The notes below the pieces were generated by a model. The model did no database searches. It was not told the DNA's origin and saw only the letters and a list, made by a program, of their open reading frames with translations. From positions 1 to 64,000 of the forward strand of contig BDIU01000110.1 of NCBI GenBank assembly GCA_002118135.1: a stretch of 64,000 nucleotides of DNA, in the 5' to 3' direction. The stretch is from Trebouxia sp. TZW2008 (Eukaryota > Chlorophyta > Trebouxiophyceae > Trebouxiales > Trebouxiaceae). Shown piece after piece: positions 1-64,000 of this stretch; the stretch's first letter is position 1; each line of letters opens with the position of its first letter. Both the position numbers and the translations under genes were made by a program.

Positions 1-324
1 CCCCCCCACCCTGAGGAACACTCCCCTTTGCAGCCGTTTTCTGCTATACCACCCTTGACCCCCCTTGCAATCCCTTTACTGCCTGTGTCTCCTGAAACAA
101 CCACACTTGCTGCCTGTTTCCTCTGCAACACCTGTGACACCGGCTGCTTTCCCCTTGTTGCTGTGCTGTCTTTCTGTGTCTTCAAGTGCTGTGTCAAGTG
201 GTCTTGACTATACGTTGTACCCAGAACCTCGGCAGACACAACAGCTGTCCGTCATGTGAGGTTTCATTGTCACAATTTGGCATCAGTGTACTGTCTGTCC
301 AAAGGATAGTTTGATGGTGTCAGG

Positions 325-400
325 ACAATGGAGTGTGGGTGCCTTCACAAGTCAACTTCACCAGCTTAGCCACTCCCACTGCTGTTGGCTAGACTGCATC
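325..400 (+). repeat. 5'-edge copy of M3 exon 457-559
   Basis: An AG acceptor followed by about 70 bases closely matching the start of the real exon at 457 (GACAATGGAG then TGGGTGCCTTCACAAG). The copy reads DNGVWVPSQVNFTSLATP and then hits a stop. It lies in the intron upstream of the real exon. It has no matching donor, so it is probably a decayed duplication. Confidence 0.8.
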
Positions 401-456
401 ACTCACATGAACACATTATTGTTTGTTAGTGATTCACAAATGAATGATGGACGCAG

Positions 457-3400
457 GACAATGGAGAGTGGGTGCCTTCACAAGCCAACTTCACCAGCTT
501 AGCCACTCCCAACGCCATTGGCTCTGGCAAGACTGCCCTCATGACCCTCCTCCATGAAGGTAACTTGTTGCCGCATCTTCTACACTTCTGCATGTGCTAT
601 GCCATCTGGCCTCAAGCACTCATCATACTTTGCGATGGCTGACCTTGTGTCTCTAGACAGATGCTGCTTTCCTCTGCATGAATCATTGGCCTTCACGACC
701 CTCCTCCATAAGGTAATCTCTTGCAAATGATGCAAGCACTTTTGCTTATGTCTGCTGCTGCATGCAACTTGTCCACTCTCTGTGGCATGATAAGGAGGCG
801 CGCTGCCACAGTGAGGTCTCTACTGGCCTGCTCAGAACAACTTCTGGCATGCAAACAATACTGGCATGCCCAAGTTGACTGTCCATCATGAAGGAGAATG
901 TAGGAGAGCATTTTGGCAAATGCCGTTGGAGAGGGCAGATACACTTGACACATCCTTTACACTTCTGCATGTACTGTGGCATCTGGCCTCAAGCCCTCAG
1001 CATACTTTGCAATGGCCGGCTTTGTTTGTCTGGACAGATGCTGCTTTTTTCAAGGATGCTTTGCAAAGTGAAGGTTTTGCTGCAGGACATACTTTGTGAC
1101 GGCTGACTTTGTGTGTCTACACAGATGCTGCTGTCCTTTGCATGGATGCTTCGCACAGTGAAGCTTCTGCTGCATGATGCATGTGCAAGGGTAGCTGCAG
1201 ATGTGGGTTGGGCGTCAATGAGCTCGGTCATTTTTCTGCACCAAGAAATGTGTCAAATGCAATGCAAGCTTCTTCAAACAGGTTGTGGCACACGCAACAA
1301 TTAATCTCTGCAGCAATATGTACCTGGGAAGGCATGAGATGTCCAGTGACTGTTCTTCACAGGGTTTGATGCTCTTGCGTTTTTGCTGGCTGACAGCTGC
1401 ATAAAGGCAGCTTTCTGCTGATCAGAACAATACGGTCATTGCTACTTGCCTCTTTCTAATGCTGAATGAGGGGGCCACAGAAATATTAACAGATCAAAAC
1501 CCGTTTACTTGACAAATTGACAAAAGAAAGTTTTCTCAACTCAACAGCAAATCATCTGCAGGTGGCCATGCAGCGCACTTTGCCAACATAGACCAGGGGA
1601 GCCCCATGTTCAGCCAGGAGCGCGCCCCCACCAGCGTGGCCTATGCCGAGAACCAGTCCATGTTCCTGGACTCTTTCATTGATGATGCTGCCTGGAAAGC
1701 CCGCTATGCCCTCTCCAGGTATGCTGTCATGCTTCTCAAGGCCATATGTATATCTGCCATGCACCAATTCAGTAACAGTCCCTACAAACACGCACAGAAC
1801 AAGCCTGCCTGGCGAGACAAGACTTGGGGCTGAACACACCTAGCACATGCGCCAGATGTCATGTAGACGCACGATGATGATCGCTGTTGCATCAGCAGAT
1901 GCAAGAGGGCCATTGAGGCAATGCGTCCCTAGACTTGGTATTGATGCTGTCATTTTACTCTTGCCTAGCTGTGCATTACGTCACAACATTCTTCATGCTT
2001 TGCTGCCAGTGATGTGTTGCAGGGAGGGCAAGAAGGACCCCTGTGAGCTGGTCGAGGCCGGCTTTGAGGCAACCCACCCTACTCAGTGCTCATGCTGTCT
2101 TTGCCCTCTTGTCTGACTGTGTAGTGTGTTGTGGTATTTCTTTGCTTCATTTCCTGTGACCTGTTGCCAGGTGGTGATTCCTTGAATGCCTGTTCAGAGG
2201 GCCATTGAGGCGACTCACACCTAACCCAGTATTCACGGTATCTCCCCCCCTCATCTCTGGCTGTGTACAGTGTCACAGCACCTGTCTTTCTTCACTTGCT
2301 GCTGTGCCTGGCTTTGAGGGCAACGCGGTCCAGTGTGCAGCATGCTGGCTGTGTATCATGTCACAGCATCTCTTTTGCTTCAGCTCAATTTTGATGTTGC
2401 AGGGATGGCAAGGTGATCCCCTGGGAGCTGGTCAAGCGGGGCATTGAGGCAACTCATCCCTATTCAGTGTTCATGGTGCGCAGCATGCTGGCTGTGCCCT
2501 TCTTTGAGAAGGCCTTGTACGAAATGCCAGAGGAGCAGGTCACCCCTGATGCAGTCACTGCTTTGGCTGATTCCATAGAGAAAGACGTAGAGGGAGGTTT
2601 GGCTGGCAGGTCAGCCCAAGCTACTGCAACACTGACCTTTGCTTTCAAGCTACTGCAGCATTGACATTTGCTTCTGACGATTGCATATCTGTACAGCACT
2701 TGCCAGGACAACAATGCATGAAGCGTTTACTGCTCTGGCCGACTTGATAGAAAAGGATGTGGAAGATGGTTTGGCGCGCAGGTCAGCGCAAACTGTTGCA
2801 GATTGAGTTGTGCTTCATTCTTTTGGCAAAGCATTCAAGGATGTGCTCCTGATCTTGTGGCAAATGCCATGACATAGATCCTGTATCAGGGCATCATCCG
2901 CTATTGCTGCAGGGCAAACGTTTGTGCATTTGTTTGGGTACTGCCGTCTTATTCTCCTGAATCTGCCCTGCGTTGTCAAATAGGTTTGCTTCTTTATCTT
3001 TCAAGACCCTTGACCATGCTGAGCTTTCTGGCAACTTTGCTTGTGTATGCCAGCCAGGATGCTGCTGATGCCTTTGTTGTATCAAGGGCACCAAGCTGCC
3101 TTGACAGAGCTTGTATGCCAAGAGTATTGGGGCAATTGAGGGCAGCTGCCTGTCATTCAAGCATTTGCATGAATCTGCATGATGAATCTGACGTCATGAG
3201 TTTGGACCAACGCGCCTGTCTGCAGGCCTTTGATGTCGGTGCCCCATATGCTGGCAGATGAGTCCAGCACCAGCAGTCATGCCTGCGCACTAGCAAAGGA
3301 GAGCATGCATGTTGCTGTCCCTGCCAATGTAGGCTTGGGAGCCTCAAGCCTTTTGAAACAGTCTGTATGCTGATTGCGAGTCATGTGTGAGCCACAACGC

Positions 3401-5335
3401 TGCCTGTTATTCATGCATAATCGGTGCATTTCACTATGATGTCCTCAAGTTCTCACAAGAATACATGTGTGCAGGCCTTTGATGTCAGCGCCCCACATCC
3501 TGGCAGATGAGTCCAGCTGCTACTGCCTTAGCTTGCGTTGCAGAGATGAGCGTGCAGGTTGCTGTTCCTGCCAATGCAGGATTGGGAGCCTCAGGCCTTT
3601 TGGCACAGTCTGTATGCTGACCATCAGTGAGGCGTAGCCAACAAAAGTGCCCTTGTTTGCGCTTGATGAACTATTCTGGTCATGACGTCAGCATATCCCA
3701 GAGCGCTGTATACATGCAGGCCTTTGATGTCAGTCCCTCACATCCTGGCAGATGAGTCCAGCGCTTACTACCATGCCTATGTGTTGGCAGAGATGAGCGT
3801 GCATCAGACACGAGCACACTTCAAGAACAAATACGGCGTACTAGTTGACAATGACCAGGTTTGCCACCATGAACATTGCATTGCTAAAACACAGCACTCG
3901 CTTTCACAATTTTGTATTTGCCAGTCATCAGCACACAGGTCAACCGCACTGGAGCAAACAGTCAGCACAGGGAAAAAGTGCAAAGATAGGGTCTGTTCTG
4001 CATGTGGCAGATGCACACCAGCTACTTTCAGGTCACTGTGTTTGTTGCTGCACGTGCATACAAGTCCATGGGCACTATATCTGTTCAGTAGCCTGACCAG
4101 GCAGTCCTATCTCTGTGCAATAGTCCACGATGCCTTCAAGCAGCAGGCTAGCACAATCAGGCACCATTGTCCAGTGATGTGTGTTATGTTGCTTATGGCA
4201 ATTGCGCTATGTGAGGATAATGATCTAAGAGTCACATTACAGGAGCCTGTACATTCATTCATTTTCATTCTAAACATGTGCTAGACAGGCTCAGCAAGCC
4301 CAGCTAGTTACGTACTGGAGCAACCAACTGTTTCCAATCATTCTGGTCCTGTGCTATTCTAAACCATTTGTATTGAGCATGAAGAAAGGCGAGGTCCTTG
4401 TCAACGGTCGTCTGCCAAGTGTCTCTGGGTGGGCTCCCAGCCTCTGTACCTGCAGGTGGGCAAACACTTAGAGAAGGCGTATTGGCGGCCTGGCAATGGG
4501 GCAGCCTTTCTGAACCTGGAGCAGGGCCTCACAGGGCAGCCCCTCTCAGCAGGGTGATGAGACCTCACAAGCAAGACACGTGAATGATGACAGTCATGAT
4601 GGTATAGGTGGGCAAAGATCTAGAGGAGGCGTATTGGCGGCCTGGCAATGGGGCAGCTTTCCTGGACCTAGTACAGGGCCTTACGGGGCAGCCCCTCTCA
4701 GCAGACGCCTGGGTCAGCAAATTGCAGGAGAGCGTCAGCAGCGTGGTGCAACAAGAAGAGCAAGAGTACAAGGAATCTGTACAAAAGGGCCCAAAGCTCA
4801 AGTCAGGTTGAGCTTCTTGCTGAGTCAGCACTCACAGTCCTTGTGATGCAATCTGATGCTTGGATGCAGCATTTTGTTGGCAGGTGCTCTGCATGGTACT
4901 TCATGATCATGAATCTGCTGTTGATGCTACAAAACCTTTTACATGCCAGCACCATGCATTGTGCCGACGCCATATAGCTGACTGAGATTGAGAGCGATTG
5001 GCTCCCATTGCCTGATCAAGCACTTAAAGATGGCAATATCTTTTGCCGAGCCACATCAGATGGTATGTGTGGGGTTGGCTTCATCAAAACTTTGGAATCA
5101 TACCCATCTGTGATCTTCTTCAGCAAGCAACCACAAGGCACTGTCAATGGCAGAGAAGTTGGATTGCAAAGAATGTTTATCGTATGCAGGGCAACCAGCA
5201 GACCTTGGAATGCACGTGATTTTGGTACATGGCGATGAGGTGATTGCTGATTCAGAACAATCAGGAAGTATACAAGCTGCGACCGCGCAGTACAAACAGT
5301 GGCTGAACAAGACATGGCCAGCTGACAAGAAATGA
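457..5335 (+). CDS. M3-family zinc oligopeptidase (5' partial)
   Basis: Exons read by phase: 457-559, 1562-1718, 2403-2609, 3720-3858, 4608-4806, 5190-5335 (TGA). Earlier exons lie outside the window. The zinc motif HEGGH is formed across the first intron: exon 457-559 ends LLHE plus one base of Gly, and exon 1562 continues GHAAHFANID. Downstream come AENQSMF, which supplies the expected third zinc ligand Glu, and DESSAYYHAYVLAEM, matching the substrate-binding Tyr/His region of M3 peptidases (thimet oligopeptidase / PepF clan MA). A C-terminal stretch reads LVHGDEVIADSE. M3 enzymes cleave short peptides; no targeting signal can be judged because the N-terminus is missing. All visible exon junctions keep phase, so the gene looks functional. 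Its introns hold many copies of its own exon edges (separate entries). Confidence 0.85.
690..722 (+). repeat. 3'-edge copy of M3 exon 457-559
   Basis: The end of the real exon (CCCTCATGACCCTCCTCCATGAAG then gtaact) recurs as ttcacgaccctcctccat, then aag and gtaatc, so both coding end and donor are copied downstream. A longer related intron block (cttctgcatgt..tggcatctggcctcaag) recurs at about 587-650 and 960-1010, so the duplicated unit included intron sequence. Confidence 0.65.
2022..2350 (+). repeat. Decayed 5'-edge copies of M3 exon 2403-2609
   Basis: At about 2022-2085 gttgcag is followed by a copy of the exon start (reads GKKDPCELVEAGFEATHP against the real GKVIPWELVKRGIEATHP). A second, more worn copy spans about 2190-2225 (agagggccattgaggcgac) and a third about 2300-2350 (tttgagggcaac ... 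gcagcatgctggctgtg). The intact exon is the last in the series. Confidence 0.75.
2710..2800 (+). repeat. 3'-edge copy of M3 exon 2403-2609
   Basis: About 90 bases repeating the exon end: tttactgctctggccgac, a diverged middle, then ggtttggcgcgcaggtcagc, matching the real ggtttggctggcaggtcagc including the donor and intron start. It lies directly downstream of the real donor at 2609. Confidence 0.8.
3223..3625 (+). repeat. Two 5'-edge copies of M3 exon 3720-3858
   Basis: tgcag plus GCCTTTGATGTC occurs at about 3225, 3475 and at the real exon (3720), an interval of about 250 bp. The two upstream copies share the following intron-like tail (tgggagcctca, then ccttttg, then cagtctgtatgctga), so the repeat unit is larger than the exon edge. 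Both lose the coding frame after DESS-like codons. Confidence 0.85.
4455..4560 (+). repeat. 5'-edge copy of M3 exon 4608-4806
   Basis: tgcag then GTGGGCAAACACTTAGAGAA through CCCCTCTCAGCAG is almost identical to the real exon start at 4608 (GTGGGCAAAGATCTAGAGGA onwards). It ends in TGA after about 100 bases. The acceptor is intact, so it is a strong decoy exon candidate. Confidence 0.85.
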
Positions 5336-5352
5336 TGCCAAGGAGTGTACGC

Positions 5353-5745
5353 CTACATCATAATTGAGCAATACTGAAAGGCTACGGAATGTCTTTTTGC
5401 AGATACTTTTCCAGGGTGCTCCAATGCAAACTTATCAGCATGCTTGCATTTGCCACCACAGCGAATACAGACAGGCTTCCAGGGTCTTTGAGGGCAACAG
5501 TTTTCAACATGTATGCGTGTGCCACCACAGCGTTTCTTGTTCAAATGAACAAAAGAAAACAAATCGCCCATGCCAACCGAAGGCTTCAGTTCATCTTTCA
5601 AGCTATACTTTGGCTGCACAGTGTTATTGAACATTTCTTTCAAGCTTTGATGCGCTAGGAGACAATCCGACCATTGGATTGTTCCAGCTTTGCCCTGCCA
5701 ATAGGTAGATTTCTTCATCTGCCTTGCGCCATACCTTGGCTGCAT
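5353..5745 (-). other. Unassigned ORF (130 codons)
   Basis: Open minus-strand frame downstream of the M3 gene. It contains several Cys/His pairs (RCGG at two places, NCCPQR, CIRCGGKCKHADKF) but I do not recognise a family. It lies just 3' of a LINE remnant on the same strand, so it may be derived from a mobile element. It could equally be chance. Confidence 0.2.
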
Positions 5746-5934
5746 GGGTACTCAGCTGGGTACTCAGCGTCATTCAGCGATTTGGAGCCAGCATGCACCA
5801 GCTGGCACAATTGTGCCCCGCATGATCGGAACTGGCTGTTTCCATCCATAGTTCCAGGAGACAATGATTCCCCAGCAATGTCATTTTTTGACCTGCAAAA
5901 CTCACTTTCATTATCAATCAATCAACAGAATTTA

Positions 5935-6198
5935 CAGTCCGGGGTAGGGAGCCAGATGTAATTCATCGGACTTCCTGGCTTGAAAGCACAGGTGAATGTG
6001 TCTGGCAACCAAAGGCAGCTGATCAGTGTTTGCCTCAAAGAGACGGCGAATGTCCCGCTGATGAAAGGCTGAACCAAACAAAGAAAAGTGTTGACCTCTG
6101 ATGCATCATATGACACTGCAAAATGGGCAATCAAACAGAAAGTGTTGCTCATCTTCAACAGCTTGCATGGCACAATGACAGCAAATGCGTGGCTCTCT
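5935..6198 (-). mobile_element. Non-LTR retrotransposon (LINE) C-terminal remnant
   Basis: Read on the minus strand from 6198, the frame gives REPRICCHCAMQAVEDEQHF then LFDCPFCSVI and a stop. This is the typical C-terminal zinc-knuckle ending of LINE polyproteins (C-x2-C, then E(D/E)(E/Q)HFLF-C-P). After a frameshift, another frame continues RRLFEANTDQLPLVARHIHL followed by CFQAR, the usual tail of such ORFs. The element is truncated and frameshifted, so it is a fossil. Confidence 0.6.
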
Positions 6199-6974
6199 AG
6201 GTGGGGTGGGGACTAACCACCTGTCAGTCTAAGTCCTGAACACGTGTGCTTTTACTCTAAACTTGATTAGAGCAAGAAGAGGGGCTGATGGTGGTCATAG
6301 ACCCAAATAGCTAGCCATTTGATCAGAGTCACAAAACATATTGTCAACATAAAAGCTTACCTTTCTAGTGGATGATTAGGGGTCAGCTCAGTGGCTCTAC
6401 TACCCTAACAGAGCACCCTGTTCACAGGGTTAAGTAATGAGTACGCATTGCACGTGCCAGCCCGTGCGTCGCGATTTGATAAGCAGTACATTTTATGCAA
6501 CGCATGCAGCGGCGATGACGGAAGCGGCAAGAGCAGCTGCACTTGTGAATTGTCCGCACGTCAGCCGATGCACGCTCTGTTGATGAGAAGCGCCCGTTCT
6601 GGTCAATGATATTGCCTGCCTTGGTCAGTCGAGAGACTGCAGCACTGCGATGTTCACTGCGTAGACGCCTAATCTGTCGTACACTTCGTCTGTGACGAGG
6701 CGCACAAGCCGCAATCAGCGCACAGAGTGTAGTTATCCCTGCACGCGTCGTATGCGTATGTCTCAGCTTGCATGAAGCCTGCAAGTGCAGATACAGCTCG
6801 CCGACTCGTGTTATTGAACGTAGGTTTGTTTTACTTTCGTCGCTCCTGCATCGTCTCAAAGGCCGTGCCGCCTTACAAGCTTTGCTGGTCGAGATGCGCA
6901 TGTCACTGTGCTAATGATACAGGACAAACCAGGGTAAAGCTGGGAGTGAAGCCAGAAGTCTGCAATATTGCGCA
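6199..6974. other. Gap upstream of the auxin-carrier gene
   Basis: No gene is supported. The part at 6420-6900 is open on the minus strand (159 codons) but is Arg/Cys/Ser-rich without a recognisable domain, and lies where the promoter and 5' UTR of the carrier gene should be. Probably promoter and leader sequence. Confidence 0.4.
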
Positions 6975-9900
6975 ATGACCGGTGATCCGGCGTTTTTGAG
7001 TGCCCCGCCCGTGGAACGGAACCCAGTGGGACCCTTGGTAACTGGCGAGGAGGCATTGCTCTCCAAAGCCGATCCTGGCTCTTCCTCCCCCTCACAAGGT
7101 GATTTTGCAAGTAAGCCGCTCCAAGATGCAAGCTTGCAACCTCATAAGCTGAGTATGCAGCATCCTGACAGGCCTGCAGCATCTGCTAATCATGGTCTGC
7201 AGAACCTGGCTTGTCACAAAAGCTTCGAGGCATCTTCGGTGGCAATGCTGGTTCATTCCTTGATGGAGTTCTCACAACATGTGCATCACAGGTAAGCGCT
7301 TTGATAGCAGTTGCTCTTGCTGTATTCAAGTGCAGCGCTTCAGACTGTGCTTGCACATGCCATTGTCTCATCAAACACACTTGGCGAGCTGTGTGTTTGC
7401 AGTGCACACAACAGGTGAACATATATATATTCACTGCATGTGATCACTGTATGTAACAGTATCTACAATTGTCTACTCAATTGTATATAATCACTGCTAC
7501 CCAGTTGCCGTCAGCATCCTGCAAAGAGAGGGTTCTGTAGGCAACCAGGTTTGGCTTGCTGCAGGTTGGTCAGATCATGTTGACTTTGCCAAATGCCATG
7601 GCCAAGACTGGCTTGATTGCTGGCCTGCTGCTGGCTGTCAGCAGTGCCTGCATGTCTCTATGGACCATGTACATGCTCATCACCCTGTATCTAGAGAGGA
7701 AGCGCCGCTTGGTGAGCCTTTTTGACACAGCATCAATGCCCCATTCATTCACTGTTGACATCACAATATACACTGACCTTGCAGTCCACATTTGCTCAAA
7801 TGAAATGCAAACTACATTGGCGGTCACAATACCTCCCTCTAATTGTGGTGCATCAACAGTTGGTTGGTGGAAACGACGAACAGCCTGCTTGAATGGAGTT
7901 CACGCAATTTGTACCTGCTGTGAAGGCGCAGGAGCGTCTGTTGTGCATGCACATTGCACTCGCTGCAGATGCTGTGAAGCAGCAATAGCATCTGTTACTC
8001 ATGCAGATGCAGAAAGGCTTGTAATGTAATGCAAAGGGCAAGCGTGCCATCATCACTCATACCATGATTGATACGCAGCTTGCGCGTGGCCATGTTACGC
8101 CAATGTGCATTGTGCACGAAGGAAATGATGTGCAGCAGCAACAGCATCTGTTACCCATGCTGATTCAGAAAGGCTTTGTTATATAATGCAAATGCCCAAG
8201 CGTGCCATCATCACCCAGCATCATGAAGTCATTGGCAGCCTGCTAGGCGTGTGGCGATGTTTGCCCATGCACATTGCACACAAGGCAAACAAGGTGAAGG
8301 ACTAACAGCATCTGTTGCCCACGCAGATCCACAAAGGCTTGTGGTCTGATGCAAACGGCAAGCGTGCAATCATCACCCAGTACCATGAAGTCATTGGCAG
8401 CCTGCTGGGCATGTTGGCATGAATTGCCCATACACATCGCACACAAGCCACTTACTGTAACATCAACAGCGTCCATTGCTCATGCAGATCCAGAAAGGCT
8501 TGTGGTATGATGCAAATGGCAAGCGTGCAATCATCACCCAGTATCATGAAGTCATTGGCAGCTTGCTGGGCATGTGGGCGCAGATCATTGTTCAGCTGGT
8601 CATCATCATCTCCCTTGTTGGCACTTCTTTTGCCCAGATTGTGGCCTGTGCCTCTGATGTCTACTACTATGACTCAAGCAAGAGCAAGCGAGAGTGGTGA
8701 GTCAAGCTGGTCTGCACATCTTTTGCCCAGATTGTGGCCTGTGTTCCTGATACGCGCTACTATGACTCAAGCAAGAGCAAGCAAGAGTGGTGAGCCAAGT
8801 CAGCAGTGTGCTTTCAGACAAGTCAGTAGACTGCTTGTGAGCTCAGCTTCATGCATGCTGATGCTTGTGGCCATACGCGCTGCTGTTGTTGACACTGCTG
8901 ACTGCTCTGCGACAGGAGAGTCAGACTTGGTCATGCCATGGTCAAAACTTCAGCAAGAATTCTCGCAAGAAGTCTATTGTGTGTCAACTTGCCAGCCACC
9001 AGCCTGCTTTGGCTATCTTGCGTCCACTCAACATCAAACAACGCAATATCGTGTCAAACTGGAGTTTGGTAGTGGTATGCCAATTTATGTGGACGGTGCT
9101 TTCCAAAGGTGCATGCATTTGCAGCACCCTGATGTGAGGAGGCGTTCAGTCATGATTATGCCGCTGTCCACCCTGCATCACTTATGCTTTGTCGATGTGG
9201 TATCCCTGTTTCCACAACAAATTCAATGTGCATACATTTGCAGGACATTGATATGGGGAGGTATTTCGATGATGGCTGTGCTGCTGCCCACGCTGCGCCA
9301 CTTCCGTGTTGTGAATGTGGTTGCCTTGATTGGCACTACCTACACCACCTGGTTCATTGTGGTCACTGCTGCTAAGCATGGCATGACTCCCGGCGCAGCC
9401 TCCAGGTAAAGCTTTGCATCAATCATTTGCCATTTTTAGATGTTGTCTCTGAGAAACAAAACGCACCTACAAAACCTGGTTCATTGCAGCCACTGCTGTC
9501 AAGCATGGCATGACTCCTGGCACAGCCTCCAGGTGGGCTGCCTTGATCAAACTTACAAAAGCTTCACAAGACTTCCAAAGGCGTTTTAGCAACCAATTGC
9601 ACTTTGGGTTGATTTGACCGCGTCACACCCTAAGCTACTTTTTGTTGCTATTGAAGAAGCAGAAATACTCGCAACTTCTTCTGCCACTAGGTTTTGCCAT
9701 GCTGAACTGCACATGCACTGAGCAAGCACGTGGCCTAACAGCTTGAGTCTCTTGTTGACTGCAGCGCAACATGTCCCTGTTCTCACGCCTGTGCAGCTTC
9801 TGCCCGAATGCAGCCACACAATCTGCAGCCAGCAAGAGCAGTGCAACTGAGATGGCAGACACTGTCAGTGCCATGTGGCAGTCAACATGTCAAATCACTG

Positions 9901-12900
9901 CTGCTATTGACTGGCCTGTGCAGCCACCTGTATGTCTTTTTCTCAGCCAGAACGAGGCTTTGCAGGTTATGTCAGCAATCAGGCTGACACTGCGTACAAA
10001 ACAACACTGCAGTAAGCGTGTAGTAAAGGCAGAAGGGATATGTCTGCAAGCAACGTGTGTGTCAAGCTCAAGGCAAGTTGTGTGCCAAGCACAAAGACAG
10101 AGCGTGTGTTTGCAAGCAAATTCTGTGCTAAGCTCAGAGGCATGACGTGTGTCTGCAAGCAACCTGTGTGTCATGCACAAAGGCACGATGCGTACCTGCC
10201 AGCAGCTTGTGCGTGAAGCACAAAGTTGTGGTGTGTGTGCAGGGGCCCTCTGAACCTGCAGAACTTTTATGTGGGAGCATCAGTGCTGTTCAGCGCCTTT
10301 GGAGGGCATGCCATGGCCCTGTAAGCCCCCCTGACCTTAGTGCCTTCTGTGCCTTCTGCCTTACCTTTGCCTTTGCCTTGCCTTTGCCTTTGCCTCTGCC
10401 TTTGCCTTTCTGCCTTACTGCATAACGTCAGCTCAACATGCCACCAGTGTTGCTGCTTGCCTGCATGCATGCCCTGCTTGTGCTGTATTGTGTCACCTGC
10501 TGTGAGCCAGGACTTGAATATAAGCCAAGGTGTCAGCAGATGTCTTGATGTACTACAAGTTCTGCACATGGCTGCAAGCTTTGGCTGAAGTGCTAGGGCC
10601 TGTCACTACTGTGACTGATGATCAGTAGCAGTGCTTGTTGCATGAGCCAGCAAGTAGGCTTTGTGGATGCCGGGAACCCATGAACGCCATGCTTGTGATT
10701 GCTATGATACTAAGCCTGATTGCCAGTTGGATGTAGCGCCCGCTGGGGTTTCTGAAAACCTCAGTTCAACGCACAGGCAGCAACGTGACTGCATCTTCAA
10801 ATGCAAAATGCTATCAAATTTGCACGCTGTAGGCAGCTGCAAAAGCCGTCGCATGCATCAGCAATCTGACATATGACAATCAATCGGCTCATTTACAGAT
10901 ATTTACTGTCGTAGGGATTCCACAGGGGGTCACACAGGCAATGTCATGTCAACACAACACTTGTCTACTATACGCCTTTGGCAAGTTCTGCAAAGGAAGA
11001 CTGTATACATAAGCACATGCCAAGAATTACACTGTGATGTGGTTTGAGCAGTGACTGAGACTTCTGATGATGCAGGGAGATCATGGATGCCATGTGGGTG
11101 CCGGCAAAGTACAGCAAGGCGTACCTAGCCAGCTTCTTCTACATCTTTGTGCTCACCCTGCCCCACTCCATCTCAGTTCAGCTCGCCTACCCTGATGCCA
11201 ATCTCAAGAACGGTACAATCAACACATCCCAAGTTCAAGCACAGCTGCAGTTGCCTGTCATCAGAACGCCTTGCTTGAAAGGCGGGTGTGTCATGCTGCA
11301 ATCAGTGTCTTGTGACTTGCTGTCAGGGCACTTGTGCTTTGTTGGTGAGTGCCTTGCAACATTTGTATGCCATGTCAGGTGATCACAGCAGCATGTGTCG
11401 TATGATCATCCTGTGTGCAAAGTCAGCCCGGTTGTATGCTTTGGTCTCTGTATGCCAGGTCAGCATGTTTGGGCACCACAAAACTTCTAAGCATTGGCTG
11501 TGGGCGTGCAGGCAATGTGTACGGTGTGCTGCCCAAGACACGGGCTCGCAACGCCTCGATCATCATGATGCTCATGCACCAGCTAGTGGCCTTCTGCCTC
11601 TACAGTGCTCCCCTGTACTACATGTAAGCCTGCTGCCAAGGTGTCATTGCTAAGATTATATACAGTCTACCTCTGTTCTTGCATTGACATGCCGCTGGGC
11701 TTTCATACAAAGAGAGGCTTCAGAGACTGCAAATTTTGCAAACATGTGCTCAAGCAGGCTTTTTGCATGCCTTGCTAGTTGCTTGCCACTTTGCTTGTCA
11801 CTTGCTGCCGGATCCTTGCATCATGAAGCTCATGCACCAGCTGGCGGCCTTCTGCCTCTAGAGTGCTCTCCTGTACTATATGTAAGCCTGCTACCAAGAT
11901 TACCTTGCATGGTTTGCTGTTTCCTTGCTACTTGCTTGCCTGTTGCTGCTGGCTCTTGCACTCATGCACCAGCTAGTGGCCTCCTGCCTATACAGCGCAC
12001 CCCTGTTTTACATGTACCAAAGCCTCCTTGCATTCTTTGCATTCCTTGCTGCTTGCTGCTTGCTAGTTGTTGGTTGGGTGCTAGTTGCTGCGCGCCATCT
12101 GCAAGTTGCTTGCTACTTGCTTGCCTGTTGCTGCTGGCCCTTTGCACTTATCATCATCATGATGCTCATGCACCAGCTGGTTACCTTCTGTCTCTACAGT
12201 GCTCTCCTGTACCACATGTAAGCCTGCTGCCAGGGCCTCTTCTCAATCTTGACCAGTTCTGTCCTTTGAAATAAATATCGAGCTGCTGATTGTCCTTGTC
12301 GGCTTGCAAGCTGTCAAAGATGTATTCGGCAAGCACGGCTTTGCACCGTATGTACAATGCCAACAGCTGGTCAGTCTGCTTATACAGATGCAAAATGCAT
12401 TCCTTGTGAGTCACTAGTTATTTTTGGATGGCGTGCCAGGCCTGGATAGGAGTCACAGACCTGCATAGTAATGTTGCATCGACACTGGTGTGCTGGTGTA
12501 GGTGGGAGAAGCTACTGCATGTACACAGCAAGTCCCTTTGGTTGGAATCCCACTACGAGTTCCTGTTGGTGAGCCTTGTGCTTTGCTGCTGAGTGAATGT
12601 TTGAAGGCAGCGTGAATCTGCCTTGCATAGGCATCAGTGAGTTCTCTGCAAGTCTTCTTCACCTTGATGCTGTCTAAGTGTGCTCAAACATAACAACAAG
12701 TTGCTGTCCCACAACAACTTGGTACATGAGTCTCGTGTAATGAGTTGCCTGCTGCTGTCACGTGCTCCTACTGTCACCTGCTGGGGGGTGCTTCTATGCC
12801 CCACTTTCGTTCCTCCAGTAGCTAGGAAGAACTGAGCTGGTGTACTTGCTGCTGCAGCTCTCTTCATTTGGTTTCTGGCTATTGCATTCCCTTTCTACGG

Positions 12901-13545
12901 CAACATCAACAGCATCATTGGTAAGCTGACACTTGCACCTCAAGTTTTGCTGCTACTAATGCCCTTACCTACTGACTGCTCAGCTTGCAAATTTATGTTG
13001 GACACAACCCTCAAAGTGTCCTCAAGGATTGCACTTTTCTTTGTTATGCTGTGTCTGATAATGCAGCTGGTGTTCATCATTTGCGTGTTACAGCTTCAAG
13101 CCCTGTCCTATGCGCATTTGCATGTCTCGCATCAGGTGCATCTATTACTTTCCGACCCTGTTGTATACACATGTGCATGTCTTGCACACATCAGAGTCTG
13201 CACAATTGAGTAGAAGTCATCTTCACTGAAGGAATTGTCTATGCAGGAGCTATCACTTCACCAGCTATAGCATTCATTTTCCCATGCCTAGCATACTCAT
13301 GGGTGTACAGAACCCCACAGGCTCGTGCAAATTGTCCGCTTCTGCCGCCAAAGTTCATGCGTGTGTGGAATTGGACACCAATCTTTGTGCTGAACACCTT
13401 CATAGTCCTCTGGTTTCTGGTGAATGGCGTGGGCTTTGGCATTGCATACAGTACCATACAGATTGTGGATGATGTCAAGACCTTCCATGTTTTTGCTGAG
13501 TGCTATCAGTGCCCAGCCAAATCTGCTCTTTCTGGCTCTGGCTGA
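6975..13545 (+). CDS. AUX1/LAX-type auxin influx carrier-like protein (apparent frameshift)
   Basis: Exons: 6975-7098, 7203-7291, 7565-7711, 8488-8696, 9244-9405, 10243-10320, 11076-11212, 11512-11623, 12502-12568, 12858-12920, 13247-13545. Codon phase is continuous except inside 12502-12568. The product is a multi-helix amino-acid/auxin permease (AAAP) protein. Matches to AUX1/LAX include GNAGSFLDGVLTTCASQVGQ near the N-terminus, FAQIVACASDVYYYD, FGGHAMALEIMDAMW, WEKLLHVHSKSLWL, WFLAIAFPFYG and the C-terminal FAECYQCP. The family imports indole-3-acetate or amino acids by proton symport at the plasma membrane. Exon 9 starts in frame as WEK...LWL, but its end (LRVPV, needed for exon 10) is in another frame, as if one base were lost. 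Either a pseudogene, a sequence error or a missed splice. The start ATG at 6975 opens a hydrophilic N-terminus of about 50 residues. Confidence 0.85.
8007..8420 (+). repeat. Ladder of three 5'-edge copies of carrier exon 8488-8696
   Basis: Copies begin at about 8007, 8161 and 8327, with the real exon at 8488 (spacing about 154-166 bp). The oldest looks most degraded, the second has lost its AG acceptor, and the third reads IHKGLWSDANGKRAIITQYH onward nearly intact to a stop. Similarity rises towards the real exon, as expected from successive duplications at the same junction. Confidence 0.9.
8720..8800 (+). repeat. 3'-edge copy of carrier exon 8488-8696
   Basis: cttttgcccagattgtggcc to the donor (aagagtg then gtgagc) repeats the exon's last about 75 bases and its donor, immediately downstream of the real donor at 8696. 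Confidence 0.9.
9118..9185 (+). repeat. 5'-edge copy of carrier exon 9244-9405
   Basis: A worn copy of the exon start: gtgaggaggcgttcagtcat then ccgctgtccaccctgc matches the real sequence from about 9256. It lies upstream of the real exon. Confidence 0.6.
9458..9540 (+). repeat. 3'-edge copy of carrier exon 9244-9405
   Basis: acctacaaaacctggttcat through cagcctccag then gtgggc repeats the last about 75 bases of the exon and its donor. Differences include a changed GTC/GCC triplet and an altered ATT GTG GTC segment. Confidence 0.85.
10364..10412 (+). repeat. CCTTTG hexamer microsatellite
   Basis: Imperfect tandem of TTTGCC units inside a carrier intron, seven or eight copies. Confidence 0.85.
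11815..12230 (+). repeat. Three 3'-edge copies of carrier exon 11512-11623
   Basis: The exon end (atgctcatgcaccagct onward to tactacat then gtaagcctgctgcca) recurs at about 11825-11900, 11960-12015 and 12160-12235. The first copy has an in-frame TAG, the second has lost the gtaag donor, and the third keeps catcatcatgatgctcatgc plus a donor. Intervals are roughly 140-200 bp. Between them the intron is rich in short cttgctacttgcttgcc-like repeats. Confidence 0.85.
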
Positions 13546-14538
13546 AATGAACAAAGGCATGGCAGCGCATATTGATCATGACTTTTCCCATATGATGGCT
13601 AAATGCTATTCACGCATGGGTACCGGTCACTCCCTTTGCCATCAAGATCGATTTGTTGGTAGTAATCAAGAGAAACTGTACTGCGTAGGGGTTTGGGCAC
13701 TTCATTTGCTGTAAAGTGCACGTGCAGGCGCTTCAAGTTTGCTGCAAGGTACAAGTACTTGTGTGTCAGTATTGAGTTGTGCAGTTCATTTGATAGTATT
13801 GATGATGCCCATGACTCTACGTGGGCTGACCATGTCCCAAGCACAACATGTTTCAAGATGCTGCTGCAAAGCAAGATACAGACTTCCCAGACCCGTTTTT
13901 GACCTTGCTCCAACAGTCCAGTTGCTACTGTGAATGCTAAATGGCAGATGTATCACAGCTGCTGGGCGTGTAATGCCACACTCCATACATTGCCTGCAGA
14001 AGTTTCAGCTTAAGCCAGCATATAAAACCAAGCAAAGCTGAGCATACAGCCCTACTGCCGCTCTTCCCGTAGCCATGCAATCTGACGCACAATGCAACAA
14101 CGAGCATGAACACTGTAGCATGTGCGCGTTTGAAAACGGCTGTGTCTCTGTCAACAAAGCAGGATGACACCAGGCAAATTGGGCTGTACGACATCTCGCT
14201 CTTTGTCCCTATATTATATCCACAAGCAGGAATTTCAAAAACAAACAGTTGCAGTGCTATTCATCAACCAATTTGCATACGTAGGACTGTCAGAAGAGGA
14301 TATTCAAACATTACCAGAACTCAGCAAAAGGCATTGGGCCAACAGAGGAATTCGCCATGGCTAGGCTGTTCTGTTTGCACATTGTCTTGAGCTTCTACAC
14401 AAAGAAAGCCTGTCACACAAAGCCCCATCAAGCAAGTCTCTACTCAAGACAACCCAACATACACAACGTCCATGCCAGGCAAAGACACCCGGACAGGCCA
14501 CATGCTAAGCAATTTCATGCAGTGCATTCAGGACATCA
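13546..14538. other. Convergent intergenic gap
   Basis: Between the carrier stop and the phosphatase stop. No gene recognised. A TGTAA motif at about 13709 fits the chlorophyte polyadenylation signal for the carrier transcript. The remainder should hold the two 3' UTRs. Confidence 0.35.
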
Positions 14539-16918
14539 TTAATGTTGATGAAACTTGACATCAACATCTTCTCGACCATTGTATCCGGCAGATGTCGAGT
14601 CAGGTGGATTCCGACCCGGCTTGCAAAGCTTCTCCCTCAACTGACGGATCTCATTATCAGAAATGCCAATCTCCCTGAGATATTTTTCAGGAGAGCCATA
14701 CTGGTCATTCAAGTGCTGAATGGTCTCTGCCATGGTCTGTGGATGAGACTTTGTGATGCTACTAGACCTCATGAAAGAATCTGCACCATTAACAATGATG
14801 TCAGCACGGTTTCTGCAAAACATGCTCAGCATGAAGTGCTTCCTGCACACTGTGTGAGTACTGTGTCCAGATCTTGAGACTGCGACGCTTGAGATGCCTC
14901 AGACATATCCACTGTCAGCCACAGTGTGTGGTTTGGATGTGTTGTCTATCCATGTTGTGAAGCATCAGCAAGCCCTGCACCCTTTTTGTAGCCAACCAAA
15001 AGGCTGTGTTGCAACAGACTGCAGACCGTATGCCCAAACAAACAGGCTGTGTTGCACTAGACTGCAAGCTGTGTGGCAAAGTGTCCCTGTTGTGCAAACA
15101 CACTGTTGTGTACACATTTGACATAAACTGAAGCTTACTTTCCAGCTGGATGTCTGGATTTGGTTTGTTTTTGGCTTCATTGAGATTGGCTTCTGACTTG
15201 CTGTAGTCTTCCTCAATGGCCTGCATCAGCAGCAGTTGACACGTAGGCTTTGGACAGAAACCTCATCTTTGCGTTTGTTGCACCCAATGTACACCAGCAA
15301 ACAAAAGAGCAAGCCAATCAAAACATGCTGCAACAAGCCACCCGACCTTTGCTATTCAACAATGCAGGCATGTGTGCACACTTGTGATCAAGCACAAACT
15401 CACAGACACTGTGATCTCAGTACCTGTGAATCCCAAGCAAAGAGAGTGGAGTCCAAAATGTTTTGTTCTTGGTTCAAAACAAGAATCAAGACCAACTACA
15501 ATCGACAAGTACAATTTGCGTCAATCCTGTGGCTGGCCTACCTTGATATCTACTTTACAGATGAGCAGCAGGAGCATGACAATGACGCCGGTGCGGTCCT
15601 TCCCATGGGTGCAGTGGATTATACAGGGGAACACCTCCTGCTTTAGCAGGATGCGCAGCGCAATGGCTATCCTGGACTTGCCCTGCCACAGCAAAAAAGC
15701 ATACAGAGACAACACAGACAGACAGACAGACACAAACATAACACCAGCGTGCGGCACAAGATCAACACATACAGAGAAACACAAATACTAGCAGGCTTGA
15801 CTGCAAATGAAAGCTTGTGACCGAGTCACAACAGTAAGCAGTCAGCATTACTGCAGATGCCAGACAGCCAGCACGAGCGAGACATCAGATTGCCAAGTGC
15901 AGGACGCATGTTGGAGGGCTTCATAAGGCATGCTCCAAAGGCAGTCCCTGCAAATGCTGGCAGATTGCATACTACAGCTTGCTCACAATGCATGACAACG
16001 CACACAAGGAGCAATTGAGTACTTACATTGGACAGGACAGCAGCGTAGAAGGCGGAGTAGCCCATCTCATGCGGGTTAGCTACAGCCGGCTGCACCACCT
16101 TCTTAGGGCCTCTGCCCTTCAGCAGACCCCCAAATGCCTTCAGTTTGATGCGTGTGGGCATCAGCCAGAACACTGCACCCTTTGCGCGCGGCTGTATGAT
16201 CCCAGCTGCATTCTCAAACAGCCTCATGAGCATGACGCCCATGCGAGTGGCACCATGAGTGTGACTGATGCTGAAATCATGCTGACTCTGTGCAGCTAAG
16301 TGAACATGCCAGATGACGGGTCGTGACAGGTCATGTGCCTTCTACTGCCTTGAGAGCATGAGGAATCAGACAAACCATGATGAGTCGGTGCGCATAAGTG
16401 GTCATGCCTAAAGCACGTTTGGTCATGTGTCTATTACTGCATGGGATGCTTAGAAGTCAGACAGACCATGATACACTCTGGTGGCATTGCTGCTGCCCTT
16501 CTTTTGCAATCTTTCTGAGCAGATCTTGCATGGCTCAGGCTCTGAGCTTGCCTTCTGCCGAAGCCAGGTCAGCGTGCTCCGCGAGAGCTGCAACAGCAAA
16601 ACGCTTGCATGAGGCATGGCACAACACCAAAAGCTGTGCAAGCTACGCATGAGAGAGTTTGAGAAACTTGGCGTAGCTCAGAGCTTGAATTTGCTGCCAG
16701 GATATGCATGTACCTTTGACACAAAACCCAGCACGCGCTGCTGAGCCTTTGCATCCTGATCTTCCCGCACAGAGCTGTGCTTGGTTTCTCGCAAGTCTAT
16801 CACACTCTGAAGAGTCACATTAAACACTCAGACTTAGGTATGTCCGCATGAGGCAGGTATGTGCAACATGCAAAAAGATTGACTTGCCTTGATACCAAGC
16901 TCATTCAGCTTCTCTGGA
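14539..16918 (-). CDS. Tyrosine-phosphatase-like protein (HC-x5-R, KDRTG type)
   Basis: Minus-strand exons in transcription order: 16918-16888, 16806-16714, (one unresolved exon), 16205-16027, 15682-15542, 15220-15139, 14780-14539. The N-terminal part reads PEKLNELGIK then SVIDLRETKHSS, the usual 'ViDLR' start of this phosphatase fold. The catalytic loop is HCTHGKDRTG (Cys nucleophile and Arg both present), followed by a hydrophobic helix. The C-terminal part (TMAETIQHLNDQYGSPEKYL then REIG) is the common tail of the group. Such enzymes dephosphorylate phosphotyrosine or inositol phosphates; the substrate cannot be told here. The intron after 16888 starts gcaagt, a GC donor. Phase between 16714 and 16205 needs one more exon, and earlier 5' exons are uncertain. 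Confidence 0.75.
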
Positions 16919-17559
16919 CTGCATTAACCACAACACGCTGTGAGTCGTGATCACGATGCTCAAAACGCGTTGACTAGCTCAGGTCTCGGCGCAGGGGGAT
17001 TGACCGACTGGCAGGGATTATCTCACTGACCCGACGACTTCAGAAGAGCGGTAGACAGTATTGGTGCGCAATCTGTCAGGTGCTGCTTGGTTCAAGTCTC
17101 GTAAGTTGACTTGCTCCATCCTCGCAGAGCCAGCTCTGTGATCTCGTGCAAACACAGTGCTGACTTGCCCAACATTGGCGCAAGGCTCTGCAGTGGAATC
17201 ACAACGACATCAACGAACTTTCCGCGCCGCCCACAGCTGGCGTTTTCCTGAACAGCACACAGCGCTTCCGCTTGAAGCTGTGATGTTAGATGTACGATTA
17301 GTCATGGGGGTTTACATGAGATGACCTTGGCTCTGGCAGCTCAGTCTGTTGCTCAATCGTTTGACTGAGCGACGCGTCAGCAATAGTAGAGAGAAAAGTA
17401 CTGCTAGTAGTGCTGTATCAATTGCCGTACTGCTTCCAAGTATTTGGCAACAAATGCACACTGATGAAAGCATTGACAGTTACTGCATCTTGCAGATGTA
17501 CCTCAATGGCACGTTGCCATGATCAGACTTGGGCAAATTTAAAGCCTTTGAAAACTTAC

Positions 17560-17642
17560 CTCCAAAGGACCAATCTGTGCCGTACGCGTGTTGATAATAT
17601 GGAGCAAGTGCAAGCTAGCTCGCTGAGTGTTTCCTCGAGGTA
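17560..17642 (-). other. Putative exon upstream of the phosphatase
   Basis: Flanked by a good acceptor (tatttgcag) and donor (gtaagt) on the minus strand and open in one frame (PRGNTQRASLHLLHIINTRT). No recognised homology. It could be a 5' exon of the phosphatase gene or part of a separate transcript. The surrounding 16930-18250 shows nothing else I can assign. Confidence 0.3.
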
Positions 17643-18252
17643 CTGCAAATACACCTCGTTGTTTTGGATCTGCCTGACCGGCTTGTACGAGACAGCAAAG
17701 TGAGCAAAAGGGACATTTTCTGGATTTCCACCACATCTTCAATTCTTGACAGGATCATATGCACTTTCATCAGCCTGTAGATGTGCATGCATGCACGCTA
17801 AACTGTACATGCATGCTAACCTATGTTACAGTACATCTCTTTTGTCGCATGACACAATTGTACGCAAGGTGCATTTACGCCTTGAATCATCTTGGTGTCG
17901 AACGGACGCGAGCTGAACCTGTGACACTGTGACCGTCAGAGTATAGCTCACTGCTTTGATGCGCCAAAGGAACAGTGCAGCTTTGAGGGAACATATACTC
18001 CCTGAGCATGACTCTACGCAGCACCTGCAATCTTTGCTGTGCTAAGCCTTGCACATAAACCGAGCCAGATTAAATAACAGACGCTTATGTCAACTCAGGA
18101 TGCCAACACGCCCAGCATGAGGGCATAGAGAGGGGCAGAACTTCAAAACATTGCTCACACACTCACTGCTAACATCCAAATGCTTGACTTGAAGATGGCA
18201 TGGACAAGCCTGCCTTGCTGATGCCAACCAAAAGCCTTTCTTGACTTGCTTC

Positions 18253-19525
18253 TCACTTGTTGCCTGTTCTGGATGCCTCAACCTTGTCAACAATGTATGT
18301 TTTGGTGCCATTCAGGATGAAAGTTGCTCCAACAATCCGAAAAGCTCTTGGAGCAATGCCAGCCCACAAAGAAAGAATGCCGCCCCCCTGCTTGATCACA
18401 TGTTTCATTGTCGATATTGAGGTTGCGTATTCTGGATTCTCCTTGGGTACAACAAATGCTTGCATCCTTGTTTTCACAGTGTCAAGGGGCTGTGTGCTTG
18501 TGACTGCCAGCAAGCCCCCAGTGATCCCAGCGATGATCATGGGGGTGCCAGAGGGGTAGCCCTCCAGGGCAGGGCTACCCTTGAGGGCTTCAAGCAGGAC
18601 TGGGGTCACCCCCAAGTATCCACCCGTGTACAAGCCCTCCCTTACACATGTGGGCGCCTGCAAGACATAATTCTATATGTTTACATTGTTCCTGACTGAA
18701 CTCCACTGTGGTGGCCCTTTGCTGTACAGAAGACGAGCAAGTGAAGCGCTCCAGGAGCTATCACTTGCTGGGTGCAAAAAGCTGACATCAGTACTGCTCA
18801 GCAAACATCCGAGCAGACAGACTGCAATTGGGCAGTCTGCAGCATCAGGCATCCATCTGTGCCTGACTCAGTTGTTCAGGCACAGATGGACCGTGCATGG
18901 GTCAAGCTTGACATAGCATTAGCAGAAAACTCACAAATCCTCTATATAGAGCTGTCAACCCATGCTTGCCAATGTAGCTTCTTGCTTCAGCCATCAAGGG
19001 CCTTTGGTTGCGCCCCTGTTGTATCATGATCAGTTCTGCTGGGGTGCTGATGAGAGATGACGTTGAGCCAGCTGCGACTGCTAGTGCTACCTGGCTGGCC
19101 TGGTTTGGATCTTTGCCAGTAAGCTTTCTGAGAGTGAGCTCATAGAATCTGTTTGCACCAAATTGGACTGCTGTGATGGGTGCTATACTGCCAGCATTCA
19201 CCTGCAGACACCACAGCTTGTGCGTTGTCCATCTGTGCGACATTCCATATGCACATTGACAACTCCATATGTGCAGATCACGGATGATGACCTTAGCAGT
19301 TGGCATGAGCAATGCTGTATTTTCAGCACAAAGCCTGAGTAAGGAGATGGATCTACTTACCAAATAGCCTCTGTACAGCGCTATAGGAGATTTGGGAAGT
19401 GCACGGCCTTCTTGAAGCGCATTTTTGATGGTGACAGTGGGCTGCATGACGCTGACCTCAAGGACACCAGCCAGCGCGCCAATTGCTGTGTGTTCGGTGG
19501 ATGTGAGGGTCGACATTGCCTGCAT
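18253..19525 (-). CDS. Mitochondrial carrier family (SLC25-like) transporter
   Basis: Exons in order 19525-19361, 19201-18935, 18657-18253, all in phase, giving 278 residues, a normal length for the family. Three repeats are visible: PTVTIKNALQEGR, PAELIMIQQGRNQR and PLDTVKTRMQ, each the carrier signature position (Px[DE]xx[KR], degenerate in the first two). Partner motifs ALYRGYL, ALYRGF and SLWAGIAPRAFR follow each repeat. Members move metabolites such as di- or tricarboxylates across the inner mitochondrial membrane; the repeat signatures do not let me name the substrate. Two start ATGs lie at 19525 and 19516. The gene is divergent from the acyl-CoA oxidase and shares about 690 bp of upstream sequence with it. 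Confidence 0.88.
18853..18889. repeat. Perfect 14-bp inverted repeat
   Basis: ccatctgtgcctga and tcaggcacagatgg flank a 9-base loop, inside the second intron of the carrier gene. It could form a hairpin in the transcript. Confidence 0.85.
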
Positions 19526-20219
19526 CGCAGGTCGAGTATCACATTCAGGATATTGCAACACGCCACAGCAATGTGTGAAGGCAGCCGGTGCAGCTGAGTA
19601 GAATTGAAACAACTGTAACAATTGGTGAGATGTATTTTGCAGCAGCTTACTGTACGCGGCTGCTTCGCTTCGAGTACGGGAATGCAGAGACGGCTAAAGT
19701 GCTAAACGAAGATCAGTGGGGATTCAAGTCTCGGTAGTCATGTTTACGCAGTTTCTGCAGAGCTGTGTACAGCATGCATCACAGGATGAGATCGTTGACC
19801 ACACGACGGGCTCAGTGAAATGTCGCGCTCGATTGAAATTTCAAGCAGCTGGTGAGGGGAGGTTCGGCAAGGTGTTTCGCTGCATGCGACTTGTACGAGC
19901 AACTCGCACATTCTCGGCATCGGCACTGCAAACCAGCAACAGAAGATGAAGCGGCTCAACACCTTCACGATCTGTTAGTCATGACGAAGCAAAGCACGCA
20001 GCACAGGAATCTGAAGCCTTGCCCTTCAATGCAAAGCCTTAGTAACCGTGACCTGTCAACAATCTGACCTGGACACTGTAAACGTTGTTCCGTGACGACA
20101 AGCGAATTGATCAACTATCCGCGCTGCATTGCTTGTGCGAGATTGTGCATTGAGTGTGTCACCTGCGTCGTCCTGCCAGTGTTGGCCACATCCCTGGTGA
20201 AGCACCGTTCACTGTCAGG
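19526..20219. promoter_or_regulatory. Shared upstream region of two divergent genes
   Basis: About 690 bp between the carrier ATG (minus) and the acyl-CoA oxidase ATG (plus). Both promoters and 5' UTRs must lie here. No clear TATA box was identified. The linked metabolic themes (mitochondrial transport and fatty-acid oxidation) make co-regulation possible but this is inference. Confidence 0.4.
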
Positions 20220-23200
20220 ATGGCGTCACGGGTTGATGACAGGCTGCGGAAGCTCGCGGATGCTAGTTCAGAACCTATCTTGGCGGTGCATGTCGAGCCA
20301 ACTGAAGACATGGATGCTGAGAGAGCGCGGGCGTCATTCGACACCGAAGAGTTGGCTATTGAGCTGAATGGCAGCAGGGCTTTGCTTGAAAAGAAGTATG
20401 TGTCCAGACTCACTGGTTGGCTTCATGCACTGCATGGTGGGGGAAATACATATTGATATCGGGATGCGACATACTGCAGGGCAGAGCTGGCTCAGATTCT
20501 GGCTGAAAGCGAGTGGGGAGACAAGAGCAAGCGCTACTTCTTGAGCAGGGAAGAAGAGCATATTGGTGGCCTCAGAGCGGCCACAGCAATCTGGTGAGTA
20601 GCTGCATATGTCACACTACCGATGCATTATTGAACACTGCAGGCTGTAGAAGTCTTGATGTATACCATGCAGGGACATGGTCAGACAGAAGAAGATCAGT
20701 ATGGAGGAGGGCACACTGATGCGCACCTTACTGTTTATGCCGGGAGGCCTGGAGCTGCACATAGGGGTAAGCTTTACAACCACCTTCCCTGTCGGCGCTG
20801 CTATTCAGTAGCATTGCATAGCTGACAGTCTGTAGCACATTTGTACACAGCACGCAATAATGCAGCTCAGGCTATCACTGCTGCTGCAATCCTGCTGCGT
20901 ATGTATGGTAAATCATTGCATGTGGCAATCCCTACAGCCAAACAATCCTGCTCAGCACTGTGTGCAAGGCTTATTTTGCACGTCACCTTGCTCAAGATCC
21001 AAGAACATGATCGGCTGTTGAGATGGCATCGAAACATGCACTTTGATTTCTTATGTCATCATGCTGTCCCTATCAAACCCACTTCTTCTGCTGCTCACCT
21101 GTGAGTCAATGTTGACCTTGCTGCAGATGTACTTATAGCCCTGCTATCACAAGGCTCTTCGCTTTTGGCCAAAAAGCATTCATCTAGGAGCTGACATGGA
21201 CACTGACGCAGATGTTCATCCCAGCCCTGATGCCACAAGGCTACACAGAACAGCAGGCCAAGTGGCTACTCATAACCCAGAAGCTTAATTCTCAACCATG
21301 CTTTGTCAGTCATAACGCTCTTTCTGCAAAACACATGATCCCCTGCGAATTGACATTGTCACTGCTGCAGATGTTCATTCCAGCCCTGATGTCACAAGGC
21401 TCACCAGAGCAGCAAGCCAAGTGGCTACCAATGGCTCAGAAGCTGGAGATCATCGGCACGTACGCTCAGACAGAGATTGGTCACGGCACCTTTGTGCGGG
21501 GTCTAGAGACCACTGCTACCTACGACCCAGAGACTGAGCACTTCATCATTCACTCACCCACCCTCACCAGCACCAAGTGGTGGCCTGGAGGTGAGGAAAT
21601 ATTTGCAATAACACTTGCATTGTCGTTTCAAAATCCAGCACTTGTGCTCATGGTTGCATTAGGGCTGGTCAAGACTTCAGGACCCGTCATTGTGATGGCA
21701 CAGCTGTTGACACAGCGCCAGGATCACAGCATGCATGTCACTCACGCATGAGGCCTGGGCAAGACATTTACTTGAATGATGCAGCGGCTCTTGTCGAATG
21801 ACTTTTGATATAGCATGTAGCCAGACATATGTAAACAGGCTCAGAGGGGCACACAGCCATGCAAGGGCATGGGCATCCGGCCATGAGTGTCAGATGCTTA
21901 CATGAGCCCATTTGTGTATATTGCCTCAGGCCAGGGCAAGACATCAACTCACGTCATTTTGATGGTACTCCTTTTCACCAAGGCTCAAGACAATGACATG
22001 CACGCCTTCATAATTTTCCTAGACATGCCAAGATGCGTAAAGCCTCCTTTTGCTTGCTTGAGGCCCGGGCAAGACATCAACCCACGTCATTCTATGGACA
22101 CGTGTCTTTACCAGGGCTCAATACTACGACATGCACGGTTTTGTTACTTGGAATGTCTTTCTTAGACATGTCAAATTGCGTAAAGCCTCCTTTGCTTGCT
22201 TCAGGCCTGGGCAAGACGTCAACCCGCGTCATTCTGATGGCACGCCAACTCGCCAGGGCTCAAGCCCACAACATGCACGCTTTCGTCATTTGGAATATCT
22301 TTCTTAGACATGCCAAATTGCATAAAGCACCTTTGCTTGCTTCAGGCCTAGGCAAGACGTCTACCCACGTCATTCTGATGGCACGCCTTTTCACTAAGGG
22401 CGTGGACTATGGCATGCATGCCTTCATCACCCCTATTCGCGACCTGGAGACCCACAAGCCTCTGCCAGGTGTCACAATCGGCGACATTGGCCCCAAGTTT
22501 GGCTACAATGGCGTGGACAATGGGTTCCTGCGCTTTGAATATGTCAAACTACGTGAGTAATCCTTGAGCCCACATGCTGCTTTTCTAGTGTGATTTCCTG
22601 CAGGTGACTTGCACTGCTGCAAGAATATGCAGCAATACTGACACAGGCATTTGGCAAAATATATTTCGACGTAAACTGCTTGAAGCAACATGACATCTTT
22701 TGCATTAGACCTTGAAGCAGTGCATGCTTGCTATGGACTGCCTACGGGCTTGCGCTGCATCTACTTAAATCAGGCGAGTAGTGAGCTTTTGCATGCACCT
22801 GGCCAGCAACATCGTTTTGGCTCTAGATTGTTGCACCATGACCAAGCTGGCCTGGCTAGACAAATATGGACAAATGTGCCACACACATATGGCACATGCG
22901 CTAGCAAGCTTGAGCATCATTATCATCAAGCTTGCTAGCGCACGTGCCATATTGTTGTTCAGCTGAGTCAGCTGATCTGATGTGGTGCTCTGCAGCAAGG
23001 GATCACATGATGATGCGGTATGCCAACATCTCCCCCGAGGGGAACTATACTCCACCTCCACCAGCTAATGCCAAGGCTGCCTATGCCACCATGGTGTACG
23101 TGCGTGCCACCATTGTAGAAGACGCTGGGTGGGTTCTGGCCAGAGCCACAACCATTGCGGTATGCAGCAACAGCATCTAGGCAAATCCTGTAGCATCACA

Positions 23201-26200
23201 GTGTCCCTTGTTTGTAATTATCTAGCATTATTGAGGTGAACTGCTTGCTGCCGCTGTTGCCATGAAAGTCAGCAGCAACAGCATAGCTTGCTCATGGGTC
23301 AACTTGATGCAGGTAGGCTGTGCATGAATGTGTGCTCTCTTTTGTAGTTGTGTAGTTGTACTGTAACAGAGTGCACACATGCATGCACAGCCTACCTGCA
23401 TCAAGTTGACAGCATGAGCAAGATACGCTGTTGCAAGGTTGTGCAGACTTTGGGCAGCTATCGTCAGCAGACCAGCACGACAAGCAAGTTTAGGAAAAGT
23501 CATCGGCCGCAATCTGCTGCATCATTGTTCTGACTACTTGAAATAACACAACTTGCAGTGTCGGGATGCTTCAGCCACAGAAGTGTGAGAGCAGTCCAGC
23601 ATATGAGCAGCTTTGGCAACATTCAACAAGTGTGACAGGGTATGCAGCTGCAGCAGTGCAGGCAGAAGGCAGCTCACCGTACTTGTGTCCAGCAAGCTAG
23701 CAATGTTGTATGCAGCAAGCAACTCATATCATTGGGTGTAGTGAATAAGCAAGCAGGCCAGCAACGCTGTAAGCAGACAGCAAGCTATACCTTCCCGTGC
23801 ACTGTGTAGGTCAGCAGGTAGCTGACATTTGCACGTGTGTTTAGCAGGCTAGCACCACAGTTGACTGCCATCATGACTGTTGGTGCAGTGAGTAAGCTAG
23901 CAAAGACATCATGCACTTTGCAGGTGCGGTACAACGCAGTGCGGCGGCAGACGGCAGCCAAAGCTGGGGAGAAGGAGCTGCAGGTGTTGGACTATCAAAA
24001 CACTAATGCCGAGCTCATGCCCCTTGTGGCCGCTGCATATGCCCTCATCTTCATGGTAAGCCATGCACTGCAGTCTGTTGACTGTGATAGCTGAGTTCCC
24101 AGTCCCTTTCTGGTGAAGGGCGGACAAGCTGTGGTTTGGACACATTCTCGACTTTGCTGAGGAACAAGGAACAAGCTGTCTGGTGCACGCAGCTTGTTTG
24201 ACATGTCCCTGTGGGCAATCAGAAGAAGAACTGTATCAGCAGGGCTTGAGCATTGCAACATGGAAAGCTATCGGCATTTTCCCTGCATTGTCAGGTATTG
24301 CTGAGGCAATATCTGCTGCATCACCCCAATCATTTAACTCCTGCAAGCATGCTGCTGGGTGGACAAGTCACGTGGATTGAAGCACTGCAGTCACATTGAC
24401 TTTGTCTCTTCACAGCACACTCTATGCTTCATCTATGCTTCATCAGAGTATCTTTTGCTTGAGGACTTGTTGCTGAGGTTGGGTTTGTGCCACAGGGCAA
24501 GTCTGGCATGGGCATGTACAGCCAATTTGAGAAGGATAGGGACCAAGGCAACTTTGACCTGCTGCCTGAGCTGCATGCCATTCTCTCGGGGATGAAGGTA
24601 AATTCTATGCTTTCCCTCTATATCCAATTGTATCATCAGATCCTGTCGAAACATGCAAGTGGCTCCATATGCAAGTGTCTTTGTGCATGTACATGGTTGT
24701 TAAGACCATGATCTGTGTTCACACCACATCTGCTCAAAACCTGTCTGCTAGGTGGAGTGTGCTGCAATACTGTTCCGCTCTTGCACGTTTCGGGTGTCTG
24801 ACTCCTTGTTCCTACCTGTGAAGGCACAGCATACCAGCTGATTATTTTAGTTCGCAGCTGCAATGTCTTCAATTTTGCCTGCTTCAAGCTCACCTGTCAG
24901 CTGCATGTACAAAAGTCTGTCAGATCAAGACACAGAGACTGCTACTTCAATTGTATGCAACAAAAATATGAGGCACCGCAACAAGGCTATTTTGGCTGCT
25001 ACAGGCGCTGAGCACGTGGATCACTTGTGACGGCATTGAAGCCTGCAGACGGGGGTGTGGGGGCCATGGCTACAGCCTGCTGTCAGGGCTACCCACCCTG
25101 TATGCCTCATACGTGCAGAACGCCACCTGGGAGGGCGACAACAATGTCTTGTGCCTTCAGGTGAATCATCAATGCTCTGGCCCCAGCACTTTTCACACCA
25201 GATCTCAACATCTATCAATGTAAGAGAAGCTTCAATGTTCTGAGACTGGAATCGCTGTCACTCCCCTGACAAAATTGAAGCTTGAAGAGTACATGTGGTT
25301 TCAGGTCACTCCTGCAGTTAGATCTCGTGTGTAAAAAGCTATGGGTGCTCCGATCTCCTGTTGTTCCTGGTGTATGTGTTTGGCTTAGCGCTGGTGTTCA
25401 CGTTTACACTCTGCTGCAGCCCTAGCGCTACAGTTTGTCATTTAATGGTAGAACTGACCATTTTGCTGCATAGGTCAGCGTGCTGCTAGGCCGTTTGGAC
25501 ATCATGGCTTGCACCAACAGCAGCTGCTCCTAATCAGGTTTGAGGGTAGGCAATTTGTAAAGCTGTCATCTACAGTCAATGCCATACTCCAATGCTCATT
25601 GGTCAAGATGTTGACACTGTGTGACGAACCCACAGACAAGCAAAGATACTTGTCTGTGGATTTTCAGCACAGTGTCAAGTCGTGACCTGGGCCTTGGCTG
25701 TACAATGGCCGATTGACTGGGGAATCTACCTACAGACAAGCGTAGACACTTGTCTGTACAAGCGTAGACACTTGTCTGTGGGTTTTCTGCACAGTGCCAA
25801 GTCTTGACCTGGATTTTTGATTCATCATCACAGCCCCTGTGAGACTGTGTTGTACATGCTAGCTGCATCAGGATGCTATGCCCGTGTACAACATTGCTCA
25901 AACGGCAGGCAGCATACATACATTACACTAGCAGCATTTGAGCCCAGGAGTCATGTACTTTCAGCATTTCAGACAATAGAAGCTGCACGCAGAATGCAAG
26001 GTATTAGCGAGCAACATGTAGTCACGCCGGCAGCATGTTGGGCCATGTGTCATGCATGAGGCATACACTGTCAGCACATCAGCTTGTGATGCTGCATGCA
26101 GAGTGCAAGGTACCTGCTGAAGAACCTGCTTGGGGCACAATCTGGCAGGGCCCCTCAGGGCAGCGCATCCTATTTAGGCAACGCCAAGCAGGAGATGAAG

Positions 26201-28561
26201 AGTCGGTGTGAGGTCAGCAAAGCCAAGCAATGGCGGGATCCCAGCGTGCAATTGGCTGCCCTCAGGTATGCATGGGAAAATGTAGCTCATTGCCACATTC
26301 AAGACTGTTCACAGCACCCAAGATATGTAGGAGCAACGGTTGTTTCTTTCAGTCACATTGTGTGCATCCTTTTTTTCTCGCATTTAGGTCAAAGCTTGTA
26401 GCAAAGCTGTATGTTGGCCTGTCATATGCATGCAAGCGGACAACACTGTGCCCCGGTGGTTCTGTAAACAAAGTGCTGTCGTTCCTGGCGAGTTATATCC
26501 TAATTGCAATTTCCTGTTTGCACCCAACTGCAAATGTTGTGCGGACATGCAGGCATTCTGCGAACAAGCTGTGCTCAGTTGCATTCCAGCCTCCGAAGGC
26601 ATGTGGGGTGACTTGCAGTTTGAGGGGGCATGCAGCCTCGTTGCTGCTGACTCCGTGGCCCTGACTGCATTGAGCAAACCTGTTTCATTGGCATGCAGGC
26701 ACAGGGCGACTAAGCTGTGCATAGAGGCAGACCAGAGCCTGGGGAAGGCCTGTGGGAGAGCTTCAGTTTGAGGGGGCATGCAGGCTATATGCTGCCGACT
26801 CTGGGACCTTGACCGCACTGAGTGAACTTGTCTCATGAATATGCAGGCATAGGAAGACCAGGCTGTGCATAGAGGCAGCCCAGCCTTTGAACGCATGTGG
26901 GGGTGACTTGCAGTTTGAGGGGGCATGCAGGCACTTTGCCGCTGACTCTGTGGCCATCACTGCAATGAGTGAAGCTGTTTCATGGGCATGTAGGCAAAGG
27001 GCGACAAGGCTGTGCATATAGGCAGCGCAAAGCTGAATGAAGGCCTGTGGAGGTGATCAGCAGTTTGAGGGGCCTAGCTGGATCAGCTGTTGCTTGCTGC
27101 TGACCATTGGTTGTTCCTAGCAAAAATCGCAACTGTTGTATGGCTATGCAGGCATAGAGCAACTAGGCTGTGCATAGAGGCAGCGCAGAGCCTGATGAAG
27201 GCCTGTGGAGGTGATTTGCAGTTTGAGGGGCCCGGCTGGAACAGCTGCACTGTTGACATGATCCGTGTGGCCAAGGCACACAGCATGCTGGTGCTGCACC
27301 AAACCTTCACAGATGCTGTTGACAAGCTGCAACGAGCGGTAAGCCCTGCTCTGTGGCCTGTCACACGGTGCAGTGATGGTCGTGCTGTATCAGACCTGTG
27401 CAGATGCTATTGACAAGCTGCAGCAAATGGTGAGAGTTTGTGTTGTTTCTTTACTTTATGCATAATAAAGTACCAGGGTTAGCTCCTAAGGCATTTTGCC
27501 CTGTTCCGCCTCCTCAACTAATCTGCATTTCTGCAGAAAGTACAAGCAGACTGCCAGTGCTGATCACCTGTGACATCAGCAAGTTAGAACTTTCCTTGAA
27601 CACTGCACAGGAGCGATTCTGGACCATGAACCCTACAATGCTTGTTTTGCCTCAAGACTCTCAGGCTTGTGGCAGGCAGCTCATAATTGGGCTCAGTCAA
27701 GGTAGCTCAACCAGAGTTTGCACATGCAGGGGTCCATGTCATCTCAGACAGTAGCAGTACTGCAGCGGCTGCTGTCCCTGTTTGGTCTCACAGCTCTTCT
27801 CAAGGAGCTAGGAGACTTCCTTGAAGATGACTACGCCTCTCGCCAGCAGGCCAGCCTGATTAGGCAGCAGCAGTATGCCCTGCTCAGGGAACTGAGGCCA
27901 GATGCTGTAGCCCTGGTGGACAGCTTTGGCTTTGAAGACTACCTACTCAACAGCTCTTTGGGCAGGTCAGTGACAGCTGGCTGTTCATGCGTTCAAACTA
28001 CCTGCCAGTGCCCAGCACAGCCAAATGCTTCGGGGAGGGACTGTGATTTTCTTCAGCCATACACTGTGTGGTGTACCGCATCAAAATGCACCTAAGTTTC
28101 CAGATTTGGACAGTTCATGCCTGTGCTTCCAGACCTGCTCAAGCTAGTTTTCATATCTGATTGCAGGTAGCTCCTTGCTCTATTGATGCTGAGTCATCGC
28201 AACAGGCATCCTTCGCTGCTGAATCATGGGCAATCATAGATTGTGCACCATTGATCTGTGGGAGACAATGCTGTATGCACAAGGCGGAGTCCAGTTGAGT
28301 GCAGCTGCAGCATTATTGGCTTGCACAAGTAGTGCTCGGCACAGAAGCACGCATGATATGCTGGATTCTCCATGCTGTTCATTGATGTGTGCTGATGGCT
28401 GTTTGTGGGCTTGCAGGAAGGATGGCGATGTGTACCGCAGCTTGCTGGAGGTAGCACAGCGCAGCCCCTTCAATGACACAGAAGAGGGTCCTGCCTGGAA
28501 ACCTGTTTTGGAAGCTCGCCTCAACCCCAAAGCAAGAGCAAATGCGAAGTCTAGGTTGTAG
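20220..28561 (+). CDS. ACX: Peroxisomal acyl-CoA oxidase
   Basis: Thirteen exons, all in phase: 20220-20395, 20480-20593, 20673-20766, 21371-21590, 22346-22552, 22996-23159, 23924-24055, 24496-24597, 25005-25160, 26102-26265, 27152-27338, 27730-27965, 28417-28561. The 698-residue product matches the family length. It catalyses the first, FAD- and O2-dependent step of peroxisomal beta-oxidation, making trans-2-enoyl-CoA and hydrogen peroxide. Family blocks: [20 protein letters not shown] (about residues 155-175), [40 protein letters not shown] with the WEGDN loop (about 415-450). The final three residues are SRL, a classical PTS1 peroxisome signal. Several introns carry ladders of exon-edge copies and hairpins. 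The intact exon models suggest a working gene. Confidence 0.93.
21127..21310 (+). repeat. Two 5'-edge copies of ACX exon 21371-21590
   Basis: cag then ATGTACTTATAGCCCTGCTA (about 21127) and gcag then ATGTTCATCCCAGCCCTGAT (about 21212) copy the exon start at 21371 (ATGTTCATTCCAGCCCTGAT). The second is nearly intact to AAGCT and then diverges. Confidence 0.85.
21660..22320 (+). repeat. Ladder of five 5'-edge copies of ACX exon 22346-22552
   Basis: GGCAAGAC..CGTCATT-like copies begin at about 21660, 21753, 21930, 22063 and 22205, then the real exon at 22346. The last three intervals are about 133-142 bp and carry a shared intron block (tttcttagacatg, then gcataaagc or gcgtaaagcctcc, then tgcttgcttcag). 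Later copies are more complete; the copy at 22205 reads [15 protein letters not shown] before diverging. A textbook stepwise tandem array across an acceptor. Confidence 0.93.
22887..22952. repeat. 27-bp inverted repeat in ACX intron
   Basis: Arms 22887-22913 and 22926-22952 are reverse complements except for one A/G difference, with a 12-base loop. The sequence includes gctagcaagcttga. Located between exons 22346-22552 and 22996-23159. Confidence 0.93.
23273..23437. repeat. Long (about 65-bp) inverted repeat in ACX intron
   Basis: The arm around 23298-23335 (aacttgatgcaggtaggctg, then tgcatgaatgtgtg) is matched in reverse complement at 23374-23410, and the pairing extends through gctcatg / catgagc to the outer gcaacagc / gctgttgc. 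Arms run roughly 23273-23339 and 23370-23437 with few mismatches around a loop of about 30 bases. Confidence 0.9.
25609..25805. repeat. Two related foldback units in ACX intron
   Basis: Unit 1 (25609-25677): nested arms gacactgtg / cacagtgtc and ccacagacaag / cttgtctgtgg. Unit 2 (about 25728-25803) has acagacaagcgtagacactt, gtctgt repeats and cacagtgccaag. Both are followed by a shared tail (gacctgg), so the hairpin itself has been duplicated, with an interval near 120 bp. Confidence 0.8.
26553..27140 (+). repeat. Ladder of four 5'-edge copies of ACX exon 27152-27338
   Basis: Copies start at about 26553, 26699, 26847 and 26994, with the real exon at 27152, spacing 146-158 bp. Each repeats an AG acceptor, gctgtgc, then gtttgagggg. 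The 26699 copy is close to the real start (cacagggcgactaagctgtg) and then frameshifts, missing a few bases near the GGTGAT triplets. Confidence 0.93.
27370..27432 (+). repeat. 3'-edge copy of ACX exon 27152-27338
   Basis: About 60 bases (gtgctgtatcagacctgtgc, then agatgctattgacaagctgc) copy the exon end and its donor (caaatg then gtgaga). Confidence 0.85.
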
Positions 28562-30305
28562 AGTCTGTGTACTTCTGTCACATCAGCACACATGGAAAAC
28601 GAGAGGGCTCTAAGAGGCTCATATCGAAGCTCAGCAGCAGTTAATGCACCATTGCAAGTTTGTAACAAAGCATCAAGCCGCTCGATCAGCTGCTCATGTG
28701 CGTGCATGAACAGAATCGAGTTTGATCAAATCCCAACAGTTCGGTCATGCTGGCTCAAGTACCACCTGCATTGCTGTGGGCTGTAGCAGTAGGGAGCATC
28801 TGGTTCCTCGTGCAAGTCAAAGCTCGTATGATATCTGCTGCAGCAGCAGGCGCCTGTCATGCAAAACGAATGCGTATCTGATGGGGCCCTGCAGTTTGCT
28901 GCTGATGCCACGGGTCAGCTTCATCACTCCATCATTGCATGAAAGCCATGGCCAGCATTTAGGCAAACAAATCGATTGAAAATGCTTGACAACTCCTTGC
29001 AAATGACGCTGTGCTTGCCAAAGGCATAGAGCTGAATTTGCACAGACTGGTGTGGGAAGCCACTGCTGGTCGTCGACATGTCCGAGACCTGCAGCACTGG
29101 CGATGTGCATAAATGCAATGACGGCTAGAGTGCCCTGTCAACAGCCGTCTGAACCGTCGTCATGCTTGGCATGTTTGAATTTTAGTTTGGGTGCAGTCGA
29201 GTCAGTGCATATAGGACAACAACATCCCCTTGCCAACGCTGCTCAGCTTTGAGTCCAGCACAGCAAGCGCATGCCCTTCAAGGAGCTTCTCCAGATCTGC
29301 AATTTACTCTGCTGTGCAGTGTCAAACAGCAGTGATGACATCGTTCAGAGCCTTGTCATGGCCACGAGCGTCGAGTTGCAATGGAGTTTGTACCATTATG
29401 GTGTGAGTCATGGCCCCGGGCGTTGAGTTGCAATGGAGTTTGTACCAATACGGTGTGAGTCATAGTCACCTGTCTACTGAATGTTCCTGCTGATTGCAGA
29501 AATGCTTGGTGCATCAGTTGAGTGCAAACACATCTGCACCTGCAGTTGCGCAGATGTCTGCTGATTTGTCTCCTGAAACGACACGCTTTCACAGGTTGCA
29601 AAGTGGATGTTACAAGTAGTGCTATTACACAGGTAGTCTTTCTGCTGGTGATCCAAGCTGAAATATGCTTATTCAGCAAAAACATGTACAACAAATAGTC
29701 AGCTATGGACACCACAAAGACTAGACTAGAAGGACTAGAAAAACAACACTATAGTGCACTCATCCACTTTTGCGAGAATGGATGAGTGTTGTTCTTCACA
29801 AGCTAAAAGCAAGCTTTGCATTCCTGCCCATAAGCACAAGCTTGCTCCTAGCTTGTGATTCATAGCTAGAGGGTTCAGCAAACTGCAGGGCTGCAAAATT
29901 GGTACCTAACCAAGCACTTGACAACTTCAGTAGCGATAGCGGTACTCTCACACTCTCAAAGTTTCACTTTATCACTTCACAGTTCACAGTTCCAACACTT
30001 TCATCTTGATTCAACTTCTCCTACCTCAGTTGCACAAGAGACATTAATGCACAACAAAAGCAAGGCTGCTCACAACCTATACATGCTTGATGATTAACGA
30101 GTTGTGCTGCTTTGCTCTGTGTTGTGCTCAAAACTGTATACATACAAGAGAGCTACCTATACACGCCTGATGATTCATGGGTTTGTGCCGCTCTGCTCTC
30201 AGTAGAGGGTGAACTGTATATGTACAGGAAGAAGTTTGTAGTCGCAGAGACTCAGGTCAGGTCAGGTCAGGTCAAATTTCTGTCTTGATCCTTCTTATCA
30301 GCCTG
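28562..30305. other. Intergenic gap after ACX
   Basis: No gene recognised. A TGTAA at about 28660 could serve ACX polyadenylation. A minus-strand open stretch (28234-28707) overlaps the ACX 3' exon antisense and has no family. A hairpin with arms cactcatcca / tggatgagtg lies near 29757-29788. At 30252-30275 there is a short aggtc tandem. Confidence 0.35.
29355..29465 (+). repeat. 52-bp tandem repeat, two copies
   Basis: gtcatggcc..gagttgcaatggagtttg, then taccaNtaNggtgtga repeats at 29355 and 29407 with a few substitutions. Confidence 0.9.
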
Positions 30306-32903
30306 TCAGCCTTGTGGCGTGCCCCAAAGAGCTGTCTCAAGACTGAAGGCAGCAGGACTGTATAAATTGGCAACCAGACTCTGGTCTGCATCAAAAACTG
30401 CTGCTCCTGCGATGACGCCATTGGCACCATCTGAAAGCATGGGTTGGTACAACTGGGTCATAATGGTGTTCAGGGAAATCCCGCTTTGCTCAAGCTCGTA
30501 CACCATGCCGTTGGTGAAGCCTGCTATGACCTTCACAGGAGCAAACACTGCAACAAGACATGAAAGTCAGCATGCCACCAGACTGCATTGTGTGACCAGA
30601 GATGTACACTGCAATGGCACAAGCGTTCAGCATGACTTAGGATTGCACTCTGTAGCAATGCACCAAGGCATATGCTGCATTATATGGGCATCAAGCATGA
30701 TATTGCAGTGCTTGTGTGACAATGAAAACGTGTTTGCAATGTCTCAATTCATGTGCAAATTGCATTCTGGCAAGGTGGACAACACAAATAGATTGTCAAG
30801 GAAGGCATAATTAGTGGTGGATGCATTGAATAGCAGTTTGACTACTTCATAACTTCAGCTTTTGCATGCAGAGTCACTCAGCTTTTGCAATTAGTGGCTT
30901 GGCAAAGGACAAATTTGCAAAATTGTTTGCCCACAGGATGTAGACCTGCATTGACTTACGTGCTTGTGCTGCAATTAGTGAGTTTGCTGCTGCTGTCAAT
31001 CCTGAGGCCAAGTTGAAGCTACTGTACAACTGGAGGATCACATAGTCAATGTTGACATTGTTCGACGCCAAGCAATTTTGCAAGTCTTTGTAGGCGTGGT
31101 TGGTGCCACCTTGCTGAGTCAGAGGCTGGGTGAGATCACCAAAGGGAGCGAAAGTGATGACTATGTGTGGGTACGCCTGCAGTCATGATACAAACTGGAA
31201 ATTCAGTAAGCATGTGCACAGTGTTAATCACAGAATTGCACACACAGTAGTGTGCTTGTCACACAGCATGAATGCCAGGTGCACATGTGTTGATGCAACA
31301 TGCACATATCTGCAGACGCATAAAGTGTGCATATTGAAAGAAATGGACTACATTGTCAGCTGTGACATGGCACAAAACAAGTGCAGGCCAAGCAGGCTGA
31401 CCGTTTTCAAATTTGTAATGATACTGCACCAGGCAGTTAGCCAAGCTGGATCAGCCACTGGCAGGCCATTGACAATACTCTCAATGCCATCCTCATAGTC
31501 GAGATCAAAGCCAGCCAGATGGAATGTGTCCATGTAGTATCTCAAGTTGGCAGTAACGGTTTGAATGTATGTTGCGATGTTTGGGACACCTCGCCATTGA
31601 GTTGCTGTTGAATCACCTGCAAGACTGGCCAAGACCTGCATGCATGCCAATGCAAAGTCACATTGGCGTACAGGCAAAAAGCATGTGGTTTGTGAGAGCT
31701 GTGGTCGCCTTGTAATTTTCATGTGGGCACAAAAAGAACTCACGCAAAGACGATGGTCAGATACATGATAGAGAGTCTGTAGAGTTAACGCAAAAGCTGC
31801 TGCCACAAAGGCCCCTTTGTAACACAAGGGTGTGGCTAATGTAAGCAAGCTGACTGTTAAGCCCGTTATAACCAGTCACTACACCATGCATGAGACAGCA
31901 CTATACTGACTTGACACATGTTGATAAGGCAAGATTGGTTTGAGAGAACATTGCGCATCTCCTACCAGTAAGCTTGACCAATTGCAAGGCATGTTATATG
32001 AAGCTAGTAAGTAGACATACAGTTGCTTTGACTTGAAAAGTTTGACACTGACAATTTGACTAGTTTTGACATACAAAAGTGGGCTGTTTGGCTGGTATGT
32101 ACACGCCATCGGATGCCCATATTGAAAGCCCAATACTGTATCATTGCAGGTGAAGCAGGTGCTCTTGCGAGCAGGTTGGTGTCAAACCTTGCCACCGCTC
32201 ACTGAAACTAGATTTGCAATCTGAGTGCTGTCCCATGCATTGGGACTGGCTGTGGCGGCATACGACCCAAGGGGAGCAAAGTTTCCGGTTGAAATGCCTG
32301 AGGGTGTATGCGGCCGTATCTGCAGTTGGTCTGTCAGCACGAAGACGATGAAATAGAAAGGAGCGGAAGAAGGCCTCGGCACGGCTCGCACAGTACTCAA
32401 TTGAGCCGTTGTGTCTGGATTAGAACATGGATACGATAAGGTAGGTGCGGTGCAGATGTCGGCGGTTCCGATGTACTCGAAATAAGTCGGACCTGCGCAG
32501 GGCGCGCACAACACGTTGATGTGCAGCAACGTTGCTGCACAGCGATCGTCAGGTCGCCAAGTGACTTGTAATTATACTCTGCATACGAGATGACTCTGGG
32601 TACATAGCCGGTACCTGGAGCACAGGTACCATACCCCTGCTGGCAGCCGGCGCCGCAATAAGCCAGTGCAGGCTGGGTTGTGATGGGTGCCTCAGGCCCG
32701 CAATGGCCTTCCGGGGAGCAGCAAAGTGTGCGTTGGCAGGTGCACGGTGCAGGAAAATTTCCACTGATTGCCCCGTTGGCAGTATACCCGCAGTAATCTG
32801 TGGAACCTCCAATAGTGCACTGGCCAGCTGCAGAGCATGAGCGCAGGCTTGAAGATATGACCAGGAAGCAAGAAGCGCCAAGCAGACCCCAACAAGCGCC
32901 CAT
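30306..32903 (-). CDS. Secreted chitinase-like protein (CBM18-like + GH18)
   Basis: Exons in order: 32903-32493 (or a donor at 32435), 32319-32188, 31635-31402, 31176-30960, 30547-30306. A signal peptide (MGACWGLLGASCFLVISSS) is followed by a Cys-rich hevein-like domain (LCCSPEGHCG, then YCGAGCQQGYGTC, about residues 60-95). The GH18 barrel shows NLVSVSGGKVLASL, the catalytic strand AGFDLDYED (acid Glu present; the first Asp of DxxDxDxE is Ala) and VILQLYSSFN. Such enzymes hydrolyse chitin outside the cell. Phase agrees for 32493-32319, but a neighbouring frame also carries plausible coding (HINVLCAPCAGPTYFEY), so exon 1 may hold a frameshift or a missed junction. Confidence 0.75.
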
Positions 32904-33340
32904 GTTTTAAATGTCGAAAAGCTGTGATGCAGTCTGCCAAGCAGGTCAGTGCTTGCAGTTATGCTCGACTTCCTGCAGAGCTGCAAGCTTGTTTGAAAAA
33001 GCTCGTGAGCCGAAACGAAAACGAATTGCATGTGACTGATCACGTGCGTGCAAAACGAGCGGACGTCTCAAGTTTGAGGGGTCTGAGTTTGGTACTCAAG
33101 CTCGAACAACAGAAATCAAGTACGTTGTAGGGAACATAAGTGACGTCAATTGCCCCAGCCCTCAATGTTTTGAGAGCACAGGTAGATGCGTTTTGCAGTG
33201 ATTAGTACCTGCTCAGCGTTCGTCTTGGAAGAAACAAAAATTCCTTGAACAAATCAAGGCTCTGGGAGGACTGTTGCAGTCAAATCATCGTCGATTGGAC
33301 AATCCAACAGCAAATGCTGGGAAGAATGGCAACAATGACG

Positions 33341-33607
33341 TCACAAAAGATAGCGGCATCTCCCACAGGAACTTGTAGAAATCTGCTTCGCCCTTCCCTG
33401 GCAGCAGGGAAGTAGCCACGTGTCAGTCTTGAGCGTCCATGCATCTGTAAGCTGCAGAACATCTTCACGTCGCAGCTTGATCTGCATCGGTGCAGCATGA
33501 TGGTAGGAATTGTTCCAGATGGCTTTCAGCAGGATTCGACCACACAATAGAGCAGCTGTTTGCACAGACGCTGCAGCTGCAGCAACAGCAGCAGCCAAAG
33601 ATGCCAT
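33341..33607 (-). other. Unassigned ORF with Ala-rich start
   Basis: 88 codons starting MASLAAAVAAAAASVQTAAL, an organelle-import-like N-terminus, then charged sequence (MQIKLRREDVLQLTDAWTLK). No family recognised. It sits between two divergent genes, 186 bp from the fructosamine kinase ATG. It may be a first exon or chance. Confidence 0.25.
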
Positions 33608-33793
33608 CTCAACTTCACAAAATTGCGACGCTTATGTTCACATGCATTGACTTCAACATTGCAGATTGTCTGTAGACATTCTCTCGCAAGATATAGAAAG
33701 TTCAAATCAAGGGCCGGCTCTGAAACCATGACCATCGCAACGCTCTTGCATGCAGCGAGAGACCGGTAGGCTGCAATTTAGCGACAGAGCACG

Positions 33794-34750
33794 ATGCGGA
33801 CATGCGCGTGTGGTGCTGCAAACCTTTCTGCTTCCACTGCGAAATTGTCCTCACCCACCGGTCCCTGTCACGTGCTGTTGCGCGCAACACGTCCTCAAAG
33901 CTGTTTTGGCCAAGCATCTTTCAGTCATACACCAAAAAGACTTGACTGTCTCAGTCAGCGTCGTCAGAGTCGACTGTCCGCGAAAGCGATGACCAGCGGG
34001 TATAAGCCTCACTGCCCTGAGGGCATCGTAAAAATGAAGCTCTGACCCCATGCATAACGCTTACTGCATGCAACTGCAGAGGCGAGCAGGTCGTCAAAGA
34101 CTGGATAGCAGACAATCTTAACAGCGGCAAAGTTGTCAAAGAGAGCTTGGCGGGCTCGAGCCAATGGAGCTCAGCCTACACTTACCACACAGACAGTGGC
34201 TCAAAATTCTTCGTCAAGCTCAGCCTCGGAAGGGACTCAAGCATGTTTGAGGGCGAAGCTCTTGGTCTTCAAGCATTGTATGGTATCAATCTCCCCTTCT
34301 TCTACCAGCCCCGTCATGTGTTTGTGCACTAAGTTCAACCTGCAACAGCGATGCTTGGCATTGCCATTCAGACTTCTGTGCTGTGCAGACACTAAGTCGA
34401 TGAAGATTCCCAAGATATATCATTTTGGGTCCTTGCCAGGTGACCCATTTCAAACTTTGTGGCTTTGTTGAATGCAAACCTCTGCTGTAAGACCAAAGCT
34501 CAGTATGCCATCAACTGTCATCTGGGGTGCTTCTATGGCCCTTGGAACTTTGTCAATGTGTACCTCACTAGCACACCTAATGTGCAGGCAAGGGCTCCTT
34601 CATAGTCATGGAGTTCCTCAACTTTGGCGGGTCTTTCAGCCAGGCAGATCTTGGCAGAAGGCTGGCAGAAATGCACAAGGCAGAACCTGCTGTAAGACAT
34701 CTGATTGAAGTTGACACTGCCTGACTGCCATTGCTGTTGCCGTTGCTGTG

Positions 34751-34845
<95 letters not shown>

Positions 34846-36768
34846 ACCAATTGCTGTTGCTGTACCAATTGACAATGCTGCAATAGATGTTACTGATATG
34901 CTATATGCATATGCTATGTTCTGCTGCATGTGTTGCGTTGTCACTACAGAGCATTAGGCACATGTCCACACAAGTATGCAAATGTCTGAGCTTACTGCAT
35001 GTGACTGGCAAGCATCACATAGACAAGGGCACTGACAAAGCACCAAGCACATTTGACCGCTTGCAAGGTCGCTTTGTGGCAAGAGCACAGCAGACTCAGC
35101 GACTGAAACGGGCTGTCATTGTGGTTTGTAGGCTGAGACTGGAAAGCAAGGCAAGTTTGGGTTGGCAGTGGACAAGTTCATGGACTGATTGCCATGACTG
35201 CTTGCAAGCAACAAGTGCAAAGTCAGTGTGCAACAAGGGCACCAGATGATTGATTGCTCAAACTGTTTTATGGCGTGTAGGATGAGACTGCAAAGCAAGG
35301 CAAGTTTGGCTTTCCGGTGGACAACACCATAGGAGGCACATCACAGCCCAATGGCTGGATGGACAACTGGGTGGACTTCTACAGAGAACGTCGCTTAGGG
35401 CATCAACTGAAGCTGACTAATGACTCCAACCTGCAGAAGATGGGCAAGAAGCTGTGTGACAATTTGGAGCACTTCTTCCAAGGAATTGAGGTGAGACTCA
35501 TTTGGTGCAGTTGATCTGGGAACGCAATCAAGGTTGTACGTGTCATGTTACTCCAATTGAGGTGAGATTTGCGCAGTTGGGTTGGATATATGCAATGAGG
35601 ATCATGGCTGTTATTTAGTATGGCAGGATTGGGCCAGGGGTTGTGCGTGCTGATGACTTGTTGCATACACCAACATTCTGACATCCTTTGCTGTCGGCGG
35701 CCACACAACAGACTACAAGCTAAGCAGGCACCGTGTAAGTGGCACAAACACGAGACGAATTTTTACTTGCCTTGGCCTGGCATTGCACTTGTGTAGTGTG
35801 GACATGCGCAACTGTGCAGTGTCTATCACAATTGTGTGAGGCCACAGGCTCAGCACACGCAGAAATCAGCTTGGAACTGCTGTCTATGTCTGGTCATCAT
35901 AGGTGAAGCCACATAGACTGCATGCTTAATCACCAGGTGAAGCCAAGTGTGCTACATGGAGATCTCTGGAGCGGCAATGTCTCTGGAGTTGATGGTCAGC
36001 CTTCCATATTTGACCCAGCAGTGTACTACGGCCACTCAGAGGCGGACTTTGGCATGTCCTGGTGTGCGGGCTTCAGCTCAGCATTCTACGATGCTTACTT
36101 CAAGGTTCTGCCTAAAGCTCCAGGCAAGTGCATATCACACAAGCAGCAACGAATTACCACATGCAGTGAGTGCTGCAACATGCAATGTGTCAAGAATTGA
36201 TGATGAGCCTCCCATTTTTGACCCAGCAGTATACTACAGCCATTCAGAGGCGGAATTTGGCATGTCATGGTGTGCGGGCTTCAGCTTAGCATCCTATCAT
36301 GCTTGGTTCAAAGTTCTGCCTAAAGCTCCAGGCAAGTGCATATGACAAACACCCGGGAGATTTTGCTGAGCCTGTTGCCTCTCTCGCACACTCCCAGATT
36401 TGCTGTTGTCTCTTGAATGTTTTGGTCTGGCTTGCATGGAAAGATTTTATCATATAAGCTGAATGCCCATGTCAAGGGCGCATGGTCAATATCACATGTG
36501 CAGTCTATCCAGTATCCTAGCTTTGCAGCACCTTTGAAGTGCCCTCTGCACAGTGTCAAAAATCTATCATTTGGGCTTTATGGGTGTCATGACTGTCTGA
36601 AATGCTCAGCTACTGCAAGACAAGTGCGTGTGCTGGCTGTGTGCAGGTCATGAAGACAGGGCACAGCTGTATCTGCTGTATCACTATCTGAACCACTACA
36701 ACCTATTTGGCAGCGGCTACTACGGCTCTGCTGAAGGCATTTTGAAGAATCTGACCAGAAAGATCTGA
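33794..36768 (+). CDS. FN3K: Fructosamine-3-kinase, probably plastid-targeted
   Basis: Seven in-phase exons: 33794-33999, 34080-34282, 34389-34439, 34588-34691, 35281-35490, 35937-36123, 36647-36768, giving 360 residues. The first 65 or so are Ser/Arg/Ala-rich with few acids, like a chloroplast transit peptide, before [18 protein letters not shown] where the kinase begins. The kinase shows [18 protein letters not shown] (nucleotide loop and Lys), [12 protein letters not shown], the catalytic HGDLWSGN at about 265-272 and [12 protein letters not shown]. It phosphorylates fructosamines on glycated proteins, which then decompose, reversing glycation. The intron after 36123 has a GC donor (gcaagt). 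The HGDLWSGN exon and exon 35281 both have edge copies in flanking introns. Confidence 0.92.
34750..34846 (+). repeat. TTGCTG hexamer microsatellite
   Basis: About 16 nearly perfect TTGCTG units in the fructosamine kinase intron, followed by two copies of ttgctgttgctgtaccaa. It creates false open frames on both strands (Gln, Ala-Thr and Val-Ala runs). Confidence 0.95.
35128..35200 (+). repeat. 5'-edge copy of FN3K exon 35281-35490
   Basis: gtag then GCTGAGACTGGAAAGCAAGG, then CAAGTTTGGG copies the start GATGAGACTGCAAAGCAAGG. The copy falls out of frame within about 40 bases. Confidence 0.8.
35900..35930 (+). repeat. Short 5'-edge copy of FN3K exon 35937-36123
   Basis: aggtgaagccacatagactg directly precedes the real aggtgaagccaagtgtgcta by 34 bases. 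Confidence 0.65.
36190..36345 (+). repeat. 3'-edge copy of FN3K exon 35937-36123, frame open
   Basis: About 130 bases repeat the exon end from the FDPAVYY codons to the donor. It reads [20 protein letters not shown], then WCAGFSL and onward, with the GC-type donor (ctccag then gcaagtgcat) preserved. It lacks the HGDLWSGN segment and an obvious acceptor. Confidence 0.92.
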
Positions 36769-38181
36769 GCACCAGCAGGCATTGTGAAGAATCTAACCAG
36801 CAACCTGACCAGGGTTCCTAAATAGAGCCAGCGCATCAACGCGCATGATAACAGTGTCACCCGTCAAGCTGTTGCTTGGAGCAGGCGTTATGAGAGATAG
36901 CTAGGAGGATCAACAGCGCTCATCATAACAGCACTATCCGAAAGCTGCTGCTTGCAGAGGGCGTTCCAAGGAACCCAACCAACAGAATTCGAGCAGCAGC
37001 ACACATCATGAGCATCATGCATACAGAAGCAATGACCTGCCTCCTGCACGTCTATCCAAAGCTATTTTGAGCCACATCAGCATCACCTGCAGAACTGCTG
37101 CTTGGACAGATGTTTGGTTGTGACTGGCGTTTACGCCCTGGTCACAGTGCACACTGAGGGTTGCACTTCGACAATGGTCCAGTCAACGCGTACACAGCGG
37201 TAGCGTCTCTCTCTAAATGGCGCTGTCTTGACAGTCAACAGTTTGAGTGCAAAACGCCCTCGTGTTGAGCAATTTAGCTCAGAGGCATGCTTGAAAGTGA
37301 AGTGCCAATTCTGAAGTACATGCCTTCAGCTTGAGCAGCATGAGCTGCTGCAAACTTGTGTTATGATTCTGGTGTAGCAGCATGATCATTTGTGCAAGAA
37401 GAGGCCGAAGTGTCAACCTTGCAGCACTGTGAATGCATTGGCTGAAGTGAGTGTATGGAAAGGCCAAGTCAATTGGTGTAGCTGAGGATTGCTATACATG
37501 TTGAAGCGCAGACATGCGATGATAGCAGGTGTGATGTGTCTCTAATACCTTTAGACTTGCGTTATGAGCTGCTGTAACAGTTTACTTAGTTTGATGATTC
37601 GGAAGCAGCTGTAACAGTTGTACAGCGTCACGTTGCGTCTGGAAATATGATCATACAGCATACGCCAACATGCGAATGCAGCAATGTATTGCAAGAAAGG
37701 GCAGAAAAGACTGCTCATTTTGTTAATCACATGCGTCTTGATCAGAATTGTTTCCCATCAGTTGATTGCTCTAAGTGTTTCAACCTGACCAAATGCTATA
37801 TGCAGTTCTGCAGCAAGAGGCCTGCATAGTGTACACATCATAGCCTACGCACCAGCGACTGCAACAACTGTGTGCAAGCCCAAACTGCTTGGACTCGCAC
37901 CCTGCAACTTGCACACTATACTATCTACAGTAATGTAGCGCTTCCTGCTTTGGTTTCCTGCTCCAAAACCATTACATTCATGCACAACACTCGCAACATG
38001 ACCATTCCTGCATATGCCAAGCTTGCAACTGTTCCTGCAGACTAGACCCATTGCTGGGTCTCATCCTCGCTAGACAATACGCAATGCCAAATCCTCAGCA
38101 TGTGCATCAGCTCAGGCACAAGTCATGTGACAAATTGTCTCATGGCCAAGTGACTGTTGACTTTCAAATCCTTGGCTAGCA
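36769..38181. other. Convergent intergenic gap
   Basis: Between two convergent gene ends. At 36778-36812 a copy of the last exon's end (gcattgtgaagaatctaacc) follows the fructosamine kinase stop. The rest has no gene I can support; long 3' UTRs are likely. Confidence 0.35.
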
Positions 38182-41100
38182 TCAGACTGAACCCTTACAG
38201 TCCCCTTGACAAATTGGGCAGGTGGCTTTCTGTTGCAGCCACTTGTCTAGGCAAGGCTTATGGAACTGGTGACTGCAGTGAAGGCGACGTAGTGTGGCGC
38301 CTGACACATAGTCTTCAAGGCAGATGGGACACCTCCTATCGCCAGTCTCTGTTAGGCCTCCAAACGGAACTGGCACAGTTGGAATTGCTTCAATCACATC
38401 TTTGCTGGCTCCTACAAATGCCAGCCATGGTCAGATCTTTAACTGAAGTGAAACATTGACAGGAATTGATGAGCTGTGTAACAGTCACTGCATTCTAGTC
38501 TTGCAGCGCTTGACAGCAGAGATAAGAACAGCCTATTGTTGCTGCTTGTGATGCAGCACGACAGGTGTCAAACGATTGCTACCCCAATCCTTAATGACTC
38601 TTCATGCAACACACCCTAATGCCGACCACAAATTAGCGGGGTAGGTGCTTTGCTATAACTGCACAACACCATAAGGCATGGGCAAAATGATCAGAATCAG
38701 GCAAATTCAAAATCACACGCATGCAAACAGCGGACACCCCACCTTTTCTGTTCTCAACTGTATCATCCAGCGCCAGCAATGCTTCATAGTCGTCCTCGTT
38801 GAAGTCCCTGTCAGAGAACAGCAGGTGGGGTGGCAAGCGCCCAGCAGACATTCCAGCAAAGGCCGCCCTCATGGCGCTCAGGTGGCCTGCAATGTGGGGT
38901 GGGGGGTTGGCCATGCGCCCCCCTGGGACCCCCCCTAGGCCGTCCTCACCTAGCATGCCCATCATGGCCTCTGCTAGGGAGCCTGGGGCCCACCCCCTGC
39001 GCCTACCCCGCCCCTCTGATGCCCTGTACAACAAAGAAACCTTCCAGTCTAAGATATGCTTGATGCTAACCCCCTGAGACCCACACTAGGGCGCCCGCAT
39101 CTGGCATGCCCATCATGGCGTCTACAAGGGGGCCAGGGAGCACCCCCTGTGCCTACCCCGCCCCTCTGCTGCCCTTCAGATGCCCAGGGGTACGGTTGAA
39201 CCATCATCATGACTGCTTTTGAAATGTCACCTTTCAACACTGATTGAGACCACCTCTAATGCACTTTCATCGCAACACACAGCACGACTGGCATCAACAT
39301 CACGTGACTGGTTTGGTGATGTCACCCTGGAACATTGACTGGGGCCATTGGAGCGCAGCAACTCAGGACCCTGATAAGTTTTGCTCAAAACAAAATCCTT
39401 TGGCTCGGTCTTACCCAGTGAAGGCAGCAACCTGCAATACAGTCAAATGACCAAGAGATACAAATCATTTACGTGTGAGTAATGCTGGTGCATTTGTCAT
39501 AGGTGGGCACGCCCGAATAGCCCACCTAGAGCGTGGAGCAGTTGGTTTTCCGGACCGCCAATCTCTTGAGGCAAGGCAGAGGGGAGGGGGTGCTGCATGA
39601 GGAGCGTATCACCTTTGTATCAGGCAAAATGGCTGAAACAAAGTGGTACAGCAAGCATGGCCAGGAAACACACCTGGACCGTGAAGCATTTGGTTCTGGG
39701 GCATCTGGCCGCCAGGTTGTTGAGGCGAAGTGGTGAGGTGGTGGGGGCGGTGCAGGGGGTCCCTCCAGGCCGGCAAAAGCCGCCTCCAAGACCTCTAGCT
39801 CATCCATGCGGAACCTCAGCTCAGCTTCCTCAGCAGCTCTGCACATTGCCAGCTTTTGTGATTTTGGCTTTTCTAGAATGACTTCCTTGTAGTCAGCACT
39901 GGCGAGTATACACATTACAGACAAGCAGCGCATCCCACTTTGCAATATCTTTGAGTTTTTGCCTTTGACAAATCTATACATGACACCGTCTGCATGCCTT
40001 ACTTTGGCGTTGCGCCTTTAGTTTTGACACATGACACTTCGAAATCAATTGGTTTGATTTGGTGCTGCACGACATGTGTTGCGTGAAAGTGCACCTGAAC
40101 AAAAAGCAATTCAAGATGCTCCTTAGCATTTCAAATGCGGCTGACTGAGTCACCAAGTGAAGGGTTTACAGCAATCCAGACATTCCAATTTTGGATTTAG
40201 CCGATGAAATGGCCAGGACCAAGCGCAGAATGCAAGGAGTGCTACAATCCCTCAGGCATGAGTCAGCCCTCCCCTTGACCCTATCTCCCATCCAGAATTG
40301 CAATGCTGAGACTTGCGCAATCAAGAAGCATTTCACGCCTTGTTTCCAACAGGAAAGCTCAAAACTCAACGATGTTTGTTGTTGTGCTTTGGATAGTGCG
40401 CAATTGATCCTTGGACGTTCTACTGCAGGGGCAGTAGCAAAGCAGCACTACGTGCTGATGCTGGCCTGTTGTGACAGCTGACACTTCAGGAGCGTGTTAC
40501 ATCATACCTGGCATCGAAAGACACGTCCCTGGCTTCTTCTCTGCGTCTGCGCTCAGCCATACTTTCTGCAGGCTCCTGGCTTCACAGCATAAGCATTGCA
40601 TGCTAGTGCTGGCCTGTGCTTACAGCTTAGACTTTCAATTCAGCAGCACGTCAACCTACCTGGCATTGAAAGACATGTCATGAGCTTCCTCCCGCCGTCT
40701 GTGATCAGCAATGCGCTCCGCCAACTCCTGACTTGACGGCATGCGCCTGCTGTGCCTCCTTGGCAGAACTGTCGGCGGCAGAACCTCAACCCCTTGACTG
40801 TGACTTGCCCCATCTCTGGTGCTGCCCTGAGTTGGCACTGTTTCGTCCTGTCTGTGATCCTGCCTAGGATCTGGCCTCTGGTGATCGTGTGGGATAGAGC
40901 CCCGGGTGGTGTGATGGTGCACGGTTGTGTCGACGGGCTCATAAGGACGGTGGTGGCGCATGCGGTAGGGAAGGTGGTGGTACATGGCGGCTGAGCGGTC
41001 TAGGGTTGTGGGGTGCACCTCATGGCTGTGGGGGGGTGGGGGTGGCGGGGGGGCTGCCCACCTTGAAGAAGAAGCAGAGGCCTGCTGGCAGCACAGCATG

Positions 41101-43409
41101 CTCAGCACACACATATCCGACATTGACATGCCAGATGGTGATGTTCCAAGCCTATGACCATGATTACTGAGACTGTAAGTTGACATTGCAGGAACATGTT
41201 CAGCAAAGCAGTCCTTATCACCCAACGCATGCTACAATGAGAAGCTCTGCATACTGATACATACCAAGCAGCATCGGACATGCCTCATTATCATTTGGTG
41301 TTGTTCCTAGCATCACTACGAAGTAATGATAATTGACAATCAATAACAATGATGACTGGGCATGCACAGAGAGGCCTCCCAGCTTCACGCAATTTGGCTT
41401 TAGTGATACATGACACGCATGTGAACTAGTGCATCACCAGACGTTCATGCCCAGTATGCAACATGCATACACAATGCGTGAGAGTACAGATTGCTCAGAC
41501 GCAGTGCAGATTGTGAAATCTGCAACACTTACGCTGAAACATGCAAGTGTGTGAGGGTCTTTGACAAGAAAGCATGAAAACCTTCCGGTCCATGACCAAG
41601 TCATGACAATATGGCCATTCTTTGTGATTGATGTTGAAAGGGACTAGCATGACGATGGCCACTGCAGCTCACCTGGTATGCTGAAGGCAGAGAAGGCGGT
41701 CGTCTGGCTGCAAAGCTGGACAGAGACAAGGGGTCAAAGGCAGTTGGTGGTGAACATGTGTCAAAGTCATCTAGCTCAGCCCTGCATGCCAAAAACTCAA
41801 TTCACAACAAGCAGGTGGGATACAAATCTTGCAGGAAAGGAGAAGGCAAAGATGAGTCTACGCCATCAGGCATCATAACAGCAGCCTCTGTCAGTATGGC
41901 AGCCCAAGATCAAGCATTGCACAAGGGCCTGGCAGGTATCACATGCTATCGCTGCAGAGCCGATGCAAAATGCAAGCCTTGTCAATCGCTCTTGATGTGT
42001 TTGGAAAAACCCCAGACTAGGCAGACTGGCCAGCTGTTGATTTACGCGGCAAAACGGAACTGCTTTGCCTTGAGCATTGCCCCATGTACCGCAGAAAGCA
42101 AAGACAGAGCAAAATCTGACCTTGTGTATTCATTGGGCCCTTGATAGCCATTGACGGTTTGGTACTTGGACTCCTCTGGTGTGGGACAGAAAATGACGTC
42201 ATCGTCTGCGCCTGCTGAGTCAACAGCAGGTCTGGCAGCTCTAGTGCTGCTTCGTCTTCTGACTCTGTTCCAGCGAATGGGCTCTTCAGTGCTTGAAGGG
42301 CCAGGCTGTGAGGACCCAGCTCCTGACTCACCCCACAGGGCTCGGAACTCAGCACTCCTGAGTCTGCTGCTGGATCTGTTGTCTGATGCTGGATGAGCTT
42401 GAGCCTCCTTGGTCCAAGCTTGCACTGCATATATAGAAATACCATTAGAACATGCGCTTGCATGGGGGAATGATAGCTCAATTGTGTCTGTGTCGTAAAC
42501 TGCAGACAACTTCAGTGCCCTAGCAACGTGGGCAACTGAACCTGATTGCAGCTGAGGGCTTTCTGAGATCCTGGGATACTTTGTAATCTGGCCTACTAGT
42601 TGAGCAGTTGCACAGCAATTCTGCATGTTGAGCAGGGGGTGTGACAAGGTTGCTCACCTTCTGGTGAATCCATGCTGATGTCAACTGGCTCCTCCATTCT
42701 CCGTGAGTGCACCTGTATGCACAAGCAATTGCTGAAGAATGGTCATTCTCTTGTTGGAAATCAGTGTGTCTTGATTGTGTGTGCTCAAAGTAGACTGATT
42801 TTGCAGCCAGAAATGCATTGCAGCATGAGCGCATGGCTGCCAGGGCTTTCCTGATGTGCAATTCTAGCTGAGCAGGGCCATTGTCAGAGTTCTGTGTCAA
42901 AGGTCATAGCGGCGTTGAGGTGATTGAGTCCAAGCATGTCAAAAACAGAAGATGAAGGCTCCGAAACAATACACAGTAAGCCCCTGAAGGGGTGGCCCAG
43001 TGGATATGCATGCAGATCTGCCAGGTCATATGCGTCAAGTGGGCTTTGCGACCCAGCTTTGTATGAATGACAGCTTTGTCTTTCCGATTGTCTAGTTGCC
43101 AGCGAGCTGCACATTTGCAAGCAACAGCTTGTGCCTGAGTGTGCAGTGCAGGCATCGATAACTGTCACAGGCAAAATGGCAGAGCAATGCCGGGCGCATG
43201 TCGCTACACCCATTGTAGACGATGTGGACAATGACTGCATCCGTGTGCTGCTGCCGACTACGTCAGAATGCGAGACACGTGCTATAGATAGCTGAAGCAC
43301 AAGCACAAAATCTTACCGGTGGTGCGCGCCGCGGACGCTTCGTTGCCCTCTCTACCACGCTCCGTTCGGACTCACACACGCGTCTGTTACCCAGCAAGTC
43401 ACGGTCCAT
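38182..43409 (-). CDS. RING-H2 E3 ubiquitin ligase with disordered N-terminal half
   Basis: Eight exons in order, every junction in phase: 43409-43317, 42712-42658, 42424-42121, 41781-41673, 41081-40660, 39838-39674, 39023-38743, 38411-38182; 552 residues. The last exon carries CPICLEDYVSGATLRRLHC, then SHQFHKPC and CPIC, a C3H2C3 RING-H2 finger that would bind an E2 enzyme. The N-terminus begins MDRDLLGNRRVCESE and contains KRPRRAPP, a possible nuclear signal; an in-frame ATG at 43487 would add 26 residues. The middle is low-complexity: Ser/Arg-rich, Pro runs, His-rich (residues near 200-330). An acidic FNEDDYEALLALDD stretch precedes the RING. Substrates are unknown. Divergent from the isoamylase gene. 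Confidence 0.87.
39089..39179 (-). repeat. 5'-edge copy of RING exon 39023-38743
   Basis: On the minus strand, cag..aggggcggggtaggc, then cgccatgatgggcatgc repeats the exon start one step upstream in transcription. An in-frame stop shows decay. Confidence 0.8.
40505..40600 (-). repeat. 3'-edge copy of RING exon 41081-40660
   Basis: On the minus strand, the exon end (cgcagaga..aagaagccagg, then gacgtgtctttcgatgccag, then gtatga) is a copy of the real end (gacatgtctttcaatgccag, then gtaggt) with its donor, downstream in transcription. Confidence 0.8.
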
Positions 43410-44005
43410 GCCGTGGCGAGGCCCGCCTTTGTGAAGGAGCGCCTCGTGCTTTGCCAAACCAAGTCGAACCTGCCAGCACAGGCCCAATTGAATACAGCTG
43501 ACAGGTCCTCACAACGCGCTGGCACGAACGCTGTCCAGAGTCAATCAGGTAGCAGCAGAGACTAAGCGACAAGTGAGCAAACTGTGTCGTGAGCAAGCAA
43601 CAGTACAGGTCGCTAGGATGAAGCAGAGGAGGGGCAAAATACCTATCAAGCCCTATTCGACACACTTTTAGACTTCGTGCCTCTTGAGTTTGCGCTTGTG
43701 TTTGCTGACGGGCATCTTCGGTTGCGGATCAGCACAAGCCCTGCGAGTGTGCAAGAGCAAGCTACGCAACTCATGTGAGGTCGCAACGCAGCGTTCAGCC
43801 ATGCTGCTGGGCACAAGGACGAGTTTTCACCCGCTCCATGGAAGCGTGCCCTGTTTGAGGCCTTCCTTGAGGCAAGAATCACCCGCTGTTGCCTCCTCGA
43901 TGCTTTGCACATCTTTTGCCGTCAGTAGAAGAGGCAATTTTGTGCCTGCGCGCCCGCTTTGCAATTTGCCGTACACTGATCAGCGATGCCTGACTGATCT
44001 GAGCG
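43410..44005. promoter_or_regulatory. Shared upstream region of RING ligase and isoamylase
   Basis: About 600 bp between divergent start codons. Another open frame from 43684 (MSLRLCLLTGIFG, Ser/Arg-rich) ends at 44055 in a different frame from the isoamylase and may be leader sequence. The isoamylase start may therefore lie further upstream with an extra exon. Confidence 0.4.
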
Positions 44006-47000
44006 TTGTTCAGAAGCCAGCCCAAGCTTCGTATCAGAAGCCGAAACATCGTTAGTCAAGCAGCTGCTGCCCCCTCGCAGCTCACGCAAGGGTCGTTGCA
44101 ACGTAATTTGACGAAACGTATCGTCTATACTGACTTACCTGCCCTTGAGCCATCAGGTCAACCTGCTGCACCGGCCTTTGCCAATCCGCTCAGGGGTCGG
44201 CCAGCGCCTCTTGGAGCGTCTCTGCTGCTGGACGAGGTGAGCTGAAATGACTGCAACTTAGCATGATAGAGCGTCATGGCCCTTGTAATTGATAGCTTGC
44301 AACTGAACTGTCATCTGAACCCTCAACAGAAGCATTGCCTCAGTGAGGGGCAAGCTGCAAGCAGTCAGCTGCAAGGACAGCATAAGCTTTGCTGATGCCA
44401 AAGATCATGTCAAATTGCAGCGGAAGAATACTTGCGCTATGCTGTTTCAGCTTGCTCATGAGCCCACTAGGCTATGCAGCTTTGAATTTGCGCCTGGACT
44501 ACCATGACTGCAACCTTCCAGTATCTGAATGGCAGAATGCATACAGGATTCATTCTTCATGTCAATGATGCCTTTTTCTGAGCTCCATGAGGTGTGCAGG
44601 TTGCTGTGAACTTTGCGTTGTACTCAGCGGGTGCTACAGGAGTGATTCTGTGTCTATTCACAGAAGCTGACCTTCAGAACGGCAAGGTGTCATTTGAAGT
44701 GCAGCTTAGTGCAAGGCATAACAAGACAGGGGATGTTTGGCATGTTGCCCTACCTCAGCTTGATGTCAATCTGCTTTACGGTAAGTTCTTGGCAAGCTAT
44801 GCATAAAGCTTTGCTCTTGCCATGCGAAGCATTACAGTCCAAGTCCATGCATGTGACTGGTGCCAATCTGCTTTATTGTGGGTGGCCTGCCATGATACAC
44901 GCGAAATTGTTGCTCTTGCAATGTCAAGCACCACAGGCATGCCACATGCATTGGACTGACGCCTGCAGCCTGTGCATGTCTATAGGGTTCAGAGTAATTG
45001 GTGAGCATGAAGAGGAGGAGGTCATTGATCATTGTACTATGGACACATTTGACTCAATGCAGAGCGCAGAGGAAAGTGTGACCATTATCAATCCTGGCCA
45101 GCGTTTCAATGCGGTAGGTCCTGTAACAGCTGCAACATGCCACTGACATCAACGCCTTCCCGGGCTTGATGTTGTCAGAAATGGTTCCTGACTGCTGATG
45201 TGCTGCAGTCAACAGTGGTGACGGATCCCTATGCAAGGTCAATCGTAGGAAGGAGGCAGTATGGTCAGCTGGCAAAGGTACAGATCTGCTTTCCTTGCCG
45301 TTATTGTTGCATTGCATGGCAAAATGCCATGTCAGCATGCTTGCATCAGCTGCTGACACTGGCACCAACCCATCAAACATGCTGCATTGCCATTCAGCTT
45401 CATAGGTCTGCATATCATTAGCGGTGCCATCTCAAGAAGACAAGTGTTTGTTGCAACTGTTGGCAAGGCTGTGACGGAGAGAAACAACTGCTTTAGACAG
45501 TTCACTTGAGCAGCAATGCATGCCGCAAGTTGCCTCAAATCACAAGCACTAGAGCACTTGCATGTATCCGTTTGTCACAGCCACGCTTATTCCAGGCAGC
45601 CTTGACTCCAGCACGTGTTGCACAGCTTGACATACCAGGTCTCAACAGCAATCATGCCTCTTCTGCATGCACACAGCTGTAATCTGTTTGTAATCTGACC
45701 ACCATCCCTTTGCCATGCAAGGTCCTGCCTATATATCTCAAGCCTGCTGATGGCCCCCTGCATGCATATGCCTGCTTGCAATATGCTCTGCTATCAGCAT
45801 GCCAACCTGAAAAAGTGTATATTGTGTCAAGCAGGACCTGGATTATGAGCATAGCTCTGTTCTGGGCATCGCCAACACATGGCCTCAGACAGCAGCCCCT
45901 GTTCCCTCTCATCAAGATTGGTTCGACTGGGAAGGGGACAGGCCATTGCATATACCCCTGGACCAGCTTGTTATATACGAGCTGCATGTGCGAGGTTTCA
46001 CACAACATCCATCTGCAAAGGCCAAAGCACCTGGTGAGACCCTGTCGCAGTCAAAAGATCACAGAAGCAGGCATCACAGACTGCTGCATGACAAATGACT
46101 CACTTTCTGGACCAGCTTCTGATTTACATGCTGCATGTGCGTGTCTTCACACAGCATACATCTGCAAAGGCCACAGCACCTGGTGACACCCTGTGCCGCC
46201 AGAAGTTCCAAGACTGCAGAGGGGAGCATCACTGACTGCTGCATAGCAAATGGCATACTGCCCCCCTATACTGCGTGATTGCCAAGCTGCACACAGAAGG
46301 CAAGATGCTGCATATAACGCATTTGCCACTGCCACCTCCCCTATGAGGCCGCATCATCTTGATCAGCTGACACAGCAAAGAAGTATGCTCAGTGCTCACA
46401 AAATACTTCGTAACATCTACATATGCTGCACGTGGGTTTTCATAGTCAACCAGACCCGACACGGCCACCTCCCTAAAGTGCATCTCTTTGACAGCAGACA
46501 AATGTGCTTAAAGGCTGAAATATTATGTGCTGCCCGCATACATTGCATGCGAAGTTTGACAGACAAGACTCATCAGACAACGGCTTCTCCTCTATGAGGC
46601 TGCATCAGGCAATATGCTTTGGCGCACACTTGAGTGCTCTAGCATCAGGCACCACAATGCTGCATCAGCCCAGGCACACTGGCTGCAGATGGCTGCACGC
46701 ACCTGGGCCTGGTGGAAAAGCTTGACTACCTGCAAGCCATATGCTATGCAACAGGCATCACTGCATGGTTGAACACTTTGTTGTGAGGCACAAAAATGCT
46801 GCATCAGTCCAGGCACACTGGCTGCAGATGGCTGCAGGTACATACCTGGGCCTGGTTGAGAAGCTGGACTACCTGCAAGCCCTGGGTGTCAATGCTATTG
46901 AGCTGCTGCCTGTCCAGGAGTTCAATGAGCTGGAGTACTACCAGGTAACATCCTTGCTGCATATGCTTGCTCATGTCGTGTACCCCATAAGAGACTGCAT

Positions 47001-50000
47001 ATACTTGCACATGTCGTGTACTACATAGGAGGTGAGTTTGTGACTGGTCAAGTATCACGCAGGCTGCCAGGAGAACCACAAGCATTCTGAGCAAATTCCT
47101 AGCAGCAACAATCACTGGCATGCTGCATGGCAGTAAAGAAATAGTTGAGTTGCTGCAGATGACACGGTTGTTTCATTCATTAGTGTCTAGCCTGTTGCTA
47201 TCAAGACTCAGTGTGTGTTTGTGGACCCGCATGCAAGCCGTCTTCACACCCTTGCAGTATATTCGTGAACAGCTGAATCAAGGGGCAAGCGAAGTCAGCG
47301 TTCGTCAATGGCTAAACCTGGCAGGTGCTGCTGCAGTTGATTCCTTGCAACGCTCAATGTCTGACACTATGGAGGTGCTGATGCACTTGCTTGGCTGCAA
47401 ACTACATGTCTGAGATTGCACTCATCCTGATGCAGCTGATCCCTGGTACCAAAGACAGCTATCGCTACAACTACTGGGGCTACTCTACCATTGGGTACTT
47501 TGCCCCTATGGCTCGCTACAGTCAAGCTGCTGCTGAAGGCAAGTCTGGTCAGGATGTGGTCAAGGAATTCAAGACCATGGTGAAGGAGTGCCACAAGCGT
47601 GGCATAGAGGTGCTCATGGATGTGGTGTTCAACCATACGGCTGAGGGCAATGAGAAGGGCCCTACACTGTCCTTCAGGTGATGCTGTCTTGTCAACTGTC
47701 TTGTCTGCATCAGCTGCTGCAGCATATGATTATGTTTACGCTTTATGGTCATGCTCAACATTTGCATGGACATGATTGTGTTCATACAGAGGCTCAGAAG
47801 AACATGCAAGTGACGCTTGAATGTGTGCAAGAAAGATATGCACCATGATGCAGAACACACTTTTGACTGAGACGCACTCAAGGCGGGCTGGCAGCCATAC
47901 CAGAGCCAGCTAGCTGTGTGTACACGCAAGTGTTTCCTTGCAAGTGTTATGGCAAGAAGCGTTGCAAGGCACGAGTGTCCTATAGGCTGTTTGAATCAGC
48001 TGGCTGCCGATGCGTTGCTCAAGCCTTCCTGGTGTTTGACAGACATGCTGATGCACTGTAATTGCTAAGCAGGCACTGCGTGTATCTGCTGCTAAGCTCA
48101 CCTCAAGCCTTATACGACTTTGGGTGTAGGCTGCTCAGCAGCTGCATGCAGTGACTGTCTTCCTGACACTCAGGCTGCTGTCAGAGCGTACGCATCAGGG
48201 CAGTCCTCTCAAAACAACAGCATGTACTGAAAGCACTCCAAGTTGACTAAAAGTTGCAGGCGGCAGAAAGGTCCATTTGGGCAAGGTCAGCAAGCAGCAG
48301 TTGATTATGCCAATTGTAAACAGCAAGCGCAGTCAAGACCTGGCACATTTGCAATCTGGCTCTATACAGTATTGTTAAGAGGCTGCTTCTGTATGCACCC
48401 AAGTAGGGTCATGGCACATGCACGAGCACAATTGGCAAGCACATAAATGGTCTGCCCGATGTTGACTTGTGTATTGCCATCACAAAATGCACTGTAAGCT
48501 GTGCCAGGTGACTAAGCTCAGCTTTGTGTTGCTTGCAGGGGCTTAGACAACCGCGTGTACTACATGCTTGCGCCAGAGGGTCAGTACTACAACTACAGCG
48601 GCTGCGGCAACACCTTCAACTGCAACCACCCAGTCGTGCGCAAGTTCATTGTAGACTGCCTGCGCTACTGGGTTGTAGAGATGCATGTGGACGGCTTCAG
48701 GTTTGACCTGGCATCCATTCTGACCAGAGCCCACTCACATTGGCACAGGCCGTCAGCTGGCCAGGCTGCGTCACAAAATGGCAGCAGCAATGGAGCCAGC
48801 TCAAATGGCAACGGGCTTCATACCACAGAAGACCCATTTCATGAAGGTATGTGTAGAAAGCCTTCAGAGGCATAATGACGTCGCCAGAGTCACAGATCAG
48901 GGCTGGGAGGCAAATTTGACTTGTTCAACCCTCTAGCAATGAAATGTCAGATAATTGATGCATTGAGCCCAAACAAGCTGGCACAGGAGACAGGAAATGG
49001 GCCCCACACGGCCCCGAAACAGGTATCATGACTAATGTCATGACCTGTTGATAGTAGAGCAGCAGCGAAAGTATCATTTTCATGGGGTCATGCATTCAGA
49101 ATTAGTTCACCTTCTGCAACATGAAACTCGTTGATACTCAAAAGCAAGCAAAAATCTAGCCCAGCTTCAGGAGGTGATGACCTCATGCATATGTAACAAC
49201 AAGCAGTGCAGCTTGAAACAATACCGGTCGCAGCATTCCTGGCTGCTTCAAGTCACTGCTCTCGCAACAAGGTCTTTTCTTGTGATGACAGGACTCATGG
49301 TGGAGGGATCAGGGGTCCCCACTGGCACCCCCCTGACTGAACCCCCTGTGATTGAGATGATCAGCGAGGACCCTGTGCTGCGCAACTGCAAGCTCATTGC
49401 TGAGGCATGGGACTGTGATGGTCTGAACCAGGTTGGTGCTTTTCCCCACTATGGAGGGCGCTGGGCTGAATGGAATGGCCACTTCAGGGATTCTGTGCGC
49501 CAATTCATCAAGGTTAGCCAGACTCATCACTGTCATAGTGTGATCTGTCTTGTTCTGGTTGTCCAGTTTGTTCCCCTCCACACATCATCTGTGGGTTTTC
49601 ATAGGGTTCAGCCAGGTTTCTGCAATTTGCAATAGTCAAAAGCTCACACACACAGCCCATCAGGTGCATGATCCTCATGTCACTGTTGCTGATGCTGTCT
49701 GGGTACTGTCCAAGGTTTCAGTGGCAGCCACGTGAAGTCACGAGCTGTGACGCCTCTCTTATAGTGGTTGCGCTAGGACACAGAGGGCAGCTTCTTACTG
49801 GCAGGTCCAGCATCTAGCAAAGTCAAAGGATAGGATTGGTAACCAGTTCAAATTTCTGCAAACACCTGCAAGATTGTCGTGGTGGCAGGGCACAGAGGGC
49901 CCTTGGGCAGCAGCCTTTGCCCAGGCCATGAGCGGAAGCCCCGACCTGTACAGCCAGATCCAGCCTGCAGAAGGGGAGTGGTGGGCCAACAATGGGGGCA

Positions 50001-53000
50001 GAAAATGGAAAGGGGGCAGATCGCCTCCACACTCCATCAACTTTGTGACTGCCCATGATGGCTTCAGCCTGGCTGACCTGTGTGCCTACAATGAGAAGCA
50101 CAATGCTGCCAATGGCGAGAACAACAGGTGCAAACATGTTGGCAGGCCTTGCCTGAGATGCAGACTGATGTCTGCAACAAGTAGACCAAGCAACAGTACT
50201 GCACATCTTTCTTGTCTCCCTGGCTGTGATGGCCTTGGGCCAAAGTTCCTGCATACATATAGGGTGTGAAAGCCTGGAAGGACAAGAGCCTTGACAGAAG
50301 CTACACTTTAATAAAACCTGCGTGTACACAGGGATTGTGAGAGCAATGACCTGTGATGGAACTGTGTAGCATCTTGAAAAGACAATGGCCTTGACAGATC
50401 CTGTACTGACTTCAGAGCTGGATGTGCATAGGGACGGTGAGAGCAACAATCTGAGCTGGAACTGTGGCAAGGAGGGAGAGACTGACAGTCAGTCAGTGCA
50501 GCGGCTGCGCTCCCGCCAGACACGCAACTTGGCAGCTGCCCTCATGCTGTCGCATGGCACCCCCATGATCCAAATGGGCGATGAGTATGGTCACACCAAG
50601 GTATTGCTTTACACCTGCGCCAAAGCGCTGATGATTAACTCTGCTTAATCAAGATCGTAGCCGTGGAGTACAGCATGGCAATTGCCATCATGCTGTTTTG
50701 TGAACCTTCCTGAATCAGATGGGCAATGGGCAGCTGCTTCTGTCTTCTGTGCACCGCACGCCATACAACCAAACTCTGTACTTCACGCAACACATACACT
50801 GATACTCAAGCCCTCAGCCCAGTCTGATGGTACCGCTCAGCAGGTCTACGGACTAGTGTAGCGCGCATGCCCATTTGTAATAGGGCGTAGTTGTCCTTGC
50901 ATGCATGCAAGTGATGCTGGGCACGCTGCCACAAGCAGACGTGCTGCTGATCACTGCCATTTGAAATCCTGTCGTATGCTCAAAATGCTTCTTCATGCAT
51001 TGCACTGTCACAAACACCTTCTTCAGCTTTGTCCTTCAGGTGCGTTTTGGCTGCATGCATCTCCTATTTTGCTCAGTGCATATCGCACCTGCTTGTAGCA
51101 ACACAGATTGGCATGCAGGGTGGAAACAATAACACCTACTGCCATGACAGTGAGCTGAACTGGTTCAACTGGGATGAAGCCACTAAGGACGAGACGGGCT
51201 ACGCCCGCTTCTTCCGCCACTTGATCAATCTCAGGTCAGCTACTATAACGGCAGCAAAGCTGGGCGCACCAAGATTTGCACTGTGCTTCGCATTGATCCT
51301 CACAAGAAAATTATGTTGCTGAAGACAACAGGCAATGTATGAGTAGTTCTTTGGGGTTTGTTTGTGCCTCTGTGGCATCATCAATCTTTCAAAGATGCCT
51401 GCTTGATGAGGCGGCTCAGACATTGGCAAGTCCAAACGACAGCCTAGCTTTGCATGTTGTCGCTGTTCTCACCATAAATGCTTGGCAGCAAGTGCTGCTG
51501 AGCTGCACAATCTAGACATAAGACTTGGCTCCCTAGCTGCTTTCAAACACAGAGGCTGCAGCTGAAAAACTGTCAGCCTCAAATTTCTCTTTCTTTCCTG
51601 TCTGGTTTCATGGCTGCACCTCACAGGCTTCTGCTGAGGCACCTGGTGACTGAACTTTCTTTTATGTCTCTGCCTGACTCCATCTTCCTTGCAGGTCTAT
51701 GCTCTAGCATCCAGCTCAAGAATGTCGACAGACCATTTGACCATTTCAGACAAAGACTGGCTTTGTTCAAAACAATGCAGGAAGCAACGGCCTGAGCTGC
51801 GGCGGCGCAGCTTCATGGACAATGGAGCCATGTCGTGGCATGGCCTGACGCCAAACGAGGCCGACTGGTCAGAGGAGGCCCGTCTGGTGGCCTTCACTGT
51901 GAGCAGTCCCAGTCAGGGAGGGCTGTACTGCGCCTTCAACACCAGCCACAAGGTCCAGACCCTGCAACTGCCCCACTGGCCAGGGCTGGTGTGGCAGCCC
52001 CTCATGGACACTGGCAAGGTCAGTGCTGGCAATGCTGAGAATTGAGAAACTATCATGGTGTTGTTAAGACGGCCAAGACATGGTTGCACATCTGATTTGA
52101 CTCGAGTGCAGCAGCGTGGTGTTTGCATACTGGCAAAGCCACTGTGATTGCCTATCTCACTTTTGGTGGTCATTGCTTCCTTGGAACCAAAAACAGAAAC
52201 CAAAAACAGACGCAAGTAAGATGCACAACGTGTGTGCTATCATTGAGCTATATTGTGTGTTGACATTGAAGCCATTGTTGCCTAAGTCAGAGCAAAATTT
52301 TGTCTTTGCTTATCATCACATGGCATCAAACCAGCTTAATCTCATGAGAGGCTGGGAGTGGCAGCCCAAGCAAAATGCCTCCAGAAGAAGGTCGTGGGCT
52401 TTGATCAGCCCATGCTTGTGCTTACACATTTCACAGCAAACAGTGTGCATTATGCTACAGATTTTGTGCTGTCTGCAGGCTGCCTCTTGTGATCTTCCAT
52501 TGTGATTAGAGGCCGATGACAACCATTTCAAGTAGTCTCAATTTTAGCCCACGGAATAATAATAATAATAATTTGAACAGTAACTGCAGTGCCTAAATTT
52601 TATTTTGCTGTCTGCAGGATGCTCCATATGATTTTCTAGAGGCTGATGACCAGCTGAGCGCAGAGCAGGTAGAGACTGTCAGGTCACAAATGAGCATGTG
52701 GAGCTCTGAGGGCTGCTACCCGCTTCTGCCCTACTCCAGCATCATCCTTGAGGCTGTTCCAGACCAGCACTCGCCAAGTGGCAGACCAAGGACTCCACCT
52801 CAGAGCAGGTCTGTCCATTTGCAAACATCATCTCAGGTCTTAGGCACATTGATGTGTTGTGCACAGGACAGCATGCTAGCGGCTGCTATCCATTTCTGCC
52901 CTTTTTGTGTATCATTCTTGAGGGCTGTGCTGCCTATGCGCAACATGATTATTTCGGAGCGTTTCACCATGTCATAGACTGCCTGGACCTCATGGACAAA

Positions 53001-53754
53001 TCGTCATTGCCATCATGTGGCGCATGCAATCAGCCTTGTTGGCCGGGTAAAGCATGTGAAATAACTCTCTCTGTCTCTCTCTATCACGACATACAGTTGC
53101 ATGCCTTTTGTGCACAGGTCGTGACGGTGTGATGTACCATCTCCTGTCATGCCACTCTGTTACAGCCTGTTGTAAAGTTCGTGAAGACAAGCCATTCTCA
53201 AGGCATTCAGTGCATGAAGACAAGGTGTACTCTGTGAAATTTTGGTCAGAGAGTATATGTCAACCACCAAATGCTCACCAGCGCAGCACAAATCAAAGCC
53301 CACACCAGATTTGCAATTCATGAAAGGTGTGTTTGGACAACGCAGGAGGCAGGGAGCTGACCAAGGGCAGTTTCAGGCTCAGGGCATGTCCAGCACTGGC
53401 CCTGGTAGGAATGCACTACAGCATGCTGTCAGCTCCAGCCAGCCAGAGATTACATCACCACCTGCTCAGGTCAAATCTCAATCTTTGCTTCATGTCAAAA
53501 CAATGATCACCATCCTGCTGTGCCTCGTTCAGCTTGAGCTGTTTGCCAAACACCCTTGTGGCTTGTCATAGAGGGTTTGCCATTTGCATGTATAGCATAG
53601 CTGCCATCTCATGAGGTTGCACAGCAGAGTGATGACAGGAAGCATCTGTTTGCGTTTTGTACGCTGACTGACAATTCTTCTTTGTTTGCTGGCTATGTGG
53701 AAGTTTGCCATATTCTGAATGAACCTTTTGCAGGAATGTCTGTTGCCGCACTGA
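44006..53754 (+). CDS. ISA: Isoamylase-type starch debranching enzyme, plastid-targeted
   Basis: In-phase exons: 44006-44236, 44600-44780, 44986-45113, 45209-45277, 45835-46033, 46838-46944, 47436-47677, 48539-48846, 49292-49512, 49889-50127, 50432-50600, 51119-51234, 51781-52018, 52618-52808, 53346-53469, then a short end at 53734-53754 or read-through to 53571. The N-terminus ([20 protein letters not shown]) looks like a transit peptide. A CBM48 domain ([11 protein letters not shown]) leads to a GH13 catalytic core: DVVFNHT, GFRFDLA (nucleophile Asp), AEAWD (acid Glu) and TAHDG. It cuts alpha-1,6 branches of glucan in starch synthesis or breakdown. [20 protein letters not shown] is the family hallmark, resembling ISA1/ISA3. 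A Ser/Asn/Gly-rich insert follows [12 protein letters not shown], and another precedes NFVTAHDG. Confidence 0.92.
46105..46190 (+). repeat. 3'-edge copy of isoamylase exon 45835-46033
   Basis: ctggaccagcttctgattta, then cagcatacatctgcaaaggc, then acctg and gtgaca repeats the last about 80 bases and donor of the exon. Frame-breaking changes are present. Confidence 0.88.
46652..46745 (+). repeat. 5'-edge copy of isoamylase exon 46838-46944
   Basis: tgctgcatcagcccaggcac, then actggctgcagatggctgca, then cacctgggcctggtggaaaa, then gcttgactacctgcaagcc. The copy includes 40 bases of intron before the acceptor, so the duplication spans the junction. Confidence 0.9.
50325..50400 (+). repeat. 5'-edge copy of isoamylase exon 50432-50600
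   Basis: gtacacagggattgtgagag, then caatgacctgtgatggaact, then gtgtagca copies the exon start (gtgcatagggacggtgagag, then caacaatctgagctggaact). It carries a stop. Confidence 0.75.
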
Positions 53755-55447
53755 CTCAGGTGTATGTGATGCAGAGGCAGCAGAATCCCTCAGCTCCTTC
53801 CCAGGACCAGCAGAACAGCAGGTACTAGTTGCGGTTGCCTGAGCGCATAGCACACAAAACACAGGCGATCAAGCAGCTATTCTGAGATGCAACAGAATGA
53901 CTGCCGTACATACTGCGTCCCGTATTATAGTTATTAAGTACGGCATGATCAGTGCGTTCCAGCTGGAGACTTGCTAAACAGCTGATCTTTGTTACTCACC
54001 TACTGCTTGACTCCTATTGCATCCTGAGTCAGGACCAATTGTACAGTTGTTCAGACAGTCTCCAACCATCAGCACGCCTTCTGTACCTACCTGCCTAAAG
54101 CGTCCTGAGAGGCTAACATTTGACTTGTCAGACGTTTGCAAATCTCAATTGCATGTCATGTCTGCCATCTGATTGCTGAGGGCTTACAAGCGTAGCCGAG
54201 CTTGAACTGAGGGCAGATGTGTTGCCAGCACCATTTGAGCAGACTTGCCTACCTCATGACAGTGAGTTCTGTCATAGGCGCTCTCACGCTCAAGTCACCA
54301 TTGAAGTTGACAGAGAACATTATAAGCGATGGCCAGCCAATCAGTCTGTTTGCATGTGTCAAAACCTGATGAAATGTTGAGCCAATCAAAAACAAAATCG
54401 AATTTGCATAATATTATTATGTGATGATGTCTTTGACCGAAAAGCGAACTCAGGGTGTCACTTTCAGGTGTGAAACAAGAAGCATCCTGCTGCCTAAGCG
54501 GCTGTCTACTATGGCATTCAATCGCTAAATGGCACACATCAGTCTCTAGCTTATGGCAGAGCAAAAAGGAGGGAGATCGCACCTAGCACTTGTGCTGGAA
54601 AGTTTAAACATTTATTGTACAGTACCCCCAGAAAGTTTTGCATCGCACGTGTGCCCTATTCAGCATGATAGTAATCAGGCTCAGACTCAATCATCGCTTG
54701 AGCACAACTCAGCTGCCCAGTGACTAACCATACACTGCATTCTGAATCCAAAACAGGCTTTGAATTCAAACTCTGGCGCGTTCTTCGGATCGTATTTGAG
54801 AGTAGGAATGGACTGCTGCGCAGCAGCAGCTAAGCTAAGTCAAAGTCAAAGTCAAGGGGCAAGGGGTGGGCCAAACGCTGGCAATTTTTGGACAGGTGGG
54901 GCAATAGCTAGTAGAAGCCAGTGCAAGTGGTCTGACAGGAAACGGAGGTTTGCTGCCTGCAGAAGCGCTACCTGTAGCACAGGAGAGCCTGTGCAGGCAG
55001 CAGGCTTTTGCCCCTTTTTGTGCAAACTGTTGCTGTTGCTTGCCTACTGCTTTGCTGCAGAAAATGGATACTACGTTTCAAAGCTGGCCTATTTGCCCAA
55101 AAGCGTTGACCGTTTGAAGGTATCGCTGTGTGCCTTTCTAGTGTGCCAGACAGCCATAAAATGGGGCTTGCACTTTCCTAGGTGGTTACTGCCTACTGAC
55201 ACAGCACACTTGATCAGCGCATAACTTGCGCAGTGATGGTTTTGCCGGCCGATGACTCCAGATCGAGAAAGGTATGCGCTTGATCTACCTGCGCCTGGCC
55301 GCACCGCCGCGCAGATCGAATGATGAGCTGTAGGCACATGTCGGAAGTAGCAGGTATGACCTAGTGGTGCAAATCTTATTTGGGGTACTGTATTACTATT
55401 AAAGAGGAGGGAGATCACGCAGGGATTGGTTTCGGAGCTGACACCAT
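53755..55447. other. Intergenic gap with an unassigned ORF
   Basis: A plus-strand frame at 54760-55224 (154 codons, Ser/Gly/Arg-rich start, MNSNSGAFFGSYLRVGMDCC) includes a possible exon at 55061-55120 (acceptor ctgcag, ENGYYVSKLAYLPKSVDRLK, then gtatcg). No family recognised; it may be a small transit-type gene or a 5' exon of the next gene. A short (aat) run lies in the isoamylase intron at 52556-52572. Confidence 0.3.
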
Positions 55448-58400
55448 ATGACTTCTCTGTTCGATGCTCTGCTCGGCGGTCCTTGCGGAAAGCGCAAGCG
55501 GAACACCGAAAGCGTACAGCAAGTAGCAATGTCGCTGATCAGGCACCAATGCAGCATGTTCGAAGATGAAGCCCCGCACCTGAGATACGATCAGTACCGA
55601 GGCACAGAGCCTCAGGATCACATAGACAAGCTTCAGGCGGAAGCGTTGGCCGTCGACAAGGAAGCCGACCACAGGAAAGTTGGACTGAGCATTCATTGCC
55701 GGCCTTTGCCACCGGAGCCAACTTGGTGCGAAGAGATTATTTGCCTGGTCAGTCCTAACATCAGGCAACAATACATAAACATGATTTCAAATGGCAGACG
55801 TTCAAACACATGGGAGCATCTCAGTGTGAATGCCTTGCAGGTATCAGTGGGCGCTGAAAGCCACGCAGGCAGGATCTTGGCCTACCAGATCCAGCGCAGC
55901 CACCTACGCTGGCACAGCAAGCCCTTTCATTATTTCCTAGAGGTCCCTGGGCATACACGCTGTAACATAGCCAATGCAGTCTTCAATCGGCATGGCCGTC
56001 TCAAGGAACACCTGTATGGCAACTTTGCTGAGGAGACCGATCAAGGTGCAGCACGTTCTGGTGCAACAATGCAGCGGCTTGCACACTCTTAATTGCAATT
56101 CAAGCAAACAAGGCTCATGGTTCTGATCATTTGCATGACAGGTTTGCTGCCCACAAAAAGTTACCATGAATCAGACATATGCATAAAGCAAGGACAAGCC
56201 TGACTCTCATCATGCTGAGTTGTTGGCTTCAACACCAAAATAAAGGCTTTGTGCTTAACATAGGCGAGCTGCTTTACATCAGAGAAGTGAAAATCAAGCC
56301 AGCTCTCAGAAAGAAAGGCCTGGCATGCCTTGCCGTCAAACAGCTTCTACGCAAGCTTAGCCAACGGCATAAGCAGAACACACCTAACTCAGAGTGGTGG
56401 TTTGCTGGTGAGTATGCTTGCCAAATGCTGCAAATCTGTATGTCACTGCAAAGCTGTTGTACTCAGTGAAAAGCAGTCAGCGCGCTGATTGAATACTGGC
56501 ATAGACATTTTTTCCAAGCTGTACATTACACATTTGTAGCTTTTGCTACAACCACTTTTCCCACAACCTTGTGAACTAAATTCTGCTTATCCAGGACCCA
56601 AATCTGGCCTAAAACAGCATTTTTTACACCCGAGCATGCTGAGTCAAGATCTGGACATGCATGGCTCATCAGCAGCTGACAATCCATATCTGCTTGTAAT
56701 AATGCATCTAAAAATTTGCAACGTCCAATTAGCTTTTGAACCTGCATTACATGGTAGCAACTAACAACACATGTCTGCTTGCAGTTATGCATCCTGAGGA
56801 GTGCGAGGACAGCTGGCGTCCAGCTGGGTTCAGAGTGATAGACAAAACTAGCTTCTTGGGTTGCTGTGCTATGAAGGGTCACAGTTGCTGGAATGAAAGC
56901 ACAACAGACCCTGCACCAGCAGTAGACACTATCCAATTGCCCACAAGCACATTAGACAAGGCACTTGTAGATTTGGTGATTGCCAGCGATTTTGACAAGG
57001 ACCCAGACAAGCGAATGAAGGCCTTCAAGCTGTTGAAAGCTGGTGCTAACATGAAGACATCGCTGTAAGTGCCTGCAGCAGTCAGACATGGAGGTTGCAT
57101 CCATCCAAGACTGGGCCCTGAGTGCTACTGCATATTGTGTGCATGTCATCTATCTGCAGTGAATGGACCAAAACATACATGAGGTTTGCTGTTTCAGCTG
57201 TGCACACTGACTGGCCAGCAGATAGTAAGTAGTGCATAACACGTACAGATATGTACTGATAGGCACAACCAATTGCAAGACGGTGGTCGCTGAGCAGCTT
57301 TGACATTGCCTGATGCATGCTCCTCTCACGTCTTGGCCTCATTCTGGTGCGCCAACTGGGCTATTGTTCTGTACGACGCAAAATGTCATGTTTCTAGTGC
57401 ACACACCTGTAGGATGCTGACCAAATTTCACGGTTGCAGGGCCATTCAATATGCAGTCATTGCCGGCCAAGTGAGAGACAATGTATCCTGGCTCATCGCC
57501 AATGGGGCAGACATCAACCAGCAGGACAGTGCAGGCAACACAGCTCTGCACTTTGCTGCCTACAGCGGTCAGCCCAAGTTGGTCAAGCAACTGCTGAACA
57601 TGTCTGCCAGTCCTCAAATATGCAACAAGTCGTAAGCCCCTCAGCGATTCCCGGCATCACAGGATCTGTATCACTACGCCATAGCACGCAATTTCCCCAT
57701 GCACTATATCAGGGACATGCAGACCCATAAAAGTATGAATGTATCAAACAATGACACAACTGCCACCCATGTAATATTGTACTGATAAGGCTGACGCATG
57801 ATTGTGGCAGACAGCTTTTGAGACTGCAGGGCATGTACACGCACAGGCAGGCACAAAGCCGGCATGCACAGCAATCTTGCCTGTCAGTGTACACATGTTT
57901 GACGTTTATGTCGCTTGACCCTGACATTGCGTGGGTAACACCCTGTTGGGTGTTTATAACGCTCAACTTGACATGCTCTATCATGGCTGTTTGAGCTCCT
58001 GCAATAGTGCAATTTCAGGTTTTGTACTATATACAGGGGTTTCAAACCAATAGAGGTATGTCTGCTAGAGATGCAGTTCTGGCGCGAGTTCAAAGATGCA
58101 TGCATGGGTGGATTCAAGTCACATGAGGCCAAGTTCATGGACGTGATTGCTGCCCTGCAACAAAGCCCACAGCGGACACAATTATTCAAGACGCTACCTC
58201 TGCATGTGGTCTGCCACAAGAACGGCTGCACCTGTTATGAATGCATTGGCGGGTTCCTCAGCCCCAAAATGGCTTTCAGGTCAGGCTTTCCTGCACTACC
58301 CAAGTGGCTAAATCCGTAGTTTTTCAAAATTGTAGAAAATTACTACCATTTTGAAAAAATAGGAAGAGCTTTTGGAGGCTGAGGGCATTTTGATGGCAGA

Positions 58401-61400
58401 ATCTTGCATCAGGCCTGCAGCAACAGGTCAACGTGTCTTTACATTTTGCCTCTGCCTTATGTCTGAGATATTTTGGCCAATTTTGATGGCAGTGACGCTG
58501 CTGCAAACTGCTCGAGGGTCTCCAATGCACGGCATGACGGTAATCCAGATTGCCAAGTGCATTTCACAAAGCATTTTCCTCTCATGAAGCTGATTCATGT
58601 GTTTAAGGATACACAGATGCCTGCAAATGCTGAAATTCATCTGTTTCAGGAATGAAGATGCAAGAAATATGACACTCTCATTTGCAGGCTTGAGAATTGT
58701 GCAGAAAACGCCTACACCAATGGCAAGGATGGAATGGAAGATATTGAAAAGTGGCCAGCGGATCTGATTGAAGGCGAGCCAGATGGGTTATGGCTGTCTA
58801 GTTTCATTCCACAAAAGTTCCTGCTAAGGGTGCGTCAATGCTGAAAGCTGCTTCATGCCCAAAGCTGCCAGGACCTGATTGCTGTCAAGTTCTTTGTCTT
58901 GTCCATTGCGTTTAGCTCTGCTCATGACAAACGCATTTCTGCTGTCTCATGACAACCTTTGAACAGGCATGCTTCACAAGCACCAGGCATAGTCTGCTGC
59001 TTCCTGACATTTCTTGCACAGCAGCACTGTACAAATGCCACACATGACTTTTCGTTTCACGGCACTGTTTGTGCAGGAGCATTGCACAAAGCCTCTCAGG
59101 AATTTCTGCCTCTTCATGAGGCTTTAAGCATTACAGATTTACACAGGGCAAGTGAAATATTGCTTGCTTTGCAATTGCAGACATCTCAGACCTGTGCAGC
59201 AGGCTTTGTGCCTCAGCCTGACCGCACCTGCTCTTCTCTAAATCCTGGTCTTGTCCAGTATGCCAAATTTGCAAACGCCACGTATTCCTGCTGTTTCCGG
59301 ACTGTGTTTGCACAGAAGCACCGCACCAGCGCCGCGCCCATGTTTTGAGTTTCATGAGTCTATTTGCGTAAATTTGCTGCAAACGGCAGCGTGGTGACTA
59401 AGCTTTTGATGCAAATGCAGACATCCCAGATCTTTGCAGCAGGCTTTGTGCATCTGTTTGACATGATCCATGACTTGCTGTCAAGGGCAACACTGCCAAC
59501 AGTTACAAACATCAAGACAAGGATAGAGCGCCTGGAAAGAATGGGCGGGAGTTCAGGAGAGGTTGGATATCCAAGTGCTGTCATAGAGTATCTGCGTGAG
59601 GGCGGCAGGTAATGACACATTTTCTTGGATTTAGTACCATGTATTGTCCTGACATCTGCAAGCTGACGGCAGAAAACAGACATTACTCTACTGAGTTTGA
59701 CACAAAGCATGGCGCCCAAAACCTTTGCGAGACAAAGTGTGCTTTGTTTGGCTTGAGGAGGTGACTTGCTAATGGCAAATGTCAGGGCCAAAGGCTGTTG
59801 TGTCAAATGCCATGATTGGCTCAAGAAACAGCGACATTTCCTGTGGGCCATTGACACATATTCAACGCCTTCAAAATTTGAAGCTCTGTTACGTATCAGA
59901 GTCACTGGCTCCCTATCCTGGACTGCTAGACTGATTCACAGACAAACTTCATGTCACTCAGATCAACAATGTGATGAATGGTTTGTTGTTCGACCATCTT
60001 CACAGATATCACTGGATATGTTGATTGAAACATTTAGATTTTTGGGCAAAATCATGCTGATGGAGGCAGGTGTCGTTTTGACTGGGCATGAGTGATCAGA
60101 AACTTGTGGCATTGAAGATGGCATCAAAGTCTGGAATGCTTGAAGTGCTGACCCTGTGAATTGCCAAAATGGCCCAGATCTTGTCCTCCTCCTGAAACCA
60201 AGGCCTGTTCGCCAGGCCAAATTGAGGCTGTAGAACTTCTAAATTTGCACTTCTTGGGTGCCTGTGTCCGCTTGTCATCATGGAACCAATTTTGTGAAAG
60301 TCCTAATCATTGTGGGCATGCAGGGTGGAGTTTGCATTGGATGCTGTTCTTGGGCGGTCCATGGAAGAAAACGAAATCACAGGTAGCTCCTTTCTCACTG
60401 CATTGACTCTTTGACAACAGATTCTGCTGAGACATGACAAGCACACGTGAGGTGACTGCTTGACAGATGCTGGAACAGGCTTTAGCTTTCAACACAGGCG
60501 CCTGCTTGCCTTGCCAGAGCATTGCTTCAGAACTCCTTTCAAGTCATTGATTGCGACGCTTTTCAAGCTTCCTTGCACCAGCTCATGATTTCTGTTCTTG
60601 GTTTCAACAGTCACTACAGCTGTTACTCCAATCAGTGCTCACGTTACAGAGTCTTGTGCCTCCCATACAGCTCTGCTCCATGTCCTGCTGACATGGTCTT
60701 CTCAGGCTTGCATGCATCTTTGATAAAAGTATTGGTTGTCAGGACATTAATCTTCTCTTCCCATGCAATCTTTATCAGCAAATATTGTTTCTTCATCCTG
60801 ACACAGACCTGACTCCCGGCCCATCATTTGCAATTTTGATTCGCAAGCATGTTACAGCAACTCAGCTTTTCAAGTGAGAGCGCAATCAACTGACTTTGCC
60901 CAGGTTTTGGTCCATTTTGCATTCTCAGTCCTGCTCACTGAAAATGGGCCCACATGGAGCTCTCATCGAATTGCCTCAACAAAGCAATCGCTTGACCTCG
61001 CCTCGGCAACCCAACTTTTCTCACTTTGCTTGCAGGCAATGGCTCTTTCAATGACTCTGGCATGCAAGATGGCATATCTGAACTATCAATGCGTGCAAAG
61101 AAAATTGAGTAGGCTTTCATACTTGGGCACTTGTGCAATGATACACTGGATCTTTCTCACATTGCTTGCAGGCAATAGCTCTTTCAACGGCTCCGGCATG
61201 CAAGACGAAAACGTGGATCTGCCAGCATGCGCAAACACTGATGAGTGTGCTTTTGTACCGAGGCATTTGTGCAATGATGTTCTTGATCTTTCCCACATTG
61301 CTTACAGGCGCGGCTTTCAAGATGAAATCATGGATCTGCAAGCGTGTGCAAACGATGATGAGCATGCTTTTGTGCTGCCGCACTTGTGCAAAGATGGACT

Positions 61401-61652
61401 TGAACTTTTTTCACATGGCTTGCAGGTGATGGCTCTTTCAACGTCGGCAGCTTTCAAGATGAAATCATGGATATGCCAGCGTGTGCAAACGATGATGAGT
61501 ATGCTTTTGTACTGCGGCACTTGTGCAATGACGGTTACATGCCCTCGGGTCCATATCTAGACGAGGAGCTTGATAGCTGTGATTGGAGCAGAGCAAACAC
61601 TAAGAAAGTCACAAACAACATGCCACCTGGTGACGGTGGCCAGTATGACTGA
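55448..61652 (+). CDS. GNAT-like plus ankyrin-repeat protein with Cys-rich C-domain
   Basis: Exons: 55448-56045, 56264-56407, 56785-57064, 57440-57631, (an unresolved junction), 58069-58279, 58688-58829, 59421-59608, 60324-60382, 61426-61652. Residues about 200-250 read LLYIREVKIKPALRKKGLAC, then LAVKQLL, an acetyltransferase (GNAT) acetyl-CoA loop pattern, followed by SWRPAGFRVID. Ankyrin units follow (AIQYAVIAGQ, then WLIANGADINQQDSAGNTAL, then HFAAYSGQPKLVKQLL). Then comes NGCTCYECIGGFLSPKMAFR, a Cys-rich block. This architecture recalls a family of ankyrin proteins best known from fungi; I know of no biochemical role. Phase between 57631 and 58069 is inconsistent, so one exon is missing or there is a frameshift. 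The last exon is preceded by a ladder of copies. Confidence 0.72.
59170..59230 (+). repeat. 5'-edge copy of GNAT-ankyrin exon 59421-59608
   Basis: ttgcag then ACATCTCAGACCTGTGCAGC, then AGGCTTTGTG copies atgcag then ACATCCCAGATCTTTGCAGC, then AGGCTTTGTG, 240 bp upstream of the real exon. Confidence 0.88.
61036..61420 (+). repeat. Ladder of three 5'-edge copies of the GNAT-ankyrin terminal exon
   Basis: Copies start at about 61036, 61172 and 61308, then the real exon at 61426 (spacing 136, 136, 118 bp). The protein pattern is QDE(I/N)(M/V)DL.ACAN.DE.AFV..HLC. The 61172 copy stays in the same reading frame as the real exon when spliced from the same donor (GNSSFNGSGMQDENVDLPAC), so it could be an alternative exon. 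The 61308 copy lacks 18 bases and is out of frame. Confidence 0.92.
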
Positions 61653-62607
61653 AAAGAAAGGGAAGAAATGTCTGTACCGGTAGGCGTCACAATGGGAGCC
61701 TATGTCTATGGAGGCAGCCTAGGACTCAGCAGAAACAGTTGTTGTCACTGAACTTTCTTGTGTGTCATGCTTTTGGTCTTGATCCGACAAGTACCACAAT
61801 CAGTTCCAAGGTTGTTTTCGCTGTTGACAAAGTATGACTGATTTCATCTGGAATACCCAGGCTTTCAGAATACTGTGGGAGTGGAATCAAGAAAACTATG
61901 CCATTAGGCATCATAAAGGCAGTCAAAATAATCTGAAAGATAGTCTGATGGCAACTTTTACCAGCAACCAGTAAATAGCAGGAGGAACGTGTCAAGGCCA
62001 AGTGGCAGTAGACAGCATACTTCAGTCCAGTATAGTGTCAGAATGCTTGTGCCCTCAGAGCAGTGCTTCACATCTGCCGTGAGGGCACATGCATTTCCCC
62101 ATTCCAGCTGACAATTAATTTTGTGGGTGTGTCCATGACGCTGATAGGCGGTGTGACTCTACATGCACCCTAATCAGGGTCAGAGGGCGCTGATGTACGA
62201 GGCAACTACATGGGTCTACTGATGCAACAGTGACTTGTCTCTTCTGATTAAACCAACTCCTCACTATGACTTGCAATGCTAATGGCTGCAGCCCATATGC
62301 CTTTGTGTGGGTTGACCGGCAACTCATTTTGCGAAAAAGCATGGCAAGTCAGGCTCATCATGACACTCATGCAAAAGTGGTCCTTCATGTCAGCACAGCC
62401 CATGCTGTTTTGTGTAGCGCTCAGAGCTGCTGGTGTACAAGCAAGCTCTTGTCACAAGCTTCATAAGCTACAGCAAACTAGGGAAACACGACAAAAGTGC
62501 TTGTGTTTCAGATTTCCTGAATTCTCTGCCTGGTGACCTACAGGCGTGCACGACCTCCGGTGGACTGATCTATGCAGTCCGATTGCGCGTCTGCGCGCGG
62601 TTCATAA
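61653..62607. other. Intergenic gap
   Basis: Holds the 3' UTR of the GNAT-ankyrin gene and the promoter of the prolyl oligopeptidase gene. A 10-bp inverted repeat (tgtgccctca / tgagggcaca) lies at about 62048-62092. No gene supported. Confidence 0.4.
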
Positions 62608-64000
62608 ATGAGCCAAGCGCGCTTGAGTGCTGCTGTGCTGGCGGTCGGCATGGCTGTGGGTTACTGCTTGTTGCATGGCGTTCCACAACCAATCGTCCGT
62701 GCCTTCGGTCGGAATGGCAGTAGGCGTACCGGCAAAAGAGCAGTGGCAGTTGCGAAAGGTACCCACTTCGCTTCTTCTCCGTGCCGATGCTGAATAGACA
62801 CAGCCCTGGCTTGCAAAGTCACGAGCGATCAGTGTTGATCGATGCAGAGGTCGCAGGAGCACCCCTCGGCAATCTGTCTGTCGAGCCGGCTCAATATCCG
62901 AAGGTAACTTCGGCACCTACAACACAGTTGGCAAGCTCCATCGCACCTTAAGAAACGCGCGATATAGCTGCCGCAGGCTGAAAATCAGCCTGCATGTATT
63001 CTGTACGTCGCGTTGCGTCTGCCAGCCGATGTGTGTCATGCTTTGCTTACTTGCATCTTGCACATGACCACAGAACTTTCCGTGTATCGTTCAAAAAGCT
63101 CTGCCCTGTAGGTCCGCAGAGACGATAGTGTTGTGGAAGACTTGCATGGCACAAAGGTTGCTGACCCATATCGCTGGCTAGAAGACCCAGACAGCAAAGA
63201 GACTCAGCAGTGTATATCCAGCTGTTGCACTTTGCCCATGCTGAATTCCATGCTGTACATAGAAGCAAGAGCAGCTTGAGCAAATGCCGTCTGCACACTG
63301 TCTCATCTGACTGTGGTGCTGCAGTTGTTAGCGATCAGAACAAGTTGACAAGCAGCGTTTTGAGTCAGTGTGAGACGCGCACGCAGTTCAACGAGCTGCT
63401 GACAGAGCTATTTGACTACCCTCGTCACTCATGCCCCCGGCGTCATGGCAAAAGGTCAGCCATGAAATGCACCTGATCGCTTGCAACAGACAAGCAAGCA
63501 AAAGCATATGTCAGGATCAGCTGCCATTGCATGGCTCAGACAAAAGCTATGCAAGCATGCACAAACAGTGCTGCCATAGCTGTAAGCACGACTTTCTAAT
63601 GTATACATGCGGTGTGTGCGTTTGTAAATTTTTGAAAAGCATGTGCAGATTCTGCGACAGCTTATCAGATCTCAAGTTCTTACAGACTCTTGCTGCATTA
63701 TGGCATCAAGAGCATTGGCCTCTGTGTGCCAGGCTGCCTGCACTCAGGGCATAGCACCTGCAGCAGTTTGTCTACAGAATGCTGTGCGCAAATCCATGTT
63801 ATTATTAGCTTGCCCTTTAATGCAGGTACCACTACAGCTACAACACAGGGCTGCAGGCTCAAAGCGTGCTGTACAGTCAAGGCAGCCTTGAGGGAGAAGC
63901 CAGCATCCTTTTAGACCCAAACAAACTCAGTGATGACGGCACGGTAGGACAGCTCCTTTAGAATATGACGTGAGTCAGCCAAAGCCCACAGTCAAAACGT
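62608..64000 (+). CDS. Prolyl oligopeptidase, 5' part (continues beyond window)
   Basis: Exons: 62608-62758, 62848-62903, 63112-63209, 63332-63454, 63826-63943, then out of the window. All junctions keep phase; the 62759-62847 intron is only 89 bases. The N-terminal exon ([20 protein letters not shown]) is a hydrophobic segment followed by basic residues ([11 protein letters not shown]), like a signal anchor or transit peptide. Then come [36 protein letters not shown] and [16 protein letters not shown], then [12 protein letters not shown]: the N-terminal signature and start of the beta-propeller of S9A serine peptidases. The catalytic domain lies outside the window. The enzyme cleaves short peptides after proline. 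Confidence 0.88.

Follow-up and report, generated by a model that had tools for sequence, protein, structure and literature searches.

Many predicted introns of Trebouxia sp. TZW2008 carry decayed copies of the edges of their adjacent exons. We put at roughly two in three the probability that these copies stem from frequent, short (~100-200 bp) local tandem duplications, of which those that cross a junction would be spliced out. The copies are direct, local and often junction-crossing, and their splice dinucleotides are kept about as often as the neighbouring exon bases. The analysis covered a window of 64,000 nucleotides (assembly GCA_002118135.1, contig BDIU01000110.1, positions 1 to 64,000, forward strand) and 10 other contigs of the same draft assembly, which has 527 contigs; local repeat counts cover 264 kb.

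Splice sites and introns are the predictions of a self-trained gene finder run without transcripts, which fused some neighbouring genes (M3 and AUX are a single model) and called copies as exons. Across 29 gene models, 52 such calls were dropped by a rule that also removed exons shorter than 25 bp, giving the all-gene set; homologues lack the extra exons that the gene finder had called. In a second set of 11 genes and 112 exons false exons were dropped by hand; this cleaned set leaves aside the terminal parts of some genes (g20, g21) and weakly supported exons, such as the isoamylase exon 45063-45113. In the cleaned genes, PDB matches span most of ACX, isoamylase, FN3K, PGM, SKI2, AGO and FDP and lie mainly in the C-terminal part of g20; a PDB search with the M3 gene gave no match, and AUX and g6 complete the set. 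The acyl-CoA oxidase, isoamylase and FN3K identities were tested here; M3, AUX, RING and GNAT-ankyrin are labels of the initial annotation.

Self-comparison of the window (E≤1e-3) returned 51 repeat pairs, all direct and all less than 600 bp apart, with no inverted pairs and none more than 4 kb apart. Within 1.5 kb, the 264 kb sample held 369 direct pairs (361 after trimming of duplicates from overlapping window chunks) and a single inverted one, against 1 and 0 in a Markov-resampled control. Direct local repeats were present in 9 of 9 other contigs and in a tenth, L020; inverted pairs at any distance numbered 27, in 4 of the 9 contigs, with 22 of them in one contig and only 1 within 1 kb. The initial annotation had described about 25 exon-edge copies as a genome-level habit recurring on both strands. 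We counted 32 in the window (20 on the acceptor side, 12 on the donor side), with at least one in each of the seven gene regions it had named, and found the pattern in all 10 other contigs sampled; plus-strand genes have 21 acceptor and 13 donor exons with copies (137 introns), minus-strand genes 28 and 16 (141 introns). Two minus-strand models in the window, 13398-16918 and 18257-19201, showed no exon-edge copy.

Table 1. Exon-edge copies located in the window.
Feature	Position (strand)	Identity, basis and remarks
Exon of the gene labelled M3, with copies on both sides	457..559 (+)	upstream copy 312-390, 89% identical to 445-523; downstream copy 689-724, 84%; self-comparison
Head of exon 2403-2609 and 3' splice region, copied in upstream intron	1965..2097 (+)	77%
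Head of exon 3720-3858, copies in upstream intron	3217..3556 (+)	74-90%; self-comparison
Exon 4456-4553, copy immediately downstream	4606..4704 (+)	88%; self-comparison
Array, period ~156 bp: 3' splice region and head of exon 8488-8696 (gene labelled AUX-like)	7946..8579 (+)	TRF 161 bp x 2.8; final unit overlaps the exon
Tail of exon 8488-8696 with donor GT, copied in downstream intron	8714..8799 (+)	87%; alignment
Tail of exon 9244-9405 with donor GT, copy	9465..9534 (+)	87%; alignment
Predicted exon 11512-11627, three downstream copies	11819..12235 (+)	89-92%; self-comparison
Acyl-CoA oxidase exon 21371-21590, copies of 3' splice region and head	21119..21285 (+)	83-85%; alignment; exon order of the gene confirmed against 2fon
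Array, period ~133 bp: head of acyl-CoA oxidase exon 22346-22552, upstream intron	21651..22246 (+)	TRF 142 bp x 2.7
Array, period ~146 bp: head of acyl-CoA oxidase exon 27152-27338	26530..27089 (+)	TRF 148 bp x 3.3; false exons from gene finder, homologue has a single copy
Tail of exon 27152-27338, copy in downstream intron	27376..27422 (+)	81%
Head of FN3K exon 35281-35490, copy	35119..35175 (+)	84%
FN3K exon 35962-36123 with GC donor and 16 bp of intron, copy	36182..36347 (+)	87%; alignment; judged by relatives, the exon probably begins further upstream
Head of exon 38743-39023 (gene labelled RING), copy	39070..39175 (-)	83%
Tail of exon 40660-41081 (gene labelled RING), copy	40444..40590 (-)	70%
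Isoamylase exon 46828-46944, copy of 3' splice region and head	46647..46738 (+)	88%; exon confirmed against 4j7r
Head of isoamylase exon 50416-50600, copy	50275..50366 (+)	72%
Predicted exon 59181-59247 (region labelled GNAT-ankyrin), copy	59410..59462 (+)	85%; alignment

Most copies comprise only part of an exon (median exon overlap 67.5 and 55 bp). The proposal that every copy has an end precisely at a splice site is only partly right and is not borne out by the 144 exon-edge pairs, in which the match runs a median of 22 bp past the junction into the intron, with 26% ending within 5 bp of it and 31% extending more than 100 bp. Acceptor copies share the first 12 intron bases with the true junction (mean identity 0.82 in 26 families; permuted flanks gave 0.66-0.73 at bases 3-12), and therefore the duplicated unit crossed an existing junction. 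Further out the similarity fades: high exon identity goes with a flank identity of 0.64 at 13-30 bp (n=26), and at least one copy with shared intron flank (identity at 13-50 bp of at least 0.80) is found in 9 of 26 acceptor families; the end-anchored flank test is biased by where BLAST stops. In isolated pairs the gap retains residual similarity, in 17/55 and 20/55 at p≤0.1 against 5.3 expected. Young isolated pairs (identity at least 85%) show little of it (1/17 and 5/17 at p≤0.1), which counts against the duplication reading. We rejected match identity as a measure of age, since in many high-identity matches the alignment takes in the exon half alone.

A preference for junctions over intron interiors is not supported: in the cleaned genes repeat cover is 0.17 beside junctions versus 0.28 in intron interiors. 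Our first profile had suggested enrichment (0.24-0.29 beside junctions versus ~0.15 inside introns), an artefact that arose because the gene finder called many copies as exons; homology-based removal of the false exons reversed the order. Copies confined to exon interiors, whose frequency relative to junction copies had been named beforehand as the check that could refute the initial reading, are rare in the cleaned genes (5 of 81 pairs), so that reading survives the check; geometry and selection also predict this rarity.

The copies as a class evolve neutrally, with the true exon constrained. Mismatches between exon and intron copy at the three codon positions run at 0.148, 0.127 and 0.219, the pattern expected of one constrained and one free copy. 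Most copies are 70-90% identical to their exon, and 19 pairs of at least 36 bp reach 90%. Over the exon part, copies are closer to the exon than to each other in 22 of the 26 acceptor families with two or more copies; the same holds in 24 of 26 over the first 12 bp of intron and in 16 of 26 at 13-50 bp. The decoy AG is retained in 68/97 cases and the decoy GT in 26/34, near the identity of the adjacent exon bases.

At least 25 bp of an exon-including repeat family lies in 80 of the 278 predicted introns, and 34 of the 112 exons of the cleaned set are copied in an intron next to them. Detectable local duplicates make up 18% of predicted intron sequence, and families that include an exon 14%, a family being so classed if any member overlaps an exon by 15 bp, so that its cover includes some intron flank; with such a share, intron growth could be dated and followed. 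Introns with at least 25 bp of an exon-containing family have a median length of 685 bp (n=80) versus 415 bp for the others (n=198). The idea that introns grow here by repeated duplication across exon-intron junctions is partly supported: what looks like local tandem duplication across junctions recurs throughout the sample, and the length difference is consistent with growth, short of proof.

If short tandem duplications strike at random, one lying within an exon would alter the protein and be removed by selection, and one across an exon edge would leave a spare edge inside the intron, where it would be tolerated. In such a pair, decay would then affect the intron half on both sides but the exon half on just one; with no constraint on either copy, intron sequence erodes more quickly, and what remains recognisable would resemble a fragment cut at the splice site. 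Candidate enzymatic causes include paired nicks or break fill-in with end joining, slippage, and unequal exchange in existing arrays.

We simulated this scheme as random uniform tandem duplication with selection. At a constant rate it failed as a sufficient cause by a large misfit, and it predicts more intron flank on young copies than is observed; only then was a pause in recent events introduced, in four settings that fit better and of which the best is quoted, with the duplication rate set by hand. The best setting gives an exon-identity spread similar to that observed, and in all 9 of its 9 top-identity pairs the match ends no more than 20 bp from the junction, compared with 12 of 14 observed (0.57, 0.67 and 0.60 in the other settings; n 7, 9 and 5). 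It yields 78 exon edges with copies per run against 78 observed (84, 72 and 68 in the others), which is no test, the rate being hand-set. In its best setting, then, the model reproduces much of the observed pattern; the pause may reflect young copies collapsed in the assembly or a real slowdown. The misfit lies in the exon-containing families, 82/117 observed against 77/151 per run in the best setting (p=0.0004); the simulated count of 154/302 used in testing is twice the rounded per-run means of 77:74. Over the four settings the simulated fraction is 0.43-0.60 and the misfit ranges from p=5e-7 to p=0.06, an excess in odds of 1.6 to 3.0-fold that in one setting is not significant for all genes, although it is in the cleaned genes (p=0.0075).

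This excess, which also stands at 42/53 in the cleaned genes and against 104/235 in the uniform simulation, is what would be expected if duplication were itself directed to exon edges, above all to 3' splice sites, by a transcription-, splicing- or nucleosome-linked process that copies the acceptor and exon head back into the intron in arrays with periods of ~120-190 bp. We regard such targeting as possible though unlikely. A uniform process predicts equal use of acceptors and donors, and use is unequal: exons with copies number 49:29 (28:14 in the cleaned genes), and families with two or more copies 26 to 5, although the acceptor excess among the remaining exons, those not in the cleaned set, is 22:14 (p=0.24). 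Nearest copies in exon families peak at 120-180 bp (52/107) and those in intron-only families are spread more flatly (16/66), a difference expected anyway from longer units crossing junctions more often. The closeness of top-identity match ends to the junction would also suit targeting, but the cover profile of the cleaned genes shows no excess beside junctions, and a 4-fold exon bias put into the simulation, which we rejected as a sufficient cause, leaves young copies with too much intron flank (0.82 versus 0.64 observed). A little more doubtful still is the stronger proposal that the 3' splice region and exon head are recopied upstream, one nucleosome-sized step at a time, so that arrays of spare acceptors build up in the intron and the growth of introns in this lineage is driven by exons rather than transposons.

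Old tandem duplicates could be refreshed by gene conversion, with the constrained exon as donor; each copy would then keep its exon half and its splice signal and lose the intron half, as the contrast between exon and flank identity would have it. Mismatch clustering at p≤0.2 is seen in 38 of 99 pairs and in 20 of 133 simulated ones (p=6e-5), a hint of conversion that local differences in exon constraint could also produce, and a longest-run test finds no excess (20/99 at p≤0.2, 19.8 expected). In some arrays non-adjacent copies are more alike than adjacent ones, and that some of the most similar copies are not the nearest speaks against simple tandem duplication; conversion among all copies, when simulated, neither raised the exon fraction nor removed the flanks and was discarded as a sufficient cause, and we hold the idea improbable. 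A functional role for the copies, as alternative exons or splice decoys under selection, is more improbable again. A few do show nearly all their differences from the exon at third positions, as in a SKI2-like gene (L014, exon 16036-16276; 9 of 9 differences), and 79 of 138 copy rows are free of stops and frameshift gaps, yet these average only 22-25 codons (one row has no comparable site). In aggregate, first and second positions change freely, frameshift gaps occur in 47 of the 138 rows and stops in 29, the decay of splice dinucleotides roughly keeps pace with that of their surroundings, and the FN3K proteins of three relatives, one a Trebouxia, contain no extra exon copy. Least credible is collapse or misplacement of repeats or alleles in the draft assembly: the copies are mostly well diverged, direct, local and of one exon edge, and occur in all other contigs sampled, and a draft would more readily hide young copies than invent old ones.

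Where intron sequence originates has long been asked, and for most intron DNA no source can be recognised. If frequent tandem duplication is the cause, intron DNA would likely record how introns grow, the duplications being hidden from the protein by splicing. With up to six near-copies of an acceptor upstream of a single exon, the genome is a natural test of how the spliceosome chooses the right one. Since copies are readily called as exons, published gene models of such algae may contain repeated segments that are not real.

Introner elements are single sequence families dispersed over many introns of different genes; here the window holds no dispersed repeat at E≤1e-3, and exon families are tied to their own exon. 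In minisatellites and satellites a single unit is arrayed and its copies are most alike among themselves, the reverse of what most acceptor families show. Tandem or mutually exclusive exon duplication involves whole exons with frame and coding constraint kept; these copies are mostly partial and, with exceptions, neutral. Among the literature matches listed, mostly titles and abstract openings, none describes a genome marked in this way, nor did those returned for exon-edge copies in algae; a term search of the Trebouxia A48 paper (PMC12712428) finds no 'tandem' and a single 'intron', which belongs to the title of a reference. For Chlamydomonas and Volvox, PMC3887541 reports that introns have the highest density of tandem repeats and that their frequency rises towards intron-exon junctions, but the abundant intron motif discussed in the passages seen is the dinucleotide GT/AC, and exon-edge copies of ~150 bp are not described there. 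Fill-in at break ends with end joining likewise duplicates local sequence in small tandem duplications (PMC8355091, in part), a likeness confined to the product.

The statement that no such process had been described was too strong, as tandem genomic duplication within genes is treated in the available parts of PMC3443670 and PMC4974935. These cite Gao and Lynch 2009 for the common internal duplication of segments inside eukaryotic genes, PMC4974935 also for segments holding entire introns. As far as those citations and general usage define internal gene duplication, the present copies belong to it, being tandem, same-strand and inside one gene; they differ in that most are fragments of exon edges, decaying as part of the intron. 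The same excerpts set out the Rogers model of intron gain by tandem genomic duplication, with near intron pairs in Drosophila described in an excerpt of PMC2891723. The likeness lies in a within-gene tandem duplication that splicing renders harmless and that leaves an exon-derived copy in an intron. In the Rogers model, as excerpted, a duplicated AGGT within an exon creates a new intron there, both AGGT copies becoming its ends; here, by contrast, the acceptor copies share intron bases with the old junction, so the duplicated unit spans a splice site that was already there. It takes along intron sequence as well as the old splice signal and would lengthen that intron, repeated rounds producing arrays.

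Self-comparison of the window yielded 51 repeat pairs, all direct and spaced by less than 600 bp; no pair was inverted and none lay more than 4 kb apart. The genome sampled comprises 68.5 Mb in 527 contigs (G+C about 0.495), and for comparison 20 kb was taken from each of 10 other contigs (11 were chosen, one of which proved too short). Direct local repeats were present in all nine of the contigs counted, in numbers that differ widely (9 to 65 pairs per 20 kb in the nine regions, samples L002-L019), and likewise in the tenth, so the recurrence beyond the window expected by the initial annotation is borne out. Inverted pairs at any distance numbered 27 in four of the nine contigs, with only one within 1 kb; 22 of them fell in a single sample, L014, and were of longer range. 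Across all sequence, 369 direct pairs within 1.5 kb (361 after removal of overlaps between window chunks) stood against one inverted pair, compared with 1 and 0 in a Markov-resampled control.

Gene structures were predicted with a self-trained gene finder, without existing annotation. The finder settled on donors resembling CAG|GTAAG and acceptors of the form TGCAG|G, and it recovered acyl-CoA oxidase (2fon, E 1.7e-169), isoamylase (4j7r, E 3.3e-271), phosphoglucomutase (7vss), FN3K (6oid), an SKI2-like helicase (7qdr), Argonaute (8d6j) and a flavodiiron protein (6h0c). The FN3K protein of the window is 75% identical to a protein of Trebouxia sp. C0010, the best match with a species name among the 120 listed of 2084, and 82% identical to a further protein in that list. 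In several recovered genes, exons added by the finder but missing from the homologue were copies of a neighbouring exon's edge; one real exon of the phosphoglucomutase gene is preceded by four degenerate copies of its head, and one exon of the SKI2-like gene by six.

After removal of such false exons, 34 of 112 exons in the 11 cleaned genes (101 introns) had a copy in an intron beside them. Over the full set of 29 gene models, acceptor-side copies were found at 49 exons and donor-side copies at 29, and 80 of 278 introns contained 25 bp or more of a repeat family with a member overlapping an exon (an exon-containing family). The window alone held 32 copies. Introns that reach this 25 bp have a median length of 685 bp vs 415 bp for the rest, a difference within the genome that would fit growth of introns by duplication. 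The median spacing to the nearest copy was 157 bp in exon families, against 141 bp in intron-only families. These values are near nucleosome length.

The copies had been described as starting or ending exactly at splice sites. In the cleaned genes 76 of 81 pairs reach the exon edge (within 8 bp) and only 5 are interior. Junctions are not hot spots relative to introns, since repeat cover was 0.21 at exon edges and 0.17 over the 20 intron bases beside the junction vs 0.28 in intron interiors (over 100 bp deep). The splice-site-anchored look is the product of two effects, geometry and decay. With a mean exon length of 147 bp and a duplication unit of about 150 bp, a unit that touches an exon without lying wholly inside it must take in an edge, and a unit wholly within an exon would change the protein. 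Subsequently, the exon half of a pair would erode on one side only and the intron half on both; at donor junctions identity drops from about 0.84 to 0.62 on crossing from exon to intron.

Mismatches between exon and intron copies at codon positions 1, 2 and 3 were 0.148, 0.127 and 0.219 (about 4,650 sites each), as expected if one copy is constrained and the other free. Splice dinucleotides were intact in 68 of 97 copies for AG and 26 of 34 for GT, about the retention of adjacent exon bases. Among 138 copy rows, a frameshift gap was seen in 47 and a stop in 29, and 79 were free of both. The copies were closer to their exon than to one another in 22 of 26 acceptor families, and no extra exon copy was found in the FN3K proteins of three relatives. 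Taken together, these results show that the copies as a class are non-coding duplicates in decay, although a few exceptions look constrained. From its sequence, the SKI2-like copy, with every difference at a third position, looks like an alternative exon or an annotation puzzle, while the exon pair in sample L008 is likely a functional exon duplication.

Individual features in the window and in two 20 kb samples of other contigs (L008, L014)
Position	Strand	Feature	Observation
31348-32906	minus	Reading frames encoding a GFDLDYE motif and a chitin-binding-like, cysteine-rich stretch	Motif presumably resembles that of family 18 chitinases; no corresponding minus-strand model from the gene finder
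34731-34863		Hexamer array TTGCTG, predicted FN3K intron	22 copies, 90% match
36124-36125		GC donor (GCAAGT) of the FN3K intron after exon 35962-36123	Downstream copy has the same GC donor
61013-61534		Array of about 4 units, long predicted intron	136 bp period; exon match looked for, none found
L014:15660-15782		Copy of SKI2-like exon L014:16036-16276	9 differences, all third codon positions
L008:16789-16908 and L008:17403-17522		Exon near-copies within one gene	92%; 8 of 9 differences third-position

Copies are more frequent on the acceptor side: 28 to 14 in the cleaned genes (p=0.044), 49 to 29 in all models (p=0.031) and 26 to 5 among families with at least two copies (p=0.0002). The same direction is seen in models outside the cleaned exons (22 to 14, p=0.24) and in the window copies (20 to 12, p=0.22), sets which alone do not settle the excess. 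Uniform simulation gave no acceptor/donor difference; either splicing tolerates spare acceptors better, or they are made more often.

The simulation placed plain tandem duplications uniformly on the predicted gene structures, rejected protein changes, let copies decay by substitutions and indels, and applied the detection used on the real sequence. Under a constant rate this proved insufficient, giving too few exon-containing families (104/235 vs 82/117 observed) and too much intron flank in young copies (0.81 vs 0.64). After this misfit, a pause in recent duplication was introduced in four settings, the best of which is quoted. Its exon-identity classes were 0.12, 0.34, 0.39 and 0.15, where 0.10, 0.26, 0.43 and 0.21 were observed. 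Flank identity came to 0.67 for the 0.82-0.88 class and 0.73 for the top class, compared with 0.65 and 0.64 in the real sequence. All 9 top-identity pairs had short ends, as did 12 of the 14 observed; in the remaining three settings the proportion was 0.57, 0.67 and 0.60, from few pairs each. In the best setting the exon fraction was 0.51, and the four settings spanned 0.43-0.60, vs 0.70 observed, a misfit of 1.6- to 3.0-fold in odds (p 0.06 to 5e-7); in the cleaned genes, with 42 of 53 families exon-containing, p ranged from 0.0075 to 1e-6. Neither conversion among all copies nor a 4-fold exon bias, when added, removed all misfits. Given these fits and the leftover excess of exon families, we therefore read the copies as arising for the most part from local tandem duplication that is indiscriminate and then filtered by selection; on top of this there is probably a residual exon bias, about two-fold, left unexplained by the model.

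Among the papers listed by the literature searches, whose scope left out most subscription papers, none described, in its title or abstract opening, exon-edge copies throughout one genome's introns. In two green algae tandem repeats are reported to be dense close to the ends of introns, where, in the available part of the paper, the abundant intron motif discussed is GT/AC (PMC3887541). Tandem genomic duplication is itself a described route of intron gain, in which, as far as the available parts of these papers describe, new introns arise from exonic AGGT (PMC3443670, PMC4974935, PMC2891723). In Trebouxia sp. TZW2008, by contrast, the units cross existing junctions, and it is existing introns that would lengthen.
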